From Polynucleobacter sp. HIN7 (GTDB taxonomy: Bacteria; Pseudomonadota; Gammaproteobacteria; Burkholderiales; Burkholderiaceae), in assembly GCF_030297595.1 (NCBI RefSeq), contig NZ_AP028138.1, forward strand, positions 1,426,001 through 1,490,000: a stretch of DNA of 64,000 nucleotides, read 5' to 3'. This document shows positions 1 through 64,000 of this stretch, in pieces. A program made the position numbers and the translations under genes. The notes beneath the pieces were generated by a model, which worked only from the letters and a program-made list of their open reading frames with translations, was not told where the DNA came from and did no database searches. How positions within the stretch are numbered: position 1 is the first letter of the stretch; every line of letters begins with the position of its first letter.

Positions 1-221
1 CCCAAGCGACCCCCAACAATCACCCCCACCACTCCCCAAAACAGAATGTCCTCAACATCTTTAAAGGTCCAACGCATCGCTTGATATGGTTCTTGGCGAA
101 CACGCAGTCGTCCCAGTAATAAAAATTGGGCAAATGCACATAAGTACATCAGGCCATACCAATGAATCGCCAACGGGCCTATTTGCAGTGCGACTGGATC
201 GATTTGGGGATGCACCAACAT
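1..221 (-). CDS. lgt: Prolipoprotein diacylglyceryl transferase, N-terminal part (cut by window edge)
   Basis: Lgt moves diacylglycerol from phosphatidylglycerol to the lipobox cysteine of prelipoproteins in the inner membrane, the first step of lipoprotein maturation. About 73 codons are present. The start [15 protein letters not shown] is followed by [12 protein letters not shown], the family's usual N-terminal segment and first membrane helix, and then [17 protein letters not shown]. The ATG at 221 overlaps the holC stop codon (TAATG), so the two are translationally coupled. The remainder lies beyond position 1. Family assignment is firm, from the characteristic N-terminus. Confidence 0.88.
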
Positions 222-691
222 TAGGCCGCCGCTTTGCTTTGATCAAAATGATGAAGCTCATGGCCTAAGGCACGATAACCCTTAAAGCGCTCGCGCCCTG
301 CCTTCAGTTCATTCTCTTGTGTGGTCACCACTTCAATCCAACGAGGGAAGCGTTCCAGCAAGGCATCAAGACCTTGTGGAGCTTGTGCATGAAGGTAAAT
401 CAAGACATCCCGATGCGCTGGCGCTTGGTGGTCTAGCTCGGATAACTGATCCACCAGGAGAATCGGGGTCTCGTGGGCACCCTCGTGATGCAACCAAGCA
501 TGAGGTAAAAAGTCAGTTTTACTGAAGGTCCACAATAAATCATCAAGATTGTTGAGGTCGTTTTTACTTCCGGTAATCACGATCGTGCGTGGCAACCCCT
601 GGGGATGAGAGCTGGCCAGAATTTTGCGGCTTAAACGACAGCAGTACTGTAATTTGTCCGAAACATGACTATGAAAATCAATTCTGGCCAT
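221..691 (-). CDS. holC: DNA polymerase III subunit chi
   Basis: Chi is the clamp-loader accessory subunit that links the replicase to SSB on the lagging strand. The 156-residue protein starts [23 protein letters not shown] and ends near [17 protein letters not shown], both typical of HolC. The open frame runs 47 codons further upstream into pepA, but ATG 691 matches the family N-terminus. It lies 19 bp downstream of pepA on the same strand, the usual pepA-holC order, and overlaps the lgt start at its 3' end. Confidence 0.88.
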
Positions 692-710
692 TCGCGCTAT
701 TAATGGGTGC

Positions 711-2267
711 TTATTGATCGAGCAAGAAATTGAGCAATAGGGGAACTGGTCTCCCTGTTGCCCCTTTGGCCGCCCCGCTCTTCCATGCAGTTCCAGCGAT
801 ATCCAGATGTGCCCATCGGAATTTTTCAGCAAAGCGCGAGAGGAAACAAGCTGCGGTCACACTTCCAGCAGGTCGTCCGCCAATATTTGCGACGTCCGCA
901 AAGTTTGACTTCAATTGCTCGTGATATGCTGCATCGAGCGGCAGACGCCAGACGGTATCTAAGGATTGATGACCAGCTTTATTCAAGGCTTTTACGAGGG
1001 CTTCGTCATCGGAGAACAGACCGCTATGCACATGGCCTAATGCAATGATGCAAGCACCTGTCAAAGTAGCGACATCAATGACAGCTTTAGGCTTAAAGCG
1101 CTCTACATAGGTAAGCGCATCGCAGAGAATAAGTCGGCCTTCGGCATCGGTGTTTAAAACCTCGATGGTCTGCCCTGACATACTCTTCACAATATCGCCC
1201 GGACGGGTTGCGCGACCCGATGGCATATTCTCACAAGTTGGCACCACACCAATCACATTCTTCTTTAATCCCAACAACGATACGGCATACATGGTGCCAA
1301 ATACCGATGCTGCACCACACATGTCGTACTTCATTTCGTCCATTGCTTCGCCAGGCTTCAATGAGATGCCGCCCGTATCAAAGGTGATGCCTTTGCCAAC
1401 CAAAACGATCGGATCCTCATTTGTTTTCCCACCCTCATGACGCATGATGATGAACTGTGGAAGAGTCTCTGAACCCTTAGCAACTGCTAAGAATGAACCC
1501 ATACCCAAGGCTTCAATTTGTTGCTGATTGAGAACCTGGACTTTTAACTTGGTCTTCTTAGGAAGATTCAGTGCGGTTTGTGCCAAAAACGTTGGAGTGC
1601 AAACATTGGGTGGCAAGTTACCCAAATCTTTCGTGAGGTTCATTCCCTCAATCAAAGCCGATCCCTCCTGAACTGCAGTCTTCAGAAGCCCAGCTTGCTT
1701 GGTATTGGTCAGCAGGGTGAAGTGCGCTAAGGTATCTGCTTTTTCTTGCGGCTTGGTCTTATATTGTTCTTGTCGAGCTCCAAATCGATAAACCTGATCT
1801 CCCACAATTTGCGCTAGTAAACGAATCCGCTCGGCAATTGCATTAGGACTTTGATTGGCCTTTTGCTTGCCAGTAAAGCTAGGCGCATGCCAAAGCACTG
1901 ACTGAATAGAGCCGCCACTCAATACCTTAAGGGTCGAGCGCGCAATCTTGGCAAAATCCCCCAAGGACTCTTTATCACCAAGACCCACTAATAAAACACG
2001 TTTGAGCTTCACCTTACTCAAGGCCCATGTCCGGGTTGAGCGTAATAAAGTGCATACTCCGGCTTTTCCATCCAAATCACCTACAGAGCGTGCCTCTGAA
2101 ATTGCTCCTCCGAGGAGATCATCAAGGGCCTGAAGCTGGGAGAGCTCCGCGGCGCGATAGGCTAAAACCAAACAATCGCTGCTTAAGCCACAAACGGCAG
2201 CAGCGCCCTTGGGGCTTTTAAAATCGATATCGGCAAGAACTTTCGTGCTAAATTGAATCGTCATCAT
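711..2267 (-). CDS. pepA: Leucyl aminopeptidase (M17 family, cytosol aminopeptidase)
   Basis: A di-metal peptidase that removes N-terminal residues from peptides; some homologues also bind DNA. The 518-residue protein has the variable N-terminal domain and the C-terminal catalytic domain with VGKGITFDTGGISLKP (metal and lysine ligands) and the M17 signature NTDAEGRL. The ATG at 2267 is preceded on the minus strand by GTGAAAG, a plausible Shine-Dalgarno. It heads the pepA-holC-lgt group and diverges from lptF across about 70 bp. Length and motifs are complete. Confidence 0.95.
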   Translation of the reverse strand: MMTIQFSTKVLADIDFKSPKGAAAVCGLSSDCLVLAYRAAELSQLQALDDLLGGAISEARSVGDLDGKAGVCTLLRSTRTWALSKVKLKRVLLVGLGDKESLGDFAKIARSTLKVLSGGSIQSVLWHAPSFTGKQKANQSPNAIAERIRLLAQIVGDQVYRFGARQEQYKTKPQEKADTLAHFTLLTNTKQAGLLKTAVQEGSALIEGMNLTKDLGNLPPNVCTPTFLAQTALNLPKKTKLKVQVLNQQQIEALGMGSFLAVAKGSETLPQFIIMRHEGGKTNEDPIVLVGKGITFDTGGISLKPGEAMDEMKYDMCGAASVFGTMYAVSLLGLKKNVIGVVPTCENMPSGRATRPGDIVKSMSGQTIEVLNTDAEGRLILCDALTYVERFKPKAVIDVATLTGACIIALGHVHSGLFSDDEALVKALNKAGHQSLDTVWRLPLDAAYHEQLKSNFADVANIGGRPAGSVTAACFLSRFAEKFRWAHLDIAGTAWKSGAAKGATGRPVPLLLNFLLDQ

Positions 2268-2338
2268 CTTTCACCATTTGGGGTTTTTTTACATTATCCA
2301 CCGACCGAATTAAAGTCGCAGAATTAGATCTAGCCACC

Positions 2339-3454
2339 ATGATTTTTGAACAAACCCTCCGCCGCGAACTCAGCATGACCACAGGTGCTGTGTTTTTGGT
2401 CTTGGTCACCATCATGATTACTACCCTCGTAATCCGGATTTTGGGATTTGCGGCCAGTGGAACGGTTAATCCCGAGGATGCTTTAGTCCTAATCGCTCTC
2501 GCGACCCTCGGTTATTTTGCGGTTCTATTGACCGTCTCACTATTTATTGCGGTTTTAATTGTTTTGGTCCGTTGGTACAAAGACTCTGAAATGATTGTGT
2601 GGTTTGCAAGTGGATTGAGCATTACAAATTTAATTGGTCCAATCCTGCGATTTGCGATTCCACTCATCATCATCATTGCTCTATTGGCCGCCTTTGTTTG
2701 GCCATGGGCAAATCGTGAGTCAAGTGTTATCAGTCAGCGTTTTCAACAGCGCGATGATGTGTCCATGGTTGCAGCAGGTCAATTTAAAGAATCGGCCAAA
2801 GCTGAGCGGGTCTTTTTCATTGAAGAGATTGATGTTGATAAAGGGGAAGTCAAGAATATCTTTGTGGCCGATACGCGTAATCAAAAATTGAGTGTCGCAG
2901 TTGCTGCCACTGGCTATATCGAGAATACGCCCAACGGTGACAAAAACGTGGTTCTCTTAAAAGGCCGCCGTTATGAAGGCCAGCCGACCCAGCCAAATTT
3001 CAGAATCTTAGAGTTTGATGAGTACGAGACCAAGATCTTAAGCAAAGAGGTTAGCAAGCCCCCTCCACGGGATCGAGAAAAAAATGTGATTGAGCTGATG
3101 CAAGAAACGGATCCTAATACCCTACGCGCTAATTTTGGTGAACTACTATGGCGCATCGGTTTACCCATCATGGCTCTTGGTTTGGTCTTAATTGCTATTC
3201 CGTTAGCCTATGTCAATCCCCGCTTGGGTAACTACACGGCGATGTTTTATGCCGTCCTCATTTATCTGATTTACAGCAACCTATTAAATCTCAGTCAAAA
3301 TTATGTTGCACAAGGGCGTGTCGACTTCTTCGTAGGCTTATGGCCGATTCATGTACTTGCATTCGGATTGGCCTTTGTTTTGATTCGTAATCGCATCAAT
3401 CCTTCCTTAAAGTGGTGGCAACGCCAACTTCCAAGGGCCTGGCAAAGCAAATGA
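2339..3454 (+). CDS. lptF: LPS export ABC transporter permease LptF
   Basis: One of two inner-membrane permeases of LptB2FG, which extracts LPS and passes it to the Lpt bridge. The 371-residue protein starts MIFEQTLRRELSMTTG, with three membrane helices in the first 120 residues, a periplasmic beta-jellyroll domain (about 130-260), and three more helices to the C-terminus. Its stop overlaps the lptG start (ATGA at 3451-3454). No clear Shine-Dalgarno precedes the ATG; a TTAGAT hexamer lies 9 bp upstream of it. Confidence 0.94.
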   Translation: MIFEQTLRRELSMTTGAVFLVLVTIMITTLVIRILGFAASGTVNPEDALVLIALATLGYFAVLLTVSLFIAVLIVLVRWYKDSEMIVWFASGLSITNLIGPILRFAIPLIIIIALLAAFVWPWANRESSVISQRFQQRDDVSMVAAGQFKESAKAERVFFIEEIDVDKGEVKNIFVADTRNQKLSVAVAATGYIENTPNGDKNVVLLKGRRYEGQPTQPNFRILEFDEYETKILSKEVSKPPPRDREKNVIELMQETDPNTLRANFGELLWRIGLPIMALGLVLIAIPLAYVNPRLGNYTAMFYAVLIYLIYSNLLNLSQNYVAQGRVDFFVGLWPIHVLAFGLAFVLIRNRINPSLKWWQRQLPRAWQSK

Positions 3455-4605
3455 GTTGGCTCTTTCCCAAAATTTATGAACGCTACTTTGCTAAGCAAAT
3501 TTATGCGAGCTTTGGCTTCATTCTCTTTGCCCTGCTCGCACTCTTTGTATTTTTTGACATTCTGAGTGAACTGGGATCAGTCAACTCTAAATACACCTTG
3601 CCTTTAGCGCTTCTCCATGTGCTCCTCAAGGCGCCCAGCCGCATGGTTGAAATTATTCCGATCGCTGGCTTAATCGGTAGTATTTATGTGTTTGCCATGA
3701 TGGCGAGTCAATCAGAGTTCACCATCTTCCGGGTAGCCGGCTTAGATATCAAACGCAGTCTCTTTACGCTCGCCAAGATCTCACTACCCATTGTCATCCT
3801 GACCCTAGCGATCAGTGAAGGCTTGGGCCCCTACAGTGAACGGCTTTCCGAACGAATTCGGATGGACGCGTTAGGCTCAACCTTCAGCTCACAGTTTCGG
3901 TCTGGCGTTTGGCTCAAAGATCAATTGCGCGATCAGGACGGAGCGGGGCCCGTTAAAGCTGGTGTGAGATACGTCAATGTGGGTTCAATTGATCCGGATG
4001 ATCAAATTCGGCAAATTCGGATGTATGAGTTTGATCCCAACTACCGTCTCCTCTCAATTCGTAGTGCCGCATCTGGTCGTTTTGATAATAAAGGTGTTTG
4101 GGAGCTCAATGATGTTTCAGAAACACGCTTTATTGAGAAGCGTGGTGGCGACCCCTTGGATGCGGTCTACACCGCTCAGACCAAAAGTATTCCAACGCTT
4201 AACTTGGAGTCACAAGTCACCCCGCAGATCCTCAATGTTCTGCTAATTAGCCCTGAAAAGATGTCGATCATGAGTTTAGGCCAATTTATATTGCACCTCC
4301 AAGAGAACAAACAAGATGCGCAGCGCCATGCGATTGCCTTTTGGAAAAAAGTGGTTTACCCCTTCATCATCTTTGTGATGCTTGCACTCGCCCTACCCTT
4401 TGCCTTCATGAAAGTACGGGCTGGGAGCGTTGGCATTAAGGTCTTTGGTGGCATCATGTTGGGCATGAGTTTTCAGCTATTTAATACCTTGTTCTCGAGC
4501 GTTGGCTTACTTGGCGCACTCCCCGCCCTATTTACAGCAATCTTCCCACCATTGCTTTATTTGATCCTAGCAATTGCAGCTCTTAAGTGGGTATCCCGTG
4601 CTTAG
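3451..4605 (+). CDS. lptG: LPS export ABC transporter permease LptG
   Basis: The partner permease of LptF. ATG 3451 (MSWLFPKIYERYFAKQIYASFG) overlaps the lptF stop by 4 bp and gives 384 residues. The open frame extends 13 codons further into lptF, but the coupled start fits the family. Layout: three N-terminal helices, a periplasmic domain (about 130-280), and three C-terminal helices including AFWKKVVYPFIIFVMLALALP. Order and overlap with lptF are as in other proteobacteria. Confidence 0.94.
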   Translation: MSWLFPKIYERYFAKQIYASFGFILFALLALFVFFDILSELGSVNSKYTLPLALLHVLLKAPSRMVEIIPIAGLIGSIYVFAMMASQSEFTIFRVAGLDIKRSLFTLAKISLPIVILTLAISEGLGPYSERLSERIRMDALGSTFSSQFRSGVWLKDQLRDQDGAGPVKAGVRYVNVGSIDPDDQIRQIRMYEFDPNYRLLSIRSAASGRFDNKGVWELNDVSETRFIEKRGGDPLDAVYTAQTKSIPTLNLESQVTPQILNVLLISPEKMSIMSLGQFILHLQENKQDAQRHAIAFWKKVVYPFIIFVMLALALPFAFMKVRAGSVGIKVFGGIMLGMSFQLFNTLFSSVGLLGALPALFTAIFPPLLYLILAIAALKWVSRA

Positions 4606-4617
4606 GGGTATGTTCGA

Positions 4618-5559
4618 ATGAATCTTCATCAACTGCGCTTTGTTCGCGAGGTGGTTCGCCAGAACTTTAATCTGACCGCAGCTGCAAAGGCACTCTTCAC
4701 CTCGCAGCCTGGAGTCTCCAAAGCAATTATTGAACTCGAAGATGAGTTAGGTGTCGAAATCTTTCGACGCCATGGCAAACGCATTCGCTCGTTAACCGAG
4801 CCCGGTAAGCGCATCTTGGTCTCGATTGAGCGCTTATTAGAGGAAGTGGAGACCTTAAAACGTGTTGGCAATGATTACGCCAATCAAGACCAAGGTAGCT
4901 TTGTGATTGCCACGACTCACACCCAAGCTCGCTATGCCTTACCCAAAGTCTTGAGTGAATTTACCAAGCGTTTTCCAAAAGTACGCGTTAGTCTATTGCA
5001 GGGCAATCCTAGTCAAATTGCCCAAATGCTACTCGAGGATCGTGCTGATCTAGCCATTGCGACCGAGGGGCTTGCCAATACACCAGGGGTCTTAGCCCTA
5101 CCCAGTCATCAATGGCAGCATGCAGTAGTTGTGCCATCCGGCCATCCCCTACTCAATCATGAGTCCATCACTTTAGAGCTCTTAACTAAATATCCACTCA
5201 TCACCTATGCAAAAGCATTCTCTGGGCGCAGCAAAATCGATGCAGCATTTGCGCAGCGCAACCTCACGCCCGACATCATTTTGGAGGCGATTGATGCGGA
5301 TGTGATCAAAACCTATGTCGAGAATGGCATGGGGGTTGGGATTGTGGCGGGCGTTGCCTTAGATCCCGAGCGCGATCGGCAACTGAAATCCATCTCCGTG
5401 GGTCACATCTTTGGCACCAATGTCACGCACATCGGTATTAAACAAGGCGCTTATCTGCGCTCGTTTATCTTCACCTTTATTGAGCTGTTCTCACCCACGC
5501 TGACACGCAAAATCGTAGAACAGGCAATGTCGAGCGAATCAAGCGATTATCAAATTTGA
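4618..5559 (+). CDS. cysB: LysR-family regulator, CysB type
   Basis: A 313-residue transcription factor with an N-terminal winged helix-turn-helix (MNLHQLRFVREVVRQNFNLT and SQPGVSKAI, residues 1-60) and a substrate-binding domain. The long match to the CysB/Cbl style (RHGKRIRSLTEPG, TTHTQARYALP, AKAFSGRSKID) points to control of sulfate uptake and cysteine or taurine genes, with a sulfur-pathway inducer. It lies 12 bp after lptG and may be cotranscribed with it. Its stop codon directly abuts the 3' end of the opposing tRNA-Leu. CysB versus Cbl/SsuR cannot be settled here. Confidence 0.82.
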   Translation: MNLHQLRFVREVVRQNFNLTAAAKALFTSQPGVSKAIIELEDELGVEIFRRHGKRIRSLTEPGKRILVSIERLLEEVETLKRVGNDYANQDQGSFVIATTHTQARYALPKVLSEFTKRFPKVRVSLLQGNPSQIAQMLLEDRADLAIATEGLANTPGVLALPSHQWQHAVVVPSGHPLLNHESITLELLTKYPLITYAKAFSGRSKIDAAFAQRNLTPDIILEAIDADVIKTYVENGMGVGIVAGVALDPERDRQLKSISVGHIFGTNVTHIGIKQGAYLRSFIFTFIELFSPTLTRKIVEQAMSSESSDYQI

Positions 5560-5644
5560 TGGTGCCTCGGGTCGGACTCGAACCGACACGCCTTGCGGCA
5601 CCGGATTTTGAGTCCGGCACGTCTACCAATTCCATCACCGAGGC
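5560..5644 (-). tRNA. tRNA-Leu (anticodon CAA)
   Basis: On the minus strand the 85-nt sequence folds as a class II tRNA. The acceptor arm is GCCTCGG paired with CCGAGGC. The anticodon stem is CCGGA/TCCGG with loop CTCAAAA (anticodon CAA, reads UUG). The long variable arm is GCC-GCAA-GGC, the T arm is GTCGG-TTCGAGT-CCGAC, and an A discriminator is followed by an encoded CCA. Its 3' end touches the stop codon of the convergent cysB-like gene. Confidence 0.97.
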
Positions 5645-5737
5645 TAGTGCGTTAATGTTTTGTATTAACAGCAATAATCGAAACGATGATTTTAACCAAT
5701 CTCATCGCCTCGTACCCAAAATTCCTAAATCGACTGA

Positions 5738-6724
5738 TTAAGGGATCAAGATCGTCGTGCCAGTGGTCTTGCGTCCCTCCAGATCACGGTGCGCCTGCAC
5801 AGCGTCTGCCAGAGGGTATTGTTGCTTAATCTCAATCTTAATTTGCCCCTGGGTCACGCGCTCAAATAAATCCTTGGCCATTGGCTCTAACAATGAGCGA
5901 TTGTGTACATAGGTCATTAGTGTGGGTCGGGTTAACTTTAGCGATCCCTTGCTCGACAAAACGGCTAGATCGATCGGCGGAACCGATCCAGAAGCATTGC
6001 CAAAGCTGACCGCCATGCCCCGTGGGGCGATACAGTCGAGGGTCTTCATGAAGGTATCTTTACCGACTGCATCATAGGCAACTGCCACGCCTTTACCGTT
6101 CGTAATCTCTTTCACGCGTGTTACAAAATCTTCGGTACGGTATTCAATCACATGATCACAGCCATATGACTTTGCGAGCGCCGCCTTCTCAGGGCTACCT
6201 ACCGTACCAATTACGGTGGCACCAATCGCCTTTAACCATTGCAGAGCAATTAAGCCAACGCCCCCAGCAATCGCATGAAATAGAACCGTATCGCCGCGCT
6301 GCACTTTATAGGTATCGTTTAGAAGGTACTGCACTGTGAGGCCTTGCAACATCATTCCCGCGCCAGTCTCAAACGAAATCGCATCAGGTAACTGCACAAT
6401 CGTCTCTGCGGGCATGATACGAGCTTGCGCATAGGCCCCCGTTGGTCTACCTGCATAGGCAACGCGATCGCCCACCTTGAGGTGTGTCACGCCTGGGCCA
6501 ACTTTCTCAATAACGCCCGATGCTTCCATGCCAATGCCGCCTGGTAATGGCTGGGGGTAGTAGCCTGATCGGAAATAAATATCAATGTAGTTCAGGCCAC
6601 ATGCTTTTTGTGCAATCAAAACCTCGCCTGGTCCTGGCTCGCCTAGTGAAACATCAACGTATTTCATGACCTCGGGTGGTCCAACTTCATCGATCCGAAT
6701 TGCTTTTGTGTGCGTAACTGACAT
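5738..6724 (-). CDS. qorA: NADPH:quinone oxidoreductase (zinc-independent MDR family)
   Basis: A medium-chain dehydrogenase/reductase of 328 residues that reduces quinones with NADPH. It has the N-terminal GroES-like fold ([28 protein letters not shown]) and a Rossmann domain with the dinucleotide motif [13 protein letters not shown] near residue 150. The cysteine/histidine ligands for catalytic zinc are absent, as expected for QOR. The ATG at 6724 follows AGGAGAAACCAT on the minus strand, a good ribosome site. It is a single gene diverging from yebC. Confidence 0.9.
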
Positions 6725-6865
6725 ATGGTTTCTCCTGAATATTCTTGTTCCAAATTCATCGAAATCGATGCTTGGGGTGTCATTTTTTTAAGCCAAGCCC
6801 GTATTTTGCCTAAAATTACGGTTCTAAGCCGAAATTCATTTATTCATCTAAGAAGGATTGCCACC

Positions 6866-7585
6866 ATGGCGGGTCATTCAAAATGGGCCAATATTCAACA
6901 CCGTAAGGGCCGCCAGGACGAAAAGCGTGGCAAGATTTGGACCAAACTCATCAAAGAGATTACTGTTGCTGCCCGCTTAGGCGGAGGTGATCTCAGCGCA
7001 AATCCGCGTTTGCGCCTCGCAATCGACAAAGCCAAAGATGCCAATATGCCCAACGACAATGTGCAACGTGCAATTGCGCGCGGAACAGGCGCTGCGGATG
7101 GCGTTGACTATGAAGAGATTCGGTATGAGGGTTACGGTATTAATGGTGCCGCAGTGATTGTCGATGCGATGACGGACAATCGCACCCGCACTGTTGCCGA
7201 GGTTCGCCATGCCTTCTCAAAGCACGGGGGCAATATGGGCACAGAAGGCTCCGTTGCTTTTTTATTTAAACACTGCGGACAACTGCTCTTTGCTCCTGGA
7301 ACCAATGAAGAGCAACTACTCGAGTTAGCGCTTGAAGCCGGTGCGGAGGATGTAATTACGCATGAGGATGGATCGCTCGAGATCATCACGGATCCCTTTG
7401 AATTCACCAATGTCCGTAACGCTTTAGAAGCGGCGGGCTTAAAACCCGAGTTAGCCGAGGTGACGATGCGCCCCTCGACCGAGGTCGATCTCAATCCAGA
7501 GCAAACTGAATCGATGCAAAAACTATTAGATGCGCTCGAAAATTTAGATGACGTCCAAGCGGTCTATACCAATGCCAATCTATGA
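6866..7585 (+). CDS. yebC: YebC/PmpR-family protein
   Basis: A 239-residue member of the YebC/TACO1 family, known as a transcription regulator in some bacteria and as a factor helping ribosomes through proline-rich stretches in others. The start [23 protein letters not shown] is the invariant family N-terminus; further motifs are [21 protein letters not shown] and GSVAFLF. AGAAGGA lies 9 bp before ATG 6866. The open frame continues 47 codons upstream, but that stretch is not protein-like. It leads the run yebC-purD-hemF-nadD. Confidence 0.93.
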
Positions 7586-7606
7586 GATGAGGAGAAAAGG
7601 TTCATT

Positions 7607-8878
7607 ATGAAAGTTTTATTAATTGGCTCTGGCGGTCGCGAACATGCCTTGGCCTGGAAACTGGCTCGCTCACCGAAAGTACAAAAAGTATTCGTGGCAC
7701 CTGGCAATGGAGGCACAGCGAATCAAAAAACCGCCGGTATTGAAAATTTACCGATCTCGGATCTCGAAGAGCTTGCCGCGTTCGCAAAACGTGAGCAAAT
7801 TGGCTTAACCGTCGTGGGGCCTGAAGCGCCATTGGCCGCAGGAATTGTGGATATCTTTCGCAATCAGGGCTTGCGGATTTTTGGTCCAACCCAATTAGCA
7901 GCACAACTAGAATCCTCCAAAGACTTCTCTAAAGCATTCATGAAGCGCCATGGTATTCCTACAGCGGATTACCAAACCTTTACAAATGCCCTAGCAGCGC
8001 ATGACTACATTGATCAAAAAGGTGCGCCGATTGTGATCAAAGCTGACGGTCTAGCGGCTGGTAAAGGAGTGGTGGTTGCCATGACTTTGCCAGAAGCGCA
8101 TAGGGCGGTTGACATGATGCTCTCAGACAACAAGCTTGGCGATGCAGGAGCACGGGTTGTGATTGAAGAATTTATTACGGGGGAAGAAGCCAGCTTTATT
8201 GTTTTAGTCGATGGCAAGAATGTTTTACCACTTGCTAGCAGCCAAGATCACAAGCGTTTACTTGATGGCGACCAAGGTCCTAATACTGGTGGCATGGGTG
8301 CCTACTCGCCGGCCCCAGTGGTAACCCCCGAAGTGCACGCTCGCGCGATGCGTGAGGTGATCATGCCAACCGTTGAGGGGATGCGCGCTGACGGAATTCC
8401 TTACACTGGTTTTCTCTATGCAGGTCTGATGATCCAGCCTAATGGTCAAATTAAAACCCTGGAGTTCAATTGCCGCATGGGCGATCCCGAAACCCAACCG
8501 ATCATGGCTCGTCTTGAGAGCGATTTGGTACCTGCTTTAGATAAAGCGATCGATGGCAAACTAAATGAGGTCGAACTAACTTGGGATCGGCGCATTGCCC
8601 TTGGAGTGGTATTGGCAGCGGCCAACTACCCCGAAAATCCTAAAACAGGCGATGCAATTACTGGAATCCCCGCAGAAACCAATGGCCAAATCATCTTTCA
8701 TGCGGGCACCAAAATCCAAGATGGTGTGCTTCGTACCTCGGGTGGACGAGTATTGTGCGTTGTTGGGTTGGCAGATACTGTCAAAGGGGCACAACAAAAG
8801 GCGTATTCTGCGATTGACCAGATTCATTTTGATGGTATGCAGTACCGCAGCGATATCGGCTTTCGAGCGATTAAGTAA
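7607..8878 (+). CDS. purD: Phosphoribosylamine-glycine ligase (GAR synthetase)
   Basis: Joins phosphoribosylamine and glycine with ATP in purine synthesis. The 423 residues begin MKVLLIGSGGREHALAWKL, the N-domain signature, followed by the ATP-grasp region (VIKADGLAAGKGVVVA near 140) and CRMGDPETQ near 290. ATG 7607 follows GAGGAGAAAAGG. purM and purN are encoded elsewhere in this window. Length is normal. Confidence 0.97.
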   Translation: MKVLLIGSGGREHALAWKLARSPKVQKVFVAPGNGGTANQKTAGIENLPISDLEELAAFAKREQIGLTVVGPEAPLAAGIVDIFRNQGLRIFGPTQLAAQLESSKDFSKAFMKRHGIPTADYQTFTNALAAHDYIDQKGAPIVIKADGLAAGKGVVVAMTLPEAHRAVDMMLSDNKLGDAGARVVIEEFITGEEASFIVLVDGKNVLPLASSQDHKRLLDGDQGPNTGGMGAYSPAPVVTPEVHARAMREVIMPTVEGMRADGIPYTGFLYAGLMIQPNGQIKTLEFNCRMGDPETQPIMARLESDLVPALDKAIDGKLNEVELTWDRRIALGVVLAAANYPENPKTGDAITGIPAETNGQIIFHAGTKIQDGVLRTSGGRVLCVVGLADTVKGAQQKAYSAIDQIHFDGMQYRSDIGFRAIK

Positions 8879-8897
8879 GAAAAGGTAAGGACATTGA

Positions 8898-9827
8898 ATG
8901 GCAGCAACAATTGATACTCAGGCTGTTAAACATTATTTATTAGATTTACAAGACCGCATTACTAGTGCAACTAGCAAGGTGGATGGCAAACTGTTTGTGA
9001 CGGATGCCTGGGAAAAACCCAAAGATAGTAAGTTACAGGGCTCAGGGCGAACCTGCATTCTAGAGAATGGCAACGTCCTTGAAAAAGGCGGGGTTGGGTT
9101 CTCGCACGTGAGCGGCCAACAATTACCACCGGCAGCCACCCAAAATCGTCCTGAGATTGCTGGACGCACTTTTGAAGCCATGGGTGTTTCCTTGGTGTTC
9201 CATCCACGTAATCCCAAGGCACCTACAACGCATATGAATGTGCGCTGTTTTATTGCTCAAGCTCCTAATCAAGATCCGGTCTGGTGGTTTGGTGGTGGCT
9301 TTGATCTAACCCCCTACTACGGAGTAGATGAAGACTGTAAGCATTTTCATCAAACCGCCAAAAATGCTCTTGATCCATTTGGTGCTGACTTGTATCCACG
9401 CTTTAAGAAATGGTGCGATGAATATTTTTATCTCAAGCATCGGGACGAGCCGCGTGGCATTGGCGGTATTTTCTTTGACGACTTCAATGAGTTGGGATTT
9501 GAGAGAAGTTTTGCCATGATGCGCTCCGTGGGAGACGCATTCATCGAAGCATATTTACCAATTCTTGAGCGCCGTTATCAAGAGCCCTATACCCAGGCAG
9601 AGCGTGATTTTCAAGAATACCGCCGGGGTCGCTATGTGGAATACAACCTCATCTTTGATCGAGGAACTATCTTTGGTCTTCAATCGGGTGGGCGCTCGGA
9701 ATCCATCCTCATGTCCATGCCACCTGTTGTCACCTGGAAATACAACTGGCAGCCCCAAGCAGGGACACCGGAAGCTCGCCTCTATGAGCGCTATCTCAAG
9801 CCACGCGATTGGCTATCTGAGGTTTAA
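8898..9827 (+). CDS. hemF: Oxygen-dependent coproporphyrinogen III oxidase
   Basis: Converts coproporphyrinogen III to protoporphyrinogen IX using oxygen, an aerobic haem step. The 309-residue protein shows [32 protein letters not shown], and [21 protein letters not shown], all conserved in HemF. It starts 19 bp after purD, preceded by AAAGGTAAGGA, and is followed within 12 bp by nadD. It implies oxygen-dependent haem synthesis; no hemN is seen in this window. Confidence 0.97.
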
Positions 9828-9839
9828 GGCGAATCATTC

Positions 9840-10541
9840 TTGAATAAAACCATCGGTATCCTAGGGGGCACATTTGACCCGCCGCATTGGGGCCACATTC
9901 ATCTTGCCGCGCATTTTGCTAAACGTCTAAAGCTCGATGAGCTCATGTGGCTACCCAGCGGTGAGCCATGGCAAAAGGGTGCGCACATCACCCCTGCGAT
10001 TGATCGCTATGCCATGACGCTTGCAGCCGCTGAAGTCCTAAAGATCAAGCTCCAACAGCTTGGACTCAGCACTCAAGTCACCGTGAATACCATGGAAATT
10101 GATCGGGCTGGGCCCAGCTATACGATTGATAGTGCCAAAGCTCTGCGACGGCTTCATGGTGAGCAAACGGCTTTAATTTGGCTCATGGGTGCCGATAGCT
10201 TTTTGCAGCTCTACACCTGGAATGATTGGCGCGACTTAATGCATTACATTCATCTGGCAGTAGCAAGTCGCCCTCCCTATCGGATTGCGATCCAACTTCA
10301 AGACCATCCACCCCTATTGGCCCATTATCAAGATCATCAAACCACAAGTACTCAGGAGCTTTGTCAACGCCCCTGCGGCCTGATTTATTTAGATGAAGAA
10401 CTCTCCATTGATCTGGCATCGAGCAGTCTTCGACCTTTACTGGCACATCACCCCAGCGCTGATGCCATTCAACAATGGTTGCCAGAATCGGTCTGGAACA
10501 TTATTTTAGAAAAAGGCCTTTATCAATCCAAGGTAAGATGA
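9840..10541 (+). CDS. nadD: Nicotinate-nucleotide adenylyltransferase
   Basis: Adenylates nicotinate mononucleotide in NAD synthesis. The 233-residue frame begins at a TTG (MNKTIGILGGTFDPPHWGHIHLA), carrying the nucleotidyltransferase GGTFDPxHxGH motif. ASSSLRPLLAHH near the C-terminus is the second substrate motif. No ATG lies near the conserved N-terminus, and AAGGCG lies 8 bp upstream, so TTG is the probable start. It is followed by rsfS and rlmH, the standard nadD-rsfS-rlmH order. Confidence 0.93.
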   Translation: MNKTIGILGGTFDPPHWGHIHLAAHFAKRLKLDELMWLPSGEPWQKGAHITPAIDRYAMTLAAAEVLKIKLQQLGLSTQVTVNTMEIDRAGPSYTIDSAKALRRLHGEQTALIWLMGADSFLQLYTWNDWRDLMHYIHLAVASRPPYRIAIQLQDHPPLLAHYQDHQTTSTQELCQRPCGLIYLDEELSIDLASSSLRPLLAHHPSADAIQQWLPESVWNIILEKGLYQSKVR

Positions 10542-10553
10542 GCAAAAAGCCAT

Positions 10554-10943
10554 ATGGATATTAAAAAACTACAGCGCACCATCATCGACGCCCTCGAGGA
10601 TGTCAAAGCACAAGACATTCGTGTCTACGATAGCAGCAAGCTTAGCGAACTGTTTGATCGCGTGATCATTGCCACCGGCAGCAGCAATCGCCAGACCCGT
10701 TCTTTGGCTCTCTCGGTCAAAGAAAAGGTTCTTGAAAAAGGGGGCGAAGTGATCTCAATCGAGGGCCTGGAGACGGGTGAATGGGTTCTAGTGGATTGCG
10801 GCGATATTGTGGTTCATATCCTGCAGCCCATGCTTAGAGCCTACTACCAACTCGAAGGAATCTGGGGTGACAAACCGGTTCGGGTCAAATTGTCCGGCAC
10901 CAAGAAGCTCGTCAAAGCCAGTGAAGAAGCTGGCGACGAATAA
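10554..10943 (+). CDS. rsfS: Ribosomal silencing factor RsfS
   Basis: Binds ribosomal protein uL14 and blocks subunit joining when nutrients are scarce. The 129-residue protein contains ALEDVKAQDIRVYD, FDRVIIATGSSNRQ, and GDIVVHILQPMLRAYYQLEGIWG, all typical of the Iojap/RsfS family. It lies 12 bp after nadD and 3 bp before rlmH. The C-terminal SGTKKLVKASEEAGDE is a charged tail. Confidence 0.95.
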   Translation: MDIKKLQRTIIDALEDVKAQDIRVYDSSKLSELFDRVIIATGSSNRQTRSLALSVKEKVLEKGGEVISIEGLETGEWVLVDCGDIVVHILQPMLRAYYQLEGIWGDKPVRVKLSGTKKLVKASEEAGDE

Positions 10944-10946
10944 ACC

Positions 10947-11390
10947 ATGCGTCTTTGGATTATTGCGGTTGGTCACAAAATGCCAGACTGGGTATCTAGA
11001 GCATGCCAGGAATACCAAAAACGCATGCCCAGCGACTGCGTTATTGAGCTTAAAGAACTAAAGCCGGATATTAATCCTGCTAAAGAAGCGAGCAAAATCA
11101 TTGCAGCGATTCCAAAAGGTGCGGTCGTCATTGCATTAGATGAGCATGGCATCGATCTGCGAACTCAAGCGATTGCGGATCATCTCAAGAATTGGCGGGC
11201 AAATGGTCAAGATATTGCGTTCTTGATCGGCGGAGCAAATGGGCTTGACCCAAGCCTCAAAGCAAATGGCGGTCTCATCTGGAAACTATCAAGCCTCACC
11301 CTGCCACATGCGTTTGCTCGCCTAGTGCTGATCGAACAACTCTATCGTGCCTGGACCATCCTGCAAGGCCACCCCTATCATCGTGAGTAA
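10947..11390 (+). CDS. rlmH: 23S rRNA (pseudouridine-1915 N3)-methyltransferase
   Basis: A small SPOUT methyltransferase that modifies helix 69 of 23S rRNA on assembled ribosomes. The 147 residues include LIGGANGLDPSLK (the knotted SAM site) and the diagnostic C-terminal RLVLIEQLYRAWTILQGHPYHRE. It follows rsfS after 3 bp, so the two ribosome-acting proteins are probably cotranscribed. Confidence 0.96.
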   Translation: MRLWIIAVGHKMPDWVSRACQEYQKRMPSDCVIELKELKPDINPAKEASKIIAAIPKGAVVIALDEHGIDLRTQAIADHLKNWRANGQDIAFLIGGANGLDPSLKANGGLIWKLSSLTLPHAFARLVLIEQLYRAWTILQGHPYHRE

Positions 11391-11407
11391 ATGGGAAATC
11401 TTTTAAC

Positions 11408-12061
11408 ATGAAGTATGACTTTATTTACCTCGCCTCGCAAAGCCCGCGTCGCCGGGAGTTACTCTCGCAGATTGGAGTACGCTTCGAGCTACTCCTGCCA
11501 GGGCCTGATGAGGATGCCGAGTCTCTAGAGCTCGCTCTTGCAAACGAAAGTGCTGCAGACTACACGCAACGCGTAACCATTGCTAAAAGTATCGCAGCTC
11601 TCAAGCGTTGGCATCAGCGCCGCCAAGTAAGTCTCGAGCTTCCCTGGGCGCCAATACTTTGCGCCGACACCACCGTGAGCCTTCCAGGCTCGCCCGATCA
11701 CGAAATCCTTGGAAAGCCGCACGATCAAGAAGACGCGATGCGGATATTGCACATCTTGAGCGGTCAGACGCATTGGGTTTACACAGCCCTTGCCATCACC
11801 CCTGAGCCCACAAGCATCCCGGTCTGCGTATTACAAAAGTCAAGGATACGGTTTACGACATTAAGCCATGAGCAAATTGAACGCTATGTCAGCAGCGGTG
11901 AAGCATTTGGGAAGGCGGGTGCCTATGGCATTCAGGGGATGGCCGCTACGTTTATTGAGGAGATTTCTGGAAGCTATAGCGGTATCATGGGGCTTCCCTT
12001 ATTTGAAACTGCCCAACTACTACGAGTAGCAGATGTACGTTTTGGTTTAACCCAATCATGA
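11408..12061 (+). CDS. maf: Maf/YhdE-family nucleotide pyrophosphatase
   Basis: Maf proteins hydrolyse non-canonical or selected canonical nucleoside triphosphates, such as dTTP and UTP for the YhdE branch. The 217-residue protein starts MKYDFIYLASQSPRRRELLSQIG, the family signature, with ILCADTTVSLPGSPDHEILGKP and GKAGAYGIQGMA further on. An insertion around residues 70-80 (HQRRQVSLELPW) makes it a little longer than usual. Its stop overlaps the rng ATG by 4 bp. Confidence 0.92.
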   Translation: MKYDFIYLASQSPRRRELLSQIGVRFELLLPGPDEDAESLELALANESAADYTQRVTIAKSIAALKRWHQRRQVSLELPWAPILCADTTVSLPGSPDHEILGKPHDQEDAMRILHILSGQTHWVYTALAITPEPTSIPVCVLQKSRIRFTTLSHEQIERYVSSGEAFGKAGAYGIQGMAATFIEEISGSYSGIMGLPLFETAQLLRVADVRFGLTQS

Positions 12062-13521
12062 CTCAAGAAATCCTCATCAATATCACCCCACAAGAAACAC
12101 GCGTTGCTTTAATTGAGCAAAATGCCGTTCAAGAACTCCATATTGAACGTACGCGCCAGCGTGGAATTGTGGGCAATATTTATTTGGCGAAGGTGGCCCG
12201 GGTCTTACCTGGGATGCAATCAGCCTTTATTGATATTGGTTTAGAACGTGCTGCATTCATTCACTTTAATGATTTGGGCGAACAGCAAACTGGTGGTCAG
12301 ATTGAAAAAGTTTTGTTCGAAGGACAGACACTCTTGGTGCAAGTACTTAAAGACCCCCTCGGAACAAAAGGAGCCAGACTCACCCGCCAAATTAGTATTG
12401 CGGGACGTAATTTGGTCTATTTGCCACAAATTCATCGGCCATTAGGTCAAGAGATTCATATTGGCATCTCACAAAAGATTGAAAATCCCGAGGAACGCGA
12501 AGCACTCAAAAACCGTCTGAAAGGTCTGATTCCTGCAGATGAATCCGGCGACATCATTGTTCGCACCAGTGCCGAACATGTGAGCGATGAAACCTTGATT
12601 TCTGACCTGAAGTACCTTCGCACCACCTGGCAACAAATTGCGCAACGCGCCAAAGAAAAAGCGGCCCCCGCGCTTCTTCATCAAGACCTCAATTTAGCCG
12701 AGCGGGTATTACGAGACATGGCTGGCCCTGAGACTAGTCAGATTCGGATTGATTCGGCTGAAAACTTTGAACGTCTGACTCAGTTTGCACAGATGTTTAT
12801 GCCACAACTGAATTCCAAGCTGACTCTCTACCGTGGTGAGCGCGCCCTCTTTGATCTCTTTGATATTGATTCTGAAATCAATAAAGCCTTGGGACGGCGT
12901 GTCGATCTTAAGTCAGGCGGCTATCTGATGATCGATCAAACCGAATCGATGACCACTATTGATGTCAATACCGGGAGTTTTGTTGGGGCTCGTAATTTAG
13001 ACGACACCGTGTTTAAAACCAATCTAGAGGCTGCCCAAGCGATTGCCCGTCAATTACGTTTGCGCAATCTGGGCGGCATCATCATCATTGATTTTATTGA
13101 CATGACGCAGAGCGACCATCAAGAAGCAGTGCTTGGCGAGCTGAAGAAGAATTTAGCGCGTGATCATGTGCGCACCAATGTGAACGATTTTTCCTCATTG
13201 GGACTGATTGAGATGACACGCAAGCGAACGCGCGAGTCCCTATCTCATATTTTGTGTGAACCCTGCTCGTCTTGCAATGGCAAAGGGGAAACGAAAACAC
13301 CGCAGACGATTTGCTATGAAATCTTGCGTGAGATTGTGCGTGAGCATCGCCAATTTAATCCCAAAGAGTTCCGCATTGTTGCCTCACCCGATGTCATTGA
13401 TTTATTCCTTGAGGAAGAGAATCAATTCTTAGCCATGCTGGGCGACTTTATTCAAAAACCAATTCGGCTCCAGGCTGAGGCTGGCTTTAGGCAAGAACAA
13501 TACGATATTGTCTTAAATTGA
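12058..13521 (+). CDS. rng: Ribonuclease G
   Basis: An RNase E/G-family endoribonuclease that processes the 5' end of 16S rRNA and turns over mRNA. The 487 residues show the S1-like domain (GNIYLAKVARVLPGMQSAFIDIG, about 40-120), the catalytic DNase I-like region with TIDVNTGSFVG and IIIIDFIDM, and the cysteine zinc-link CEPCSSCNGKG near 400. It lacks the long C-terminal scaffold of RNase E. It overlaps maf by 4 bp and converges with msbA across only 9 bp, with no visible terminator. Confidence 0.94.
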   Translation: MTQEILINITPQETRVALIEQNAVQELHIERTRQRGIVGNIYLAKVARVLPGMQSAFIDIGLERAAFIHFNDLGEQQTGGQIEKVLFEGQTLLVQVLKDPLGTKGARLTRQISIAGRNLVYLPQIHRPLGQEIHIGISQKIENPEEREALKNRLKGLIPADESGDIIVRTSAEHVSDETLISDLKYLRTTWQQIAQRAKEKAAPALLHQDLNLAERVLRDMAGPETSQIRIDSAENFERLTQFAQMFMPQLNSKLTLYRGERALFDLFDIDSEINKALGRRVDLKSGGYLMIDQTESMTTIDVNTGSFVGARNLDDTVFKTNLEAAQAIARQLRLRNLGGIIIIDFIDMTQSDHQEAVLGELKKNLARDHVRTNVNDFSSLGLIEMTRKRTRESLSHILCEPCSSCNGKGETKTPQTICYEILREIVREHRQFNPKEFRIVASPDVIDLFLEEENQFLAMLGDFIQKPIRLQAEAGFRQEQYDIVLN

Positions 13522-13530
13522 TTCGATTGC

Positions 13531-15297
13531 TTAGCTTGCTTCGCTAAACTGCAGGCGATGCAAACCGGCATATAAACCGTTTTTGGCAATGAGCTCCCGA
13601 TGGGGGCCGTATTCCACAATCTCACCATGGTCGAGTACGGCAATATTATCAGCATGCTCGATGGTTGATAAGCGATGCGCAATTACTAAAGTGGTTCTAC
13701 CGGCCATCAGCCGATCGAGCGCCTCTTGCACTTGGCGCTCAGACTCTGAGTCCAGGGCAGAGGTTGCCTCATCCAGAATCAGAATAGGTGCATCTTTATA
13801 GATTGCGCGCGCAATCGCAAGGCGTTGTCGTTGACCACCCGATAAACGATTGCCGTTATCCCCAATTGGCGTATCAATTCCATCGGGTAATTCAGAGAGC
13901 AAGTTGGACAAATTAGCTGCCTCTAGCGCTTCAATCACACGACCGCGATCAATATCATCACCAGTGCTCGAGCCATACGCGACATTAGCTGCAATCGTGT
14001 CATTAAACAGAATCACATCTTGACTCACAAAAGCGATTTGTTTACGTAAATCTGTTAAAACAATCTCCTCAATTGGGATTTGATCGAGCAAAATCCGACC
14101 GGATTTGGGCTGATAAAAACGTGGTAACAAATTAACTAGCGTTGATTTACCTCCACCGGATGGCCCCACAAAAGCAATCACCTCGCCCGGCTTAACCGTG
14201 AGATTGATGTTACGTAAGGCATCTTTTCGACCCTCATCTTGGTTGTATGAGAAAGAAAGGTCTTCAAACCTAATTTCACCTTGAGCCTTCTCAAGCCGCT
14301 TGAGATTCGATGTTTGCGCCTTCTCCTCCTCAACCGGCTGATCAATTAACTGAAAGATCATCTCAGCAGCGGTGAGCCCCCGCTGCAAAGGCTGATTAAT
14401 ATCAGCTAAGTGCTTGAGCGGAGATACGATTAACAGCATCGCGGTAATAAAGGCTGCAAAGCTCCCAACTGTGACGCCTTGGCTAGCCGATTGCATGATG
14501 GCAATGACTAGGACGACCGATAAAGCCATCGAGGCAACTAATTGAGTGATCGGCTGATTTAATCCGCCGGCAACCGCTGCCTTCAGTGTAAACTTGCGTA
14601 ATTGCTCGGCTTTTTCCATAAAACGACGCATCTCATAGTCTTCACCGCCATGCACTTTCACTATCTTATGACCGGCTGCGGCCTCCTCAACTACATAGGC
14701 TAACTCACTGGTCATGCTCTGCTGCTGGCGATTGAGGCTACGCAAGCGTTTATTGATCTTGCTCATCACATAGGCAATGATCGGGAAAATCACAAAGACC
14801 ACCAAGGTTAAGCGCCAGTTCAAATACAACAAATACCCCATCAAACCAATCACGGTTAGCAGATCACGCACCAGACTGATCAACATACCGCCCATAATCG
14901 ATAGGACATTATTGACCTCGAAGACCACTGCATTAATTAAGTTCGAGGCCGTGGTTTTTTGGTAATACTCGGTCTTGGCACGTAAGAGTCTGGCAAACAT
15001 TTGTTCGCGCAGCTTCAACAAAATATTACTAATGACTTTGGTTAGCAAATAGTTCGAGAGAAATTGAGCTCCGCTACGCACAATAGCCAGACCGACAAGA
15101 AAGACTGGGACTAACCATAGCTGATCATTCATCTTCCCCGAAAAGCCATCATCCAAAAGGGGCTTCATGAGAGCGGGAATAGAGGTCTCCGACGCCGCCA
15201 CAAAGGCCATAGCCACTAATGAGCCAACAATTAGGCGGATATGGGGGCGCAAATAGCCAATTAATCGATTTAGGGCTTGACGGTCTGAAGCATTCAT
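13531..15297 (-). CDS. msbA: Lipid A export ABC transporter MsbA
   Basis: A homodimeric flippase that turns lipid A-core across the inner membrane. The 588 residues hold a six-helix transmembrane domain (about 20-310) and an ABC domain with Walker A GPSGGGKSTL, signature LSGGQRQRLAIARA, Walker B ILILDEATSALD and the H loop VIAHRLST. ATG 15297 (MNASDRQALNRLIGYLRPH) fits the family; the longer open frame runs into the divergent glycosyltransferase and is rejected. A CATAAT hexamer lies 7 bp before the start. Only 10 bp separate it from the divergent gene. Confidence 0.95.
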   Translation of the reverse strand: MNASDRQALNRLIGYLRPHIRLIVGSLVAMAFVAASETSIPALMKPLLDDGFSGKMNDQLWLVPVFLVGLAIVRSGAQFLSNYLLTKVISNILLKLREQMFARLLRAKTEYYQKTTASNLINAVVFEVNNVLSIMGGMLISLVRDLLTVIGLMGYLLYLNWRLTLVVFVIFPIIAYVMSKINKRLRSLNRQQQSMTSELAYVVEEAAAGHKIVKVHGGEDYEMRRFMEKAEQLRKFTLKAAVAGGLNQPITQLVASMALSVVLVIAIMQSASQGVTVGSFAAFITAMLLIVSPLKHLADINQPLQRGLTAAEMIFQLIDQPVEEEKAQTSNLKRLEKAQGEIRFEDLSFSYNQDEGRKDALRNINLTVKPGEVIAFVGPSGGGKSTLVNLLPRFYQPKSGRILLDQIPIEEIVLTDLRKQIAFVSQDVILFNDTIAANVAYGSSTGDDIDRGRVIEALEAANLSNLLSELPDGIDTPIGDNGNRLSGGQRQRLAIARAIYKDAPILILDEATSALDSESERQVQEALDRLMAGRTTLVIAHRLSTIEHADNIAVLDHGEIVEYGPHRELIAKNGLYAGLHRLQFSEAS

Positions 15298-15310
15298 ATA
15301 ATGAATTATG
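15277..15310. promoter_or_regulatory. Interlocked divergent promoters of msbA and the glycosyltransferase
   Basis: Plus strand: TTGACG (15277-15282), 14-bp spacer, TATAAT (15297-15302), 5 bp, then the transferase ATG at 15308. Minus strand: CATAAT (15310-15305), 7 bp, then the msbA ATG at 15297. Each -10 hexamer overlaps the other gene's start codon. Neither gene has room for a Shine-Dalgarno outside the other. Confidence 0.5.
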
Positions 15311-16081
15311 CCCACCTTATCAGTCATACTCATCACTCGGAACGAGGAAGCCAATCTTGGGGATTGTTTAACCTCCTTAGACGGGCTGGCTGACCAAATT
15401 GTAGTGGTAGACACCCAAAGCACTGACAAAACCCTTGAGATTGCCAAAGCCCATGGGGCGCTAATAAGCTCCCCCGACGATTGGCCCGGCTTTGGGCCCC
15501 AAAAGAACCGGGCTCTTGACTTAGCAAACTGCGATTGGGTCTTATCGCTTGATGCCGACGAGCGCCTGACCCCCGAACTGCGTGCAGAGATCAAAACAGT
15601 TCTTAGTCAACCGCATGCCGATTGCTATGCCATCCCACGCTTATCCTGGTACTGCGGACGTTTTATGCGTCATTCTGGCTGGACGCCTGATTATGTGGAT
15701 CGCCTTTTTAAGCGGGGCACTGCACGATTTTCCTCTGATTTAGTACATGAACGTTTAATCCCACAGGGACCCGTTCTCAAACTAAAGCATCAGATGCTGC
15801 ATTACAGCTTCATGAACCCAGAGCAAGTCAGGGCAAAAATGGAGCGCTACTCTACCGACTCCGCTCAACAGGCATTCGCCAAAGGTAAAACCGGCAGTCC
15901 AATCAAAGCCATCTTGCACGGAGCCTGGTCATTCATTCGAACTTATTTTTTGCGAGCTGGATTTCTAGATGGTCCTCAAGGCTTTTCCCTGGCATGCTCC
16001 AATGCACAAGGTACGTATTATCGATATATGAAGCTTTGGCGACTCCAGCAAATGGCACGCGCTCAGAATCAAAAGGGTTAG
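15308..16081 (+). CDS. Family 2 glycosyltransferase, LPS-core type (WaaE/KdtX-like)
   Basis: A 257-residue GT-A fold enzyme: MPTLSVILITRNEEANLGDCL, the metal-binding DADE motif (LSLDADERLTPELR near 80), and LSWYCGRFMRHSGWTPD, which resemble the KdtX/WaaE beta-1,4-glucosyltransferases that act on inner-core heptose. Substrate is inferred from resemblance and from msbA next door. The start ATG lies 5 bp after a perfect TATAAT, with no Shine-Dalgarno. It leads a three-gene run with the next two transferases. Confidence 0.82.
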   Translation: MPTLSVILITRNEEANLGDCLTSLDGLADQIVVVDTQSTDKTLEIAKAHGALISSPDDWPGFGPQKNRALDLANCDWVLSLDADERLTPELRAEIKTVLSQPHADCYAIPRLSWYCGRFMRHSGWTPDYVDRLFKRGTARFSSDLVHERLIPQGPVLKLKHQMLHYSFMNPEQVRAKMERYSTDSAQQAFAKGKTGSPIKAILHGAWSFIRTYFLRAGFLDGPQGFSLACSNAQGTYYRYMKLWRLQQMARAQNQKG

Positions 16082-16089
16082 GATCGCTT

Positions 16090-16884
16090 ATGTTCAAAAT
16101 CTCGATCCTACTTGCGACCTATAACTGGCCAGAAGCCCTGCGCTTTTGCCTCGAATCACTAGAAACTCAAACTGATCGAAACTTTGAAATCATCATTGCT
16201 GATGACGGCTCTAAACCAGAAACCGCAACACTCATACGCTCCATGAAGGAGCGCTCCAAGCACTCGATCCAACACTTATGGCAAGAGGATCAAGGGTTTC
16301 GGAAAACCATTATTCTCAATCAGGCCATTTTGGCTGCCCAGGGCGAATACCTCATATTCTTAGACGGGGACTGTATTGTGCAACCTGATTTTGTGAAGCG
16401 CCACCGTCAGCTTGCTAAGCCTCAAATGATGGTGACCGGCAGTCGCGTACTTCTAAGCGAATCATTAACCCAAAAGATCCTAAGTTGGCCGCGGTGGAAC
16501 TTCGCAGCTTTCAAAAGCAATTTAATTAGCTATCGCTTAAATGGTGGAATTAATAAGTTCTGGCCCATCGTACTGAAGCTGGGTCCGGGGGCGTGGCGCG
16601 TTTATCAAAAATTTGTTTGGCGCCGTATTAAAGGTTGCAATATGGCTTGCTGGAAAGAGGATGCGCTGACGATTAGTGGTTTTGATGAGTCTATGACTGG
16701 CTGGGGTCACGAAGATGCTGATTTTGTCTTTCGACTACAACACGCTGGTATTCGACGTCAATCTGGTGCATGGTCAACCGAAGTATTTCATCTATTTCAT
16801 CGAATCTCCGACCAGTCCAAGGCGGCTGAGAATGCAAAGCGAGTCCGCGAAAAAATTATGGCCAAGGCTGGTATACAGATATGA
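16090..16884 (+). CDS. Family 2 glycosyltransferase with a 7C-type C-terminal domain
   Basis: A 264-residue transferase. The N-terminal GT2 part (MFKISILLATYNWPEALRFCLESL, IIIADDGS, FLDGDCIV as the DxD site near 95) is followed by NMACWKEDALTISGFDESMTGWGHEDADF, the pattern of galactosyltransferase C-terminal domains. It is probably an LPS-core or surface-glycan enzyme, given its place between two core-type transferases; donor and acceptor are unknown. ATG 16090 lies 8 bp after the previous gene. The longer open frame starts inside that gene and is not used. Its stop overlaps the next start by 4 bp. Confidence 0.85.
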   Translation: MFKISILLATYNWPEALRFCLESLETQTDRNFEIIIADDGSKPETATLIRSMKERSKHSIQHLWQEDQGFRKTIILNQAILAAQGEYLIFLDGDCIVQPDFVKRHRQLAKPQMMVTGSRVLLSESLTQKILSWPRWNFAAFKSNLISYRLNGGINKFWPIVLKLGPGAWRVYQKFVWRRIKGCNMACWKEDALTISGFDESMTGWGHEDADFVFRLQHAGIRRQSGAWSTEVFHLFHRISDQSKAAENAKRVREKIMAKAGIQI

Positions 16885-18008
16885 ACGATCCTACCCGAGT
16901 TCTCTTCATCGCCACACGACAAATTGGCGATGTGCTGGTCACCACACCTTTAATTGAAGCAGCTCGTCGCATTTGGCCCAAGGCGCAATTTGATTTCTTA
17001 GGTTACCGCGGCAAGCTCGATATGCTCAAGGGTAATCCAGAAGTTCATGAGCTGCTTGAAACCTCCGAACATCCCAATCTTTGGGAATACCTCAAACTGT
17101 TTAATCGCCTATTCCAACGTTACGATTTAGCCATCATCACCCAACCTAGCGATCGAGCCTATTTTTTTGGTTCCCTTGCTGCGCTTCGCCGTGTTGGTGT
17201 AGTGGTACAAGATACCCCAAAGAGTCGGCAGAAAAGTGCATGGAAACGCTCCATCTGTATGCATTGGGTTCCAGTCGATTATTTTGAGCAACACGTCATC
17301 GTTGAAAAACTCAAGCTTCTCGAACCTTTCTACCGCGCTAAGGGTCTCGACCTTTTTGCAAATCCAATCTCGGTGACTCCTCCAAGCGGCGAAGCCCTTA
17401 CCCCGGTGTTACAAAGCCAACTTCGTCAACCGTATATTGTTTTACATCCGGGTCCGCTCAATGGCTATAAGCGCTGGCCTTTAGGGTATTGGGCTCAATT
17501 AATTAAAGATCTTGTGGCCTTAAAGTATCAAGTGGTCTTAAGTGCATCGCCTGCAGAGCAGGATCTCTCCCTTAACCGAGATATTCTGTCCTTGCTCGAT
17601 CACGAGGTCACCCAATTGGTCATTGACACTAAGGGGCAGCTCAACTTACCCCAAGTCAAAACCTTGTTAGATGGTGCGGCTTTATATATTGGTGTTGATA
17701 CATCAGTAACGCATCTTGCTGCCGCCTGCGAAATCCCAACCATTGCTTTGTTTGGACCTACACCACCTACCAATTTTGGGCCCTGGCCCAATGGTTTCAT
17801 TGGCGAGCGCCCTTATCAACTTCGAGGTCGAACCCAAATCGTCGGTAAGGTGTGCATTTTGCAAGGCCCGGGTGATTGTGTTCCTTGCCGAAAAGCGGGC
17901 TGCTTTGATACCGCCAATAGCAAAAGTGAGTGCCTTGACCTGCTAGAGCCCAGTCAAGTATTAGAAGCTACTAAAAAAATGCTGGATCGAAGTACGAGAT
18001 TATCCTAG
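16881..18008 (+). CDS. Family 9 glycosyltransferase (heptosyltransferase-like)
   Basis: A 375-residue GT-B enzyme of the heptosyltransferase family (WaaC/F/Q type), which add ADP-heptose to the LPS inner core. Seen: FIATRQIGDVLVTTPLIEAARR at the N-terminus, LHPGPLNGYKRWPLGYW near 190, and the donor-site motif YIGVDTSVTHLAAACEIPTIALFGP near 275. A cysteine cluster (CILQGPGDCVPCRKAGC, about 328-344) follows. It is closest in feel to WaaQ. The ATG overlaps the previous stop (ATGA). Its TAG stop interlocks with the tusA stop on the other strand. Confidence 0.85.
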   Translation: MNDPTRVLFIATRQIGDVLVTTPLIEAARRIWPKAQFDFLGYRGKLDMLKGNPEVHELLETSEHPNLWEYLKLFNRLFQRYDLAIITQPSDRAYFFGSLAALRRVGVVVQDTPKSRQKSAWKRSICMHWVPVDYFEQHVIVEKLKLLEPFYRAKGLDLFANPISVTPPSGEALTPVLQSQLRQPYIVLHPGPLNGYKRWPLGYWAQLIKDLVALKYQVVLSASPAEQDLSLNRDILSLLDHEVTQLVIDTKGQLNLPQVKTLLDGAALYIGVDTSVTHLAAACEIPTIALFGPTPPTNFGPWPNGFIGERPYQLRGRTQIVGKVCILQGPGDCVPCRKAGCFDTANSKSECLDLLEPSQVLEATKKMLDRSTRLS

Positions 18009-18250
18009 CGGCGCTTGACGTAAAACACCATCGTATCGCCCTCGTTATCTGTAGCGATCAGTTCATTACCAGTTTGTTTGCAAAAGGCGGGGATGTCATG
18101 CGTTGCGCCTGAATCGGTTGCCTTGAGTTTTAAGACCTCACCGGTTTGCATTTCAGCGAGGGTTTTCTTGGTACGCAGAATAGGCAAAGGGCAGTTCATG
18201 CCAATGGCATCCACTTCGCGATGAACCACAATCGAGCCTGCTTCACTCAT
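18005..18250 (-). CDS. tusA: Sulfurtransferase TusA family protein
   Basis: An 81-residue sulfur carrier. VDAIGMNCPLPILRTKKTL holds the single reactive cysteine in the CPxP motif, and the C-terminal half completes the SirA/TusA two-layer fold. In the E. coli route it takes sulfur from IscS for tRNA 2-thiouridine; here partners are not visible. ATG 18250 follows AGGAGAATGAG. It is probably transcribed after alaS, 38 bp upstream, and its stop overlaps that of the convergent transferase. Confidence 0.88.
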   Translation of the reverse strand: MSEAGSIVVHREVDAIGMNCPLPILRTKKTLAEMQTGEVLKLKATDSGATHDIPAFCKQTGNELIATDNEGDTMVFYVKRR

Positions 18251-18288
18251 CTCATTCTCCTATTTAATGCCATTTTAGCGACGAATTG

Positions 18289-20916
18289 CTAAATCCGCTC
18301 GGCAACCCAAGCATCAACGGCAGCGAGCGCTTTGCTTAAACCGCTTGGATCGCTACCACCAGCCATCGCCATTTCGGGCTTGCCGCCACCTTTGCCGCCC
18401 ACTTGTTGAGCCACAAAATTGACGAGCTCACCCGCTTTGATCCGATTGGTCGCATCACTGGTCACCCCAGCAATGAGACTTACCTTGCCGTCTTGAACGG
18501 ATGCCAAAACAATCGCGGCTGACTTTAATTTGGCCTTCAGAGCATCCATCGTGTCTCGCAATACTTTCGTATCAGCCGAATCTAATTGAGCTGCCAACAC
18601 TTTGATGCCTTGCAGATCTTTTGCTTGATTGACTAAATCATCGCCTTGGCTCGCAGCTAATTTTGCATTTACGCGCTCGAGCTCACGCTCAAGATGTCTG
18701 AGTTGATCTTGCAATTGACTAACGCGTTGCGGCAGATCATGAGGAGCCGTCTTTAACAACTGGGCCGCCTCTTGGATCTTCGACTCAAGCCCTTGAACAA
18801 AATCCATCACATTCGTGCCGGTCACCGCTTCAACCCGACGAATACCAGCAGCCACTCCACCCTCAGAGACGATCTTAAAACTACCAATATCACCCGTTCG
18901 CTTGACATGGGTTCCACCGCATAACTCTTTAGAAGATCCAATTTCAAGTACACGCACACGCTCACCATACTTCTCGCCAAATAGCATCATGGCTCCGGTC
19001 TTTTGCGCATCCTCCAAAGCCATCACATTGGCAGCAGTTGCAGTGTTGGTCAAAATCTCATGATTGACCATTTGCTCAATCCGAGTAATTTCAGCCTTCG
19101 TCAAGGGTGCAGTGTGGGTGAAATCGAATCGAGTCTTGTCGGCATCGACTAAGGAACCCTTCTGTTGCACATGATCGCCAAGGACTTCGCGCAAGGCTTT
19201 GTGTAGCAAATGCGTGGCGCTATGATTGCGCATCGTCTTAGCACGCAAGCTTGTATCCACGCGCGCCTCAACCATATCCCCAACCCTTAACTCGCCCTCT
19301 TGAAGTTCACCTTGATGTCCAAAGACATCGGCCTGAATCTTAAAAGTGTCCGCCACGATGAATTGCGATTGCTCAGTTCGTAACTCGCCACGATCGCCGA
19401 CTTGACCACCAGACTCTGCATAAAACGGGGTGCGATTCAGAACCACGACTGCACTTTCACCGGGCCGAATCGAGTCGACGGGGCTGCCATCACGATACAA
19501 AGCGGTGATGCGAGCATTCTCAATCAACACTTGCTCGTAGCCTAAGAACTGGGTAGGCTCGCCCCGGTAATCCAAGCCCTGTGCCATCTTAAATTTACCG
19601 GCAGCCCGTGCTTGATCACGTTGGCGTTGCATCGCCGCCTCAAAGCCAGCTGAATCGACACTGACTCCGCGCTCACGACAGACATCGGCGGTGAGATCGA
19701 GAGGGAATCCAAACGTATCATGCAGACGAAACGCGGTTTCTCCATCTAGAACAGATTGATTATTTTGAAGCGCAGATTCTAGGATCTCCATGCCATTGGC
19801 AATGGTCTGGAAAAAACGTTCCTCTTCTTGCTTAAGCACATCCATGACCCGCGCTTGCGCTTGGCGCAGCTCAGGATATGCATCACCCATTTCAGCGACC
19901 AAGGCGGGCACTAGCTGATGAAAGAAAGCCTGCCGTGCACCCAACTTATACCCATGACGGATGGCGCGTCGCGCAATGCGCCGCAATACATAACCGCGCC
20001 CTGCATTTCCAGGAATGACTCCATCGACCACAATAAAACTACAGGCACGAATATGATCCGCTATGACTTTCAGCGATGGGCTGTTTAAATCACAACCATT
20101 AGCCCCAGCACGATCAACCGCGTCTTTTGCTGCTTGCAGAAGATGGACAAATAAATCGATTTCATAGTTGGAGTGCACGTGTTGCAAAACAGCAGCAATT
20201 CGCTCCAAGCCCATACCGGTATCGACGCTGGGCTTGGGCAAGGGATGCATCTCGCCAGCCTCATCGCGATTAAATTGCATGAAGACGTTATTCCAGATCT
20301 CAATGAAACGATCACCATCTTCATCGGGACTGCCCGGAGGGCCGCCAGCAATTTCTGGACCATGGTCATAAAAGATTTCAGTACACGGTCCACAGGGCCC
20401 GGTGTCACCCATCATCCAAAAGTTATCGGAGGCGTACCGCGCACCCTTGTTATCGCCAATGCGCACAATACGCTCTTTCGGTACACCAATTTTTTTCTCC
20501 CAAATATCGTAGGCTTCATCGTCCTCGGCATAGACGGTGACCCATAACTTATCTTTGGGTAATTTGAAAACTTGGGTTAGGAGCTCCCAAGCAAATTGAA
20601 TTGCATCCTCTTTAAAGTAATCCCCAAACGAGAAATTACCAAGCATCTCAAAGAAGGTATGGTGACGAGCGGTATACCCAACGTTATCAAGGTCATTATG
20701 TTTACCGCCAGCCCGAATGCATTTCTGAGCCGTAGTTGCGCGTTGATATGGCCGCTTATCAAATCCCAAAAAGACATCTTTAAACTGATTCATCCCGGCA
20801 TTCGTAAATAGCAAGGTGGGATCATCACCAGGAACCACGGGGCTTGAAGCCACGATTTGGTGACCCTTGGAGGCAAAATAATCAAGGAAGGCTTGGCGGA
20901 TTTCGGAGACTTTCAT
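18289..20916 (-). CDS. alaS: Alanyl-tRNA synthetase
   Basis: Charges tRNA-Ala. All domains are present in 875 residues: the class II catalytic core ([35 protein letters not shown]), the tRNA-recognition region, the editing domain with [11 protein letters not shown] and [15 protein letters not shown] (zinc ligands), and the C-Ala domain ending [13 protein letters not shown]. The upstream promoter is unusually clear: TTGCCC, 17 bp, GATAAT, 7 bp, ATG. There is no Shine-Dalgarno, so the mRNA may be leaderless. Confidence 0.97.
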
Positions 20917-20923
20917 CCGCAGA

Positions 20924-20952
20924 ATTATCGCATTGGCACAGAATTAGGGCAA
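20924..20952 (-). promoter_or_regulatory. Predicted alaS promoter (near-leaderless)
   Basis: On the minus strand TTGCCC (20952-20947) and GATAAT (20929-20924) are spaced by 17 bp. The ATG of alaS begins 7 bp after the -10 hexamer, so initiation at the usual distance would start the mRNA at or one base before the A of ATG. The -35, spacer and -10 all agree with a sigma-70 promoter. Confidence 0.65.
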
Positions 20953-21049
20953 ACCCTTAAATATGCCCATGCTCATTCCCTTACAATCACAAATCGACTA
21001 AAAATAGCCCTTTACGAAAAGGCGGCAATCGCTACAAAGGAGACAGATT

Positions 21050-21508
21050 TTGAACATTCGCAATAAAAAGGATTTTGGCGCTGGGATCATGTATATGGTC
21101 ATCGGCCTATTCTTTACCATTATTGCCACTGGCTACAAAATGGGCACCGCTGCCAAGATGGGTCCAGGTTATTTTCCATTTTGGCTGGGTGTGTTGATGA
21201 CCGCTCTCGGTTTGTTCATCACAATTCGGTCATTCTCCAAAAAGGCCGATCCTGAAGAGATGCCACCCTGGAACTGGAAGATTGTTTTATGGATTACCGG
21301 ATCGGTTGTCTTATATGGTTTGTTACTGCCTATCTTGGGTTTTGTAATTACGATCATTATTTTGGTGGTTGTTTCAGCAAGCGTTAGCCATGAGTTTGGC
21401 TGGAAAGGTGCAGTTCTAAATGCTGTTGCGCTTGCAGCCTTTAGCTATCTTGCATTCATTTTCGGCCTTGGATTGCAGTTTCCCATCATGCCGGTATTTT
21501 TAGAATAA
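21050..21508 (+). CDS. tctB: Tripartite tricarboxylate transporter, small membrane subunit TctB
   Basis: A 152-residue membrane protein of the TctB family with four hydrophobic segments (about 12-30, 45-60, 80-100, 115-145) and the GPGYFPFWLGVLMTALGL motif typical of the family. The frame begins at TTG 21050, which is well placed after AAAGGAG (21036-21042). The next gene is the large subunit TctA, 18 bp on. The periplasmic binding protein TctC, normally the first gene, is absent here. Confidence 0.88.
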   Translation: MNIRNKKDFGAGIMYMVIGLFFTIIATGYKMGTAAKMGPGYFPFWLGVLMTALGLFITIRSFSKKADPEEMPPWNWKIVLWITGSVVLYGLLLPILGFVITIIILVVVSASVSHEFGWKGAVLNAVALAAFSYLAFIFGLGLQFPIMPVFLE

Positions 21509-21526
21509 TCCTCAGGAATCGATCAC

Positions 21527-23032
21527 ATGGAATTACTAAATAATCTTTCTTTAGGATTTGAGACCGCATTTACGGTCCAGAATTTGTTCTATTGTTTTCT
21601 GGGCTGTTTATTAGGAACCTTAATTGGGGTATTGCCAGGCTTGGGCCCCGTGGCAACGATTGCCATGCTCTTGCCAGCGACATACGCTCTTCCCCCCACT
21701 CCCGCACTCATTATGTTGGCCGGTATTTACTACGGTTCTCAATACGGGGGCTCGACCACGGCGATCTTACTGAATATTCCCGGGGAAACGTCCTCGGTGG
21801 TAACGGCAATTGACGGCTACCAAATGGCCAAACGCGGTCGTGGAGGCGTTGCATTATTTACTGCCGGAATGGGCTCATTCTTTGCTGGTTGTGTGGCAAC
21901 TTTAATTTTGGCAGGCTTTGCCGCCCCATTGGCTGAAGTAGCCTTTAAGTTTGGTCCTGCCGAATACTTTTCTCTGATGGTCTTGGGTTTGATTGGTGCC
22001 GTGGTTTTGGCATCCGGGTCACTCATCAAAGCGGTTGGCATGATTTTGCTGGGACTACTACTCGGCCTCATCGGTACCGACGTGAACTCAGGCGTTGCCC
22101 GTTACTCTTTTGACATCCCTCAATTGACTGATGGTATCGGGTTTGTGTCAGTCGCCATGGGTGTGTTTGGCTTTGCTGAGATCATGGTGAACTTGGAGCG
22201 TAAAGGTGCCGGCGAGTCCTTCCTTAACAAGGTCACTTCGCTGATTCCAAGTTGGAATGACGTGAAGCGGATGACCCCGTCTATTTTGCGTGGAACCACG
22301 ATTGGTTCGATGTTAGGAATCTTGCCAGGCGGCGGCGCTGCCCTTGCCGCTTTTGGTGCCTACTCAGTCGAGAAAAAGAGCTCCAAACATTCCGAAGAGT
22401 TTGGTAAAGGCGCCATTGAGGGTGTTGCTGGTCCAGAAGCTGCAAACAATGCGGCCTCGCAAACCTCATTTATTCCCCTGTTAACCCTTGGTATTCCGCC
22501 CAATGCAGTGATGGCATTGATGGTAGGTGCGATGACCATTCACAATATTCAGCCTGGACCCCAGGTAATGGCAAGCAATCCCACCCTATTCTGGGGCTTG
22601 ATTGCCTCGATGTGGATTGGTAACGTGATGCTGATTTTGCTGAACTTACCCTTAATTAGCGTTTGGGTTAGTCTCCTCAAGATTCCATACCGCTTCCTGT
22701 ATCCCGCCATTTTGGTGTTCTGCTGTATTGGTGTGTATAGCGTGAACAACTCTATTTTTGATGTGTACGTCACTGCGGCATTCGGTGTGATTGGCTATAT
22801 GTTTGTGAAGTTTGGCTGCGAGCCAGCGCCATTACTGTTGGGCTTTGTATTGGGTCCAATGATGGAAGAAAACTTCCGTCGTGCACTCCTCCTCTCAAGG
22901 GGTGATTTCACAACCTTTGTCACTCGCCCACTCTCCTTGAGTCTGCTCATTGCTGCGCTCCTACTACTGATTGTGGTTACTTTGCCTGCCGTGAAGAAGA
23001 GTCGCGAAAAAGTGTTTGTGGACGAACAATAA
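21527..23032 (+). CDS. tctA: Tripartite tricarboxylate transporter permease TctA
   Basis: The large membrane subunit, 501 residues with about 11-12 helices. Two internally related signature loops are seen: GVLPGLGP (34-41) followed by [20 protein letters not shown], and [16 protein letters not shown] near 265. Substrates in the family are citrate and other carboxylates, fixed mainly by TctC, so no substrate can be named here. A rho-independent terminator follows at 23052-23080. Confidence 0.92.
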
Positions 23033-23051
23033 GAAATCGACGCAATTCTCT

Positions 23052-23080
23052 AAGGCCCGCTGTTGCGGGCCTTATTTTTT
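23052..23080 (+). terminator. Rho-independent terminator after tctBA
   Basis: A 9-bp stem AAGGCCCGC / GCGGGCCTT with a TGTT loop is followed by A and six T. It ends the tctBA transcript and separates it from glnS, whose -10 hexamer begins 30 bp later. Confidence 0.9.
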
Positions 23081-23110
23081 GGCTTTCAGAACCACCCTAG
23101 CGGTCTTCTC

Positions 23111-23122
23111 TACAATAGTGGG
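23111..23122 (+). promoter_or_regulatory. Predicted glnS -10 element, leaderless arrangement
   Basis: TACAAT (23111-23116) lies 6 bp before the glnS ATG at 23123. No good -35 is visible and no Shine-Dalgarno fits between hexamer and start. The upstream neighbour ends in a strong terminator, so glnS needs its own promoter here. Confidence 0.5.
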
Positions 23123-24886
23123 ATGTCCACGCCATCTGCAAACCCAGTCGAACCATCTAATTTCTTACGGCAAATCATTGATCATGATTTAGCTAAGGGT
23201 ATTTATGCCAATCGCGTTGATGCAAATGGCAAGCCTTTGCCAGCTGTTGTCACTCGCTTTCCGCCCGAGCCAAATGGGTACCTGCATATTGGCCATGCCA
23301 AAAGTATTTGCCTCAACTATGGCCTAGCGAAAGACTATGATTCCCTGCCTTCAGGTGGTCGTTGCCATATGCGACTTGACGATACCAATCCAACTAAAGA
23401 GGATGTGGAATATGTCGATAGCATTTTAGATGCAGTGCGTTGGTTGGGATTTGATTGGCACCATCAGGGCCATGAGCATTTGTATTACGCCAGCGATTAC
23501 TTTGAACGTCTCTATGAGTTTGCGCAAATCTTGATGCGTCATGGCAAAGCCTATGTCGATAGTCAAAGCGCGGAGGAAATTCATCGTCATCGCGGTAATT
23601 TTTCGACACCGGGTGTCAATAGTCCCTATCGAGATCGATCGGCCGATGAGAACATTGCACTTTTGGAAAAAATGCGTGCTGGCGAGTTCCCCGATGGTAG
23701 CCATGTGGTGCGTCTAAAGATTGATATGACTCACCCCAATATCGTGATGCGTGATCCGGTCATTTATCGTATTCGTCATGCTCATCATCACCGCACTGGC
23801 GATCAGTGGTGTATTTATCCTTTATATGACTTTACCCACTGTATTTCAGATGCTCTTGAAAACGTATCGCACTCGATTTGCACCCTCGAGTTTGAAAACA
23901 ACCGTCCGCTGTATGACTGGATTCTCAACAGTCTGAAAGAGTGCGGGGTTTTTAAAGGCCCTTTACCCCATCAATACGAATTTGCCAGACTCAATCTCAC
24001 TTACACCATTACGAGTAAACGCAAACTCCTGCAACTCGTTGAGGAGCAACGCGTCGACGGCTGGGACGATCCTCGTATGCCAACCATCGCCGGAATCCGC
24101 CGCCGTGGTTACACACCAGAGAGCATTCGTTTATTTTGTGAACGGATTGGCGTATCCAAAGCCGATAGCTGGATTGATATGAGTGTTCTTGAGCAAGCTC
24201 TACGCGATGATTTGGATGCACGCGCCCCTCGCGCCAGCGCAGTACTAGATCCGCTCAAGCTTGTGATTGAAAACTATGAAGTTGGTGCAAAAGAACCGTG
24301 TTCTGCCCCCAAGCATCCGCACCATCCGGAATGGGGCAAGCGCGAGTTTCATTTTGGACGTGAGCTTTGGATTGAGGCCGATGATTTTCAGATGAATCCT
24401 GAAAAAGGATTTTTCCGTCTGTTCCCACCCAAAGATGGAGGGGCCGGTGGGCGTGTACGCTTACGTCATGGCTTTGTCATCGAGTGCACCGGTGTCAAAC
24501 TCGATGACCAGGGCAAAGTCACTGAGGTTCATGCGCGCTATTTTCCTGATAGTAAAAGTGGCACACCCGACTCTAACAATTACAAGGTAAAGGGCAACAT
24601 CCACTGGATTAATGCTGCAGAAGCCTTACCTGTTGAGGTTCGTCTATATGAGCATTTATTTACCGATCCACACCCGGATAGCGGTGACAATGACTTTCTG
24701 AGCTTTATTAATCCGGATTCCAAAAAGGTGATTCAAGCCTATGTGGAACCCAGTATGCAGAGCGCCGAGCCAGAAGATCGTTTTCAATTTGAGCGCCACG
24801 GCTACTTTGTGGTTGATCGTAAAGATAGCGCCCCAGGAAAGTTAGTCTTTAATCGCAGCGTTGGTCTGAAAGACGGCTGGAAATAA
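23123..24886 (+). CDS. glnS: Glutaminyl-tRNA synthetase
   Basis: Charges tRNA-Gln directly; it belongs to the GlnS, not GltX, branch. In the 587 residues, FPPEPNGYLHIGHAKSICLNYGLA is the HIGH motif as found in GlnS, TSKRKLL near 265 is the KMSKS-like loop, and the C-terminal half is the beta-barrel anticodon-binding region. The open frame begins 20 codons earlier, but that part falls on the preceding terminator and the putative -10, so ATG 23123 is preferred. It ends flush against the convergent SDR gene. Confidence 0.96.
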   Translation: MSTPSANPVEPSNFLRQIIDHDLAKGIYANRVDANGKPLPAVVTRFPPEPNGYLHIGHAKSICLNYGLAKDYDSLPSGGRCHMRLDDTNPTKEDVEYVDSILDAVRWLGFDWHHQGHEHLYYASDYFERLYEFAQILMRHGKAYVDSQSAEEIHRHRGNFSTPGVNSPYRDRSADENIALLEKMRAGEFPDGSHVVRLKIDMTHPNIVMRDPVIYRIRHAHHHRTGDQWCIYPLYDFTHCISDALENVSHSICTLEFENNRPLYDWILNSLKECGVFKGPLPHQYEFARLNLTYTITSKRKLLQLVEEQRVDGWDDPRMPTIAGIRRRGYTPESIRLFCERIGVSKADSWIDMSVLEQALRDDLDARAPRASAVLDPLKLVIENYEVGAKEPCSAPKHPHHPEWGKREFHFGRELWIEADDFQMNPEKGFFRLFPPKDGGAGGRVRLRHGFVIECTGVKLDDQGKVTEVHARYFPDSKSGTPDSNNYKVKGNIHWINAAEALPVEVRLYEHLFTDPHPDSGDNDFLSFINPDSKKVIQAYVEPSMQSAEPEDRFQFERHGYFVVDRKDSAPGKLVFNRSVGLKDGWK

Positions 24887-25798
24887 TTACAAAGTTTTCA
24901 AATAGTCTTTAACCCGAGGATATTTCAGGGGACGTTTTAGTTCACCTATTCGTTGATTGCGAACTCGCCTTGATTCGGCCATGAATGACCACATCATGGG
25001 ACCCACCTGAGCTCGCACCTCATCCGGCGGCAATCGCAGGGGCTTCGGCAAATGCAGTGCGCAAGCGACCTCATCAAAGTAATCGCCCATTTTTTGCTCA
25101 CTACCATCGCATGCATTAATCACGCGCTGTGGTTTGCCGATAAACAATGCTGCACAAATGAGCCGAGCAAGATCATCTGCATGAATATGGTTCGAATACG
25201 CATCAAACGGCTCTTGCAAAGCAGGGGTGTTGTTTTTTAAGCGCTCAATTGGTAATCGATTAGGTCCGTAAATTCCGGGCACACGCAAAATAGTTAACGC
25301 AACGCCTTGTGAGGCCGCCCAAAAGCGAAGTGTTTGTTCTGCATCCACGCGCCTCTTCGCCCGCGGACTGGTGGGTTGTAATTGACTGGTCTCATCGACA
25401 AAATCACCATCGCGATTACCGTATACCCCGGTCGTACTGATGTAAACCAGGCGTCTGACAGATCGTCCCTGCTGGGATAAAATTCGTACTAAATTGCGGG
25501 TGCGTTGATCGTACTCACCATCTTGTGCTGGTGGTGCTAGATGAATGACTGTTGTTGCTAAATGGGCAATTCGCCATAAAGTCTCAGGATGGTCAAGATT
25601 ACCTTCAATGGGTGTGATGCCATGCTTTCGAAGTTCGGTAAAACGCTCAGGGCTACTGCTTAATGCGAAGAGCTTGGGTCGGCCTTGCGATTGAGCGAGT
25701 GCATTGCCTTGCAGCTGCTGCGCAACCCGAATACCGATATCACCGCATCCAATAATGAGGATACGGGGGCGACGAAATAGGCTGGTTTTGGAGATCAT
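24887..25798 (-). CDS. NAD(P)-binding SDR-family protein (YeeZ-like)
   Basis: A 303-residue extended short-chain dehydrogenase-like protein. The N-terminal Rossmann motif is ILIIGCGDIGIRVAQQL, with the atypical GxGxxG spacing seen in YeeZ/YfcH proteins; VYISTTGVYGNRDGDFVDE near 120 and LRVPGIYGPNRLP near 175 are epimerase-like. The usual YxxxK pair is not obvious, so catalysis is uncertain. No pathway is indicated by the neighbours. It diverges from the reductase gene and converges with glnS with no gap. Confidence 0.75.
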   Translation of the reverse strand: MISKTSLFRRPRILIIGCGDIGIRVAQQLQGNALAQSQGRPKLFALSSSPERFTELRKHGITPIEGNLDHPETLWRIAHLATTVIHLAPPAQDGEYDQRTRNLVRILSQQGRSVRRLVYISTTGVYGNRDGDFVDETSQLQPTSPRAKRRVDAEQTLRFWAASQGVALTILRVPGIYGPNRLPIERLKNNTPALQEPFDAYSNHIHADDLARLICAALFIGKPQRVINACDGSEQKMGDYFDEVACALHLPKPLRLPPDEVRAQVGPMMWSFMAESRRVRNQRIGELKRPLKYPRVKDYLKTL

Positions 25799-25836
25799 AG
25801 AATTAACATCGTAATGATTTATTGGGAGAAGTGGAA

Positions 25837-26883
25837 TTGCAGTACCAGGTGGAACTTAAAAAGAGCGGCAAAACATTCACAGTGGACGAAGATGAGACCG
25901 TTCTGGAAGCTGCTATTCGCCAGGGCATTCAACTACCCTATGGCTGCAAAAATGGTGCTTGCGGATCATGCAAGGGCAAAGTGCTCGAGGGCCGAATTGA
26001 GCATGGAGACCACAGCCAAAGTGCCCTGAGCACCCTCGACGAAACCGCGGGCGCGACCCTTTTGTGCTGCGCCCACCCCAAATCCAATGTTCTAATCGAC
26101 GTTCGCGAAATCCAGGGCGGTGGCGATATTCCAGTGCGCAAAGTACCCTGTCGGATTCAGACAATTGCATATCCAAGTAACGATGTTGCAATTCTTCAGC
26201 TGCAATTGCCTGCAAGTGAACGTTTTCAATTTTTAGCCGGTCAGTATCTGGAGTTTTTACTTAAAGACAATAAACGTCGTGCGTATTCGATTGCCAGCGC
26301 CCCACATCAAGAGGGCCCCATTGAGTTGCACATTCGCCATCTGCCAGGCGGTCTTTTTACTGACCCCCTCTTTGGTCAAGGAGCTGATGGTAAAGCAATC
26401 AAAGAAAAAGATATCTTGCGTTTTGAAGGCCCCCAAGGAAGTTTTTTCTTGCGTGAGGATACTCAGAAGCCCATTATTTTCTTAGCATCCGGTACAGGCT
26501 TTGCTCCGATCAAATCCATTCTGTTGCATATGCGTGAGAAGAAAATTGATCGTGAGGTCTATTTCTACTGGGGTGGCCGACGCCCCAAAGATCTCTACAT
26601 GGATGCTCTTTGTCAGGAGTTTGCTAGTACCCTACCTCGCTTCCATTACATTCCGGTTATTTCTGACGCGCTACCAGAAGATCACTGGACTGGCCGGATA
26701 GGCTTTGTTCACCGTGCCGTGATGGCAGACTTTCCGGATCTCAGCGCATTCCAAGTTTATGCTTGTGGGGCCCCAATTGTGATTCAATCAGCCCAAACGG
26801 ACTTTGTTAAGCAATGCGGTCTGCCCGAGGATGAGTTTTATGCCGACTCATTCACGAGCGAGGCTGATCTAGCATATGCCTAG
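25837..26883 (+). CDS. Ferredoxin-NAD(P)H reductase-type flavoprotein with N-terminal 2Fe-2S domain
   Basis: About 348 residues. The N-terminal plant-type ferredoxin domain has CKNGACGSCKGKVLEG and a later CC (LLCCAHPKS). Then comes an FNR-like module with FAD motif RAYSIAS and NAD motif FLASGTGFAPIKSILLHM. This layout matches proteins annotated as CDP-6-deoxy-delta-3,4-glucoseen reductase (AscD type) and oxygenase reductase components. No partner oxygenase or deoxysugar gene is near, so the electron acceptor is unknown. TTG 25837 is chosen because GGGAG lies 8 bp before it; an in-frame TTG at 25822 has no ribosome site. Confidence 0.8.
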   Translation: MQYQVELKKSGKTFTVDEDETVLEAAIRQGIQLPYGCKNGACGSCKGKVLEGRIEHGDHSQSALSTLDETAGATLLCCAHPKSNVLIDVREIQGGGDIPVRKVPCRIQTIAYPSNDVAILQLQLPASERFQFLAGQYLEFLLKDNKRRAYSIASAPHQEGPIELHIRHLPGGLFTDPLFGQGADGKAIKEKDILRFEGPQGSFFLREDTQKPIIFLASGTGFAPIKSILLHMREKKIDREVYFYWGGRRPKDLYMDALCQEFASTLPRFHYIPVISDALPEDHWTGRIGFVHRAVMADFPDLSAFQVYACGAPIVIQSAQTDFVKQCGLPEDEFYADSFTSEADLAYA

Positions 26884-26928
26884 TTTTCTGTACCTGAAGG
26901 CAAATTCCCTTTTTACAACGATCTTTTG

Positions 26929-26940
26929 TATGATTGTGCT
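26929..26940 (+). promoter_or_regulatory. Predicted argD -10 element, leaderless arrangement
   Basis: TATGAT (26929-26934) is followed by TGTGCT and then the argD ATG at 26941. The -35 is weak (TTCCCT 18 bp upstream is the best I see). No Shine-Dalgarno is present. Confidence 0.45.
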
Positions 26941-28140
26941 ATGAATCAACTTTCTGATCCTCGTCCTGTTGATGCCCATTCGGTGATGTATATCACCAAG
27001 CGGCCGGACATCATCATGATGGAGGGCAAAGGCTCGTGGTTGGTCGATCAAAATGGCAAGCGCTACTTGGACTTCCTCCAAGGATGGGCCGTGAATTGCT
27101 TGGGGCACTGTAATCCTGGCATTGTTACTGCGTTAAACGCTCAAGCCCAGAAATTGATTAACCCTAGCCCTGCTTTTTATAACGAACCGATGATTCGGTT
27201 ATCCGATTTACTAACTAGCCACAGCTGCTTTAACAAAGTGTTTTTTGCTAACAGTGGGGCAGAAGCCAACGAGGGCGCGATCAAGCTTGCTCGTAAATGG
27301 GGGCAGATTCATAAAGGCGGTGCTTACGAAATTATTACCTTCGATCATAGTTTTCATGGGCGGACCTTAGCAACGATGAGTGCATCGGGCAAGCCGGGCT
27401 GGGATACTCTCTTTGCCCCCCAAGTGCCAGGCTTTCCGAAGGCTGATCTCAATGATATTGAATCGGTTAAGCGCTGCATCACCGATCAAACGGTTGCCGT
27501 CATGCTTGAGCCTGTCCAGGGTGAAGGTGGCGTCATTCCTGCTGATGATGCCTTCATGAAAGAACTGCGCCAGCTCACTAAAGAACGCAATCTATTGCTC
27601 ATCGTTGATGAAGTGCAGGCTGGTTTTGGAAGAACCGGTAAATTGTTTGCCTACCAACACTTTGGGATTGAGCCCGACATCATGACCCTTGGTAAAGGAA
27701 TTGGTGGAGGCGTTCCACTCGCGGCCCTTTTATGCACCGATGCAGTCGCCTGCTTTGTACCCGGGGATCAAGGGGGTACCTACAATGGCAATGCTTTGAT
27801 GACTGCGGTCGGGATTAGTGTGATTGAACAACTCTTAGCTCCTGGCTTTTTGGACTCAGTGATTCAAAAAGGAGCATTCTTGCAAAGTGAATTGCTGAAA
27901 CTTTGTTCTGAGTTCGGGCTAAAAGGCGAACGTGGCAAAGGACTGCTTCGGGCACTCATGTTGGGTAAGGATATTGGCCCCTCCTTGGTCGAGCTTGCTA
28001 GAGAGCATGAGCCTGAGGGCCTGCTGATTAATTCGCCTAGACCTGATCTATTGCGCTTTATGCCCGCCCTCAATGTCACGCAAGAGGAAATCCTCAAAAT
28101 GTGCACTACCTTGCGGGTTCTGCTGAAGAAACTGACTTAA
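26941..28140 (+). CDS. argD: Acetylornithine aminotransferase
   Basis: A PLP enzyme of arginine synthesis (399 residues) that may also serve in lysine synthesis as DapC. Class III aminotransferase features: [50 protein letters not shown], and the PLP lysine in [16 protein letters not shown] near 245. The frame extends five codons upstream over the -10 hexamer; ATG 26941 is preferred. Its TAA interlocks with the livF stop (TTAA). argF and argG are in this window but not adjacent. Confidence 0.92.
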
Positions 28141-28895
28141 GTTTCTTTAGTCTCTTTGATTTTTGCATCTGCCCCCAGATACGCTTCGCGAACCCGGTCG
28201 TCATTAAATAACTGATCAGCCGATCCCGATAAGGTAATCGCCCCACTCTCCATCACATACGCACGATCTGCCATGGATAAGGCCAAACGTGCATTTTGCT
28301 CGACGAGCAAAATCGTCATACCCTGTTGATTGAGGCTTTGAATCACCTCAAAAATAGTTTCTACCATGAGCGGTGCCAGACCCATCGAGGGCTCATCGAG
28401 TAAGAGAAGCTTTGGCTTAGCCATCATCGCCCGAGCAATCGCTACCATTTGCTGCTCCCCACCAGAGAGGGTGCCGGCCAATTGGAACAAACGTTCACGC
28501 AAGCGTGGAAAGGTTGTAAGCGCCATCTCAAGGTCCTGATCAATACTCTCCGACGACTGAGAACCCTGGCGGATGTATGCGCCCATTTGCAGGTTCTCCA
28601 AAATGGTCATCCTGGCAAATACTCCCCGGCCTTCTGGTACCAATCCAATCCCAAGCTCAGCCAACTCATAGGCCGGCTTGCCCCCAATCGCATGCCCTAA
28701 GAATTGAATCGATCCAGCGCTTGGCTTTAGAAGACCGGCAATTACTTTTAGCGTCGTCGTTTTACCCGCCCCATTTGCCCCGATCAAAGTAACCAACTCT
28801 CCTGCGTTGATATAAAAATCAATCCCTTTAACGGCAGCAATTCCGCCATACGACAACTTCAGATGCTTGATCTCCAAAAGAGGTGTCGTACTCAT
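28137..28895 (-). CDS. livF: Branched-chain amino acid ABC transporter ATP-binding protein LivF
   Basis: 252 residues with Walker [13 protein letters not shown], signature [15 protein letters not shown] and Walker [14 protein letters not shown], plus [17 protein letters not shown], typical of LivF. It is the last gene of livKHMGF. Its ATG overlaps the livG stop by 4 bp; its stop overlaps argD. Confidence 0.93.
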
Positions 28896-29659
28896 GCCGC
28901 CGCCCCGCCTAAATAAGCCCGAATCACCTCTGGATGACTGCGTACTGCATCGGGCAATCCATCGGCAATCACCTTGCCATAATCAAGCACCGTCAAATGA
29001 TCACAAAGACTCATTACGAGATGTACATCGTGCTCAATGAGCAAAATAGTTTTGCCATCAGCTCGGATCTTTAGGATTAATTCTTTTAGTTCCAGCTTCT
29101 CGCTGGCATTCATCCCAGCAGCTGGCTCATCAAGGGCCAATAGAATTGGTTCAGTAGCTAAAGCACGGGCAATTTCAAGACGTCGTTGATACCCATAGGA
29201 TAAATTTTTAGCCTTATGTCGTGCATAGTCTTGCAAGCCAACATACGCGAGCAAGGCAAGTGATTTTTCACGGATGTCGCGCTCTTCACGTCGATTGGAT
29301 TGTGTGCCCAAGACCGCGCCCCATATACCAATGGATGAGCGGCAATGGCATCCCACCATGACGTTCTCCAAGGCGGTCATCTCTTTAAATAAGCGAATGT
29401 TCTGAAAGGTTCTAGCAATCCCCGCTTGGGTGACCTGAGATACTGAATGAGGGGAATATAGGCGACCCTGGAGCTCAAACGAACCCTGATCGGCTGGATA
29501 TAAGCCAGTAATCACATTAAAGAAGGTAGTCTTGCCGGCGCCATTAGGCCCAATAAGCCCTGCGATTGCGCCCTCCCGAACACGAATAGCAACATCATCA
29601 AGGGCCTGAATACCTCCAAAGCGCTTCGATACTCCTGAAATCCTTAAGAGATCACTCAT
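28892..29659 (-). CDS. livG: Branched-chain amino acid ABC transporter ATP-binding protein LivG
   Basis: 255 residues from ATG 29659, which overlaps the livM stop (ATGA); the open frame runs 12 codons upstream inside livM but the coupled start is more likely. Walker A GPNGAGKTTFFNV, the LivG-specific RTFQNIRLFKEMTALENVMVG, signature LSYGYQRRLEIARAL and Walker B ILLALDEPAAGMN are present. It forms the ATPase pair with LivF. Confidence 0.93.
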   Translation of the reverse strand: MSDLLRISGVSKRFGGIQALDDVAIRVREGAIAGLIGPNGAGKTTFFNVITGLYPADQGSFELQGRLYSPHSVSQVTQAGIARTFQNIRLFKEMTALENVMVGCHCRSSIGIWGAVLGTQSNRREERDIREKSLALLAYVGLQDYARHKAKNLSYGYQRRLEIARALATEPILLALDEPAAGMNASEKLELKELILKIRADGKTILLIEHDVHLVMSLCDHLTVLDYGKVIADGLPDAVRSHPEVIRAYLGGAAA

Positions 29660-30783
29660 CCGTTTGTGGCTTTCAAAGTATCGGGTTTTTGCCAAATTCC
29701 ATTGGGTCGATAGAGCATGATGAGGATCAGCGCCAAGCCATACAGTAACTGACGAATAATTTCGGTATCAACAAGAACCGACCCAAAGACAAATTGCTGA
29801 ATCGGGGCTGCAATGCTTCGTAACAGCTCAGGAAAAACAGCGAGCAAGATTGCCCCAAGAATCACCCCTGGAATGTGCCCCATCCCACCCATTACCACCA
29901 TGGCTAAAACCACAATCGATTCCCATAAAGTAAAGGACTCGGGTGATACAAAGCCTTGAAAGGCGGCAAATAATACGCCTGCGGCACCTGCAAAACTTGC
30001 GCCAATCGCAAACGCCAATAACTTCATATTACGAGTTTCAATCCCCATCGCCTCCGCGGCGATCTCATCCTCCCGAATCGCCACCCAGGCACGACCGATT
30101 CTAGAATGCTCTAAACGCGAGCAGACAATGGCAACTAGAACGGCAAGGATTAAGAAAAAATAGAAGAGTAAATATAGTGATGGAATCTCTAGACCCCAGA
30201 TATTCATTGGCTTTGAGAGATTGATGCCAAAGAGCTCGATTGGCTGAATACTGCCAATCCCTTTAGGCCCATTTGTTAGATTGAGGGGGCGATCAAGGTT
30301 ATTTAAGAAGATCCGAATAATTTCCCCAAAGCCCAAGGTCACAATCGCCAAATAATCGCCGCGTAACTTTAGGGTTGGAAATCCAAGAAGCACCCCAAAG
30401 ATCGCGGCCAATCCAAAAGAGAGGATGAGTGCGCCCCACAGTGGAAAATGAATTCCGGTGGGAAAAACAGCGGCAATGGCAGGAAATTGCGTGGTCAGAT
30501 GGGGCGAAGCTAGTAAAGCATAACTATAGGCGCCCACTGCATAAAAAGCGATATAGCCCAAATCAAGTAAACCCGCAAAACCAATCACCACATTGAGGCC
30601 CAATGCGAGAACAACGTATAGCAAGGCAAAATCCAATACCCGAACCCAGTAGTTACCGCCAACCGAGCCCATGATCCAAGGTAGAGCTAGTAATGCGATC
30701 GTACTCGCGATCCAAAATCGTTGTTGATCACGACGAGACGTGCGATGAAAAAATGGTTTAAGCACGATCCGATACTCGCTCAC
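29656..30783 (-). CDS. livM: Branched-chain amino acid ABC transporter permease LivM
   Basis: A 375-residue membrane protein with about ten helices and the permease loop RVGRAWVAIREDEIAAEAMGI form (here SRIGRAWVAIREDEIAAEAMG near 235). The GTG start at 30783 overlaps the end of livH by 26 bp; a second GTG six codons on is possible. Membrane partner of LivH. Confidence 0.9.
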   Translation of the reverse strand: MSEYRIVLKPFFHRTSRRDQQRFWIASTIALLALPWIMGSVGGNYWVRVLDFALLYVVLALGLNVVIGFAGLLDLGYIAFYAVGAYSYALLASPHLTTQFPAIAAVFPTGIHFPLWGALILSFGLAAIFGVLLGFPTLKLRGDYLAIVTLGFGEIIRIFLNNLDRPLNLTNGPKGIGSIQPIELFGINLSKPMNIWGLEIPSLYLLFYFFLILAVLVAIVCSRLEHSRIGRAWVAIREDEIAAEAMGIETRNMKLLAFAIGASFAGAAGVLFAAFQGFVSPESFTLWESIVVLAMVVMGGMGHIPGVILGAILLAVFPELLRSIAAPIQQFVFGSVLVDTEIIRQLLYGLALILIMLYRPNGIWQKPDTLKATNG

Positions 30784-31693
30784 CCAGCAAGCCGCGAGGC
30801 CTAAATACCAATACTAAGATCAAGACCATGAAGGCAAAGATATCTTGATAGTTGGATCCTAAGAGACCACCAGTCCAATCACTGATGTAACCAGCCCCAA
30901 TCGCCTCAATCAGACCAAGCAACAGTCCACCTAACATCGCCCCCTGAATATTGCCGATACCGCCCAGTACTGCAGCAGTAAAAGCTTTTAATCCAGGAAT
31001 AAATCCCATTGAGAAATGCACATTACCGTAGTTGGTGGCCATCATGATCCCGGCAAGGGCTGCCAGCGCGCCTCCCAACATAAACGTGATCGAAATGACC
31101 CGATTGGGATTAACACCCATCAACGCAGCCACGTTCGGCTGCTCAGCCGTTGCGCGCATCGCCCGTCCGAGCTTGGTCTTTTGCACAATCAGAAGCAATA
31201 AAGCCATAACTAAAAAAGACGTGACAATAATCACAATTTCTTTACCCGTAATGGTTGCTCCTGAACCCAAGATCTCGATGGGTGTCGATGGTAGTAACTG
31301 AGGATAGGTCATGGGATTACGAGACCAGATCATCATGGCCAAGGTTTGCAATAAGACCGAGACGCCAATCGCAGAAATCAATGGTGCCAAACGTGGTGCT
31401 TGACGCAAAGGCCGATAAGCAAAACGCTCAATCAAATAGCTAACCAACGCGCATACTGCCATGGTCATCAATAAAACTAAAACTAGTAATACCCATGGTG
31501 GTAAACCCAGCGGTAATTGCGTAATGAATGTGATGAGGGTGAGGGATACCAATGCGCCAATCATCAAAACCTCGCCATGAGCAAAGTTAATGATTCCTAA
31601 GATCCCATAGACCATGGTGTAGCCCAATGCAATCAAGGCATAGATACTACCCAGCACTAGGCCATTCAAAATCTGCTGTAGCAGAATATCCAT
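30758..31693 (-). CDS. livH: Branched-chain amino acid ABC transporter permease LivH
   Basis: 311 residues from ATG 31693. MDILLQQILNGLVLGSIYALIALGYTMVYGILGIINFAHGEV is the classic LivH N-terminus with two helices (described in segments), and MRATAEQPNVAALMGVNPNRV near 205 is the coupling loop. A terminator-like hairpin stands between livK and livH and may lower permease expression relative to the binding protein. Confidence 0.92.
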   Translation of the reverse strand: MDILLQQILNGLVLGSIYALIALGYTMVYGILGIINFAHGEVLMIGALVSLTLITFITQLPLGLPPWVLLVLVLLMTMAVCALVSYLIERFAYRPLRQAPRLAPLISAIGVSVLLQTLAMMIWSRNPMTYPQLLPSTPIEILGSGATITGKEIVIIVTSFLVMALLLLIVQKTKLGRAMRATAEQPNVAALMGVNPNRVISITFMLGGALAALAGIMMATNYGNVHFSMGFIPGLKAFTAAVLGGIGNIQGAMLGGLLLGLIEAIGAGYISDWTGGLLGSNYQDIFAFMVLILVLVFRPRGLLGERVSDRA

Positions 31694-31706
31694 CGACAAT
31701 CAGTCT

Positions 31707-31737
31707 ATAAAAAATAAGCACCGCGCTGGGTGCTTAT
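31707..31737 (-). terminator. Intra-operon terminator or attenuating hairpin between livK and livH
   Basis: On the minus strand a 9-bp stem ATAAGCACC / GGTGCTTAT with a 6-nt loop is followed by a run of T. It sits directly after the livK stop and before livHMGF. Partial read-through would yield more binding protein than membrane complex. Confidence 0.8.
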
Positions 31738-31741
31738 CAAA

Positions 31742-32896
31742 TTACTGCATCTTAATAATTTCGAGGACTGACTTCTTCTTATCCTTGTAATCGTATAAGG
31801 TGATCACGCTTTCCTTGAGATCACCCTGATCATTAAACGCAATATTGCCAATCAAACCCTTCATCTGTGTTTGAGGCATCGCGGCTAAGATCTTGGCTGG
31901 CTCAACTGAGTTAGCACGCTTCATCGCATCCACAATCACATAAACTGCATCGTATGAGAATGGAGCATAGATATCGACATCAATATTGAAGCGCTCTTTA
32001 TATTTTTTCTGGAACTCGGGCCCTGCTTCCATTTTTGAGAGGGCCATCGCAGCTTCTGAACAAACCACATTATTGATTGCATCGCCAGCTAACTCAGCCA
32101 ATTTATCAGTACAAATTCCATCGCCGCCCACGATCTTCGCTTTGATTCCCAATTCCTTAGCTTGCTTGGCTAAAGGGCCGCCCGTGGCATCCATTCCGCC
32201 ATACATGATGACATCGGGCTTACCCCCCTTCACCTTGGTGAGAATGGCCTTAAAGTCAGTTGCCTTGTCATTGGTTGCCTCACGTGGCAATACCTTGATA
32301 CCAGCAGCTTTCACTGTTTTCTCAAACTCATCTGCGAGACCCTTGCCATATTGGGTCGAGTCATCAATGATTGCCACCACTTTTGCTTTTAAATTCTTGG
32401 CCACATAATCAGCTAGAGCTGGGCCCTGTTGTGCATCGGTCGCCACTAAACGATAGGCGGTTTTAAAGCCCTGCTTGGTGTATTCAGGGTTGGTTGCCGA
32501 TGGAGAAATTTGAGTGATACCAGCATCATGGTAAATCTTCGAAGCTGGGATCGTAGTCCCCGAATTTAAGTGTCCTACGACTGCGACGACTTTTGCATCA
32601 ACTAATTTTTGAGCAACTTGGGTGGCTGTTTTAGGGTCTGCTGCATCATCTTCTGGCACTAACTTCAGCACCACCTTCTTACCATTGATCATCAGTCCAG
32701 CTTTATTGAGCTCCTCAACTGCCAGAACAGCACCGTTTTCATTTTGCTTACCCATATGAGCAATCGATCCAGTCAGTGGAGCCACATGACCGATCTTCAC
32801 CTCACCATCATTTGCCTTACCGCCGCAGGCAACTAACAAGCCCACCGTCGTAAGCGAAAGCACGCTATATGAAAACACCTTTTGATATGGTTTCAT
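31742..32896 (-). CDS. livK: Branched-chain amino acid ABC transporter substrate-binding protein, predicted lipoprotein
   Basis: A 384-residue class I periplasmic binding protein (IGHVAPLTGSIAHMGKQNENGA, VAVVGHLNSGTTIPAS, QISPSATNPEYT) related to LivJ/LivK. The signal sequence ends LLVAC-GG with Cys at residue 24, a canonical lipobox, so it is probably lipid-anchored rather than freely soluble. ATG 32896 follows GGAGG by 8 bp. It leads the livHMGF genes. The actual ligand (Leu/Ile/Val or an amide) is not provable from sequence. Confidence 0.9.
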   Translation of the reverse strand: MKPYQKVFSYSVLSLTTVGLLVACGGKANDGEVKIGHVAPLTGSIAHMGKQNENGAVLAVEELNKAGLMINGKKVVLKLVPEDDAADPKTATQVAQKLVDAKVVAVVGHLNSGTTIPASKIYHDAGITQISPSATNPEYTKQGFKTAYRLVATDAQQGPALADYVAKNLKAKVVAIIDDSTQYGKGLADEFEKTVKAAGIKVLPREATNDKATDFKAILTKVKGGKPDVIMYGGMDATGGPLAKQAKELGIKAKIVGGDGICTDKLAELAGDAINNVVCSEAAMALSKMEAGPEFQKKYKERFNIDVDIYAPFSYDAVYVIVDAMKRANSVEPAKILAAMPQTQMKGLIGNIAFNDQGDLKESVITLYDYKDKKKSVLEIIKMQ

Positions 32897-32929
32897 GAGC
32901 AAATCCTCCAAGTTAAACAGTCATCAGAA

Positions 32930-33889
32930 TTAAACGGGATGCGTCAGATTTTTTGGTAAGGAGAAAGTGACATCCTCCACAACCCCATCTAAAGATCGAA
33001 TTTGACGTGGGCCAAACTCTTGAATTCGAGCCACGATTGCTTGCGCAAGACTCTCTGGCGCTGACGCACCTGCAGTTAAACCAACTCGCTTCTTGCCCTC
33101 AAACCATTCGGGGCGAAGTTGATCGGGAGCATCGACCATGTAGGCCGGTACGCCTAATTTTTCAGCCAGTTCGCGCAGACGATTAGAGTTCGAGCTCGCC
33201 TGACTTCCCACGACAATCACCAATTGAACTTGGGGCGCCATAAATTTCACTGCATCTTGTCGATTTTGAGTGGCGTAACAAATGTCCTGCTTCTTCGGTT
33301 GAATAATTTTAGGGAATTTTTTGGTGAGCGCATTCACAATTTCTTTGGTCTCATCAACCGATAGGGTCGTTTGGGTTACAAATGCCAAACGCTCGTCAGC
33401 TGAAAAATTGAGTTTCTCCACATCCTCCAAATTCTCAATCAGGAAGATGCCACTCTCGACCTGCCCCATGGTTCCCTCAACCTCTGGGTGGCCAGCATGA
33501 CCGATCATGAATACCGTAAACCCATCTTTGCACAACTTCACCACTTCAACGTGCACTTTGGTCACCAAGGGACAGGTTGCGTCATAGACTTGCAAGCCGC
33601 GCTCGGCGGCGTCTTGGCGAACCTGCTGAGAAACCCCATGAGCACTGTAGATCACAATCGCTCCACGTGGAATTTCGTCAATCTCGTCCACAAAGATAGC
33701 ACCTTTCGCGCGCAACTCATCAACCACGTATTTGTTGTGCACGATTTCATGACGCACATAAATCGGGGCGCCAAAGCGACTAAGCGCCTCATTCACAATA
33801 TTGATCGCTCGATCAACGCCCGCACAAAATCCCCTGGGCTGCGCCAAGAGTATTTCATCACTTTCAGACGGTAATGGATTGCTTTGCAT
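32930..33889 (-). CDS. ispH: 4-hydroxy-3-methylbut-2-enyl diphosphate reductase
   Basis: The last enzyme of the MEP isoprenoid route, a 4Fe-4S protein of 319 residues. The three cluster cysteines are visible in [24 protein letters not shown] and [13 protein letters not shown]; the substrate-binding glutamate region EVEGTMGQ is present. It follows fkpB by 9 bp, the common fkpB-ispH pairing. It is the only MEP gene in the window. Confidence 0.96.
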
Positions 33890-33898
33890 AGATCTTGA

Positions 33899-34345
33899 TT
33901 ACAAAATGGCAATAATTTCTGCTTCAAAACTTAACTGTTTACCTGCTAAGGGATGGTTGAAATCAAACCACGCACCCTCTTCATTAATGGATTGCAATAC
34001 GCCTGCATATTGTGCACCGCTAGGCGCATTAAATTCAATCATATCGCCCGGGGCAAATTCCGGAACCTCATCGGTATTGGCTAACAATACATCCATACCC
34101 ACCCACTGGATGAGCTCTGGCTTGTGCTCCCCAAACGCGTCCTGTGGGCTTAGAACAGCTGAGCGCTTTTCACCCACTTTTGCTCCCAACAAAACCTTTT
34201 CAAAACAGGGGGCGAATTGACCCGTACCCAATTGCATCGTCGCCGGCCGATCGTCGAAGGTGTTGATGTAATCCTCCCCGCCAGGGAGGGTCAATCGATA
34301 GTTGATGGTCAAGAAAGAATCGGGGGAAACGGTAGGCTCACTCAT
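33899..34345 (-). CDS. fkpB: FKBP-type peptidyl-prolyl isomerase (SlpA/FkpB type)
   Basis: A 148-residue cytoplasmic-type prolyl isomerase with the split FKBP domain and inserted flap: [44 protein letters not shown] (seen in segments) and WFDFNHPLAGKQLSFEAEI, characteristic of SlyD/SlpA proteins but without SlyD's His-rich tail. ATG 34345 is used; the longer frame crosses a TACAAT element and the radC side. It is probably cotranscribed with ispH. Confidence 0.9.
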   Translation of the reverse strand: MSEPTVSPDSFLTINYRLTLPGGEDYINTFDDRPATMQLGTGQFAPCFEKVLLGAKVGEKRSAVLSPQDAFGEHKPELIQWVGMDVLLANTDEVPEFAPGDMIEFNAPSGAQYAGVLQSINEEGAWFDFNHPLAGKQLSFEAEIIAIL

Positions 34346-35077
34346 GCTGCCATTGTAGCCAGAGAGACACAGAATCACCCAATCTCGCAATGGCCAAAAG
34401 CACAACAGCCCCGTGAGAAATTAATCCGCCAAGGCGCCGCCTCCCTATCCGATGCTGAGCTCTTAGCCATTTTTCTGCGTTCTGGGGTTAAAGGTAAAAG
34501 CGCTGTTTCTTTGGCCCAGGATCTGCTCAGTCAATTTGGAGGGATGCAAGGCCTCGTGAATGCGCCTGTCTCTGATATTTACCGCTGCCATGGAATAGGG
34601 CCTTCAAAATGGGCTCAAATCAAAGCTGCCTATGAGCTGGTGAAACGCTGTCTTCATGAAAGCCTCTCTCAGCAAGCAATATTCTCATCCTCAACCCAAG
34701 TCAGGGAGTTTTTGCAAACCAAAATTGCCAGGCTGGAGCACGAGGTATTTCTTTGCCTGTACTTAGATAACAGTAATCGTTTGATAGAGTGCCAAGAGCT
34801 ATTTCGGGGATCGATTGATCAAACGGCCATTTACCCCCGAGAAATCATTAAAGAATGCCTCAATCGCAATGCCAGCGCCTTGGTGATTGCCCACAATCAC
34901 CCGGGGGGCAACCCACTTCCCAGCCCCAATGATGAGGCCATTACCCATGAACTGAGGCAAGCACTCCACTGGGTCAATATTGCACTCCTCGACCATTGCA
35001 TCGTGGCAAAGCATGGTTTTTTCTCATTTTCGGATGCGGGCCTTATAGAAAAGCCCCTAAATGAGAGTGTTTACTAA
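34217..35077 (+). CDS. radC: RadC-family (JAB/MPN) protein, start uncertain
   Basis: Homology begins around 34379 with [36 protein letters not shown] (helix-hairpin-helix part, seen in segments) and continues to the JAB metal site [15 protein letters not shown] near residue 240. RadC has no settled biochemical role. No ATG, GTG or TTG lies in frame near the expected N-terminus. The only canonical starts upstream are TTG 34217 and TTG 34232, deep inside the oppositely oriented fkpB. The coordinate given is the canonical open frame; the real start is probably downstream, perhaps a non-standard codon. Confidence 0.75.
34346..34357 (-). promoter_or_regulatory. Predicted fkpB -10 element, leaderless arrangement
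   Basis: On the minus strand TACAAT (34357-34352) is followed by GGCAGC and then the fkpB ATG. TTGGGT (34382-34377) is a possible but distant -35, with a 19-bp spacer. No Shine-Dalgarno precedes the start. Confidence 0.45.
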
Positions 35078-35136
35078 CTTATTAGCGTGTTCCATTTGGA
35101 ATATTGACGAAACCCTAGCGTCAAATAGCAGATGCC

Positions 35137-35145
35137 TGCTACAAT
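35137..35145 (+). promoter_or_regulatory. Extended -10 promoter of rpmB-rpmG
   Basis: TGC-TACAAT (35137-35145) is an extended -10 element. Initiation about 7 bp later leaves a leader of roughly 23 nt carrying GAAGGAG before the rpmB ATG at 35175. No convincing -35 is seen, as expected for an extended -10 promoter. Confidence 0.6.
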
Positions 35146-35174
35146 CGATGTTTTTCGTACTGAAGGAGTGTGTC

Positions 35175-35408
35175 ATGGCAAAAGTTTGCCAAGTCACTGG
35201 GAAAAAGCCGATGGTCGGCAACAATGTTTCCCATGCAAATAACAAAACAAAGCGTCGCTTTTTGCCTAATTTGCAAAATCGTCGTTTCTGGGTTGAGTCT
35301 GAAAATCGCTGGGTTAGCCTTCGCTTAACCAATGCTGGACTTCGTTTAATCGACAAGAATGGTATTGATTCTGTTTTGGCAGATCTTCGTGCCCGTGGTC
35401 AAGTTTAA
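35175..35408 (+). CDS. rpmB: 50S ribosomal protein L28
   Basis: 77 residues, [29 protein letters not shown] at the N-terminus (seen in segments), the L28 signature. ATG 35175 follows GAAGGAG at good spacing. The open frame extends 38 codons upstream but that part covers the promoter. It is paired with rpmG, as usual. Confidence 0.97.
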
Positions 35409-35418
35409 GGATTGAGTC

Positions 35419-35586
35419 ATGGCTAAAGGCGCACGCGAGAAAATCAAGTTAGAGTCGACTGCAGGTACTGGTCACTTTTACACCACCACTAAAAACAAAC
35501 GCACCAAACCCGAGAAAATGGAGATCATGAAATTTGATCCAAAAGCTCGCAAGCACGTTGCTTATAAAGAAACCAAGATTAAGTAA
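35419..35586 (+). CDS. rpmG: 50S ribosomal protein L33
   Basis: A 55-codon gene: [39 protein letters not shown] and [16 protein letters not shown] are the L33 sequence. This form lacks the two CxxC zinc pairs (C-minus type). It starts 10 bp after rpmB and ends in a palindromic terminator. Confidence 0.96.
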
Positions 35587-35605
35587 TTTGTCTTAACGTC
35601 AAAAC

Positions 35606-35636
35606 TAAAAACCCGTTCATATGAACGGGTTTTTTA
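35606..35636. terminator. Bidirectional terminator between rpmG and the desaturase gene
   Basis: A near-perfect palindrome with arms AAAAACCCGTTCAT and ATGAACGGGTTTTTT has an A-run on one side and a T-run on the other. It can end the rpmBG transcript on the plus strand and the desaturase transcript on the minus strand. Confidence 0.9.
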
Positions 35637-36842
35637 TTAGGCTGGATTAGAGTAGCGCCGCAGGCGAAGCGAAAACTCCTTGAGGGAGTGTGGCCCAGCC
35701 TCTTCGGCTCGATTGCACCATGAACGCAGCTGTCCCAGTAATTGCTCACGAGTAGCGTTGGAGCGACCCCAAATTGCATGCAACTCACGACGCATCTCAA
35801 TCATCTTGCGTAACTGAGAATTCGTTTTCATGAGCTCCTCAAGCTTTTCTTTCTCAAGGGCAGTCAATTTAGCTTCATCCTTATAAAGCCAATCACGCGC
35901 ATCCTTCAGGTGCGATGCAAATTCTTGCATGTGCTGGAATTCATTTGCAATGCAGCGCTTTAGGGTTTTGCTATAACGTGCCATGATCTCGTAGCGATTG
36001 GCAATAATCGCTTCTAGAGTTTGATCGTCGGCGGGACGAACTTCTGCGAGAACGGGCTTAGGCGGGACTTTCTTGACCTTTGCCAAACCGAGTGAGCGCA
36101 AAGCGCAAATGTAAACCCAGCCAATATCAAACTCATACCATTTGTTTGATAACTTGGCGCTCGTTGCATAGGTATGGTGATTGTTATGAAGCTCTTCTCC
36201 ACCAATCAAAATGCCCCACGGCACAATATTGGTTGATGCATCTTCACAGTCGTAGTTCCGATATCCCCAATAGTGGCCGATTCCATTAATGACGCCTGCA
36301 GCGGTAATCGGAATCCATAGCATTTGCACAGCCCAAACGGTTGCGCCAATCGCACCAAACAAAAATAGGTCGATGATAAGCATGAGACCAACGCCTTGCC
36401 ATGTAAAGCGCGAATAGAGATTGTGCTCAATCCAGTCATCGGGAGTACCGTGACCAAATTTTTCCAGTGTCTCTTTCTTTGCAGCTTCTACCTTGTAGAG
36501 TTCTGCGCCGCGCAAAAGAACTGTGTCGATTCCTAAAACTTGCGGACTATGTGGATCTTCAACGGACTCGCATTTCGCATGATGTTTACGATGAACCGAG
36601 GCCCACTCCTTAGTTACCATTCCAGTAGTGAGCCATAACCAAAACCGGAAGAAATGAGAGGGAATAGCGTGAAGGTCGAGTGCTCGATGCGCCTGACAAC
36701 GATGTAAAAAAATCGTAACACTAGCAATCGTAATGTGGGTCATGACCAGGGTAAAGATCACGATCTGCCACCAAGCCCAGTCCAAGTAACCGTGGGCCAA
36801 CCACTGAATTAATCCATCATGCAAACTAGAAATGGCGCTCAT
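35637..36842 (-). CDS. Membrane fatty acid desaturase (DesA/DesB-like)
   Basis: A di-iron desaturase that introduces a double bond into fatty acyl chains, probably acyl-CoA or acyl-lipid delta-9. The three histidine boxes are HRCQAHR, HRKHH and HNNHH, set between four or more membrane helices (first about 240 residues). A further roughly 120 residues at the C-terminus are helical and charged (LEKEKLEELMKTNSQLRKMIEMRRELH, seen in segments) and end WCNRAEEAGPHSLKEFSLRLRRY. ATG 36842 (MSAISSLHDGL) is chosen over ATG 36863; neither has an ideal ribosome site, and a TTG at 36848 is also possible. Confidence 0.88.
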   Translation of the reverse strand: MSAISSLHDGLIQWLAHGYLDWAWWQIVIFTLVMTHITIASVTIFLHRCQAHRALDLHAIPSHFFRFWLWLTTGMVTKEWASVHRKHHAKCESVEDPHSPQVLGIDTVLLRGAELYKVEAAKKETLEKFGHGTPDDWIEHNLYSRFTWQGVGLMLIIDLFLFGAIGATVWAVQMLWIPITAAGVINGIGHYWGYRNYDCEDASTNIVPWGILIGGEELHNNHHTYATSAKLSNKWYEFDIGWVYICALRSLGLAKVKKVPPKPVLAEVRPADDQTLEAIIANRYEIMARYSKTLKRCIANEFQHMQEFASHLKDARDWLYKDEAKLTALEKEKLEELMKTNSQLRKMIEMRRELHAIWGRSNATREQLLGQLRSWCNRAEEAGPHSLKEFSLRLRRYSNPA

Positions 36843-36893
36843 CTCCAAACAAATCTCCCTCATTAACTGCGATCATGCTCTTAACCCCTTATT

Positions 36894-38339
36894 TTAAGGC
36901 TTTCGCTGCATAATTGCCCCAAAAAATCCATCGGTTCCGTGCTGTGAGGGTAAAAGTTGCCACCAAGGCTTGTCCTTACTGGTGCCAATCGGAATTCCAT
37001 CATGTAAAAAATGATGTCCTAGGGCCTCCTTAGCCGATAAAAGCTCAAAATCGGGGTGTTTTTCTAGGAAAAGGTTTACAAGCTCTTGATTTTCTTGATC
37101 TAAAAGGCTACAGGTGGCGTAAACCAGACGACCCCCTGGTTTTAGCAAACGAGCTGCCGACTCCAAAATGGCTAGTTGGGTGGGGGCCAATTTAGCGATC
37201 TCAGCTGGTGTCTGGCGCCACTTCAGGTCGGGATTGCGTCGCAAAGTCCCTAAGCCGCTGCAGGGGGCATCCACTAAGACCCGGTCAATTTTTCCTGCAA
37301 GACGCTTGATTCTAGGGTCTCTCTCACTATCAATCCACATAGGATGCACATTGGATAGGCCACTACGAGCTAGACGTGGTTTTAAGTTGGCTAAGCGTCG
37401 CTCAGAGGTATCAAATGCATATAGGCGGCCGGTATTACGCATCATTGCACCCAAGGCCAAAGTCTTGCCGCCGGCTCCAGCACAAAAATCAACCACCATT
37501 TCTCCACGCTTGGGATCGAGCAAGTGACATAGGATTTGACTACCCTCATCCTGAACCTCAAACAAGCCATCCTTCATCCAGGTCGAGCTTTGTAGGGCGG
37601 GTTTTCCAAAAATACGGATTCCGTCCTGGGAATAGGGCGTTGGGTGCGCCTCAAATCGATTCGCACTTTGATTCATTTGCATCAGTAATTGATCGCGCGA
37701 GGTCTTTAAAGTGTTCGCACGCAAATCCAATGGTGCCGGCTTCATGAGAGACTCAGCCAAACGACCAGCCTCTTCCTCACCAAAAGACTGAACCATCGTG
37801 TTCCAAAGCCATTCCGGCAAATTATGTTTTACCAATCGCCCCAGCGCATCACGATCAACTTGGCCAAAACGACTTAGCCACTCGTACTCCTCCTTTTGTA
37901 TAACAAAGGCCAAATCAGCGAGTGCGCTCTCTAGTCGATTTGCGGTCCCAAGCCCCCCTTCAGATAAGGCTGAAACCAAGCCCAGCAAGGCCAAGCGGCG
38001 GGCTAGGGAGCCAGAGCCACTGGCTGCAAATTGAGAAAACTCCTGCTTGCGACGCAATACAGAAAACGCAGCCTCAGCAATTAGGGCGCGATCTCGATTG
38101 CCCAATTTGGGATGCGCACGAAAGTAACGACTAACAACCCGATCGGCTGGTTGGTCAAATTGCAATAACTCAGGAAGCAACTGCTCAAGATGCAAAACGT
38201 GCTGCGGCAACGCCTTCGCATGCGAATAATTTTTTTGCCCTTGGGGATTAATCAGTACAGGCGCTTTGGCATCCTTACTCTTTGCATACTTCTTTTCTTT
38301 GGAAATCCGCTTTGAAGCGGTAGAGGAGGATCGCGTCAT
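36894..38339 (-). CDS. RsmB/NOP-family rRNA (cytosine-5)-methyltransferase
   Basis: About 481 residues. A basic N-terminal extension (TASKRISKEKKYAKSKDAK) and an NusB-like region precede the SAM methyltransferase core: VVDFCAGAGGKTLALGAMM, VLVDAPCSGLGTLRRNPD (first catalytic Cys) and VYATCSLLDQENQ (second catalytic Cys). This is the RsmB/RsmF type; which 16S cytosine is modified cannot be said. ATG 38339 lies 13 bp after purN. A longer frame overlaps purN and is not used. Confidence 0.88.
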   Translation of the reverse strand: MTRSSSTASKRISKEKKYAKSKDAKAPVLINPQGQKNYSHAKALPQHVLHLEQLLPELLQFDQPADRVVSRYFRAHPKLGNRDRALIAEAAFSVLRRKQEFSQFAASGSGSLARRLALLGLVSALSEGGLGTANRLESALADLAFVIQKEEYEWLSRFGQVDRDALGRLVKHNLPEWLWNTMVQSFGEEEAGRLAESLMKPAPLDLRANTLKTSRDQLLMQMNQSANRFEAHPTPYSQDGIRIFGKPALQSSTWMKDGLFEVQDEGSQILCHLLDPKRGEMVVDFCAGAGGKTLALGAMMRNTGRLYAFDTSERRLANLKPRLARSGLSNVHPMWIDSERDPRIKRLAGKIDRVLVDAPCSGLGTLRRNPDLKWRQTPAEIAKLAPTQLAILESAARLLKPGGRLVYATCSLLDQENQELVNLFLEKHPDFELLSAKEALGHHFLHDGIPIGTSKDKPWWQLLPSQHGTDGFFGAIMQRKP

Positions 38340-38352
38340 GAACTCGCCGTTC

Positions 38353-38985
38353 TTATGGGAAAGGAATGTACTGTAACTCAGGTGGGTCAACACTCACTCG
38401 ATTACCTGCAAGATGTAAACGCCCATTAATAAACCACTCAACTGCTAATGGATAGATTTGATGCTCCGTCTTTAAAACCCGAGCAGCTAAATCACTTGGG
38501 GTATCGGTGGGTAGGACAGGGACCTCACTTTGACAAATAATCGGGCCCTCATCTACGCCAGCGCTAACAAAATGCACTGTGGCGCCATGCACCCGATCTC
38601 CCGCCCCCAAGGCCCGTTCATGGGTATGCAAACCAGGAAAACGTGGCAATAAGGAGGGGTGAATATTCATCATGCGCCCCTCATAGTGCTCAATGAACCC
38701 TGGGGTTAGGATTCTCATAAAGCCAGCCAAAACCACAAGATCTGCACCAAAGGCATCAATTTGCTGCATCAATGCCTCGTCAAAGGCTTCCCGGCTTGGA
38801 TAGTCCCGGTGATCAATCACCGCGATAGGAATGCCAACCGACTTCGCAAACTCGAGCCCCTTGGCCTCGGGCTGATTTGCAATTAAGCCCGTAAATCGTA
38901 CATCCCATGATTTTGCTTTTGCGGCCTTGTAAATTGCCTCGAAATTAGAGCCGCGCCCTGAAATTAAAGAAACGATTGAATGCAT
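38353..38985 (-). CDS. purN: Phosphoribosylglycinamide formyltransferase (folate-dependent)
   Basis: Transfers a formyl group from 10-formyl-THF to GAR in purine synthesis. The 210 residues show VSLISGRGSNFEAI, FMRILTPGFIEHYEGRMMNIHPSLLPRFPG (formyl-transfer residues Asn, His; seen in segments) and HFVSAGVDEGPIICQ with the catalytic Asp. ATG 38985 lies 7 bp after TATATT. It diverges from ribF across 39 bp and is followed by the rRNA methyltransferase. Confidence 0.95.
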   Translation of the reverse strand: MHSIVSLISGRGSNFEAIYKAAKAKSWDVRFTGLIANQPEAKGLEFAKSVGIPIAVIDHRDYPSREAFDEALMQQIDAFGADLVVLAGFMRILTPGFIEHYEGRMMNIHPSLLPRFPGLHTHERALGAGDRVHGATVHFVSAGVDEGPIICQSEVPVLPTDTPSDLAARVLKTEHQIYPLAVEWFINGRLHLAGNRVSVDPPELQYIPFP

Positions 38986-39000
38986 GACCAACAATATAAT
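38986..39000. promoter_or_regulatory. Overlapping -10 elements for purN (minus) and ribF (plus)
   Basis: TATATT on the minus strand (38998-38993) ends 7 bp before the purN ATG. TATAAT on the plus strand (38995-39000) lies 24 bp before the ribF GTG and leaves room for a leader. The hexamers share four base pairs, so polymerase could occupy only one at a time. Confidence 0.5.
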
Positions 39001-39024
39001 TCAAGGCTAGCCTGAAAGCGAATT

Positions 39025-39978
39025 GTGAAGGTATTTCGAAGACTTAAGCCCGCCCTGACCCAAGCGCCATGCGCCCTAACCATTGGTAACTTTGATGGTG
39101 TGCATCGCGGTCATCAAGCATTACTTCAGCAGTTAGTGGAGGGTGCGCGCGCGCGTCATCTAAGCCCTTGTGTACTCACCTTTGAGCCCCACCCTCGAGA
39201 ATTTTTTTCACCGCACGATGCGCCACCCCGGATTCAAAATCTACGCGATAAGTTAATGGCCTTAAAGCAATGCGCTGTCGATACGATTGCAATTGAAGAA
39301 TTTAATCAAGCCTTCTCCCAACTCAGTCCCTCTGAGTTTGTACAAAACATCTTGATTGAGAAGCTCAATACCAAATGGATACTTATTGGTGATGACTTTT
39401 GCTATGGCGCCAAACGCGCAGGGAATTTTGACAGTTTGGTGGCCGCCGGTAAGCAGTATGGTTTTGAAGTTAGTCGCATCCCAAGCATTCTCGAGAGCGA
39501 AGAGCGAATCTCGTCTTCACTACTAAGACAAGCTCTTGATCAGGGTGATATGCAGCGTGCCACACAACTACTCGGACGCCCTTTTTCAATTTCGGGTCAT
39601 GTGTTGTATGGAAAGCAACTGGGGCGCACTCTTGGATTCCCCACCATCAATTTAGCGGTTTGCGCACGTCATCCGCATGCCAAACCGGTGACAAGTGGTA
39701 TTTTTGTGAGTCAAGTGCATGGCTTGGGCGAGAGACCTTTGCCTGCGGTCTCGAGCATAGGAGTACGACCTTCCGTCGAGAGCACCGGCCAGGTCCTTTT
39801 AGAAACCCACATCTTTGATTTTGACCAATCCATCTATGGAGAAGTGGTTTGCGTAGAATTACTAGCTCGATTGCATGAAGAACGAAAATACCCTGACCTA
39901 ACCACCCTACAAGCTGCTATTCAAGACGATGCCCAAAAGGCTCGTCAATACTTTCTAAAGAAAAATTTGTATGTCTGA
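39025..39978 (+). CDS. ribF: Bifunctional riboflavin kinase / FAD synthetase
   Basis: Makes FMN and then FAD. The 317 residues begin at GTG ([31 protein letters not shown], the nucleotidyltransferase site), with the kinase domain from about 185 ([27 protein letters not shown], seen in segments). GAAAGCG lies shortly upstream. Its 3' end overlaps ileS by 8 bp, giving the familiar ribF-ileS-lspA order. Confidence 0.95.
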
Positions 39979-42835
39979 TAAATCCTCAAACTACCCGGTC
40001 AATTTACTTGAGACCAGCTTTCCCATGCGCGGTGATTTACCCAAGCGGGAACCCAAATGGGTAGAAGAGTGGCAACACAATAAAGTCTATGAGGCGATTC
40101 GCAAGGCTCACACTGGGCAGCCTAGTTTTATCCTGCACGATGGTCCTCCCTATGCCAACGGTGATATTCATATTGGTCATGCGGTCAACAAGATTCTGAA
40201 AGATATGATCGTCAAGTCCCGCTGGTTAATGGGCTTTGACGCCGTCTATGTGCCAGGCTGGGATTGCCATGGCATGCCCATTGAGATTCAAATTGAAAAA
40301 CAATTTGGCAAAAACCTGCCCACTGCTGAGGTACAAGCCAAAGCTCGTGAATATGCGCAGGCTCAAGTTGCAAAGCAGAAAAAAGATTTTCAACGCTTAG
40401 GGGTTCTTGGAGAGTGGGATCAGCCCTACCTCACTATGGATTTTCAAAATGAGGCCGATGAAATTCGTGCGCTTGGCGAGATCTGGAAAAAGGGTTATGT
40501 CTTTCGCGGACTAAAACCGGTGAACTGGTGCTTCGATTGCGGTTCTGCCCTAGCGGAAGCGGAAGTGGAATATCAAGATAAAACGGATCCGGCGGTTGAT
40601 GTTGGTTTTGCCTTTGATACCAACCAGAATGCGCAACTTGCTAAAGCATTTGGCTTAAAAGAACTGCCCAATAAACCGGGTATGGCGGTGATTTGGACCA
40701 CGACCCCATGGACCTTACCAGCGAATCAAGCCTTAAACGTTCACCCCGATCTTGAATATGCCCTAGTTGAAACCGATCAGCGCTTGCTACTGCTGGCCAA
40801 AGATCGAGTGAATGACTGTTTGGAGCAATATGGTCTTGAGGGAACGATTTTGGCAAGTTGTAAAGGTAAAGCGCTTGAAGGTATTTCCTTTTGGCATCCG
40901 TTAGCCAATTTAGACTCCGGTTACAAACGCCTAGCTCCAATTTACTGCGCTGATTACGTCACGCTCGATACTGGTACGGGCCTGGTGCATTGCGCCCCCG
41001 CCTATGGTGAGGATGACTTCAAGTCCTGCAAGGCTCATGGCTTAGCTGATCACGACATTATCAATCCGGTCATGGGTGATGGAGTGTATGCCTCCTCCCT
41101 GCCGCTCTTTGCTGGTCAACATATTTGGAAAGCCAATCCAAACATTGTGAAAGCGCTTGATGAGGCTGGCAGCCTTTTAAAGAATAAATCCTATACGCAC
41201 TCCTACATGCATTGCTGGCGACATAAGACTCCGATCGTCTACCGTGCGACCTCTCAATGGTTTGCCAGCATGGATAAAAAACCTGCTGGTGAGAAGGCCT
41301 CATTGCGAGAAACCGCTTTAGCTGGCGTGGAGAGTACGAATTTCTATCCAGCTTGGGGTAAACAACGTTTACACAGCATGATCGCCAACCGTCCCGATTG
41401 GACACTTTCACGTCAACGGCAATGGGGTGTACCCATGGCCTTTTTGATCCATAAGGAAACAGGCGAGCCCCACCCACGCACACCAGAACTGCTTGAGCAA
41501 GTCGCTCAGTTGGTTGAAAAAAATGGTATTGAGGCTTGGCAGAGTCTAACGGTTGAAAGTTTGATTGGCGATGAGGCAAGCGCCTATGAGAAAAATCGTG
41601 ACACGCTTGATGTGTGGTTTGACTCGGGCACCACCCATTGGCATGTGATGCGTGGTTCACATCGTAATACTCTGTATCGCCAGGAATCCGAGGGTGCAGA
41701 AGGTCGTTGGGCTGATCTTTATTTAGAGGGCTCCGATCAACATCGCGGTTGGTTTCATTCGTCACTCTTAACGGGTGCCATGCTCGATGGTAAACCCCCA
41801 TATCGTGCCCTCTTAACCCATGGCTTTACGGTGGATGGTCAAGGTCGCAAAATGAGTAAGTCGGTGGGCAATGTAATTGCGCCTCAAGAAGTGGCTGACA
41901 AACTGGGTGCTGAAATTATTCGCTTGTGGGTTGCCTCGACCGACTACTCGGGAGAGATGTCAATCTCGGATGAGATTTTGAAGCGGGTCGTTGAAAGCTA
42001 TCGACGCATTCGCAATACCCTACGCTTTCTCTTAGCGAATCTCGCAGATTTTGATCCACAAACAAATCATCTACCTACCTCCGATTGGCTAGAGATTGAT
42101 CGCTATAGCGTTACGCTGGCAGCTGACTTACAAAACACGATTGAGGCACACTACCGTGATTATGAATTTCATCCAGCGGTCTCAAAAATATTGGCATTTT
42201 GTTCTGAAGACTTAGGTGGCTTCTATTTAGATATTCTGAAAGATCGTCTCTACACTATGCCCGCAAATTCAGTGGGTCGACGCTCCGCTCAAAACGCCTT
42301 ATTTCATATTAGCCAACACTTACTCAAATGGCTATCACCCTTTCTCAGCTTCACTGCTGAAGAGGCTTGGAAATGCTACCCACACTTTGCCAAGTCAGCC
42401 GACAGCGTATCGATCTTCACCGAAGAATTTGGATCCTTTCCTGAAATCAAGGACGCCCAATCCTTGCTTGCTAAATGGCAACGCATTCGTGAGATCCGCT
42501 CTGACATTACGAAAGCTATCGAGCTTGAACGTGAAGCCGGAAAGATTGGGTCTTCCTTGCAAGCTGAGTTGCTGATCCAAGTGGGTGCAACTGATTATGA
42601 GCTACTGCAATCGATTGCTCCGGATCTACGCTTTGTAACGATTACCTCTCAATCTGAAATTGCACTATCAGCCGATGGCAATACTCAGATCACAGTGAAG
42701 CCAAGCGCCTACCAAAAATGTGCGCGTTGCTGGCATCACACAGCCGATACTGGATCCCATCCAAACCATCCCGATCTCTGTGGGCGCTGCATTAGTAATC
42801 TTGATGGCGCTGGTGAACTTCGTCAGTTCGCATAA
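39971..42835 (+). CDS. ileS: Isoleucyl-tRNA synthetase
   Basis: Charges tRNA-Ile. 954 residues with [20 protein letters not shown] (HIGH), the editing domain ([13 protein letters not shown]), [11 protein letters not shown] (KMSKS) and a C-terminal zinc finger CARCWHH...CGRC. The complete zinc motif marks the eubacterial type. It overlaps ribF and is followed by lspA after 2 bp. Confidence 0.97.
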
Positions 42836-42837
42836 AT

Positions 42838-43335
42838 ATGGTCAAGCCATCTTACCGAGAGAGCTCAAGCAAATGGTATTTACTGCTAGCCCTTGGAGTA
42901 TTGATTGCCGATCAAGTCACCAAGTGGTGGGCTCAAATGAGTCTGCCGATGGCTCAGGCGATTAAGGTTACTGATTTTCTGAATTGGTTCTTAATTTATA
43001 ACCCAGGTGCCGCCTTCTCCTTTTTGTCTCAGGCAGGTGGTTGGCAACGCTGGTTTTTTACCGTAATTGGGATTGTTGCTGCCGTTGTGATTATTTGGCT
43101 CTTACAGAAAAATACCCAAGATCGTCCGTTTTGTCTTGCCCTTTCCTTAATCCTTGGTGGGGCCATCGGGAACGTCATCGATCGCTTGCTATATGGCGCT
43201 GTAGTTGACTTTATTGACGTGCACTATGACGGTTGGCACTGGCCAGCCTTCAATATTGCCGATAGCGCCATCTCAATTGGTGCTACATTAATTGTTATCA
43301 ACGAAATACGACGGGCCATTAAAGACCGCCCCTAG
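42838..43335 (+). CDS. lspA: Lipoprotein signal peptidase
   Basis: A four-helix inner-membrane aspartyl protease that removes the signal peptide after Lgt has acted. 165 residues; GVLIADQVTKWW, NPGAAFSFL, GGAIGNVIDRLLYGAVVDFIDVH (first catalytic Asp) and WPAFNIADSAISIGA (second catalytic Asp) are all present. lgt and a predicted lipoprotein (livK) occur in this window too. Confidence 0.96.
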   Translation: MVKPSYRESSSKWYLLLALGVLIADQVTKWWAQMSLPMAQAIKVTDFLNWFLIYNPGAAFSFLSQAGGWQRWFFTVIGIVAAVVIIWLLQKNTQDRPFCLALSLILGGAIGNVIDRLLYGAVVDFIDVHYDGWHWPAFNIADSAISIGATLIVINEIRRAIKDRP

Positions 43336-43360
43336 AGTCAAATCGATTTGGAACCCGTGC

Positions 43361-44566
43361 ATGGCCTCACTATCAAACAAAAAAATTGTTTTAGGAATCT
43401 CCGGCGGAATTGCCGCCTATAAATCCGCTGAATTGGTCCGCGCCCTGATTCAAGAGGGAGCCGAGGTTCAAGTAGTGATGTCAGAGTCTGCCATGCAATT
43501 CATTACACCGGTCACCATGCAAGCGCTTAGCGGCAAACCAGTCTTTAGTAGTCAATGGGATCCAAGGATTAGTAATAATATGGCGCACATTGAGCTATCC
43601 CGTAACGCCGATGCGATTTTGATTGCCCCTGCAAGCGCCGATCTCATGGCAAAACTATCGCTTGGTTTGGCGGATGATTTACTAACGACGATGTGCCTAG
43701 CGCGCGACTGCCCTCTTTTGATTGCGCCCGCCATGAATCTGCAAATGTGGGCTCACCCTGCTACCCAACGTAGCCTCCAGCGACTTCAAGACGATGGTGT
43801 CGCGATCCTTGGCCCTGCTAGTGGTAACCAGGCCTGCGGTGAAGTTGGCATGGGTCGGATGCTGGAGCCCTCTGAGCTATGTGAGCAACTAGTTGCATTT
43901 TTTCAGCCGCAGGTTTTAACTGGGAAACGGGTACTCATTACAGCCGGTCCAACATTTGAGGCTATCGACCCAGTCCGTGGCATTACCAATCTGAGTTCCG
44001 GGAAAATGGGATTTGCGATTGCCCAAGCGGCTGTTGAAGCGGGTGCAGAAGTTCACCTCATCGCTGGCCCTTGTGATTTACCCACTCCTTTGCAAAGCAC
44101 CGGTAGGATTAAGCGGACAAATGTGATCACCGGTGAAGAGATGCATCGGGCCACGCTCGCCTCTGCCGATTGCGATGTATTTTTTGCGGTTGCTGCCGTT
44201 GCAGACTGGACGATTGCCAATCGCGCCCCACAGAAGATTAAGCGCCAAGAGCAGTCTGGACTTCATTTAGAGTTTCGTTCGAACCCCGATATCTTGCTCG
44301 ATATGGCTAAGTTGGCTAAGCGCAAATCAAAACCATACTGCGTTGGCTTTGCTGCTGAAACCGATCGTTTGGGTAAACACTCTAAAGAGAAACGGATTCG
44401 CAAGGGTATCCCAATGATTGTAGGAAATATCGGTCCCACCACCTTTGGTCTTGATACTAATGAAATTCTCGTGGTGGACGACAAAGGCAGTAAAAACCTA
44501 GGGCACGCCAGCAAGCTAGAGCTCGCCAGAAAACTCATTGAAATCGTTGGCACCCGCTTACCTTAA
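43361..44566 (+). CDS. coaBC: Bifunctional phosphopantothenoylcysteine decarboxylase / synthetase
   Basis: Two consecutive steps of coenzyme A synthesis. 401 residues: the N-terminal FMN decarboxylase ([26 protein letters not shown], and the flap cysteine in [10 protein letters not shown] near 162) and the C-terminal CTP-dependent ligase ([25 protein letters not shown], from about 190). ATG 43361 matches the family start; the longer open frame overlaps lspA. panB, an earlier CoA gene, lies at 62 kb. Confidence 0.95.
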
Positions 44567-44581
44567 AGAGGACTATCAATC

Positions 44582-45031
44582 GTGCAAGTTCTTCAAGTCA
44601 AAATCCTCGATGAGCGGATGCGCTCGCAAATGCCTAGCTATGGTACCCCAGGAAGCGCTGGATTAGATTTACGCGCCTGCATTGACAACGCAATTGAGCT
44701 TGCCCCTGGTCAAACAGAGCTCATTCCAACAGGTCTGGCAATTTATATTGAAGATCCTCGTTACGCCGCGATGATTCTGCCGCGCTCAGGACTCGGTCAT
44801 AAACACGGAATTGTGTTGGGTAACCTCGTTGGATTAATTGATTCGGATTACCAAGGTCAATTGATGGTGAGTGCTTGGAACCGAGGCTCAACTGCATTTC
44901 GGTTGGAGCCGATGGAGCGATTAGCGCAACTTGTGATTGTTCCAGTACAGCAAGTGGAACTGAAAGTAGTGACTGAATTTGAGAGTAGTACCCGGGGTAC
45001 GGGTGGCTTCGGTAGTACTGGACGCGGATAG
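44582..45031 (+). CDS. dut: dUTP diphosphatase
   Basis: Trimeric dUTPase of 149 residues. The five family motifs are visible: [44 protein letters not shown] and the glycine-rich C-terminus [10 protein letters not shown]. It starts at GTG 44582 with AGAGGA upstream. The coaBC-dut pairing is common in proteobacteria. Confidence 0.96.
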
Positions 45032-45051
45032 CTCCGCGCCCAGAGACTTCT

Positions 45052-47361
45052 TTAGATTTCTTCGACTGGCTCGATGCTTGCCTTACTTGATTTGCTCGGC
45101 GGCTGATTCGAGGATTGAATCTCAAGCTGCACCTTGCCATCCTGATCAATATCCACCACCACTGAACCACCATGGGCTAAGCGCCCAAAGAGTAATTCGT
45201 CGGCCAAGGCTTTACGCACTGTATCCTGAATAATTCGCTGCATGGGTCGCGCACCCATAAGCGGATCAAAGCCATGCTTGGCCAAATAGGAACGTAAGGC
45301 GGGGCTAAAGACCGCATCGACTTTTTTCTCATGCAATTGTTCTTCAAGCTGCATGAGGAACTTATCCACCACACGCATAATGATGGACTCATCCAAAGCC
45401 TTAAAGGACACGATCGCATCTAAGCGGTTTCTAAACTCCGGGGTGAAGAACTTCTTGATGTCTGCCATTTCATCACCCTGCTCACGCGCATTGGTAAAGC
45501 CCATAGTCGACTTTTGCATCGCTTCTGCACCCGCATTGGTGGTCATAATGATGATGACATTACGAAAATCCGTCTTCCGTCCGTTGTTATCAGTTAAGGT
45601 GCCGTGATCCATCACTTGTAAGAGGATATTGAAAATGTCTGGATGCGCCTTCTCAATTTCATCGAGCAACAAAACGCAATGCGGTTTCTTTGAGACGGCT
45701 TCGGTTAATAATCCACCTTGATCAAAACCAACATAGCCAGGAGGCGCTCCAATCAAACGGCTTACCGCATGGCGCTCCATGTATTCCGACATATCAAAAC
45801 GGAGCAGCTCAATACCCATGATGAAGGCCAACTGCTTCGCAACCTCGGTCTTACCGACTCCGGTGGGACCTGAAAATAGGAAGGAGCCGATTGGCCGATC
45901 AACCTTACCCAAGCCAGCACGAGTCATCTTAATGGCGCTAGCAAGCGCCTCAATTGCTGGATCTTGACCAAAGACGACGCTCTTAATATCGCGATCCAAG
46001 GTTTGTAGCTTGCTGCGATCATCCACCGATACCGATTGCGGTGGGATGCGTGCAATCTTCGCCACAATTTCTTCAATCTCTTGGCGGTTAATGGTTTTCT
46101 TCTGCTTTGATTTGGGAAGGATGCGCTGAGCAGCGCCTGCCTCATCAATCACATCAATCGCCTTATCGGGCAAATGGCGATCATTAATATATCGCGATGA
46201 CAATTCAGCAGCGGCTACAAGTGCAGCAGCTGCATACTTGACACCATGGTGCTCCTCAAAGCGTGACTTCAAGCCACGCAGAATTTGCACGGTTTGATCC
46301 ACGGTCGGCTCTACCACGTCGACTTTTTGGAAGCGCCGCGATAGGGCTGCATCCTTTTCGAAGATGCCACGGTACTCAGTAAAGGTGGTTGCCCCAATAC
46401 ACTTAAGCGTTCCACTCGATAATGCTGGCTTTAACAGATTGCTCGCATCCAAGGTTCCGCCAGAGGCAGCACCGGCACCAATCAAGGTATGAATCTCATC
46501 AATAAAGAGGATGCCATGGGGATTATCTTTTAAGGACTTCAGGACACTTTTGAGTCGCTGCTCAAAATCACCGCGGTATTTTGTCCCCGCCAGCAATGCG
46601 CCCATATCCAAGGAGTAAACCGTCGCATTTGCCAAAATCTCTGGAACCTCACCCTTTGTGATTCTCCAGGCCAGGCCCTCCGCAATCGCGGTCTTACCAA
46701 CACCAGCCTCACCCACCAAAAGAGGATTGTTTTTACGTCGCCGACATAAAACCTGAATGACTCGCTCGACCTCGCCCTCACGACCAATTAATGGATCGAT
46801 CTTGCCCTGACGCGCCATCGCGTTCAGGTTTTGGGTAAATTGATCAAGCGGACTTTCTTTGCCGCTGCTTGCAGCCTCATCAGTATCAGGGCTCGCCTCA
46901 GCTGCTTTTGCGGGTTCCGTGTTGTCTTTACGAACACCGTGACTGATAAAGTTCACCACGTCCAAGCGGGTTACCCCTTGCTGTTGCAAGAAATACACTG
47001 CATGCGAATCCTTCTCACCAAAGATAGCCACTAATACATTAGCACCAGTCACCTCTTTTTTGCCATTTGAGGTCGACTGTACATGCATGATGGCACGCTG
47101 AATCACCCTCTGGAATCCAAGCGTTGGCTGAGTATCGACCTCTTCCGTTCCAGGAACCACCGGGGTGTTGTCGTTAATAAAGTTTTTCAGCTGGGAACGC
47201 AACTCTGCAATATTGACCGCACAGGCCTTCAGAACCTCGACCGAGGTGGCGTTATCCAATAATGCGGACAGCAAGTGCTCAACCGTAATGAACTCGTGGC
47301 GCGCTGCGCGAGCGTCCACAAAAGCCATATGCAAACTTACTTCCAGTTCTTGAGCAATCAT
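45052..47361 (-). CDS. clpA: ATP-dependent Clp protease ATP-binding subunit ClpA
   Basis: AAA+ unfoldase feeding ClpP and recognising N-degrons through ClpS. 769 residues: N-domain ([22 protein letters not shown]), D1 with Walker [17 protein letters not shown]2 with [15 protein letters not shown], and [13 protein letters not shown]. The start ATG overlaps the clpS stop by 4 bp. clpP is not in the window. Confidence 0.97.
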
Positions 47362-47705
47362 GCTTCCTCCATAGTGCACTGCAATGGGTGACCCGCTTCA
47401 CGGGAACGTTCTATGACTTGATGGACCTTGGTCGAGGCCACATCGCGGGTATAGATACCGCAGACGCCTTTTCCTGCCAGATGCACTTGCAACATGATGC
47501 GAGTTGCTGTCTCTTGATCTTTATTAAAGTATTCCTGAATCACCATCACCACAAATTCCATCGGTGTGTAGTCGTCGTTTAACAACATCACTTTGTACAT
47601 GGCCGGCACCTTGACCTTTTCGGCCTGCCGTTCCAACAAAACCGTGTCTTCCTTAAATGGGGTGACTGGGCTTCCTCCGGGGGGTGTTTTGGAATTACGA
47701 CTCAT
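47358..47705 (-). CDS. clpS: ClpS adaptor protein
   Basis: N-end-rule adaptor for ClpAP, 115 residues. [17 protein letters not shown] holds the Asn-Asp-Asp N-degron site and [16 protein letters not shown] the hydrophobic pocket region. ATG 47705 ([13 protein letters not shown]) fits; the 16-codon extension crosses a promoter. It is coupled to clpA. Confidence 0.95.
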
Positions 47706-47740
47706 GAGAAACATTCTAACCACACCACAAAACTCTGCAA
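47706..47740 (-). promoter_or_regulatory. Predicted clpS promoter (near-leaderless)
   Basis: On the minus strand TTGCAG (47740-47735), a 16-bp spacer, TAGAAT (47718-47713), 7 bp, then the clpS ATG. No Shine-Dalgarno lies between. The 307-bp gap 47706-48012 holds this promoter and the cspA control region; I see no further gene in it. Confidence 0.5.
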
Positions 47741-47862
47741 TAAATCCACGCAAATCAAGTTTTCATCTGACGAAAACCATTCAAAATCAAGGCATATTTG
47801 TCATATTGGGTCGTTTTTATGAAAAAAAAGGGTTTTTCCTAGTGATATTGAGTCATATTTCC

Positions 47863-47891
47863 TTGACACCCCCTCAAAAAGGGCAAACAAT
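47863..47891 (+). promoter_or_regulatory. Predicted cspA promoter
   Basis: A perfect TTGACA (47863-47868), a 17-bp spacer and AACAAT (47886-47891). Initiation near 47898 gives a 5' untranslated region of about 115 nt before ATG 48013, as is usual for cold-shock mRNAs whose leaders fold with temperature. Confidence 0.65.
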
Positions 47892-48012
47892 CAATCCTGT
47901 GGTGTTTTTCTCGTTTGAGATTTACCTGCATTAGGCGTGTTGCGGAGTAAGACTGATCAAAAGGTATTTCCCCTCTTCACGGTTGTCTTTAGATTTTTGT
48001 AATGGAGTTCGC

Positions 48013-48216
48013 ATGGCGACCGGAGTTGTTAAGTGGTTTAATGATGCAAAAGGTTTCGGTTTTATCAAACCGGATGACGGAGAAGAAGAGTTGTTTGCAC
48101 ACTTTAGTGCAATCACGATGAGTGGCTTTAAAACCCTCAAAGAAGGTCAAAAAGTAACGTTTGACATTACTCAAGGCCCAAAAGGTAAACAGGCAACCAA
48201 TATTCAAGCTGCCTGA
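48013..48216 (+). CDS. Cold-shock-domain protein (CspA family)
   Basis: A 67-residue single cold-shock domain binding single-stranded RNA and [24 protein letters not shown] (RNP1 KGFGFI), ELFAHFSAI (RNP2, with Leu-Phe-Ala in place of the usual Val-Phe-Val) and [18 protein letters not shown] precedes ATG 48013. A stable terminator follows. Confidence 0.95.
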
Positions 48217-48235
48217 TCACTAGCTGATCCCAAGT

Positions 48236-48265
48236 AAAAACCCCAGGCTTCAACCTGGGGTTTTT
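48236..48265. terminator. Bidirectional terminator between the cold-shock gene and icd
   Basis: A 12-bp stem AAAAACCCCAGG / CCTGGGGTTTTT with loop CTTCAA; A-runs and T-runs flank it on both strands. It can end the cold-shock transcript (plus) and the icd transcript (minus). Confidence 0.92.
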
Positions 48266-48284
48266 CTTTTGGGATTCTTACGAA

Positions 48285-49535
48285 TCACATATTGTCAATC
48301 ATCACTTGACCAAATCCCGAGCACGAAACTTGGGTCGACCCTGGTAATAAACGTGCAAAGTCATAGGTGACCTTCTTCGAAAGAATCGCTTTTTCCATCG
48401 AGGAAATGATGAGATCAGCAGCTTCGGTCCAGCCCAAATGACGCAGCATCATCTCAGCAGATAAGATCTCAGAGCCAGGATTGACGTAATCTTTGCCAGC
48501 ATACTTGGGGGCGGTACCGTGAGTGGCCTCAAACATTGCAATGCTGTCAGACATATTGGCGCCTGGCGCAATACCAATTCCGCCAACTTGGGCAGCGAGG
48601 GCGTCCGAGATGTAGTCGCCATTGAGGTTCAAGGTTGCAATCACACTGTACTCATTGGGGCGCAATAAGATCTGCTGCAAGAAGGCATCGGCAATGACAT
48701 CCTTAACAATGATGTCTTTACCGGTTTTGGGATTCTTAAACTTACACCATGGGCCACCATCAACCAGTTGCGCTCCAAATTCTTTCATGGCTAACTCATA
48801 GCCCCAATCACGGAAACCCCCTTCGGTAAATTTCATGATATTGCCCTTGTGAACCAAGGTGACAGAAGGCTTGTCATTATCGATTGCGTACTGGAAGGCT
48901 TTGCGCACCAAACGCTGTGTACCCTCGCGTGATACGGGCTTGATACCAATACTGGAGGACTCTGGAAAACGAATCTTTTTCACGCCCATTTCTTTAATCA
49001 AGAAATCAACCATCTTTTTGGCGCCTTCAGTACCGGCTTCCCACTCAATACCCGCATAAATATCTTCAGAGTTCTCGCGGAAGATCACCATATCGGTCTT
49101 CTCAGGCTCGCGCACTGGAGAGGGCACCCCTTTGAAATATCGCACTGGGCGCAAGCAAACATACAAATCAAGTGATTGACGTAAGGCAACATTCAAAGAA
49201 CGAATACCGCCGCCAACGGGGGTGGTAAGCGGTCCCTTAATGGATACAACGTATTCTTTAACCGCGTCGAGGGTCTCATCAGGCATCCAAACATCTGGAC
49301 CATAAACCTTAGTAGATTTTTCTCCAGCATAGACCTCCATCCAGGAAATCTTGCGCTTGCCGCCATAAGCCTTCTCAACTGCGGCGTCGACCACCTTAAT
49401 CATCACCGGAGTGATGTCCATCCCAGTGCCATCCCCCTCGATAAACGGAATAATGGGGTTATTAGGAACATTGATTGAAAAATCTGGATTAACCGTAATT
49501 TTTTCACCAGCTGGGACTTTAATGTGCTTATACAT
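48285..49535 (-). CDS. icd: Isocitrate dehydrogenase (NADP-dependent)
   Basis: Oxidative decarboxylation of isocitrate in the TCA cycle. 416 residues, E. coli-type: [20 protein letters not shown] (with the regulatory active-site serine), [39 protein letters not shown] (seen in segments) and [21 protein letters not shown] 49535 follows CGGAGAAAAG. Confidence 0.97.
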
Positions 49536-49626
49536 AATGCTTTTCTCCGTTTAACGAATATGGTATTTTCGCATGAGGCAAAACTGCCTATTCCTGAAAA
49601 TGCACTATTTTAATTCCCCTAGCCCT

Positions 49627-50070
49627 ATGATCTGCAAATACTTGACCATTCTGGCGGCTTGTTTTTTCTTCATCCTCACAGAAAATTCCGTTGCCCAAGG
49701 CTCCTCCCTGCCAATCATTGAGCTCAAGGCCGGAATGCACCGAATTGAGGCCGAACTCGCTGACAACCCAGCAGCACGGCAAACTGGCTTAATGTACCGA
49801 ACGTTTATGCCTACTAATGCTGGAATGCTCTTTGTTTTTCCAGAAAAGGCCATTCATTGCTTTTGGATGCGCAATACGAAGTTGCCACTAACCATCGCGT
49901 TTATTGATGATGATGGCAAGATTGTGAATCTTTCCGATATGGAGCCCGAAACCCAGAATAACCATTGCCCCCGGGCGCCGGTTCGGTTCGCTCTCGAAAT
50001 GAATCAGAAATGGTTTGCGCAACGGGCTCTTGGGCCCGGCACGGTGATTACAGGCCTACCAAAACGCTAG
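49627..50070 (+). CDS. DUF192-family exported protein
   Basis: About 147 residues. An N-terminal signal peptide (MICKYLTILAACFFFILTENSVAQG, seen in segments) precedes a DUF192 domain: NPAARQTGLMYRTFMPTNAGMLFVF, CFWMRNTKLPLTIAFID and GLP near the end. The family has no settled function. ATG 49627 gives the best signal peptide; ATGs at 49573 and 49600 in the same frame would lengthen it. It diverges from icd. Confidence 0.75.
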   Translation: MICKYLTILAACFFFILTENSVAQGSSLPIIELKAGMHRIEAELADNPAARQTGLMYRTFMPTNAGMLFVFPEKAIHCFWMRNTKLPLTIAFIDDDGKIVNLSDMEPETQNNHCPRAPVRFALEMNQKWFAQRALGPGTVITGLPKR

Positions 50071-50073
50071 CAA

Positions 50074-50379
50074 CTAACCAAAGTGGCACACGTAATGCAC
50101 CGGTTGCTCAGCACGAATCACAAAATATCCACCAGCCTCAACCGTCCATGATTGTCCAGCAGCAAAGGCCTGTTCGGTCTGACCATTGATGCTGACATAT
50201 GCGGTGCCTTCAATGACTTCCATCACCTCTTTGGTGCTTAGGTCAAAACGTAAGGTACTGGGCAAAATCACCCCAACTGATTTGCGGACACCATTGGGTA
50301 GTGTGACTGTATGTGATACACACTTCCCATCAAAATAAACATTTGCCTTTTTGCCAACTGAAACGCCATCGAACTGCAT
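50074..50379 (-). CDS. ppnP: Pyrimidine/purine nucleoside phosphorylase (PpnP, cupin)
   Basis: A 101-residue cupin-like protein: FDGVSVGKKANVYFDGKCVSHTV, SVGVILPSTLRF and VIEGTAYVSINGQTE are the PpnP (formerly DUF1255) pattern. E. coli PpnP splits several nucleosides with phosphate. AGGAAAGAG precedes the ATG. It lies 24 bp after argG and is probably cotranscribed. Confidence 0.88.
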   Translation of the reverse strand: MQFDGVSVGKKANVYFDGKCVSHTVTLPNGVRKSVGVILPSTLRFDLSTKEVMEVIEGTAYVSINGQTEQAFAAGQSWTVEAGGYFVIRAEQPVHYVCHFG

Positions 50380-50403
50380 ATCAACTCTTTCCTAGTTTGG
50401 TAA

Positions 50404-51633
50404 TTATTTTGTGCGTTTGCGTTTTGAGATTTCAGCAATTCGCATCCGCAAGGCATTGAGTTTAATAAAGCCACCGGCGTCGGCTTGGTTATATGCGCCG
50501 CCATCATCATCAAAGGTTGCAATGGTTTGATCAAATAAAGTATTGGCTGAATCACGTGCTAACACAGAGACTGAGCCTTTGTATAACTTGAGGCGCACAA
50601 CCCCATTCACAGTTTTCTGAGTATGGTCAATTAAGGTCTGTAATGCCAGACGCTCGGGCGACCACCAATAGCCGTTATAGATCAAGGCTGCATAACGCGG
50701 CATTAGGTCATCCTTAAGATGAGCGACTTCACGATCTAAGGTAATACTTTCAATCGCACGATGCGCTTTGAGCAAAATAGTTCCACCAGGGGTCTCATAG
50801 CAACCCCGGCTCTTCATCCCGACGAAACGATTCTCGACCAGATCCAATCGGCCAATGCCATGCGCACCGCCCAGTCGATTTAACTCGGCGAGTAATTCAT
50901 GAGGCTTTAAAGACTTACCATTGATCGCGACTGGGTCACCTTGCTTAAATTCGATTTCAATCACCTGTGCTTGATCGGGGGCCTTCTCTGGGGAAACGGT
51001 CCAGCGCCACATCGCCTCTTCTGCTTCTGCGTTTGGATCCTCGAGATGCCGCCCCTCAAAACTAATGTGTAACAAATTGGCATCCATGGAATAAGGAGCG
51101 CCCCCTTGCTTATGCTTCATTTCTACAGGAATGCCATGTTTTTCTGCATATGCCAGAAGTTTTTCCCTAGAAAGTAAATCCCACTCACGCCAGGGAGCGA
51201 TCACCTTAATGCCAGGTTCAAGCGCGTAATAACCAAGCTCAAACCGTACTTGATCATTCCCTTTGCCGGTAGCGCCGTGGGATACCGCATCTGCGCCTAC
51301 TTGCCGGGCGATCTCAATTTGACGTTTTGCAATTAGGGGGCGAGCGATCGACGTTCCCAGTAAATATTCGCCCTCGTAAATCGTGTTTGCCCGAAACATT
51401 GGAAACACAAAGTCACGCACAAACTCTTCACGCAGATCATCAATAAAGATGTGCTCGGGCTTAATGCCGAATTTGAGCGCCTTGGCGCGTGCAGGTTCGA
51501 GTTCCTCACCTTGGCCCAAGTCAGCGGTGAAGGTTACGATCTCGCAGCCATAGGTATCTTGAAGCCATTTCAGAATCACGCTGGTATCAAGGCCACCCGA
51601 ATAGGCCAGCACGGCTTTTTTAATTTCAGACAT
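50404..51633 (-). CDS. argG: Argininosuccinate synthase
   Basis: Joins citrulline and aspartate in arginine synthesis. 409 residues beginning [24 protein letters not shown] with the N-type PP loop; [17 protein letters not shown] near 120 and [23 protein letters not shown] (seen in segments) are also conserved. It follows argF by 55 bp, and that gap holds a 14-bp near-palindrome. Confidence 0.96.
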
Positions 51634-51688
51634 AGTGTTTTTACGATCTCAATAAGTTAAGCAATCACTGCAGTAATGAGGTTTGATT

Positions 51689-52699
51689 TTATAAGCGCCC
51701 GCAGAGTAAGAATTCCATTAAAGCCTTTTGGACATGCAGCCGGTTTTCAGCCTCCTCCCAAACAACACTCTGGGGGCCATCAATCACTCCAGCACTAACC
51801 TCCTCGCCACGATGTGCAGGTAAACAATGCATAAAGAGTGCGTCGGGATGAGCCAATGCCATTAACTGCTCGGTCACCATCCAGTTCTTGAATGCCGCCA
51901 TCCGCGTTGCGTTCTCAGCCTCATATCCCATGCTGGTCCATACATCAGTACTGACCAAATCAGCGCCCTTACACGCATCCTTTGGATCTGCGCAGACGAC
52001 GAGATGGTTAAAGGCAGATGGTTGCAGGCGGGAGCGCTCCAACTGATATCCCTCAGGGGCAGAGAAGCGAAACTCAAAATCCAGTTTCTCAGCCGCCTGA
52101 ATCCAGGTATACGCCATATTGTTTGCATCACCAACCCATGCCACCGTTTTCCCCTGAATCGGTCCGCGTGCCTCGACATAGGTAAATACATCGGCTAATA
52201 CTTGGCAAGGGTGATATTGATTGGTCAAACCATTCATGACAGGAACGCGCGAGTTGGCAGCAAAGCGCTCAATCGTCTGTTGCTCAAAGGTCCGAATCAT
52301 GATGATGTCAGTCATCCGCGAGATGACTTGCGCAGCATCCTCAATCGGCTCGCCCCGTCCTAATTGGGTATCGCGCGTATTCATGTAAACCGCATGCCCA
52401 CCCAACTGATGAACGCCTGCCTCAAAAGAAAGGCGAGTGCGGGTCGAATGTTTTTCGAAGATCATGGCTAGCGTGCGATCGTGCAATGGATGCCAGGTCT
52501 CGTAGCGCTTAAACCGCTCCTTTAACCAAGCGGCGCGGCTAAATAAGTACTCATACTCATCACGACTAAAGTCCGAAAATTGCAGGTAATGCCTGAGTTG
52601 GCCAGGAGATTGTGGCTTCGCCAGAGATTGGCCATTACCCAACTCTGCAAACTGAGCACTTGATGATGCGATCGAAGTGTTATGCGGCTTATTGTGCAA
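51689..52699 (-). CDS. argF: Ornithine carbamoyltransferase
   Basis: Forms citrulline from ornithine and carbamoyl phosphate. Conserved core: FEKHSTRTRLSFEAGV (carbamoyl phosphate site), RTFEQQTIERFAANS, and LFMHCLPAHRGEEVSAGV. The frame starts at TTG 52699, with GGAG 7 bp before it. This gives 336 residues and an extra 34 residues before RHYLQFSDFSRDEYEYLF, where the family normally begins. No ATG or GTG is available near that point, so the N-terminus is uncertain. The rpsT terminator lies only 16 bp upstream. Confidence 0.92.
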   Translation of the reverse strand: MHNKPHNTSIASSSAQFAELGNGQSLAKPQSPGQLRHYLQFSDFSRDEYEYLFSRAAWLKERFKRYETWHPLHDRTLAMIFEKHSTRTRLSFEAGVHQLGGHAVYMNTRDTQLGRGEPIEDAAQVISRMTDIIMIRTFEQQTIERFAANSRVPVMNGLTNQYHPCQVLADVFTYVEARGPIQGKTVAWVGDANNMAYTWIQAAEKLDFEFRFSAPEGYQLERSRLQPSAFNHLVVCADPKDACKGADLVSTDVWTSMGYEAENATRMAAFKNWMVTEQLMALAHPDALFMHCLPAHRGEEVSAGVIDGPQSVVWEEAENRLHVQKALMEFLLCGRL

Positions 52700-52715
52700 A
52701 AGAACGCTCCACTAA

Positions 52716-52743
52716 ACAAAAACCCGCTCAACAGGAGAGCGGG
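52716..52743 (-). terminator. Rho-independent terminator after rpsT, directly before argF
   Basis: On the minus strand a 7-bp stem CCCGCTC / GAGCGGG with a 7-nt loop is followed by TTTTTG. It ends 16 bp before the argF TTG, so it must also affect argF transcripts entering from upstream. Confidence 0.88.
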
Positions 52744-52786
52744 TCAGAAAATCAGTACTTCCTTAGGCCCGCAACAGGCCTAAAAA

Positions 52787-53050
52787 TTAGGCCATTGCTT
52801 TAATCGCAGCAGATAGTCGGGACTTCTGGCGAGCAGCAGTATTTTTATGGGCAATCTTTTTATCGGTAATCTTATCGATGGTCGATTGCGCAGCGACAAA
52901 TACTTTCTTTGCAGCATCTTTATCGCCAGCTTCAATTGCTTTGCGAACTGCCTTAATGGACGTGCGAAGTTTGGAACGCAAACTAGAATTGTGAGCATTG
53001 AGCTTCACGGATTGACGAGCGCGCTTGCGAGCTTGTGCGGTATTAGCCAT
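52787..53050 (-). CDS. rpsT: 30S ribosomal protein S20
   Basis: 87 residues, [30 protein letters not shown] at the N-terminus (seen in segments) and [19 protein letters not shown] at the end, the S20 pattern. It diverges from murJ, as in many betaproteobacteria. The 171-bp gap upstream must hold its promoter; TAGAAT at 53169-53164 on the minus strand is a candidate -10 that would leave a leader of about 110 nt. Confidence 0.96.
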
Positions 53051-53221
53051 TCAATTAACCTATCTAAACAAATAATTAGAATGAAATCAGTCCCTTAAAG
53101 AAAATGGGGCAAAATTCATCTGCGTTACATGAGATCAAATATTCAATCTCGAAAACCTGACATTCTACCTTAAAGACCCCAAAATGCCCACCCCCTCCCC
53201 CAAATCAGGGAAAATCAGGCC

Positions 53222-54778
53222 ATGAACCTCCTCTCCGCCGCAGCGAAGGTAAGCTCCCTGACCATGGTTTCCCGCATTACGGGATTGGTTCGGGAAACCT
53301 TGATCGCTAGAAGCTTTGGCGCTTCGGAGTGGACCGATGCCTTTAATGTGGCCTTCAGACTCCCCAATCTATTGCGTCGGCTCTTCGCAGAGGGGGCTTT
53401 CTCCCAGGCTTTTGTACCAATCCTGGGTGAAATCTCCAATCGGGGAGAAAAAGATCAGACCCGAGCGCTCATCGACGCGATTGCCACTATTCTGTTTTGG
53501 GCCCTCAGTCTCACGGTCATGATTGGGGTCGTCGCGGCACCAATCCTGGTTTTTATTATTGCAGCGGGCCTCAAGGATGGGGCCGTCTTTGAGACGACCG
53601 TCTTTATGACACGGGTCATGTTTCCCTACATTGGTCTAATTTCCATGGTTTCCTTATCGGCCGGAATCCTCAATACCTTTGGTCGTTTTGCGGTGCCTGC
53701 CTTCACCCCTGTACTCCTCAATCTTTCCTTAATCGGTGGCGCCCTTAATATTGCGCCCACCTTAGAGCAACCAATTTACGCCTTAAGCATCGGGGTCATA
53801 ATCGGTGGTGTCTTGCAGCTGGCGATTCAGATTCCGGCCTTAATGCGACTCGGATTATTGCCTCGCATTGGCCTGCTCCCCAGAAAAATCAAATCGGCCT
53901 GGCAAAATCCAGATGCCCGCCGTGTCCTAAAACTCATGGTACCGGCTGTATTTGCAGTCTCCGTTGCGCAAATTTCCCTCATCATCAATACCAATATTGC
54001 CTCGCATTTGCAAACCGGTAGCGTCTCTTGGCTCTCGTATGCGGATCGTCTAATGGAGTTTCCGACCGCCTTGCTGGGGGTTGCACTTGGAACTGTTTTA
54101 TTACCAAGCCTTAGCAAAGCAAATGCCGCTCAAGATACTGCGCAGGCTGGAGAGTTGTTGATTTGGGGATTGCGCCTCACCTTTTTACTGGCAGCGCCCT
54201 GCGCGATCGCCTTATTTCTGTTTGGCACCCCAATCTCAGCGGTTTTGTACCACTACGGGCAATTTAATGCCATGGATGTGGAAATGACCCGGCAAGCACT
54301 GGCTGCCTATGGTGTAGGTCTGATTGGTCTCATTTTGGTCAAGATCTTAGCCCCAGGGTTTTACTCACGTCAGGATATCCGTACTCCCGTCAAAATTGCA
54401 TTGGTGGTCTTAGTCTTTACACAGCTCGCCAATATCGGGCTCGTGCCACTGTTTGCCCATGCTGGCCTTGCTCTATCCGTTGGTCTTGGGGCGTGTTTAA
54501 ACGCAGCCCTGTTGTGGCTAGGGCTACGTCGACGTGGGGCCCTTCCGAGCGCGGTTGGCTGGTTCAAATATTTCGGTCAACTGCTTGTTGGGCTATTGCC
54601 ACTGAGCATGGTGCTTTTTTATGGTGCACAGGCACACGATTGGCTCGCTTTACAAGTCAACCCCTTGATTCGCATTGGTCTTCTTGGTCTTTGGTTGGGT
54701 GCAGCAGCAATCATTTACTTTGCCAGCCTGTGGATCGTCGGTTTACGCTGGCAAAATTTTCTGCGTCATGCAAAATAG
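53222..54778 (+). CDS. murJ: Lipid II flippase MurJ
   Basis: Flips peptidoglycan precursor lipid II. 518 residues with 13-14 membrane helices; MNLLSAAAKVSSLTMVSRITGLVRETLIARSFG (seen in segments) and LPNLLRRLFAEGAFSQAFVP are the MurJ signature. A GAAAAT hexamer lies 6 bp before the ATG, and no Shine-Dalgarno is seen, so it may be another leaderless case but weaker. Confidence 0.95.
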   Translation: MNLLSAAAKVSSLTMVSRITGLVRETLIARSFGASEWTDAFNVAFRLPNLLRRLFAEGAFSQAFVPILGEISNRGEKDQTRALIDAIATILFWALSLTVMIGVVAAPILVFIIAAGLKDGAVFETTVFMTRVMFPYIGLISMVSLSAGILNTFGRFAVPAFTPVLLNLSLIGGALNIAPTLEQPIYALSIGVIIGGVLQLAIQIPALMRLGLLPRIGLLPRKIKSAWQNPDARRVLKLMVPAVFAVSVAQISLIINTNIASHLQTGSVSWLSYADRLMEFPTALLGVALGTVLLPSLSKANAAQDTAQAGELLIWGLRLTFLLAAPCAIALFLFGTPISAVLYHYGQFNAMDVEMTRQALAAYGVGLIGLILVKILAPGFYSRQDIRTPVKIALVVLVFTQLANIGLVPLFAHAGLALSVGLGACLNAALLWLGLRRRGALPSAVGWFKYFGQLLVGLLPLSMVLFYGAQAHDWLALQVNPLIRIGLLGLWLGAAAIIYFASLWIVGLRWQNFLRHAK

Positions 54779-54783
54779 GAAAT

Positions 54784-55626
54784 ATGCCAACTCAACAACT
54801 TGACTACTTTGCCACCTTGGTTGCTGAGGACGAGCATTTTCCCCTCACGGAGGCATGCATTGCAGTAGCCCAACATGCATTTCCTGATTTAGATGTCCAA
54901 CATACCCTCGATGAGATTGATCAGCTAGGCGATCGACTCAAAAAACGAATCTCCGCCGATGCTTCTGCGGTGCAGCGACTCCAACAGCTCAAACATTTCT
55001 TTTATACCGAACTTGGATTTGGGCCCAATCCCAATGATTTTTATGCCCCCGAGAACTCTTATCTGCATCATGTTTTACAAAGTCGTCGGGGCATTCCAAT
55101 TTCATTGGCGATCTTAATGATGGAGCTTGGCAATCAGATTGGATTAAAAATCCGTGGGGTGTCCTTTCCCAATCACTTTATGCTGCGCGTTTCCTTACCC
55201 CAAGGCGAGATCATTATGGATCCGCTGACTGGTGCATCCCTATCGAAGCACGAACTTCAAGAGATGCTCGATCCGTATTTGGAGGCAAAGGGTTATGTTG
55301 GCGAGTTACAACTCCCACTGAACGTATTTTTGCGAGTCTCCAGCTGCCGCGAGATCATCTCGCGCTTTTTGCGTAACCTGAAACTCATTTATACCGAACA
55401 TGAGCGTTGGGAGCGCTTGTTGGGGGTTCAACAGCGACTTGTGATCCTCTTGCCTGATGCCGTGGAAGAGATTCGGGATCGCGGCCTAATCTATGCGCAA
55501 TTGGAGTATTTGCGCCCCGCCATCGACGATATGCAGCAATACCTCACTGAAGTTCCTAATGCCACAGATGCCGATGAGATCCGGGAGCATATCGCCACGC
55601 TTGAGCATCAAGTGCGTCAACATTAA
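54784..55626 (+). CDS. SirB1-family protein (transglutaminase-like/TPR)
   Basis: A 280-residue cytoplasmic protein. LKHFFYTELGFGPNPNDFYAPENSYLHHVLQSRRGIPISLAIL (seen in segments) and VSFPNHFMLRV are typical of the SirB1 transglutaminase-like domain, followed by a helical repeat (YAQLEYLRPAIDDMQQYL). The function of the family is not settled. ATG 54784 lies 5 bp after murJ; the longer open frame lies inside murJ and is rejected. Confidence 0.85.
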   Translation: MPTQQLDYFATLVAEDEHFPLTEACIAVAQHAFPDLDVQHTLDEIDQLGDRLKKRISADASAVQRLQQLKHFFYTELGFGPNPNDFYAPENSYLHHVLQSRRGIPISLAILMMELGNQIGLKIRGVSFPNHFMLRVSLPQGEIIMDPLTGASLSKHELQEMLDPYLEAKGYVGELQLPLNVFLRVSSCREIISRFLRNLKLIYTEHERWERLLGVQQRLVILLPDAVEEIRDRGLIYAQLEYLRPAIDDMQQYLTEVPNATDADEIREHIATLEHQVRQH

Positions 55627-55640
55627 TTTCAACAGAGCGG

Positions 55641-56612
55641 ATGTCGGCCAAGGTTTTATCGATTGTGGGCCCTACCGGGGTCGGCAAAAGTAATTTAGCG
55701 CTTGAGTTAGCCAGGCAATGCCGCCAACAGCATCTGAATATCGAGATCATCAGCATGGACTCCGCCCTAGTTTATCGTGGGATGGATATCGGGACAGCAA
55801 AGCCCACTGCTGCTGAACAAGCTGAGGTTAGGCATCATCTGATTGATATTCGTGATCCGAGCGAGAGTTATTCAGCGGCTCATTTTGCTAGCGATGCAAA
55901 ACAATTAATTGAAGAGATTCAGGCGCGGGGACATATTCCACTCATTGTGGGGGGAACCATGCTGTACTGGCGAGCCTGGGTTTATGGGTTCTCCAAATTA
56001 CCCCCTGCCGATCCACAAACCCGCAAACAGCTCGATGATGAGGCTGCCTTACTGGGTTGGCCCGGCATGCATGCCAAGCTTGCTCAAATTGACCCTGTCA
56101 CTGCCGGTCGACTACAGCCTAACGATAGCCAACGAATTCAGCGAGCGCTCGAGGTCTATGCATTAACGGGCCAACCCATATCTCAGTTGTTTGAAGAGTC
56201 ACCAAGCGCTACTGGGCGTGATTCAGAGCTCTCCGAGCATGCCGTTGAAGTGATTTCTTTAGAACCGAGTAACCGTCAATCTCTGCATACCCGTCTTGAA
56301 GAACGTTTTGATCAAATGCTTGAAAATAATTTCATGGACGAGGTGCGCTCTTTATTTGAGCGCGGCGACTTGCATACTAATTTGCCAGCGGTTCGCTCGG
56401 TGGGCTATCGCCAGGTGTGGGAATACTTAGAGGGCAAGGTAGATTACTCGACGATGAAACAAAAAGCATACGCTGCCACACGACAGCTCAGTAAACGTCA
56501 GATGACTTGGCTAAGAGCGATGCAGCGGCATACGTTTGACCCATTGAACCCAGCAGAACTTCAAGCCGCAAAATCAATGGCGATGGTCACCCTCCAAAGA
56601 TCCTTTAAATAA
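55641..56612 (+). CDS. miaA: tRNA dimethylallyltransferase
   Basis: Adds dimethylallyl to A37 of tRNAs that read U-starting codons. 323 residues with the P loop [35 protein letters not shown] (substrate Asp) and [17 protein letters not shown]. It lies 14 bp after the SirB1 gene and overlaps the convergent purM by 8 bp. tRNA-Leu(CAA), encoded at 5.6 kb, reads UUG and is a likely substrate. Confidence 0.96.
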
Positions 56613-57693
56613 GAATCGTTTGTGGCGCTCCCTCTGGACGCTGAGCAATATCACCTAACAACCAAGCATTTAGGCCTTGCTGTTCAATACTAGCAATCAC
56701 AGCTTTTGCTTCTTGCTGTTCAACGACAACCACCATCCCAATGCCGCAATTGAAGACACGCACCATCTCCGCATCAGCAACGCCGCCTTTCATTTGCAAC
56801 CAACGAAACAGCGGTGGCAGGCTCCATGAATCACGACGCAGCACTGCTTGGGTATTCTCTGGTAACACCCGTGGGATGTTATCCACTAAACCGCCACCCG
56901 TAATATGCGCCAATCCCTTCAAAGGATGTTGCGACATCACATTTAAAAGTTGCTTAACGTAGATTTGAGTGGGTGCCATCACTAATTCTTGCAAGGTCTT
57001 ACCCTCAATGGTCTCACTGGGTTTTGCGCCAGCTCGCTCAATAATCTTCCGAATTAAGGAATAGCCATTTGAATGCGCGCCACTAGATGCAATTCCAATA
57101 ATTGCGTCACCCGGCCGAATAGTGGAGCCATCAATAATTTTCGATTTCTCAACCACGCCAACCGCAAAGCCTGCCAAATCGTATTCACCCGGCGGATACA
57201 TGCCTGGCATCTCAGCAGTTTCACCCCCAATTAAGGCGCAGCCAGCTAACTCACACCCCTTGGCAATTCCGGCGATTACGGTGGCCGCTGTATCCACTGA
57301 TAACTTACCGCATGCAAAGTAATCGAGAAAGAAAAGAGATTCGGCGCCTTGGACCAAAATGTCATTCACGCTCATCGCCACTAAATCCTGGCCAATCGTC
57401 TCATGGGCATTCCACTCAAAAGCAAGCTTTAGTTTGGTGCCAACCCCATCGGTACCGGATACCAAAATGGGTTCTTTGTAGCGTTTGGGTACCTCAAATA
57501 AAGCCCCAAATCCTCCAATTCCCGCCAAAACACCATCACGCATGGTCTTTTTTGCTAGTGGCTTAATGCGGTCAACTAGAGCGTCCCCAGCGTCAATATC
57601 GACACCCGCGTCACGGTAAGACAAGCCTGGGCTTTTTGATGGATTAGTCATAAATGGGTCTTCAAAAATGGGTAAATCCTGCAGATCAGTCAT
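56605..57693 (-). CDS. purM: Phosphoribosylformylglycinamidine cyclo-ligase
   Basis: AIR synthetase of purine synthesis. [40 protein letters not shown] and [11 protein letters not shown] are conserved. ATG 57693 gives 362 residues; ATG 57651 ([14 protein letters not shown]) matches the E. coli length better. TCTAAC 7 bp before ATG 57693, with TTCATA 17 bp further up, is a weak promoter that would favour the upstream start. Divergent from the permease gene. Confidence 0.93.
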
Positions 57694-57734
57694 TTACATC
57701 GTTAGAATCTCTGAATTCTAGAGTATGAAGGCCC

Positions 57735-58724
57735 ATGGCTGAAATTTTTACCCCTTTTCTATTTGCATTTATTTTGGCTTACATTCTGAGGCCCTTGGTT
57801 CTGCGTCTTCAAAATCTAGGACTTGGTAAAACCCTTGCCAGCAGCATCGGCATGCTTTTTGGGCTTGGTGTTTTTCTCATCATCCTGTTACTGCTGATTA
57901 ATCTACTGCGCTATGAAATTCCTCTCATTAAGGCTCAGCTACCCATTTGGCTTCAAAGTCTGCAAACGTGGCTGGGGCCTAAATTACTCAGCCTGAATAT
58001 TGAGATCGATTGGCTCGCTTTGCGAGATGCGATTATGCAAAAATTGACTGCTCATTTTTCTGCAAACGCCAACCAAATATTAAGTACGAGTTTTGAAACC
58101 ATCTTAGCCTCTGGTAGCTCCGTACTTGGCGGCCTCGTCAATATTGTCTTGATTCTCTTCGTTCTTTTTTATCTGCTGATTGATTGGAAACACTTCTTTG
58201 AATTACTCAAGCAACTGCTTCCCATTCGCTATCAAGATACTGCGGTCAGGTTAGCACTAGAAACCGACTTGTTGCTATCGCAATACCTACGTGGGCAAAT
58301 GCTGGTGATTTTGATCATGGCGGTTTTCTATAGCGCTGGGTTAAGTTTGACAGGTATGCATGGAGCACTCGGTCTAGGCGTATTTACCGCCTTGGTGATT
58401 GTGATTCCTTATATTGGGATTGCACTGGGTCTGATTCTGGCGATCCTATCGGTCATTTTGCAATTTGGGCTTGGACCTGAACTCGTGATTGTGCTGGTCG
58501 TATTTGGGATTGGCCAAGTGCTCGAAGGATTTTTCCTAACCCCCCGTTTAGTAGGCGAACGAATTGGGCTTCACCCAGTGGCGGTTTTATTTGCTTTACT
58601 AATCTTCGCTAAATTATTTGGATTTTTTGGAGTGTTACTTGCCCTACCAGCTAGCGCGGTTGTGTTGGTATTGATCCGCTTTGCATGGTCGCAATACGCC
58701 CAAAGTACCTGGTATCAAAAGTAA
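57735..58724 (+). CDS. AI-2E family transporter (PerM/YdiK-like)
   Basis: A 329-residue membrane protein with about seven helices. LAYILRPLVLRLQ, VLFYLLIDWKHFFELLKQLLP and the C-terminal GFFLTPRLVGERIGLHPVAVLFALLIF (seen in segments) are family features. Members move diverse substrates, and the name does not prove AI-2 export. It overlaps hda by one base (TAATG). Confidence 0.88.
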   Translation: MAEIFTPFLFAFILAYILRPLVLRLQNLGLGKTLASSIGMLFGLGVFLIILLLLINLLRYEIPLIKAQLPIWLQSLQTWLGPKLLSLNIEIDWLALRDAIMQKLTAHFSANANQILSTSFETILASGSSVLGGLVNIVLILFVLFYLLIDWKHFFELLKQLLPIRYQDTAVRLALETDLLLSQYLRGQMLVILIMAVFYSAGLSLTGMHGALGLGVFTALVIVIPYIGIALGLILAILSVILQFGLGPELVIVLVVFGIGQVLEGFFLTPRLVGERIGLHPVAVLFALLIFAKLFGFFGVLLALPASAVVLVLIRFAWSQYAQSTWYQK

Positions 58725-59485
58725 TGGCCCCATCCGCACTGCCCCGTCAATTTGCGCTCGATATCAATCAAGCCCCTAAACCCTCATTGCACAATTTTTT
58801 ACCGAATGGTAATGAGGCACTGATTGACGCACTCAACCAGTCCATCGCTCGTTGGAACTCTCCTGCTAAGACCGCTTCCCACTCGATTGAGGGACGCTGG
58901 TTTTATTGGTGGGGAAGCGCTGGCGCCGGATGCTCTCATCTTCTTAGCGCTATCGCAAACCAAGCGCAAACGCTTGGGATGGGATCGATTCGCCTGCTAC
59001 CCAACGATCCGAGTACCTGGGTCGATGCCGAGCACAAACTCTCTGCAGCGGTAAACCCTGCACCGATCATCATGACCGTTGATGATGTGGATCAGCTGGA
59101 TACGCATCAACAAGCCAGCCTTTTTCGCTTACTCAATTTAGTACATGCCTCACCACACTCGTTTGTGTATCTATCTGGGCATGTGCCCCCTGCACAATTG
59201 ACATTACGAGAAGACTTGCGTACCCGTCTTGGCTGGGGGCTGATCTTTGAAGTTCATCCGCTGTCTGATTCAGAGAAGATCGAGGCGCTATCTCGCGCTG
59301 CAAAAGAGCGGGGTTTGATCTTATCCAACGAAGTTTTGCCTTGGTTGATTCATCATTTCTATCGAGATATGCCGAGTTTGATGGCATTACTCGATGCGCT
59401 CGATGCCTATTCTTTGGAGACCAAGCGCGCGATTACCCTACCCTTGGTTCGTGAACTCTTACAAATTTCTGGACACACCCCATGA
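58724..59485 (+). CDS. hda: DnaA regulatory inactivator Hda
   Basis: A single AAA+ domain related to DnaA that with the sliding clamp triggers DnaA-ATP hydrolysis. 253 residues. PRQFALDI near the N-terminus resembles the clamp-binding QLSLPL of E. coli Hda. The P loop is WWGSAGAGCSHLL, with Cys in the place of the usual Lys. Walker B is IIMTVDDVDQLD; the arginine finger region is DLRTRLGWGLIF. The start overlaps the permease stop; the open frame extends 13 codons upstream inside it. Often annotated as DnaA-like. Confidence 0.88.
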   Translation: MAPSALPRQFALDINQAPKPSLHNFLPNGNEALIDALNQSIARWNSPAKTASHSIEGRWFYWWGSAGAGCSHLLSAIANQAQTLGMGSIRLLPNDPSTWVDAEHKLSAAVNPAPIIMTVDDVDQLDTHQQASLFRLLNLVHASPHSFVYLSGHVPPAQLTLREDLRTRLGWGLIFEVHPLSDSEKIEALSRAAKERGLILSNEVLPWLIHHFYRDMPSLMALLDALDAYSLETKRAITLPLVRELLQISGHTP

Positions 59486-60162
59486 CTCGCATAGCTCTGT
59501 TTGATTTAGATCACACCCTCTTACCGTTTGACAGCGATTACGAATGGGGGCAATTTCTGGTGCGCTTAGGCGTTGTTGATGGGGAGCAATATGCCAAAGC
59601 CAACGATCAGTTTTACGCCGATTACAAAATAGGTAAGCTTGATATTGATGCATTCTTACGTTTTGCGCTAAAACCCTTGGCTGACAACCCGCGTACGCAA
59701 TTAGAGGGCTGGCATCGTGCATTTATGCAAGAGAAGATCGATGGACGTCTTCATCCACAAGCGATGAGGCTTGTCCAACAACATTTAGATGCGGGGGATT
59801 TGTGTTGTGTGGTGACCGCTACCAATAGTTTTGTCACTCGCCCGATTGTGAACGCCTTTGGAATTGAACATCTAGTTGCTACTGAACCGGCCACGGAGAA
59901 TAATCAACCAAAGGCAAATTTTACTGGCGGTATTGTGGGGGTTCCGAGCTTTAAAGAAGGAAAAATTACTCGAGTTAATGATTGGTTAGCCGGTTTGGGA
60001 TTACGCTTGGAATCCATCGAGCAAAGCTTCTTTTACTCCGACTCCATGAATGATTTGCCACTATTGGAAAGAGTAACCAATCCAGTAGCCACCAATCCAG
60101 ATGTGCGCTTGCGCGCAGAAGCTGAGAAGCGAAATTGGCCGATCTTAGAACTATTTCATTAA
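59482..60162 (+). CDS. HAD-IB family phosphatase (SerB-like)
   Basis: A 226-residue haloacid dehalogenase-type phosphatase: ALFDLDHTLLPFDSDYEWG (nucleophile Asp), VTATNSFVTRPIV (second motif) and YSDSMNDLPLLERV (metal site). It belongs to the HAD-IB group with phosphoserine-type phosphatases and CicA; substrate unknown. It overlaps hda by 4 bp and is followed by pcnB after 20 bp. Confidence 0.88.
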   Translation: MTRIALFDLDHTLLPFDSDYEWGQFLVRLGVVDGEQYAKANDQFYADYKIGKLDIDAFLRFALKPLADNPRTQLEGWHRAFMQEKIDGRLHPQAMRLVQQHLDAGDLCCVVTATNSFVTRPIVNAFGIEHLVATEPATENNQPKANFTGGIVGVPSFKEGKITRVNDWLAGLGLRLESIEQSFFYSDSMNDLPLLERVTNPVATNPDVRLRAEAEKRNWPILELFH

Positions 60163-60182
60163 ATTGATCCTAGCTCATCCTC

Positions 60183-61610
60183 ATGATCACTAAATTCATC
60201 GATCGCTTATTGCGTCGAGGCCCTCGCCCAAAGTCAGATCAATCTGGGGCCACCCTAGTAGCTCATAAGGTTTCAAAGAAAACCCATCGGATCGATCCTG
60301 CCTTACTTTCAAAAAATGCAGTCAAGGTCACTCATACCCTGCAACAAGCGGGCTATAAGGCCTATATCGTGGGTGGGGCAGTTCGCGATCTGGTTTTGGG
60401 GATCGCGCCTAAAGATTTCGATGTAGCAACCAATGCCACCCCCGAGCAAGTACAAAAATTATTTAGGCGCTCACGCTTGATTGGTCGTCGCTTTCAGATT
60501 GTCCATGTCACTTATTTTGGTAAAGAGCGCCCTGAAATTATCGAGGTCTCTACCTTTCGGGCAGTACTAGAAAGTGTGGGTGAGCATATTGCCGAGAGTG
60601 GTCGTATTCTGCGTGATAACGTTTGGGGTACTCATGCCGAAGATGCTGCCCGCCGTGACTTTACGATCAATGCAATGTATTACGACCCCAGCTCAGAAAC
60701 AGTGCTCGATTATCACGGTGGCATGGAGGATATCCGCTCTAAAACGATTCGCATGATCGGCAACCCAGCAAAACGTTACCGTGAAGACCCAGTGCGTATG
60801 TTGCGAGCGATTCGCTTTGCCGCTAAGACAGGTTTTCAGATTGAGCCCAAGACCCTTGCACCGATTCATGAGCTTGGCCAATTAATCCATGACGTTCCAA
60901 GCGCTCGCCTATTCGATGAGATTTTGAAGTTACTCATGTCAGGTCATGCTTGGGCCGGAATCCAGGCATTGCGTCACGCCAACTTGCATCATGGGCTTCT
61001 ACCATTTATGGATCGTGCACTCGAAGATGCGCAAGCCGCCCAATTTATTGAACAGGCGCTGCGCAATACCGATGAACGGATTCAAATGGGCAAATCGGTT
61101 TCCCCGGGCTTTCTGTTTGCAGCCCTACTTTGGCCCGATCTAGAGAAGGAGTGGCAAGTACTCCGAAATACTGGGATGCCACCCGTTGCAGCACTCCATG
61201 CTGCAATTGATGCCGTTGTTGCCCCCTCACATACCGGCATCACCATTCAGCGTCGCCATGAGGGTGATATGCGGGATATCTGGACCATGCAACCGCGTTT
61301 TGAAAAGCGAGTGGGGCGCTACCCCGAGCGACTGCTGGAGGTTCCGCGCTTTCGGGCTGGCTACGACTTCATGCTCCTACGCGGCCAAACAGGGTATTGC
61401 AAACCCGGTCTTGGGCAATGGTGGACAGACTTTTATCATGCGGATTTACCCGAACGTGAAGCCTTGCTGGCAAGTGCCAAGCTAGAGGATTTGGCTTCTG
61501 GCAAAACCCCATCAAACCCAAATAGAAACAGGCGCCGTAGGCCAAAAAAGCCAAAACAAAACCCTGATGCCCATGCCGATTCTGGGCCAAATGACGCCAA
61601 GCAAACTTAA
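60183..61610 (+). CDS. pcnB: Polynucleotide adenylyltransferase (poly(A) polymerase I)
   Basis: Adds poly(A) tails that mark RNA for decay. 475 residues. IVGGAVRDLVLGIAPKDFDVATNATPEQV (nucleotidyltransferase site, DxD) follows a basic N-terminal region; RRDFTINAMYYDP and RYREDPVRMLRAIRFAAKTGF (seen in segments) follow. The C-terminal 35 residues are strongly basic (NRNRRRRPKKPKQNP), likely for RNA binding. The pcnB-folK-panB order is common in proteobacteria. Confidence 0.95.
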   Translation: MITKFIDRLLRRGPRPKSDQSGATLVAHKVSKKTHRIDPALLSKNAVKVTHTLQQAGYKAYIVGGAVRDLVLGIAPKDFDVATNATPEQVQKLFRRSRLIGRRFQIVHVTYFGKERPEIIEVSTFRAVLESVGEHIAESGRILRDNVWGTHAEDAARRDFTINAMYYDPSSETVLDYHGGMEDIRSKTIRMIGNPAKRYREDPVRMLRAIRFAAKTGFQIEPKTLAPIHELGQLIHDVPSARLFDEILKLLMSGHAWAGIQALRHANLHHGLLPFMDRALEDAQAAQFIEQALRNTDERIQMGKSVSPGFLFAALLWPDLEKEWQVLRNTGMPPVAALHAAIDAVVAPSHTGITIQRRHEGDMRDIWTMQPRFEKRVGRYPERLLEVPRFRAGYDFMLLRGQTGYCKPGLGQWWTDFYHADLPEREALLASAKLEDLASGKTPSNPNRNRRRRPKKPKQNPDAHADSGPNDAKQT

Positions 61611-61653
61611 TTGATTTTCAGTAAAGTAAGCGCATATTCTTAGTAGGGAACTC

Positions 61654-62163
61654 ATGGCGCAGGCCTTTATTGGATTTGGTGGAAATATTGGTGATGCTCG
61701 GCAGAGCATCACCGATGCGATTGTCTGCCTGGCTCAGCATATTCAAATCCAGATCGTGAACAAAAGCTGTTTTTATCAAAGCGCGCCTGTCAATGCTGTA
61801 GGTGGTGATTACATCAATGCGGTTGTTGAGATTGATACTGAACTCAATCCCTATGGACTTTTGTATGTTTGCCAATCAATCGAGCATCAGTTTGGTCGCG
61901 AACGTCCTTATGCCAATGCACCCCGCACCCTTGATCTTGATATTTTGTTTTATGAAGGTATTGAGCAAAACCATTCTGAGCTCACCATTCCGCATCCACG
62001 CATTGCCGAACGCTCATTTGTGATTCTTCCTTTACTTGAAATCTGCCCCGATTTTTTCTTACCCAACCACGGCCCCTTAAAAAATCTTTTGCCGAATATT
62101 GCGCACCAACGCATCACCCGCATCACTTGCAAACACTGCGATTGCGACCAACAGTTGCATTAG
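61654..62163 (+). CDS. folK: 2-amino-4-hydroxy-6-hydroxymethyldihydropteridine pyrophosphokinase
   Basis: Pyrophosphorylates hydroxymethyl dihydropterin in folate synthesis. 169 residues with MAQAFIGFGGNIGDARQSI, FYQSAPVN, RERPYANAPRTLDLDILFY (HPPK signature) and IPHPRIAERSFVILPLLEI. TAGGGAA precedes the ATG. Confidence 0.96.
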   Translation: MAQAFIGFGGNIGDARQSITDAIVCLAQHIQIQIVNKSCFYQSAPVNAVGGDYINAVVEIDTELNPYGLLYVCQSIEHQFGRERPYANAPRTLDLDILFYEGIEQNHSELTIPHPRIAERSFVILPLLEICPDFFLPNHGPLKNLLPNIAHQRITRITCKHCDCDQQLH

Positions 62164-62166
62164 GCT

Positions 62167-62178
62167 TAAAATCGGCTT
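62167..62178 (+). promoter_or_regulatory. Predicted panB -10 element, leaderless arrangement
   Basis: TAAAAT (62167-62172) is followed by CGGCTT and the panB ATG at 62179. TTGCGA 19 bp upstream of the hexamer, at the 3' end of folK, is a possible -35. No Shine-Dalgarno precedes the start. Confidence 0.45.
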
Positions 62179-62994
62179 ATGAGTTATTTACAAGGCGATA
62201 AGCCAATCACGATCACGAAGTTATTGGCCATGCATGCCGATGGCGAGAAAATTGCGGTTCTAACCGCATACGATTCCACCATGAGCGCCCTTCTCAATCG
62301 CTGTGGAATTGAAGTGATTTTGATTGGAGACTCGCTTGGTAATGTAATCCAAGGTCATAGCAGCACTACCCCGGTTACCGTTGAGGAAATGGCCTATCAC
62401 ACGCAATGCGTTGCCCGGGCTAATCACCATGCATTCTTAATTGCCGATCTACCATTTGCGAGTTATGGAGACCCAGTGCAAGCACTGGAATCAGCCGCCG
62501 AGCTGATGCGCGCAGGGGCAGACATGGTCAAGCTTGAAGGTGGAAGTTGGCAGGTCGATATCATTCAATTTTTAGTCGAGCGCAGTGTTCCGGTTTGTGC
62601 TCACTTGGGGCTTTTGCCTCAGTCTGTCCACTTGCTTGGTGGTTATAAAGTCCAAGGCAAGTCAAAAGATGCCAGCGCTCTGATGTTTGAACAAGCGCAC
62701 GCCTGCCAAGCCGCAGGCGCTCAAATGCTTGTCTTAGAGGCGATCCCATCAGCGCTCGGAGAAAAAATTACTCAATCACTTCATATTCCGACGATTGGGA
62801 TTGGAGCAGGGCCAAATTGCTCCGGACAAGTTTTAGTACTGCCAGATCTACTCGGAATTAGCCCTGGCAAAGCGCCGAAGTTTGTGAAAGACTTTATGGC
62901 TGGTAGCAGCTCGATTGAGGCAGCAATTAAAGCCTATGTTCGTGAAGTCAAGTCCGGAAAATTTCCTGGACCTGAGCACTGCTTTGCCTCTTAA
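62179..62994 (+). CDS. panB: 3-methyl-2-oxobutanoate hydroxymethyltransferase
   Basis: First step of pantothenate synthesis. 271 residues: [46 protein letters not shown] (metal Asp; seen in segments), [32 protein letters not shown] and [18 protein letters not shown]. The stop codon interlocks with that of dnaJ (TTAA). coaBC at 43 kb acts later in the same pathway. Confidence 0.96.
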
Positions 62995-64000
62995 TTAAAA
63001 AAACTCTTCATGCGATCAAACCAACCCTCTTGTTGAGGACTGTGTTTTTTACCACCGCTTCGAAGTGACTCATCAAATTGAGAGAGCAATGCTTTTTGTT
63101 CCTCGGATAACTTCACCGGGGTCTCAAGCAGGACGTGCACATACAAATCGCCCAATAGGGAAGAACGCAGCTGCTTAATTCCTTTGCCGCGCAAACGGAA
63201 GGTTTTGCCGGTTTGAGTTCCCTCGGGAATCGTTAGCTCAACTCTGCCGCCAAGCGTAGGAACTTCAATATCACCACCCAAGGTGGCGGTCGCAAATGAA
63301 ACAGGCATTTGAATATGCAAATCGCTGCCATCACGCTCAAATACGGGGTGCTCTTTGACATGCACTTCGACGTAGAGATCGCCCGAAGGTCCGCCGTTAA
63401 TACCCGGCTCACCATTACCGACGGAGCGCACCCGCATACCATCATCAATGCCGGCTGGGATCTTAATTTCGAGAGTCTTTTGCTCTTTGATCTTGCCGCT
63501 GCCATGACAGGTCTTACAGGGCTTGGGTATGTATTGGCCCGTGCCACGACACTTAGGGCAGGTTTGTTGCATTGAGAAAAAGCCTTGAGCAATCCTGACT
63601 TGGCCGCGGCCATCACAGGTTGGGCATTCTTCAATCTTTGAGCCTGGCTCTGCGCCAGAACCATTACAGGTTTTGCAATTACTCCAGCTGGGCACTCGAA
63701 TTTGCGTGGTGTAACCCTCAGCGGCTTGCTCGAGGGTAATCTCCATGTTGTAGCGCAGGTCAGCGCCCTTATAAACCTGAGGACCAGAACTTCTTCCTTG
63801 ACCAAAGATATCACCAAAGATATCACCAAAGGCATCAGCAAAACCACCTGCAGCGCCCCCAAATCCACTCATGCTAGGGTCAACGCCAGCATGGCCGTAC
63901 TGATCGTACGCATTGCGCTTTTGGGGGTCCGCCAGTGTCTCGTAGGCTTCCTTGGCCTCTTTGAACTTTGCCTCGGCGGATGGATTATCAGGGTTGCGAT
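62991..64000 (-). CDS. dnaJ: Chaperone protein DnaJ (5' end cut by window edge)
   Basis: Hsp70 co-chaperone, about 336 residues visible. From the window edge: the end of the J domain ([29 protein letters not shown], seen in segments), the G/F-rich linker ([26 protein letters not shown]), the zinc-finger region with four CxxCxGxG repeats ([32 protein letters not shown]), and the C-terminal substrate-binding domains. The J-domain start and HPD motif lie beyond 64000. The frame is open through 64000, so the internal ATG at 63872 is not the start. Confidence 0.96.

Follow-up and report, generated by a model that had tools for sequence, protein, structure and literature searches.

Does the recurrent placement of a −10-like hexamer a few nucleotides before an ATG mean that the genes concerned are read from mRNAs without a leader? 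Leaderless initiation is a known but seldom studied route to protein synthesis. The question is raised by nine genes in a 64,000-nucleotide stretch of the Polynucleobacter sp. HIN7 genome, referred to here as the window. In all nine, the hexamer and its spacing (the number of nucleotides between hexamer and ATG) were read exactly as the original prediction had placed them (Table 1), with the msbA and alaS boxes lacking the first T of TAnnnT. Gene starts were called with a motif-free gene caller, which matched 125 of 158 starts in an E. coli check. It agreed with the starts of seven of the nine window genes but chose different ones for fkpB (34237) and clpS (a TTG at 47753); the starts originally given for these two are preserved among relatives. 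When the window was scanned with NANDAT or TATATT, this loose pattern lay 5, 6 and 7 nt before 2, 5 and 4 of the 51 called ATG starts, respectively, with ~1 match at each other position. A tRNA was the sole Rfam match at gathering score in the whole window.

Table 1. Positions of the −10-like boxes and associated elements in the window
Feature	Position	Strand	Details
23-bp msbA/glycosyltransferase (GT) element over both start codons	15290..15312		exact in 94/121 genus genomes; ≤2 mismatches in 99
GT −10 TATAAT	15297..15302	+	ATG 15308, spacing 5
msbA −10-like CATAAT	15305..15310	-	ATG 15297, spacing 7; overlaps GT ATG
alaS −10-like GATAAT	20924..20929	-	ATG 20916, spacing 7
alaS −35-like TTGCCC	20947..20952	-	17 bp before −10; present in consensus of 12 relatives
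Hairpin with T run resembling an intrinsic terminator, before glnS	23051..23080	+	10-bp stem, z −3.3
glnS −10 TACAAT	23111..23116	+	ATG 23123, spacing 6
argD −10-like TATGAT	26929..26934	+	ATG 26941, spacing 6
FkpB-like gene (fkpB) −10 TACAAT	34352..34357	-	ATG 34345, spacing 6
purN −10 TATATT	38993..38998	-	ATG 38985, spacing 7
clpS −10 TAGAAT	47713..47718	-	ATG 47705, spacing 7
panB −10 TAAAAT	62167..62172	+	ATG 62179, spacing 6

The wider counts used a stricter −10 pattern, TANDAT, and a looser one, TANNNT. They covered a sample of 864 kb of the same genome, with the window included unless noted; a second, held-out stretch of 400 kb within it was also counted alone. Among the first-of-unit ATG genes of the 864-kb sample, TANDAT occurred at spacing 6 in 20/336, where the background was 1.93 per position (P = 2e-14). 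Excluding the window gave 18/313 for first-of-unit genes (P = 1e-12) and 30/594 for all ATG genes, the latter against a background of 2.47 per position (P = 1e-22). Enrichment at 5–7 bp, on which the original prediction had been made to depend beforehand, was thus present outside the window: 42/594 ATG genes had TANDAT at these spacings, an excess over background amounting to ~6% of the genes. The pooled enrichment was not even across spacings 5–7 and had its maximum at 6, the placement seen in bacterial leaderless genes, where sigma-70 acting from the box would set +1 at the A of the ATG. The held-out 400 kb alone gave a weaker signal, with 0, 3 and 6 of 151 genes at spacings 5, 6 and 7 against 1.07 per position (P = 5.5e-3 for 5–7), and in this sample 3/103 operon-internal genes also had the motif at spacing 6. 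Three other genomes of the genus, pooled, had it at spacing 6 in 11/281 against a background of 1.5 (P = 6e-7). Outside the genus, the spacing-6 count over five genomes was 4/387 (P = 0.2 for spacings 5–7); for annotated E. coli genes it was 0/147.

The motif was confined almost entirely to ATG starts, as expected of leaderless genes: among first genes starting with GTG or TTG, TANDAT was found at spacings 5–7 in 0/58 and the looser pattern in 1/58. One fkpB relative (L311) has a GTG start. With both samples pooled, a Shine-Dalgarno motif, typically lacking from leaderless genes, was rarer in motif genes (2/31 versus 75/305, p = 0.023) and a pyrimidine at −1 was commoner (25/31 versus 179/305, p = 0.02); in the held-out sample alone, neither difference was significant (1/9 versus 37/142 and 7/9 versus 85/142, respectively). 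The 16S anti-Shine-Dalgarno sequence is intact, so Shine-Dalgarno initiation can coexist with any other route. The boxes did not form full sigma-70 promoters with a −35 element 15–19 bp before the −10, alaS being the exception. In the first sample, at least four of six matches to TTGACA were seen at spacers of 15–19 in 7/31 motif genes, compared with 8/31 at control spacers of 21–25 and 4/31 at 8–12; only the first −35 position had an excess, of T (23/47). Terminators preceded 3/21 same-strand motif genes versus 7/213, numbers too small to use.

Most of the window boxes are conserved. The alaS box was found in 12/12 close relatives (GATAAT in 11, CATAAT in one), TACAAT at spacing 6 before glnS in 8/8, the fkpB box in 23/23 (TACAAT in 21, TAAAAT in two) and the clpS box in 22/23. 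All 23 purN relatives have TATATT, at spacing 6 in 18 and 7 in five. The panB box is degenerate, with TAnnnT at spacings 5–7 in 14/17 relatives and TAAACT at spacing 6 in 10. The box is kept in place for eight of the nine genes, GT and msbA being counted through their shared 23-bp element, which supports the proposal of leaderless expression; for argD, only 1/8 relatives keep the box. In an orthologue test made without the window, the counts were 4/12 versus 3/142 for TANDAT (p = 7e-4) and 8/18 versus 11/136 for TANNNT (p = 2.5e-4).

We propose, with a probability of about 0.8 and from the DNA sequence, that a subset of Polynucleobacter genes, several housekeeping enzymes among them, is expressed from leaderless mRNAs. 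A sigma-70-type −10 box ~6 nt before the ATG would be the promoter, RNA polymerase would begin at the A of the AUG, as we infer from the box placement, and ribosomes would initiate on the 5′-terminal AUG without Shine-Dalgarno pairing. The boxes could instead be real but secondary, most mRNA being leadered and coming from upstream promoters or read-through. The missing −35 consensus would suit such an arrangement, as would the position of several motif genes close behind same-strand genes (5/205 ATG genes at gaps below 15 and 9/79 at gaps of 15–40). The Shine-Dalgarno depletion, the sharp spacing and the conservation make it improbable, however, as does the terminator-like hairpin before glnS, which leaves ~40 nt for a promoter.

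Chance matches in AT-rich upstream DNA are a very improbable source of the set as a whole, and this explanation is largely refuted by the peak at a single spacing in the window-free counts and by the orthologue test. It draws on a TANDAT background of ~0.6% per position (1.93/336) and on the whole-genome count of TATAATN{5,7}ATG, which, when not anchored to genes, was not enriched (23 versus 22 in the reversed control). Single cases, such as argD with its unconserved box or the TAGGAT at spacing 5 at window position 16090, may be chance matches. There is equally little to recommend reading the hexamers as A/T-rich translation enhancers of leadered mRNAs: A/T-rich signals other than Shine-Dalgarno motifs are described for other groups (PMC3160421) and unselected first-gene upstream regions are mildly A-rich near the start, but TAnnnT at one spacing, the −1 pyrimidine and the absence at GTG and TTG starts suit a promoter better.

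If leaderless initiation serves alaS, glnS and purN, a small-genome betaproteobacterial genus would join the organisms in which this route may be used by housekeeping genes. Gene finders tuned to Shine-Dalgarno motifs may misplace such starts, and the motif-free caller used here missed two of nine. Polynucleobacter belongs, in the NCBI sense, to the same family as C. metallidurans and B. cenocepacia. The original statement that leaderless mRNAs are rare in Betaproteobacteria was too strong given the documented cases (PMC7563307, PMC4603805, PMC3160421). In C. metallidurans, leaderless transcripts are reported to account for 4.67% of the primary TSSs (PMC7563307), a share similar to that seen here. 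For B. cenocepacia the reported number is 72 + 42 transcripts, including 24 tRNAs (PMC4603805), and TA-led genes are reported for 9/71 beta genomes, averaging 6.8% (PMC3160421). The leaderless sets of C. metallidurans and B. cenocepacia are described as enriched in transcription functions (PMC7563307, PMC4603805), whereas in a raw count our 30 annotated genes outside the window include a single histidine kinase and none with a DNA-binding regulator domain. The arrangement resembles the TA-led genes of Zheng et al. 2011 (PMC3160421), where a TA-like signal ~10 bp upstream replaces the Shine-Dalgarno motif and takes a TATAAT-like form in mid-GC groups, as here. It also resembles Deinococcus-Thermus, where the −10 motif lies 6–7 bp before the ORF, although nearly one third of D. 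radiodurans genes are involved (PMC12340547) compared with ~6% of ATG genes above background here. Polynucleobacter does not appear in the main text of Zheng et al. 2011 (PMC3160421) or in the available text of PMC10783764, and our literature search returned no paper naming both Polynucleobacter and leaderless genes.

The divergent msbA and GT genes lie 10 bp apart. Each −10 overlaps the ATG of the opposite gene, so that 16 bp hold both boxes and both translation starts. The 23-bp element sits inside a 26-bp run that is invariant in 12 aligned sequences; at up to 3 mismatches it was found in 0/135 genomes of other genera of the family, and no DNA match to the region was found in a plasmid collection. 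We tentatively suggest, at somewhat less than even odds, that this element, unchanged in most genomes of the genus, is a bidirectional promoter from which transcription in each direction would begin at the start codon itself. In E. coli bidirectional promoters, where TSSs were mapped, divergent starts are most commonly 18 bp apart, with 10 and 23 bp also common (PMC12825309). Measured between the first bases of the two start codons, the distance is 11 bp for msbA/GT and 23 bp for the L099 pair, and both pairs fit this geometry of shared or touching −10s if their start sites coincide with the start codons. That the element is mainly a putative regulator-binding site seems unlikely. Its sequence does contain an inverted repeat, ATTCAT-ATA-ATGAAT, and conservation extends past the two hexamers. 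Against this, the 15-bp core has one exact copy in the genome (8 other places match with 1–2 mismatches), the single-mismatch copy precedes another TATAAT-6-ATG, and three genomes with an unrelated spacer still have −10-like boxes 6–7 nt before both ATGs. The element offers a minimal stretch of conserved DNA on which divergent leaderless initiation could be tested.

A second msbA-like element, at G000:C1:639911, was rejected as a divergent pair: its leftward frame stops after 32 codons and no divergent gene is therefore seen. Divergent pairs 20–40 bp apart had TAnnnT at spacings 5–7 in 9/14 genes of the first sample but only 1/4 in held-out stretches, and short divergent gaps were dropped as a general home of leaderless genes. 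A scan for the double −10 layout gave seven matches; 20 Markov resamplings averaged 2.4 and reached at most 5, and the reversed sequence gave one. Both starts were called in three of the seven.

The window (G000:C1:1426001-1490000 of the 1,795,157-base source genome) carries all nine hexamer/ATG arrangements exactly as the original prediction wrote them, as read off its sequence. The window AlaS shares 80–81% identity with seven records from named Polynucleobacter and with two from uncultured beta-proteobacteria, and at most 76% with the remaining lineages listed, which places the source organism as a relative of Polynucleobacter. MsbA, AlaS, GlnS, ArgD, PurN, ClpS and PanB each scored above the curated NCBIfam cut-off; the FkpB-like and glycosyltransferase genes gave NCBIfam matches below cut-off only.

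Boxes were counted with a purpose-written gene caller whose calls rest on codon statistics and the type of start codon, with upstream motifs playing no part. Tried on four stretches of annotated E. coli K-12 sequence, the caller recovered 158/168 CDS, with an identical start for 125; such errors would be expected to dilute a peak, not create one. In the pooled own-genome sample (864 kb from the window and 40 further stretches, comprising 743 genes with sufficient upstream sequence), the strict pattern TANDAT lay at spacings 5/6/7 in 3/20/8 of 336 first-of-unit ATG genes, with a background of 1.93 per position. Because the finding originated in the window, the window was excluded from a recount, giving 2/18/8 of 313 first-of-unit genes (P = 1e-12 at spacing 6). 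The enrichment 5–7 bp before start codons that had been proposed as a test is present outside the window, in 3/30/9 of all 594 ATG genes (P = 1e-22), an excess above background of ∼35/594 (∼6%). Held-out stretches, fetched once the first result was in, gave a weaker signal (0/3/6 of 151; P = 5.5e-3 for 5–7).

Operon-internal ATG genes had TANDAT at these spacings in 1/4/0 of 205, against 0.27 per position. Among 58 GTG/TTG first genes, none had TANDAT at 5–7 and one had the looser TANNNT, at spacing 5. Annotated E. coli ATG genes gave 0/147 at spacing 6 and 1/147 at spacing 5. Counting TATAATN{5,7}ATG without gene anchoring revealed no enrichment (23 versus 22 in the control).

With samples pooled, motif-bearing first genes less often had a Shine-Dalgarno sequence, scored as GGAG, GAGG or AGGA (2/31 versus 75/305 others, P = 0.023), and more often a pyrimidine at −1 (25/31 versus 179/305, P = 0.02). 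Both differences fell short of significance when the held-out stretches were taken by themselves (1/9 versus 37/142 and 7/9 versus 85/142, respectively). The 16S 3′ region is GGATCACCTCCTTT, and normal Shine-Dalgarno pairing is therefore available. A −35 consensus was not found: at least 4/6 matches to TTGACA at spacers of 15–19 occurred in 7/31 genes, against 8/31 and 4/31 genes in two control windows. The sole hint was a T at the first −35 position in 23/47 with a 17-bp spacer (P = 0.002, for that column alone). Annotation outside the window covered 30 genes: 29 of the 42 with TANDAT, chiefly at spacing 6, plus one TAnnnT partner. Each of them hit a Pfam family, mostly housekeeping enzymes (raw tally). 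Upstream of glnS, a 10-bp hairpin and T run end ∼40 nt short of the ATG, and visual inspection of the intervening stretch showed no −10-like box other than TACAAT-6-ATG.

The best reading of the boxes, from sequence, is a predicted set of leaderless genes. Such genes are a known kind, Betaproteobacteria included, according to PMC3160421, PMC4603805 and PMC7563307. The apparently new parts are the genus and, within it, the conserved element of msbA and the glycosyltransferase.

Conservation of the hexamers in relatives held for six genes and failed for argD. A box was counted as kept if TAnnnT, C/GATAAT or TATATT lay at 5–7 from an in-frame ATG/GTG no more than 8 codons away from where the start was expected. 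This was so for alaS in 12/12 relatives (12 at the expected start), glnS in 8/8 (0), fkpB in 23/23 (20), purN in 23/23 (23), clpS in 22/23 (20), panB in 14/17 (14) and argD in 1/8 (0); a chance TAnnnT match is ∼2% per position (7.37/336). The GlnS N-terminus varies in length, the ATG of relatives lying 6–7 codons further up. For fkpB, mean identity to consensus was 0.94 in the hexamer region versus 0.61 at −40 to −21. argD seems to have switched layout (L001-L008, L053; window 26941): the −10 adjoins the ATG in the source genome and L003, but in the seven other relatives a box resembling GATAATAGA sits at a greater distance from the start.

In a window-free test on reciprocal orthologues from three genus genomes, TANDAT was retained in 4/12 motif genes versus 3/142 others, and TANNNT in 8/18 versus 11/136. 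Pooled, these genomes had TANDAT at spacing 6 in 11/281 first ATG genes; five genomes outside the genus had 4/387, every one from G085. That family member (L221-L230) has 4/99, against 0.43 per position. In a Burkholderiaceae MAG (L010; AlaS 72% identical), GATAAT lies 7 nt upstream of the alaS ATG and TACAAT 8 nt upstream of an in-frame glnS ATG.

The msbA and glycosyltransferase start codons are divergent with 10 bp between them, and each box overlaps the opposite start. The 23 bases at 15290-15312 were found at ≤2 mismatches in 99/121 genus genomes (94 exact, five with one mismatch). In a family draw at ≤3 mismatches, the element occurred in 14/15 genus genomes and 0/135 genomes of other genera. 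Twelve aligned sequences share an invariant 26-bp run; invariant columns number 37/82 upstream and 25/29 downstream, in glycosyltransferase coding sequence. Four element-less genomes were inspected. Three closely similar ones (G005, G006, G009) keep a divergent frame, MsbA N-terminus-like by eye, across a longer, unrelated spacer, with TAACAT 6 nt ahead of the glycosyltransferase ATG and TACGAT 7 nt ahead of the divergent one. In the fourth (G003), a scripted check of the region found no divergent frame.

Boxes and divergent pairs in the source genome and relatives
Feature	Position	Strand	Observation
TATAAT of glycosyltransferase	15297-15302	+	overlaps msbA start codon
CATAAT of msbA	15305-15310	minus	overlaps glycosyltransferase ATG
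rhodanese/phosphatase	L099:7687-7710		divergent, gap 22 bp; −10-like boxes at spacing 6 for both ATGs
MoCF/PmbA-TldD	L086:2497-2524		divergent, gap 26 bp; −10-like boxes at spacing 6 for both ATGs
cobalamin adenosyltransferase/FAD oxidase	L097:8738-8773		divergent, gap 34 bp; −10-like boxes at spacing 6 for both ATGs
divergent pair	window 24887-25822		gap 23 bp; 30–36 bp at seven relatives' loci

In E. coli bidirectional promoters, 18 bp between divergent starts is common, and 10 and 23 bp likewise, as described in PMC12825309; here, the start-codon A bases are 11 bp apart for msbA/glycosyltransferase and 23 bp apart for the second pair (L099 7687/7710). At the seven relatives' loci matching window 24887-25822, the minus gene has TAnnnT 7 nt upstream of its called ATG.
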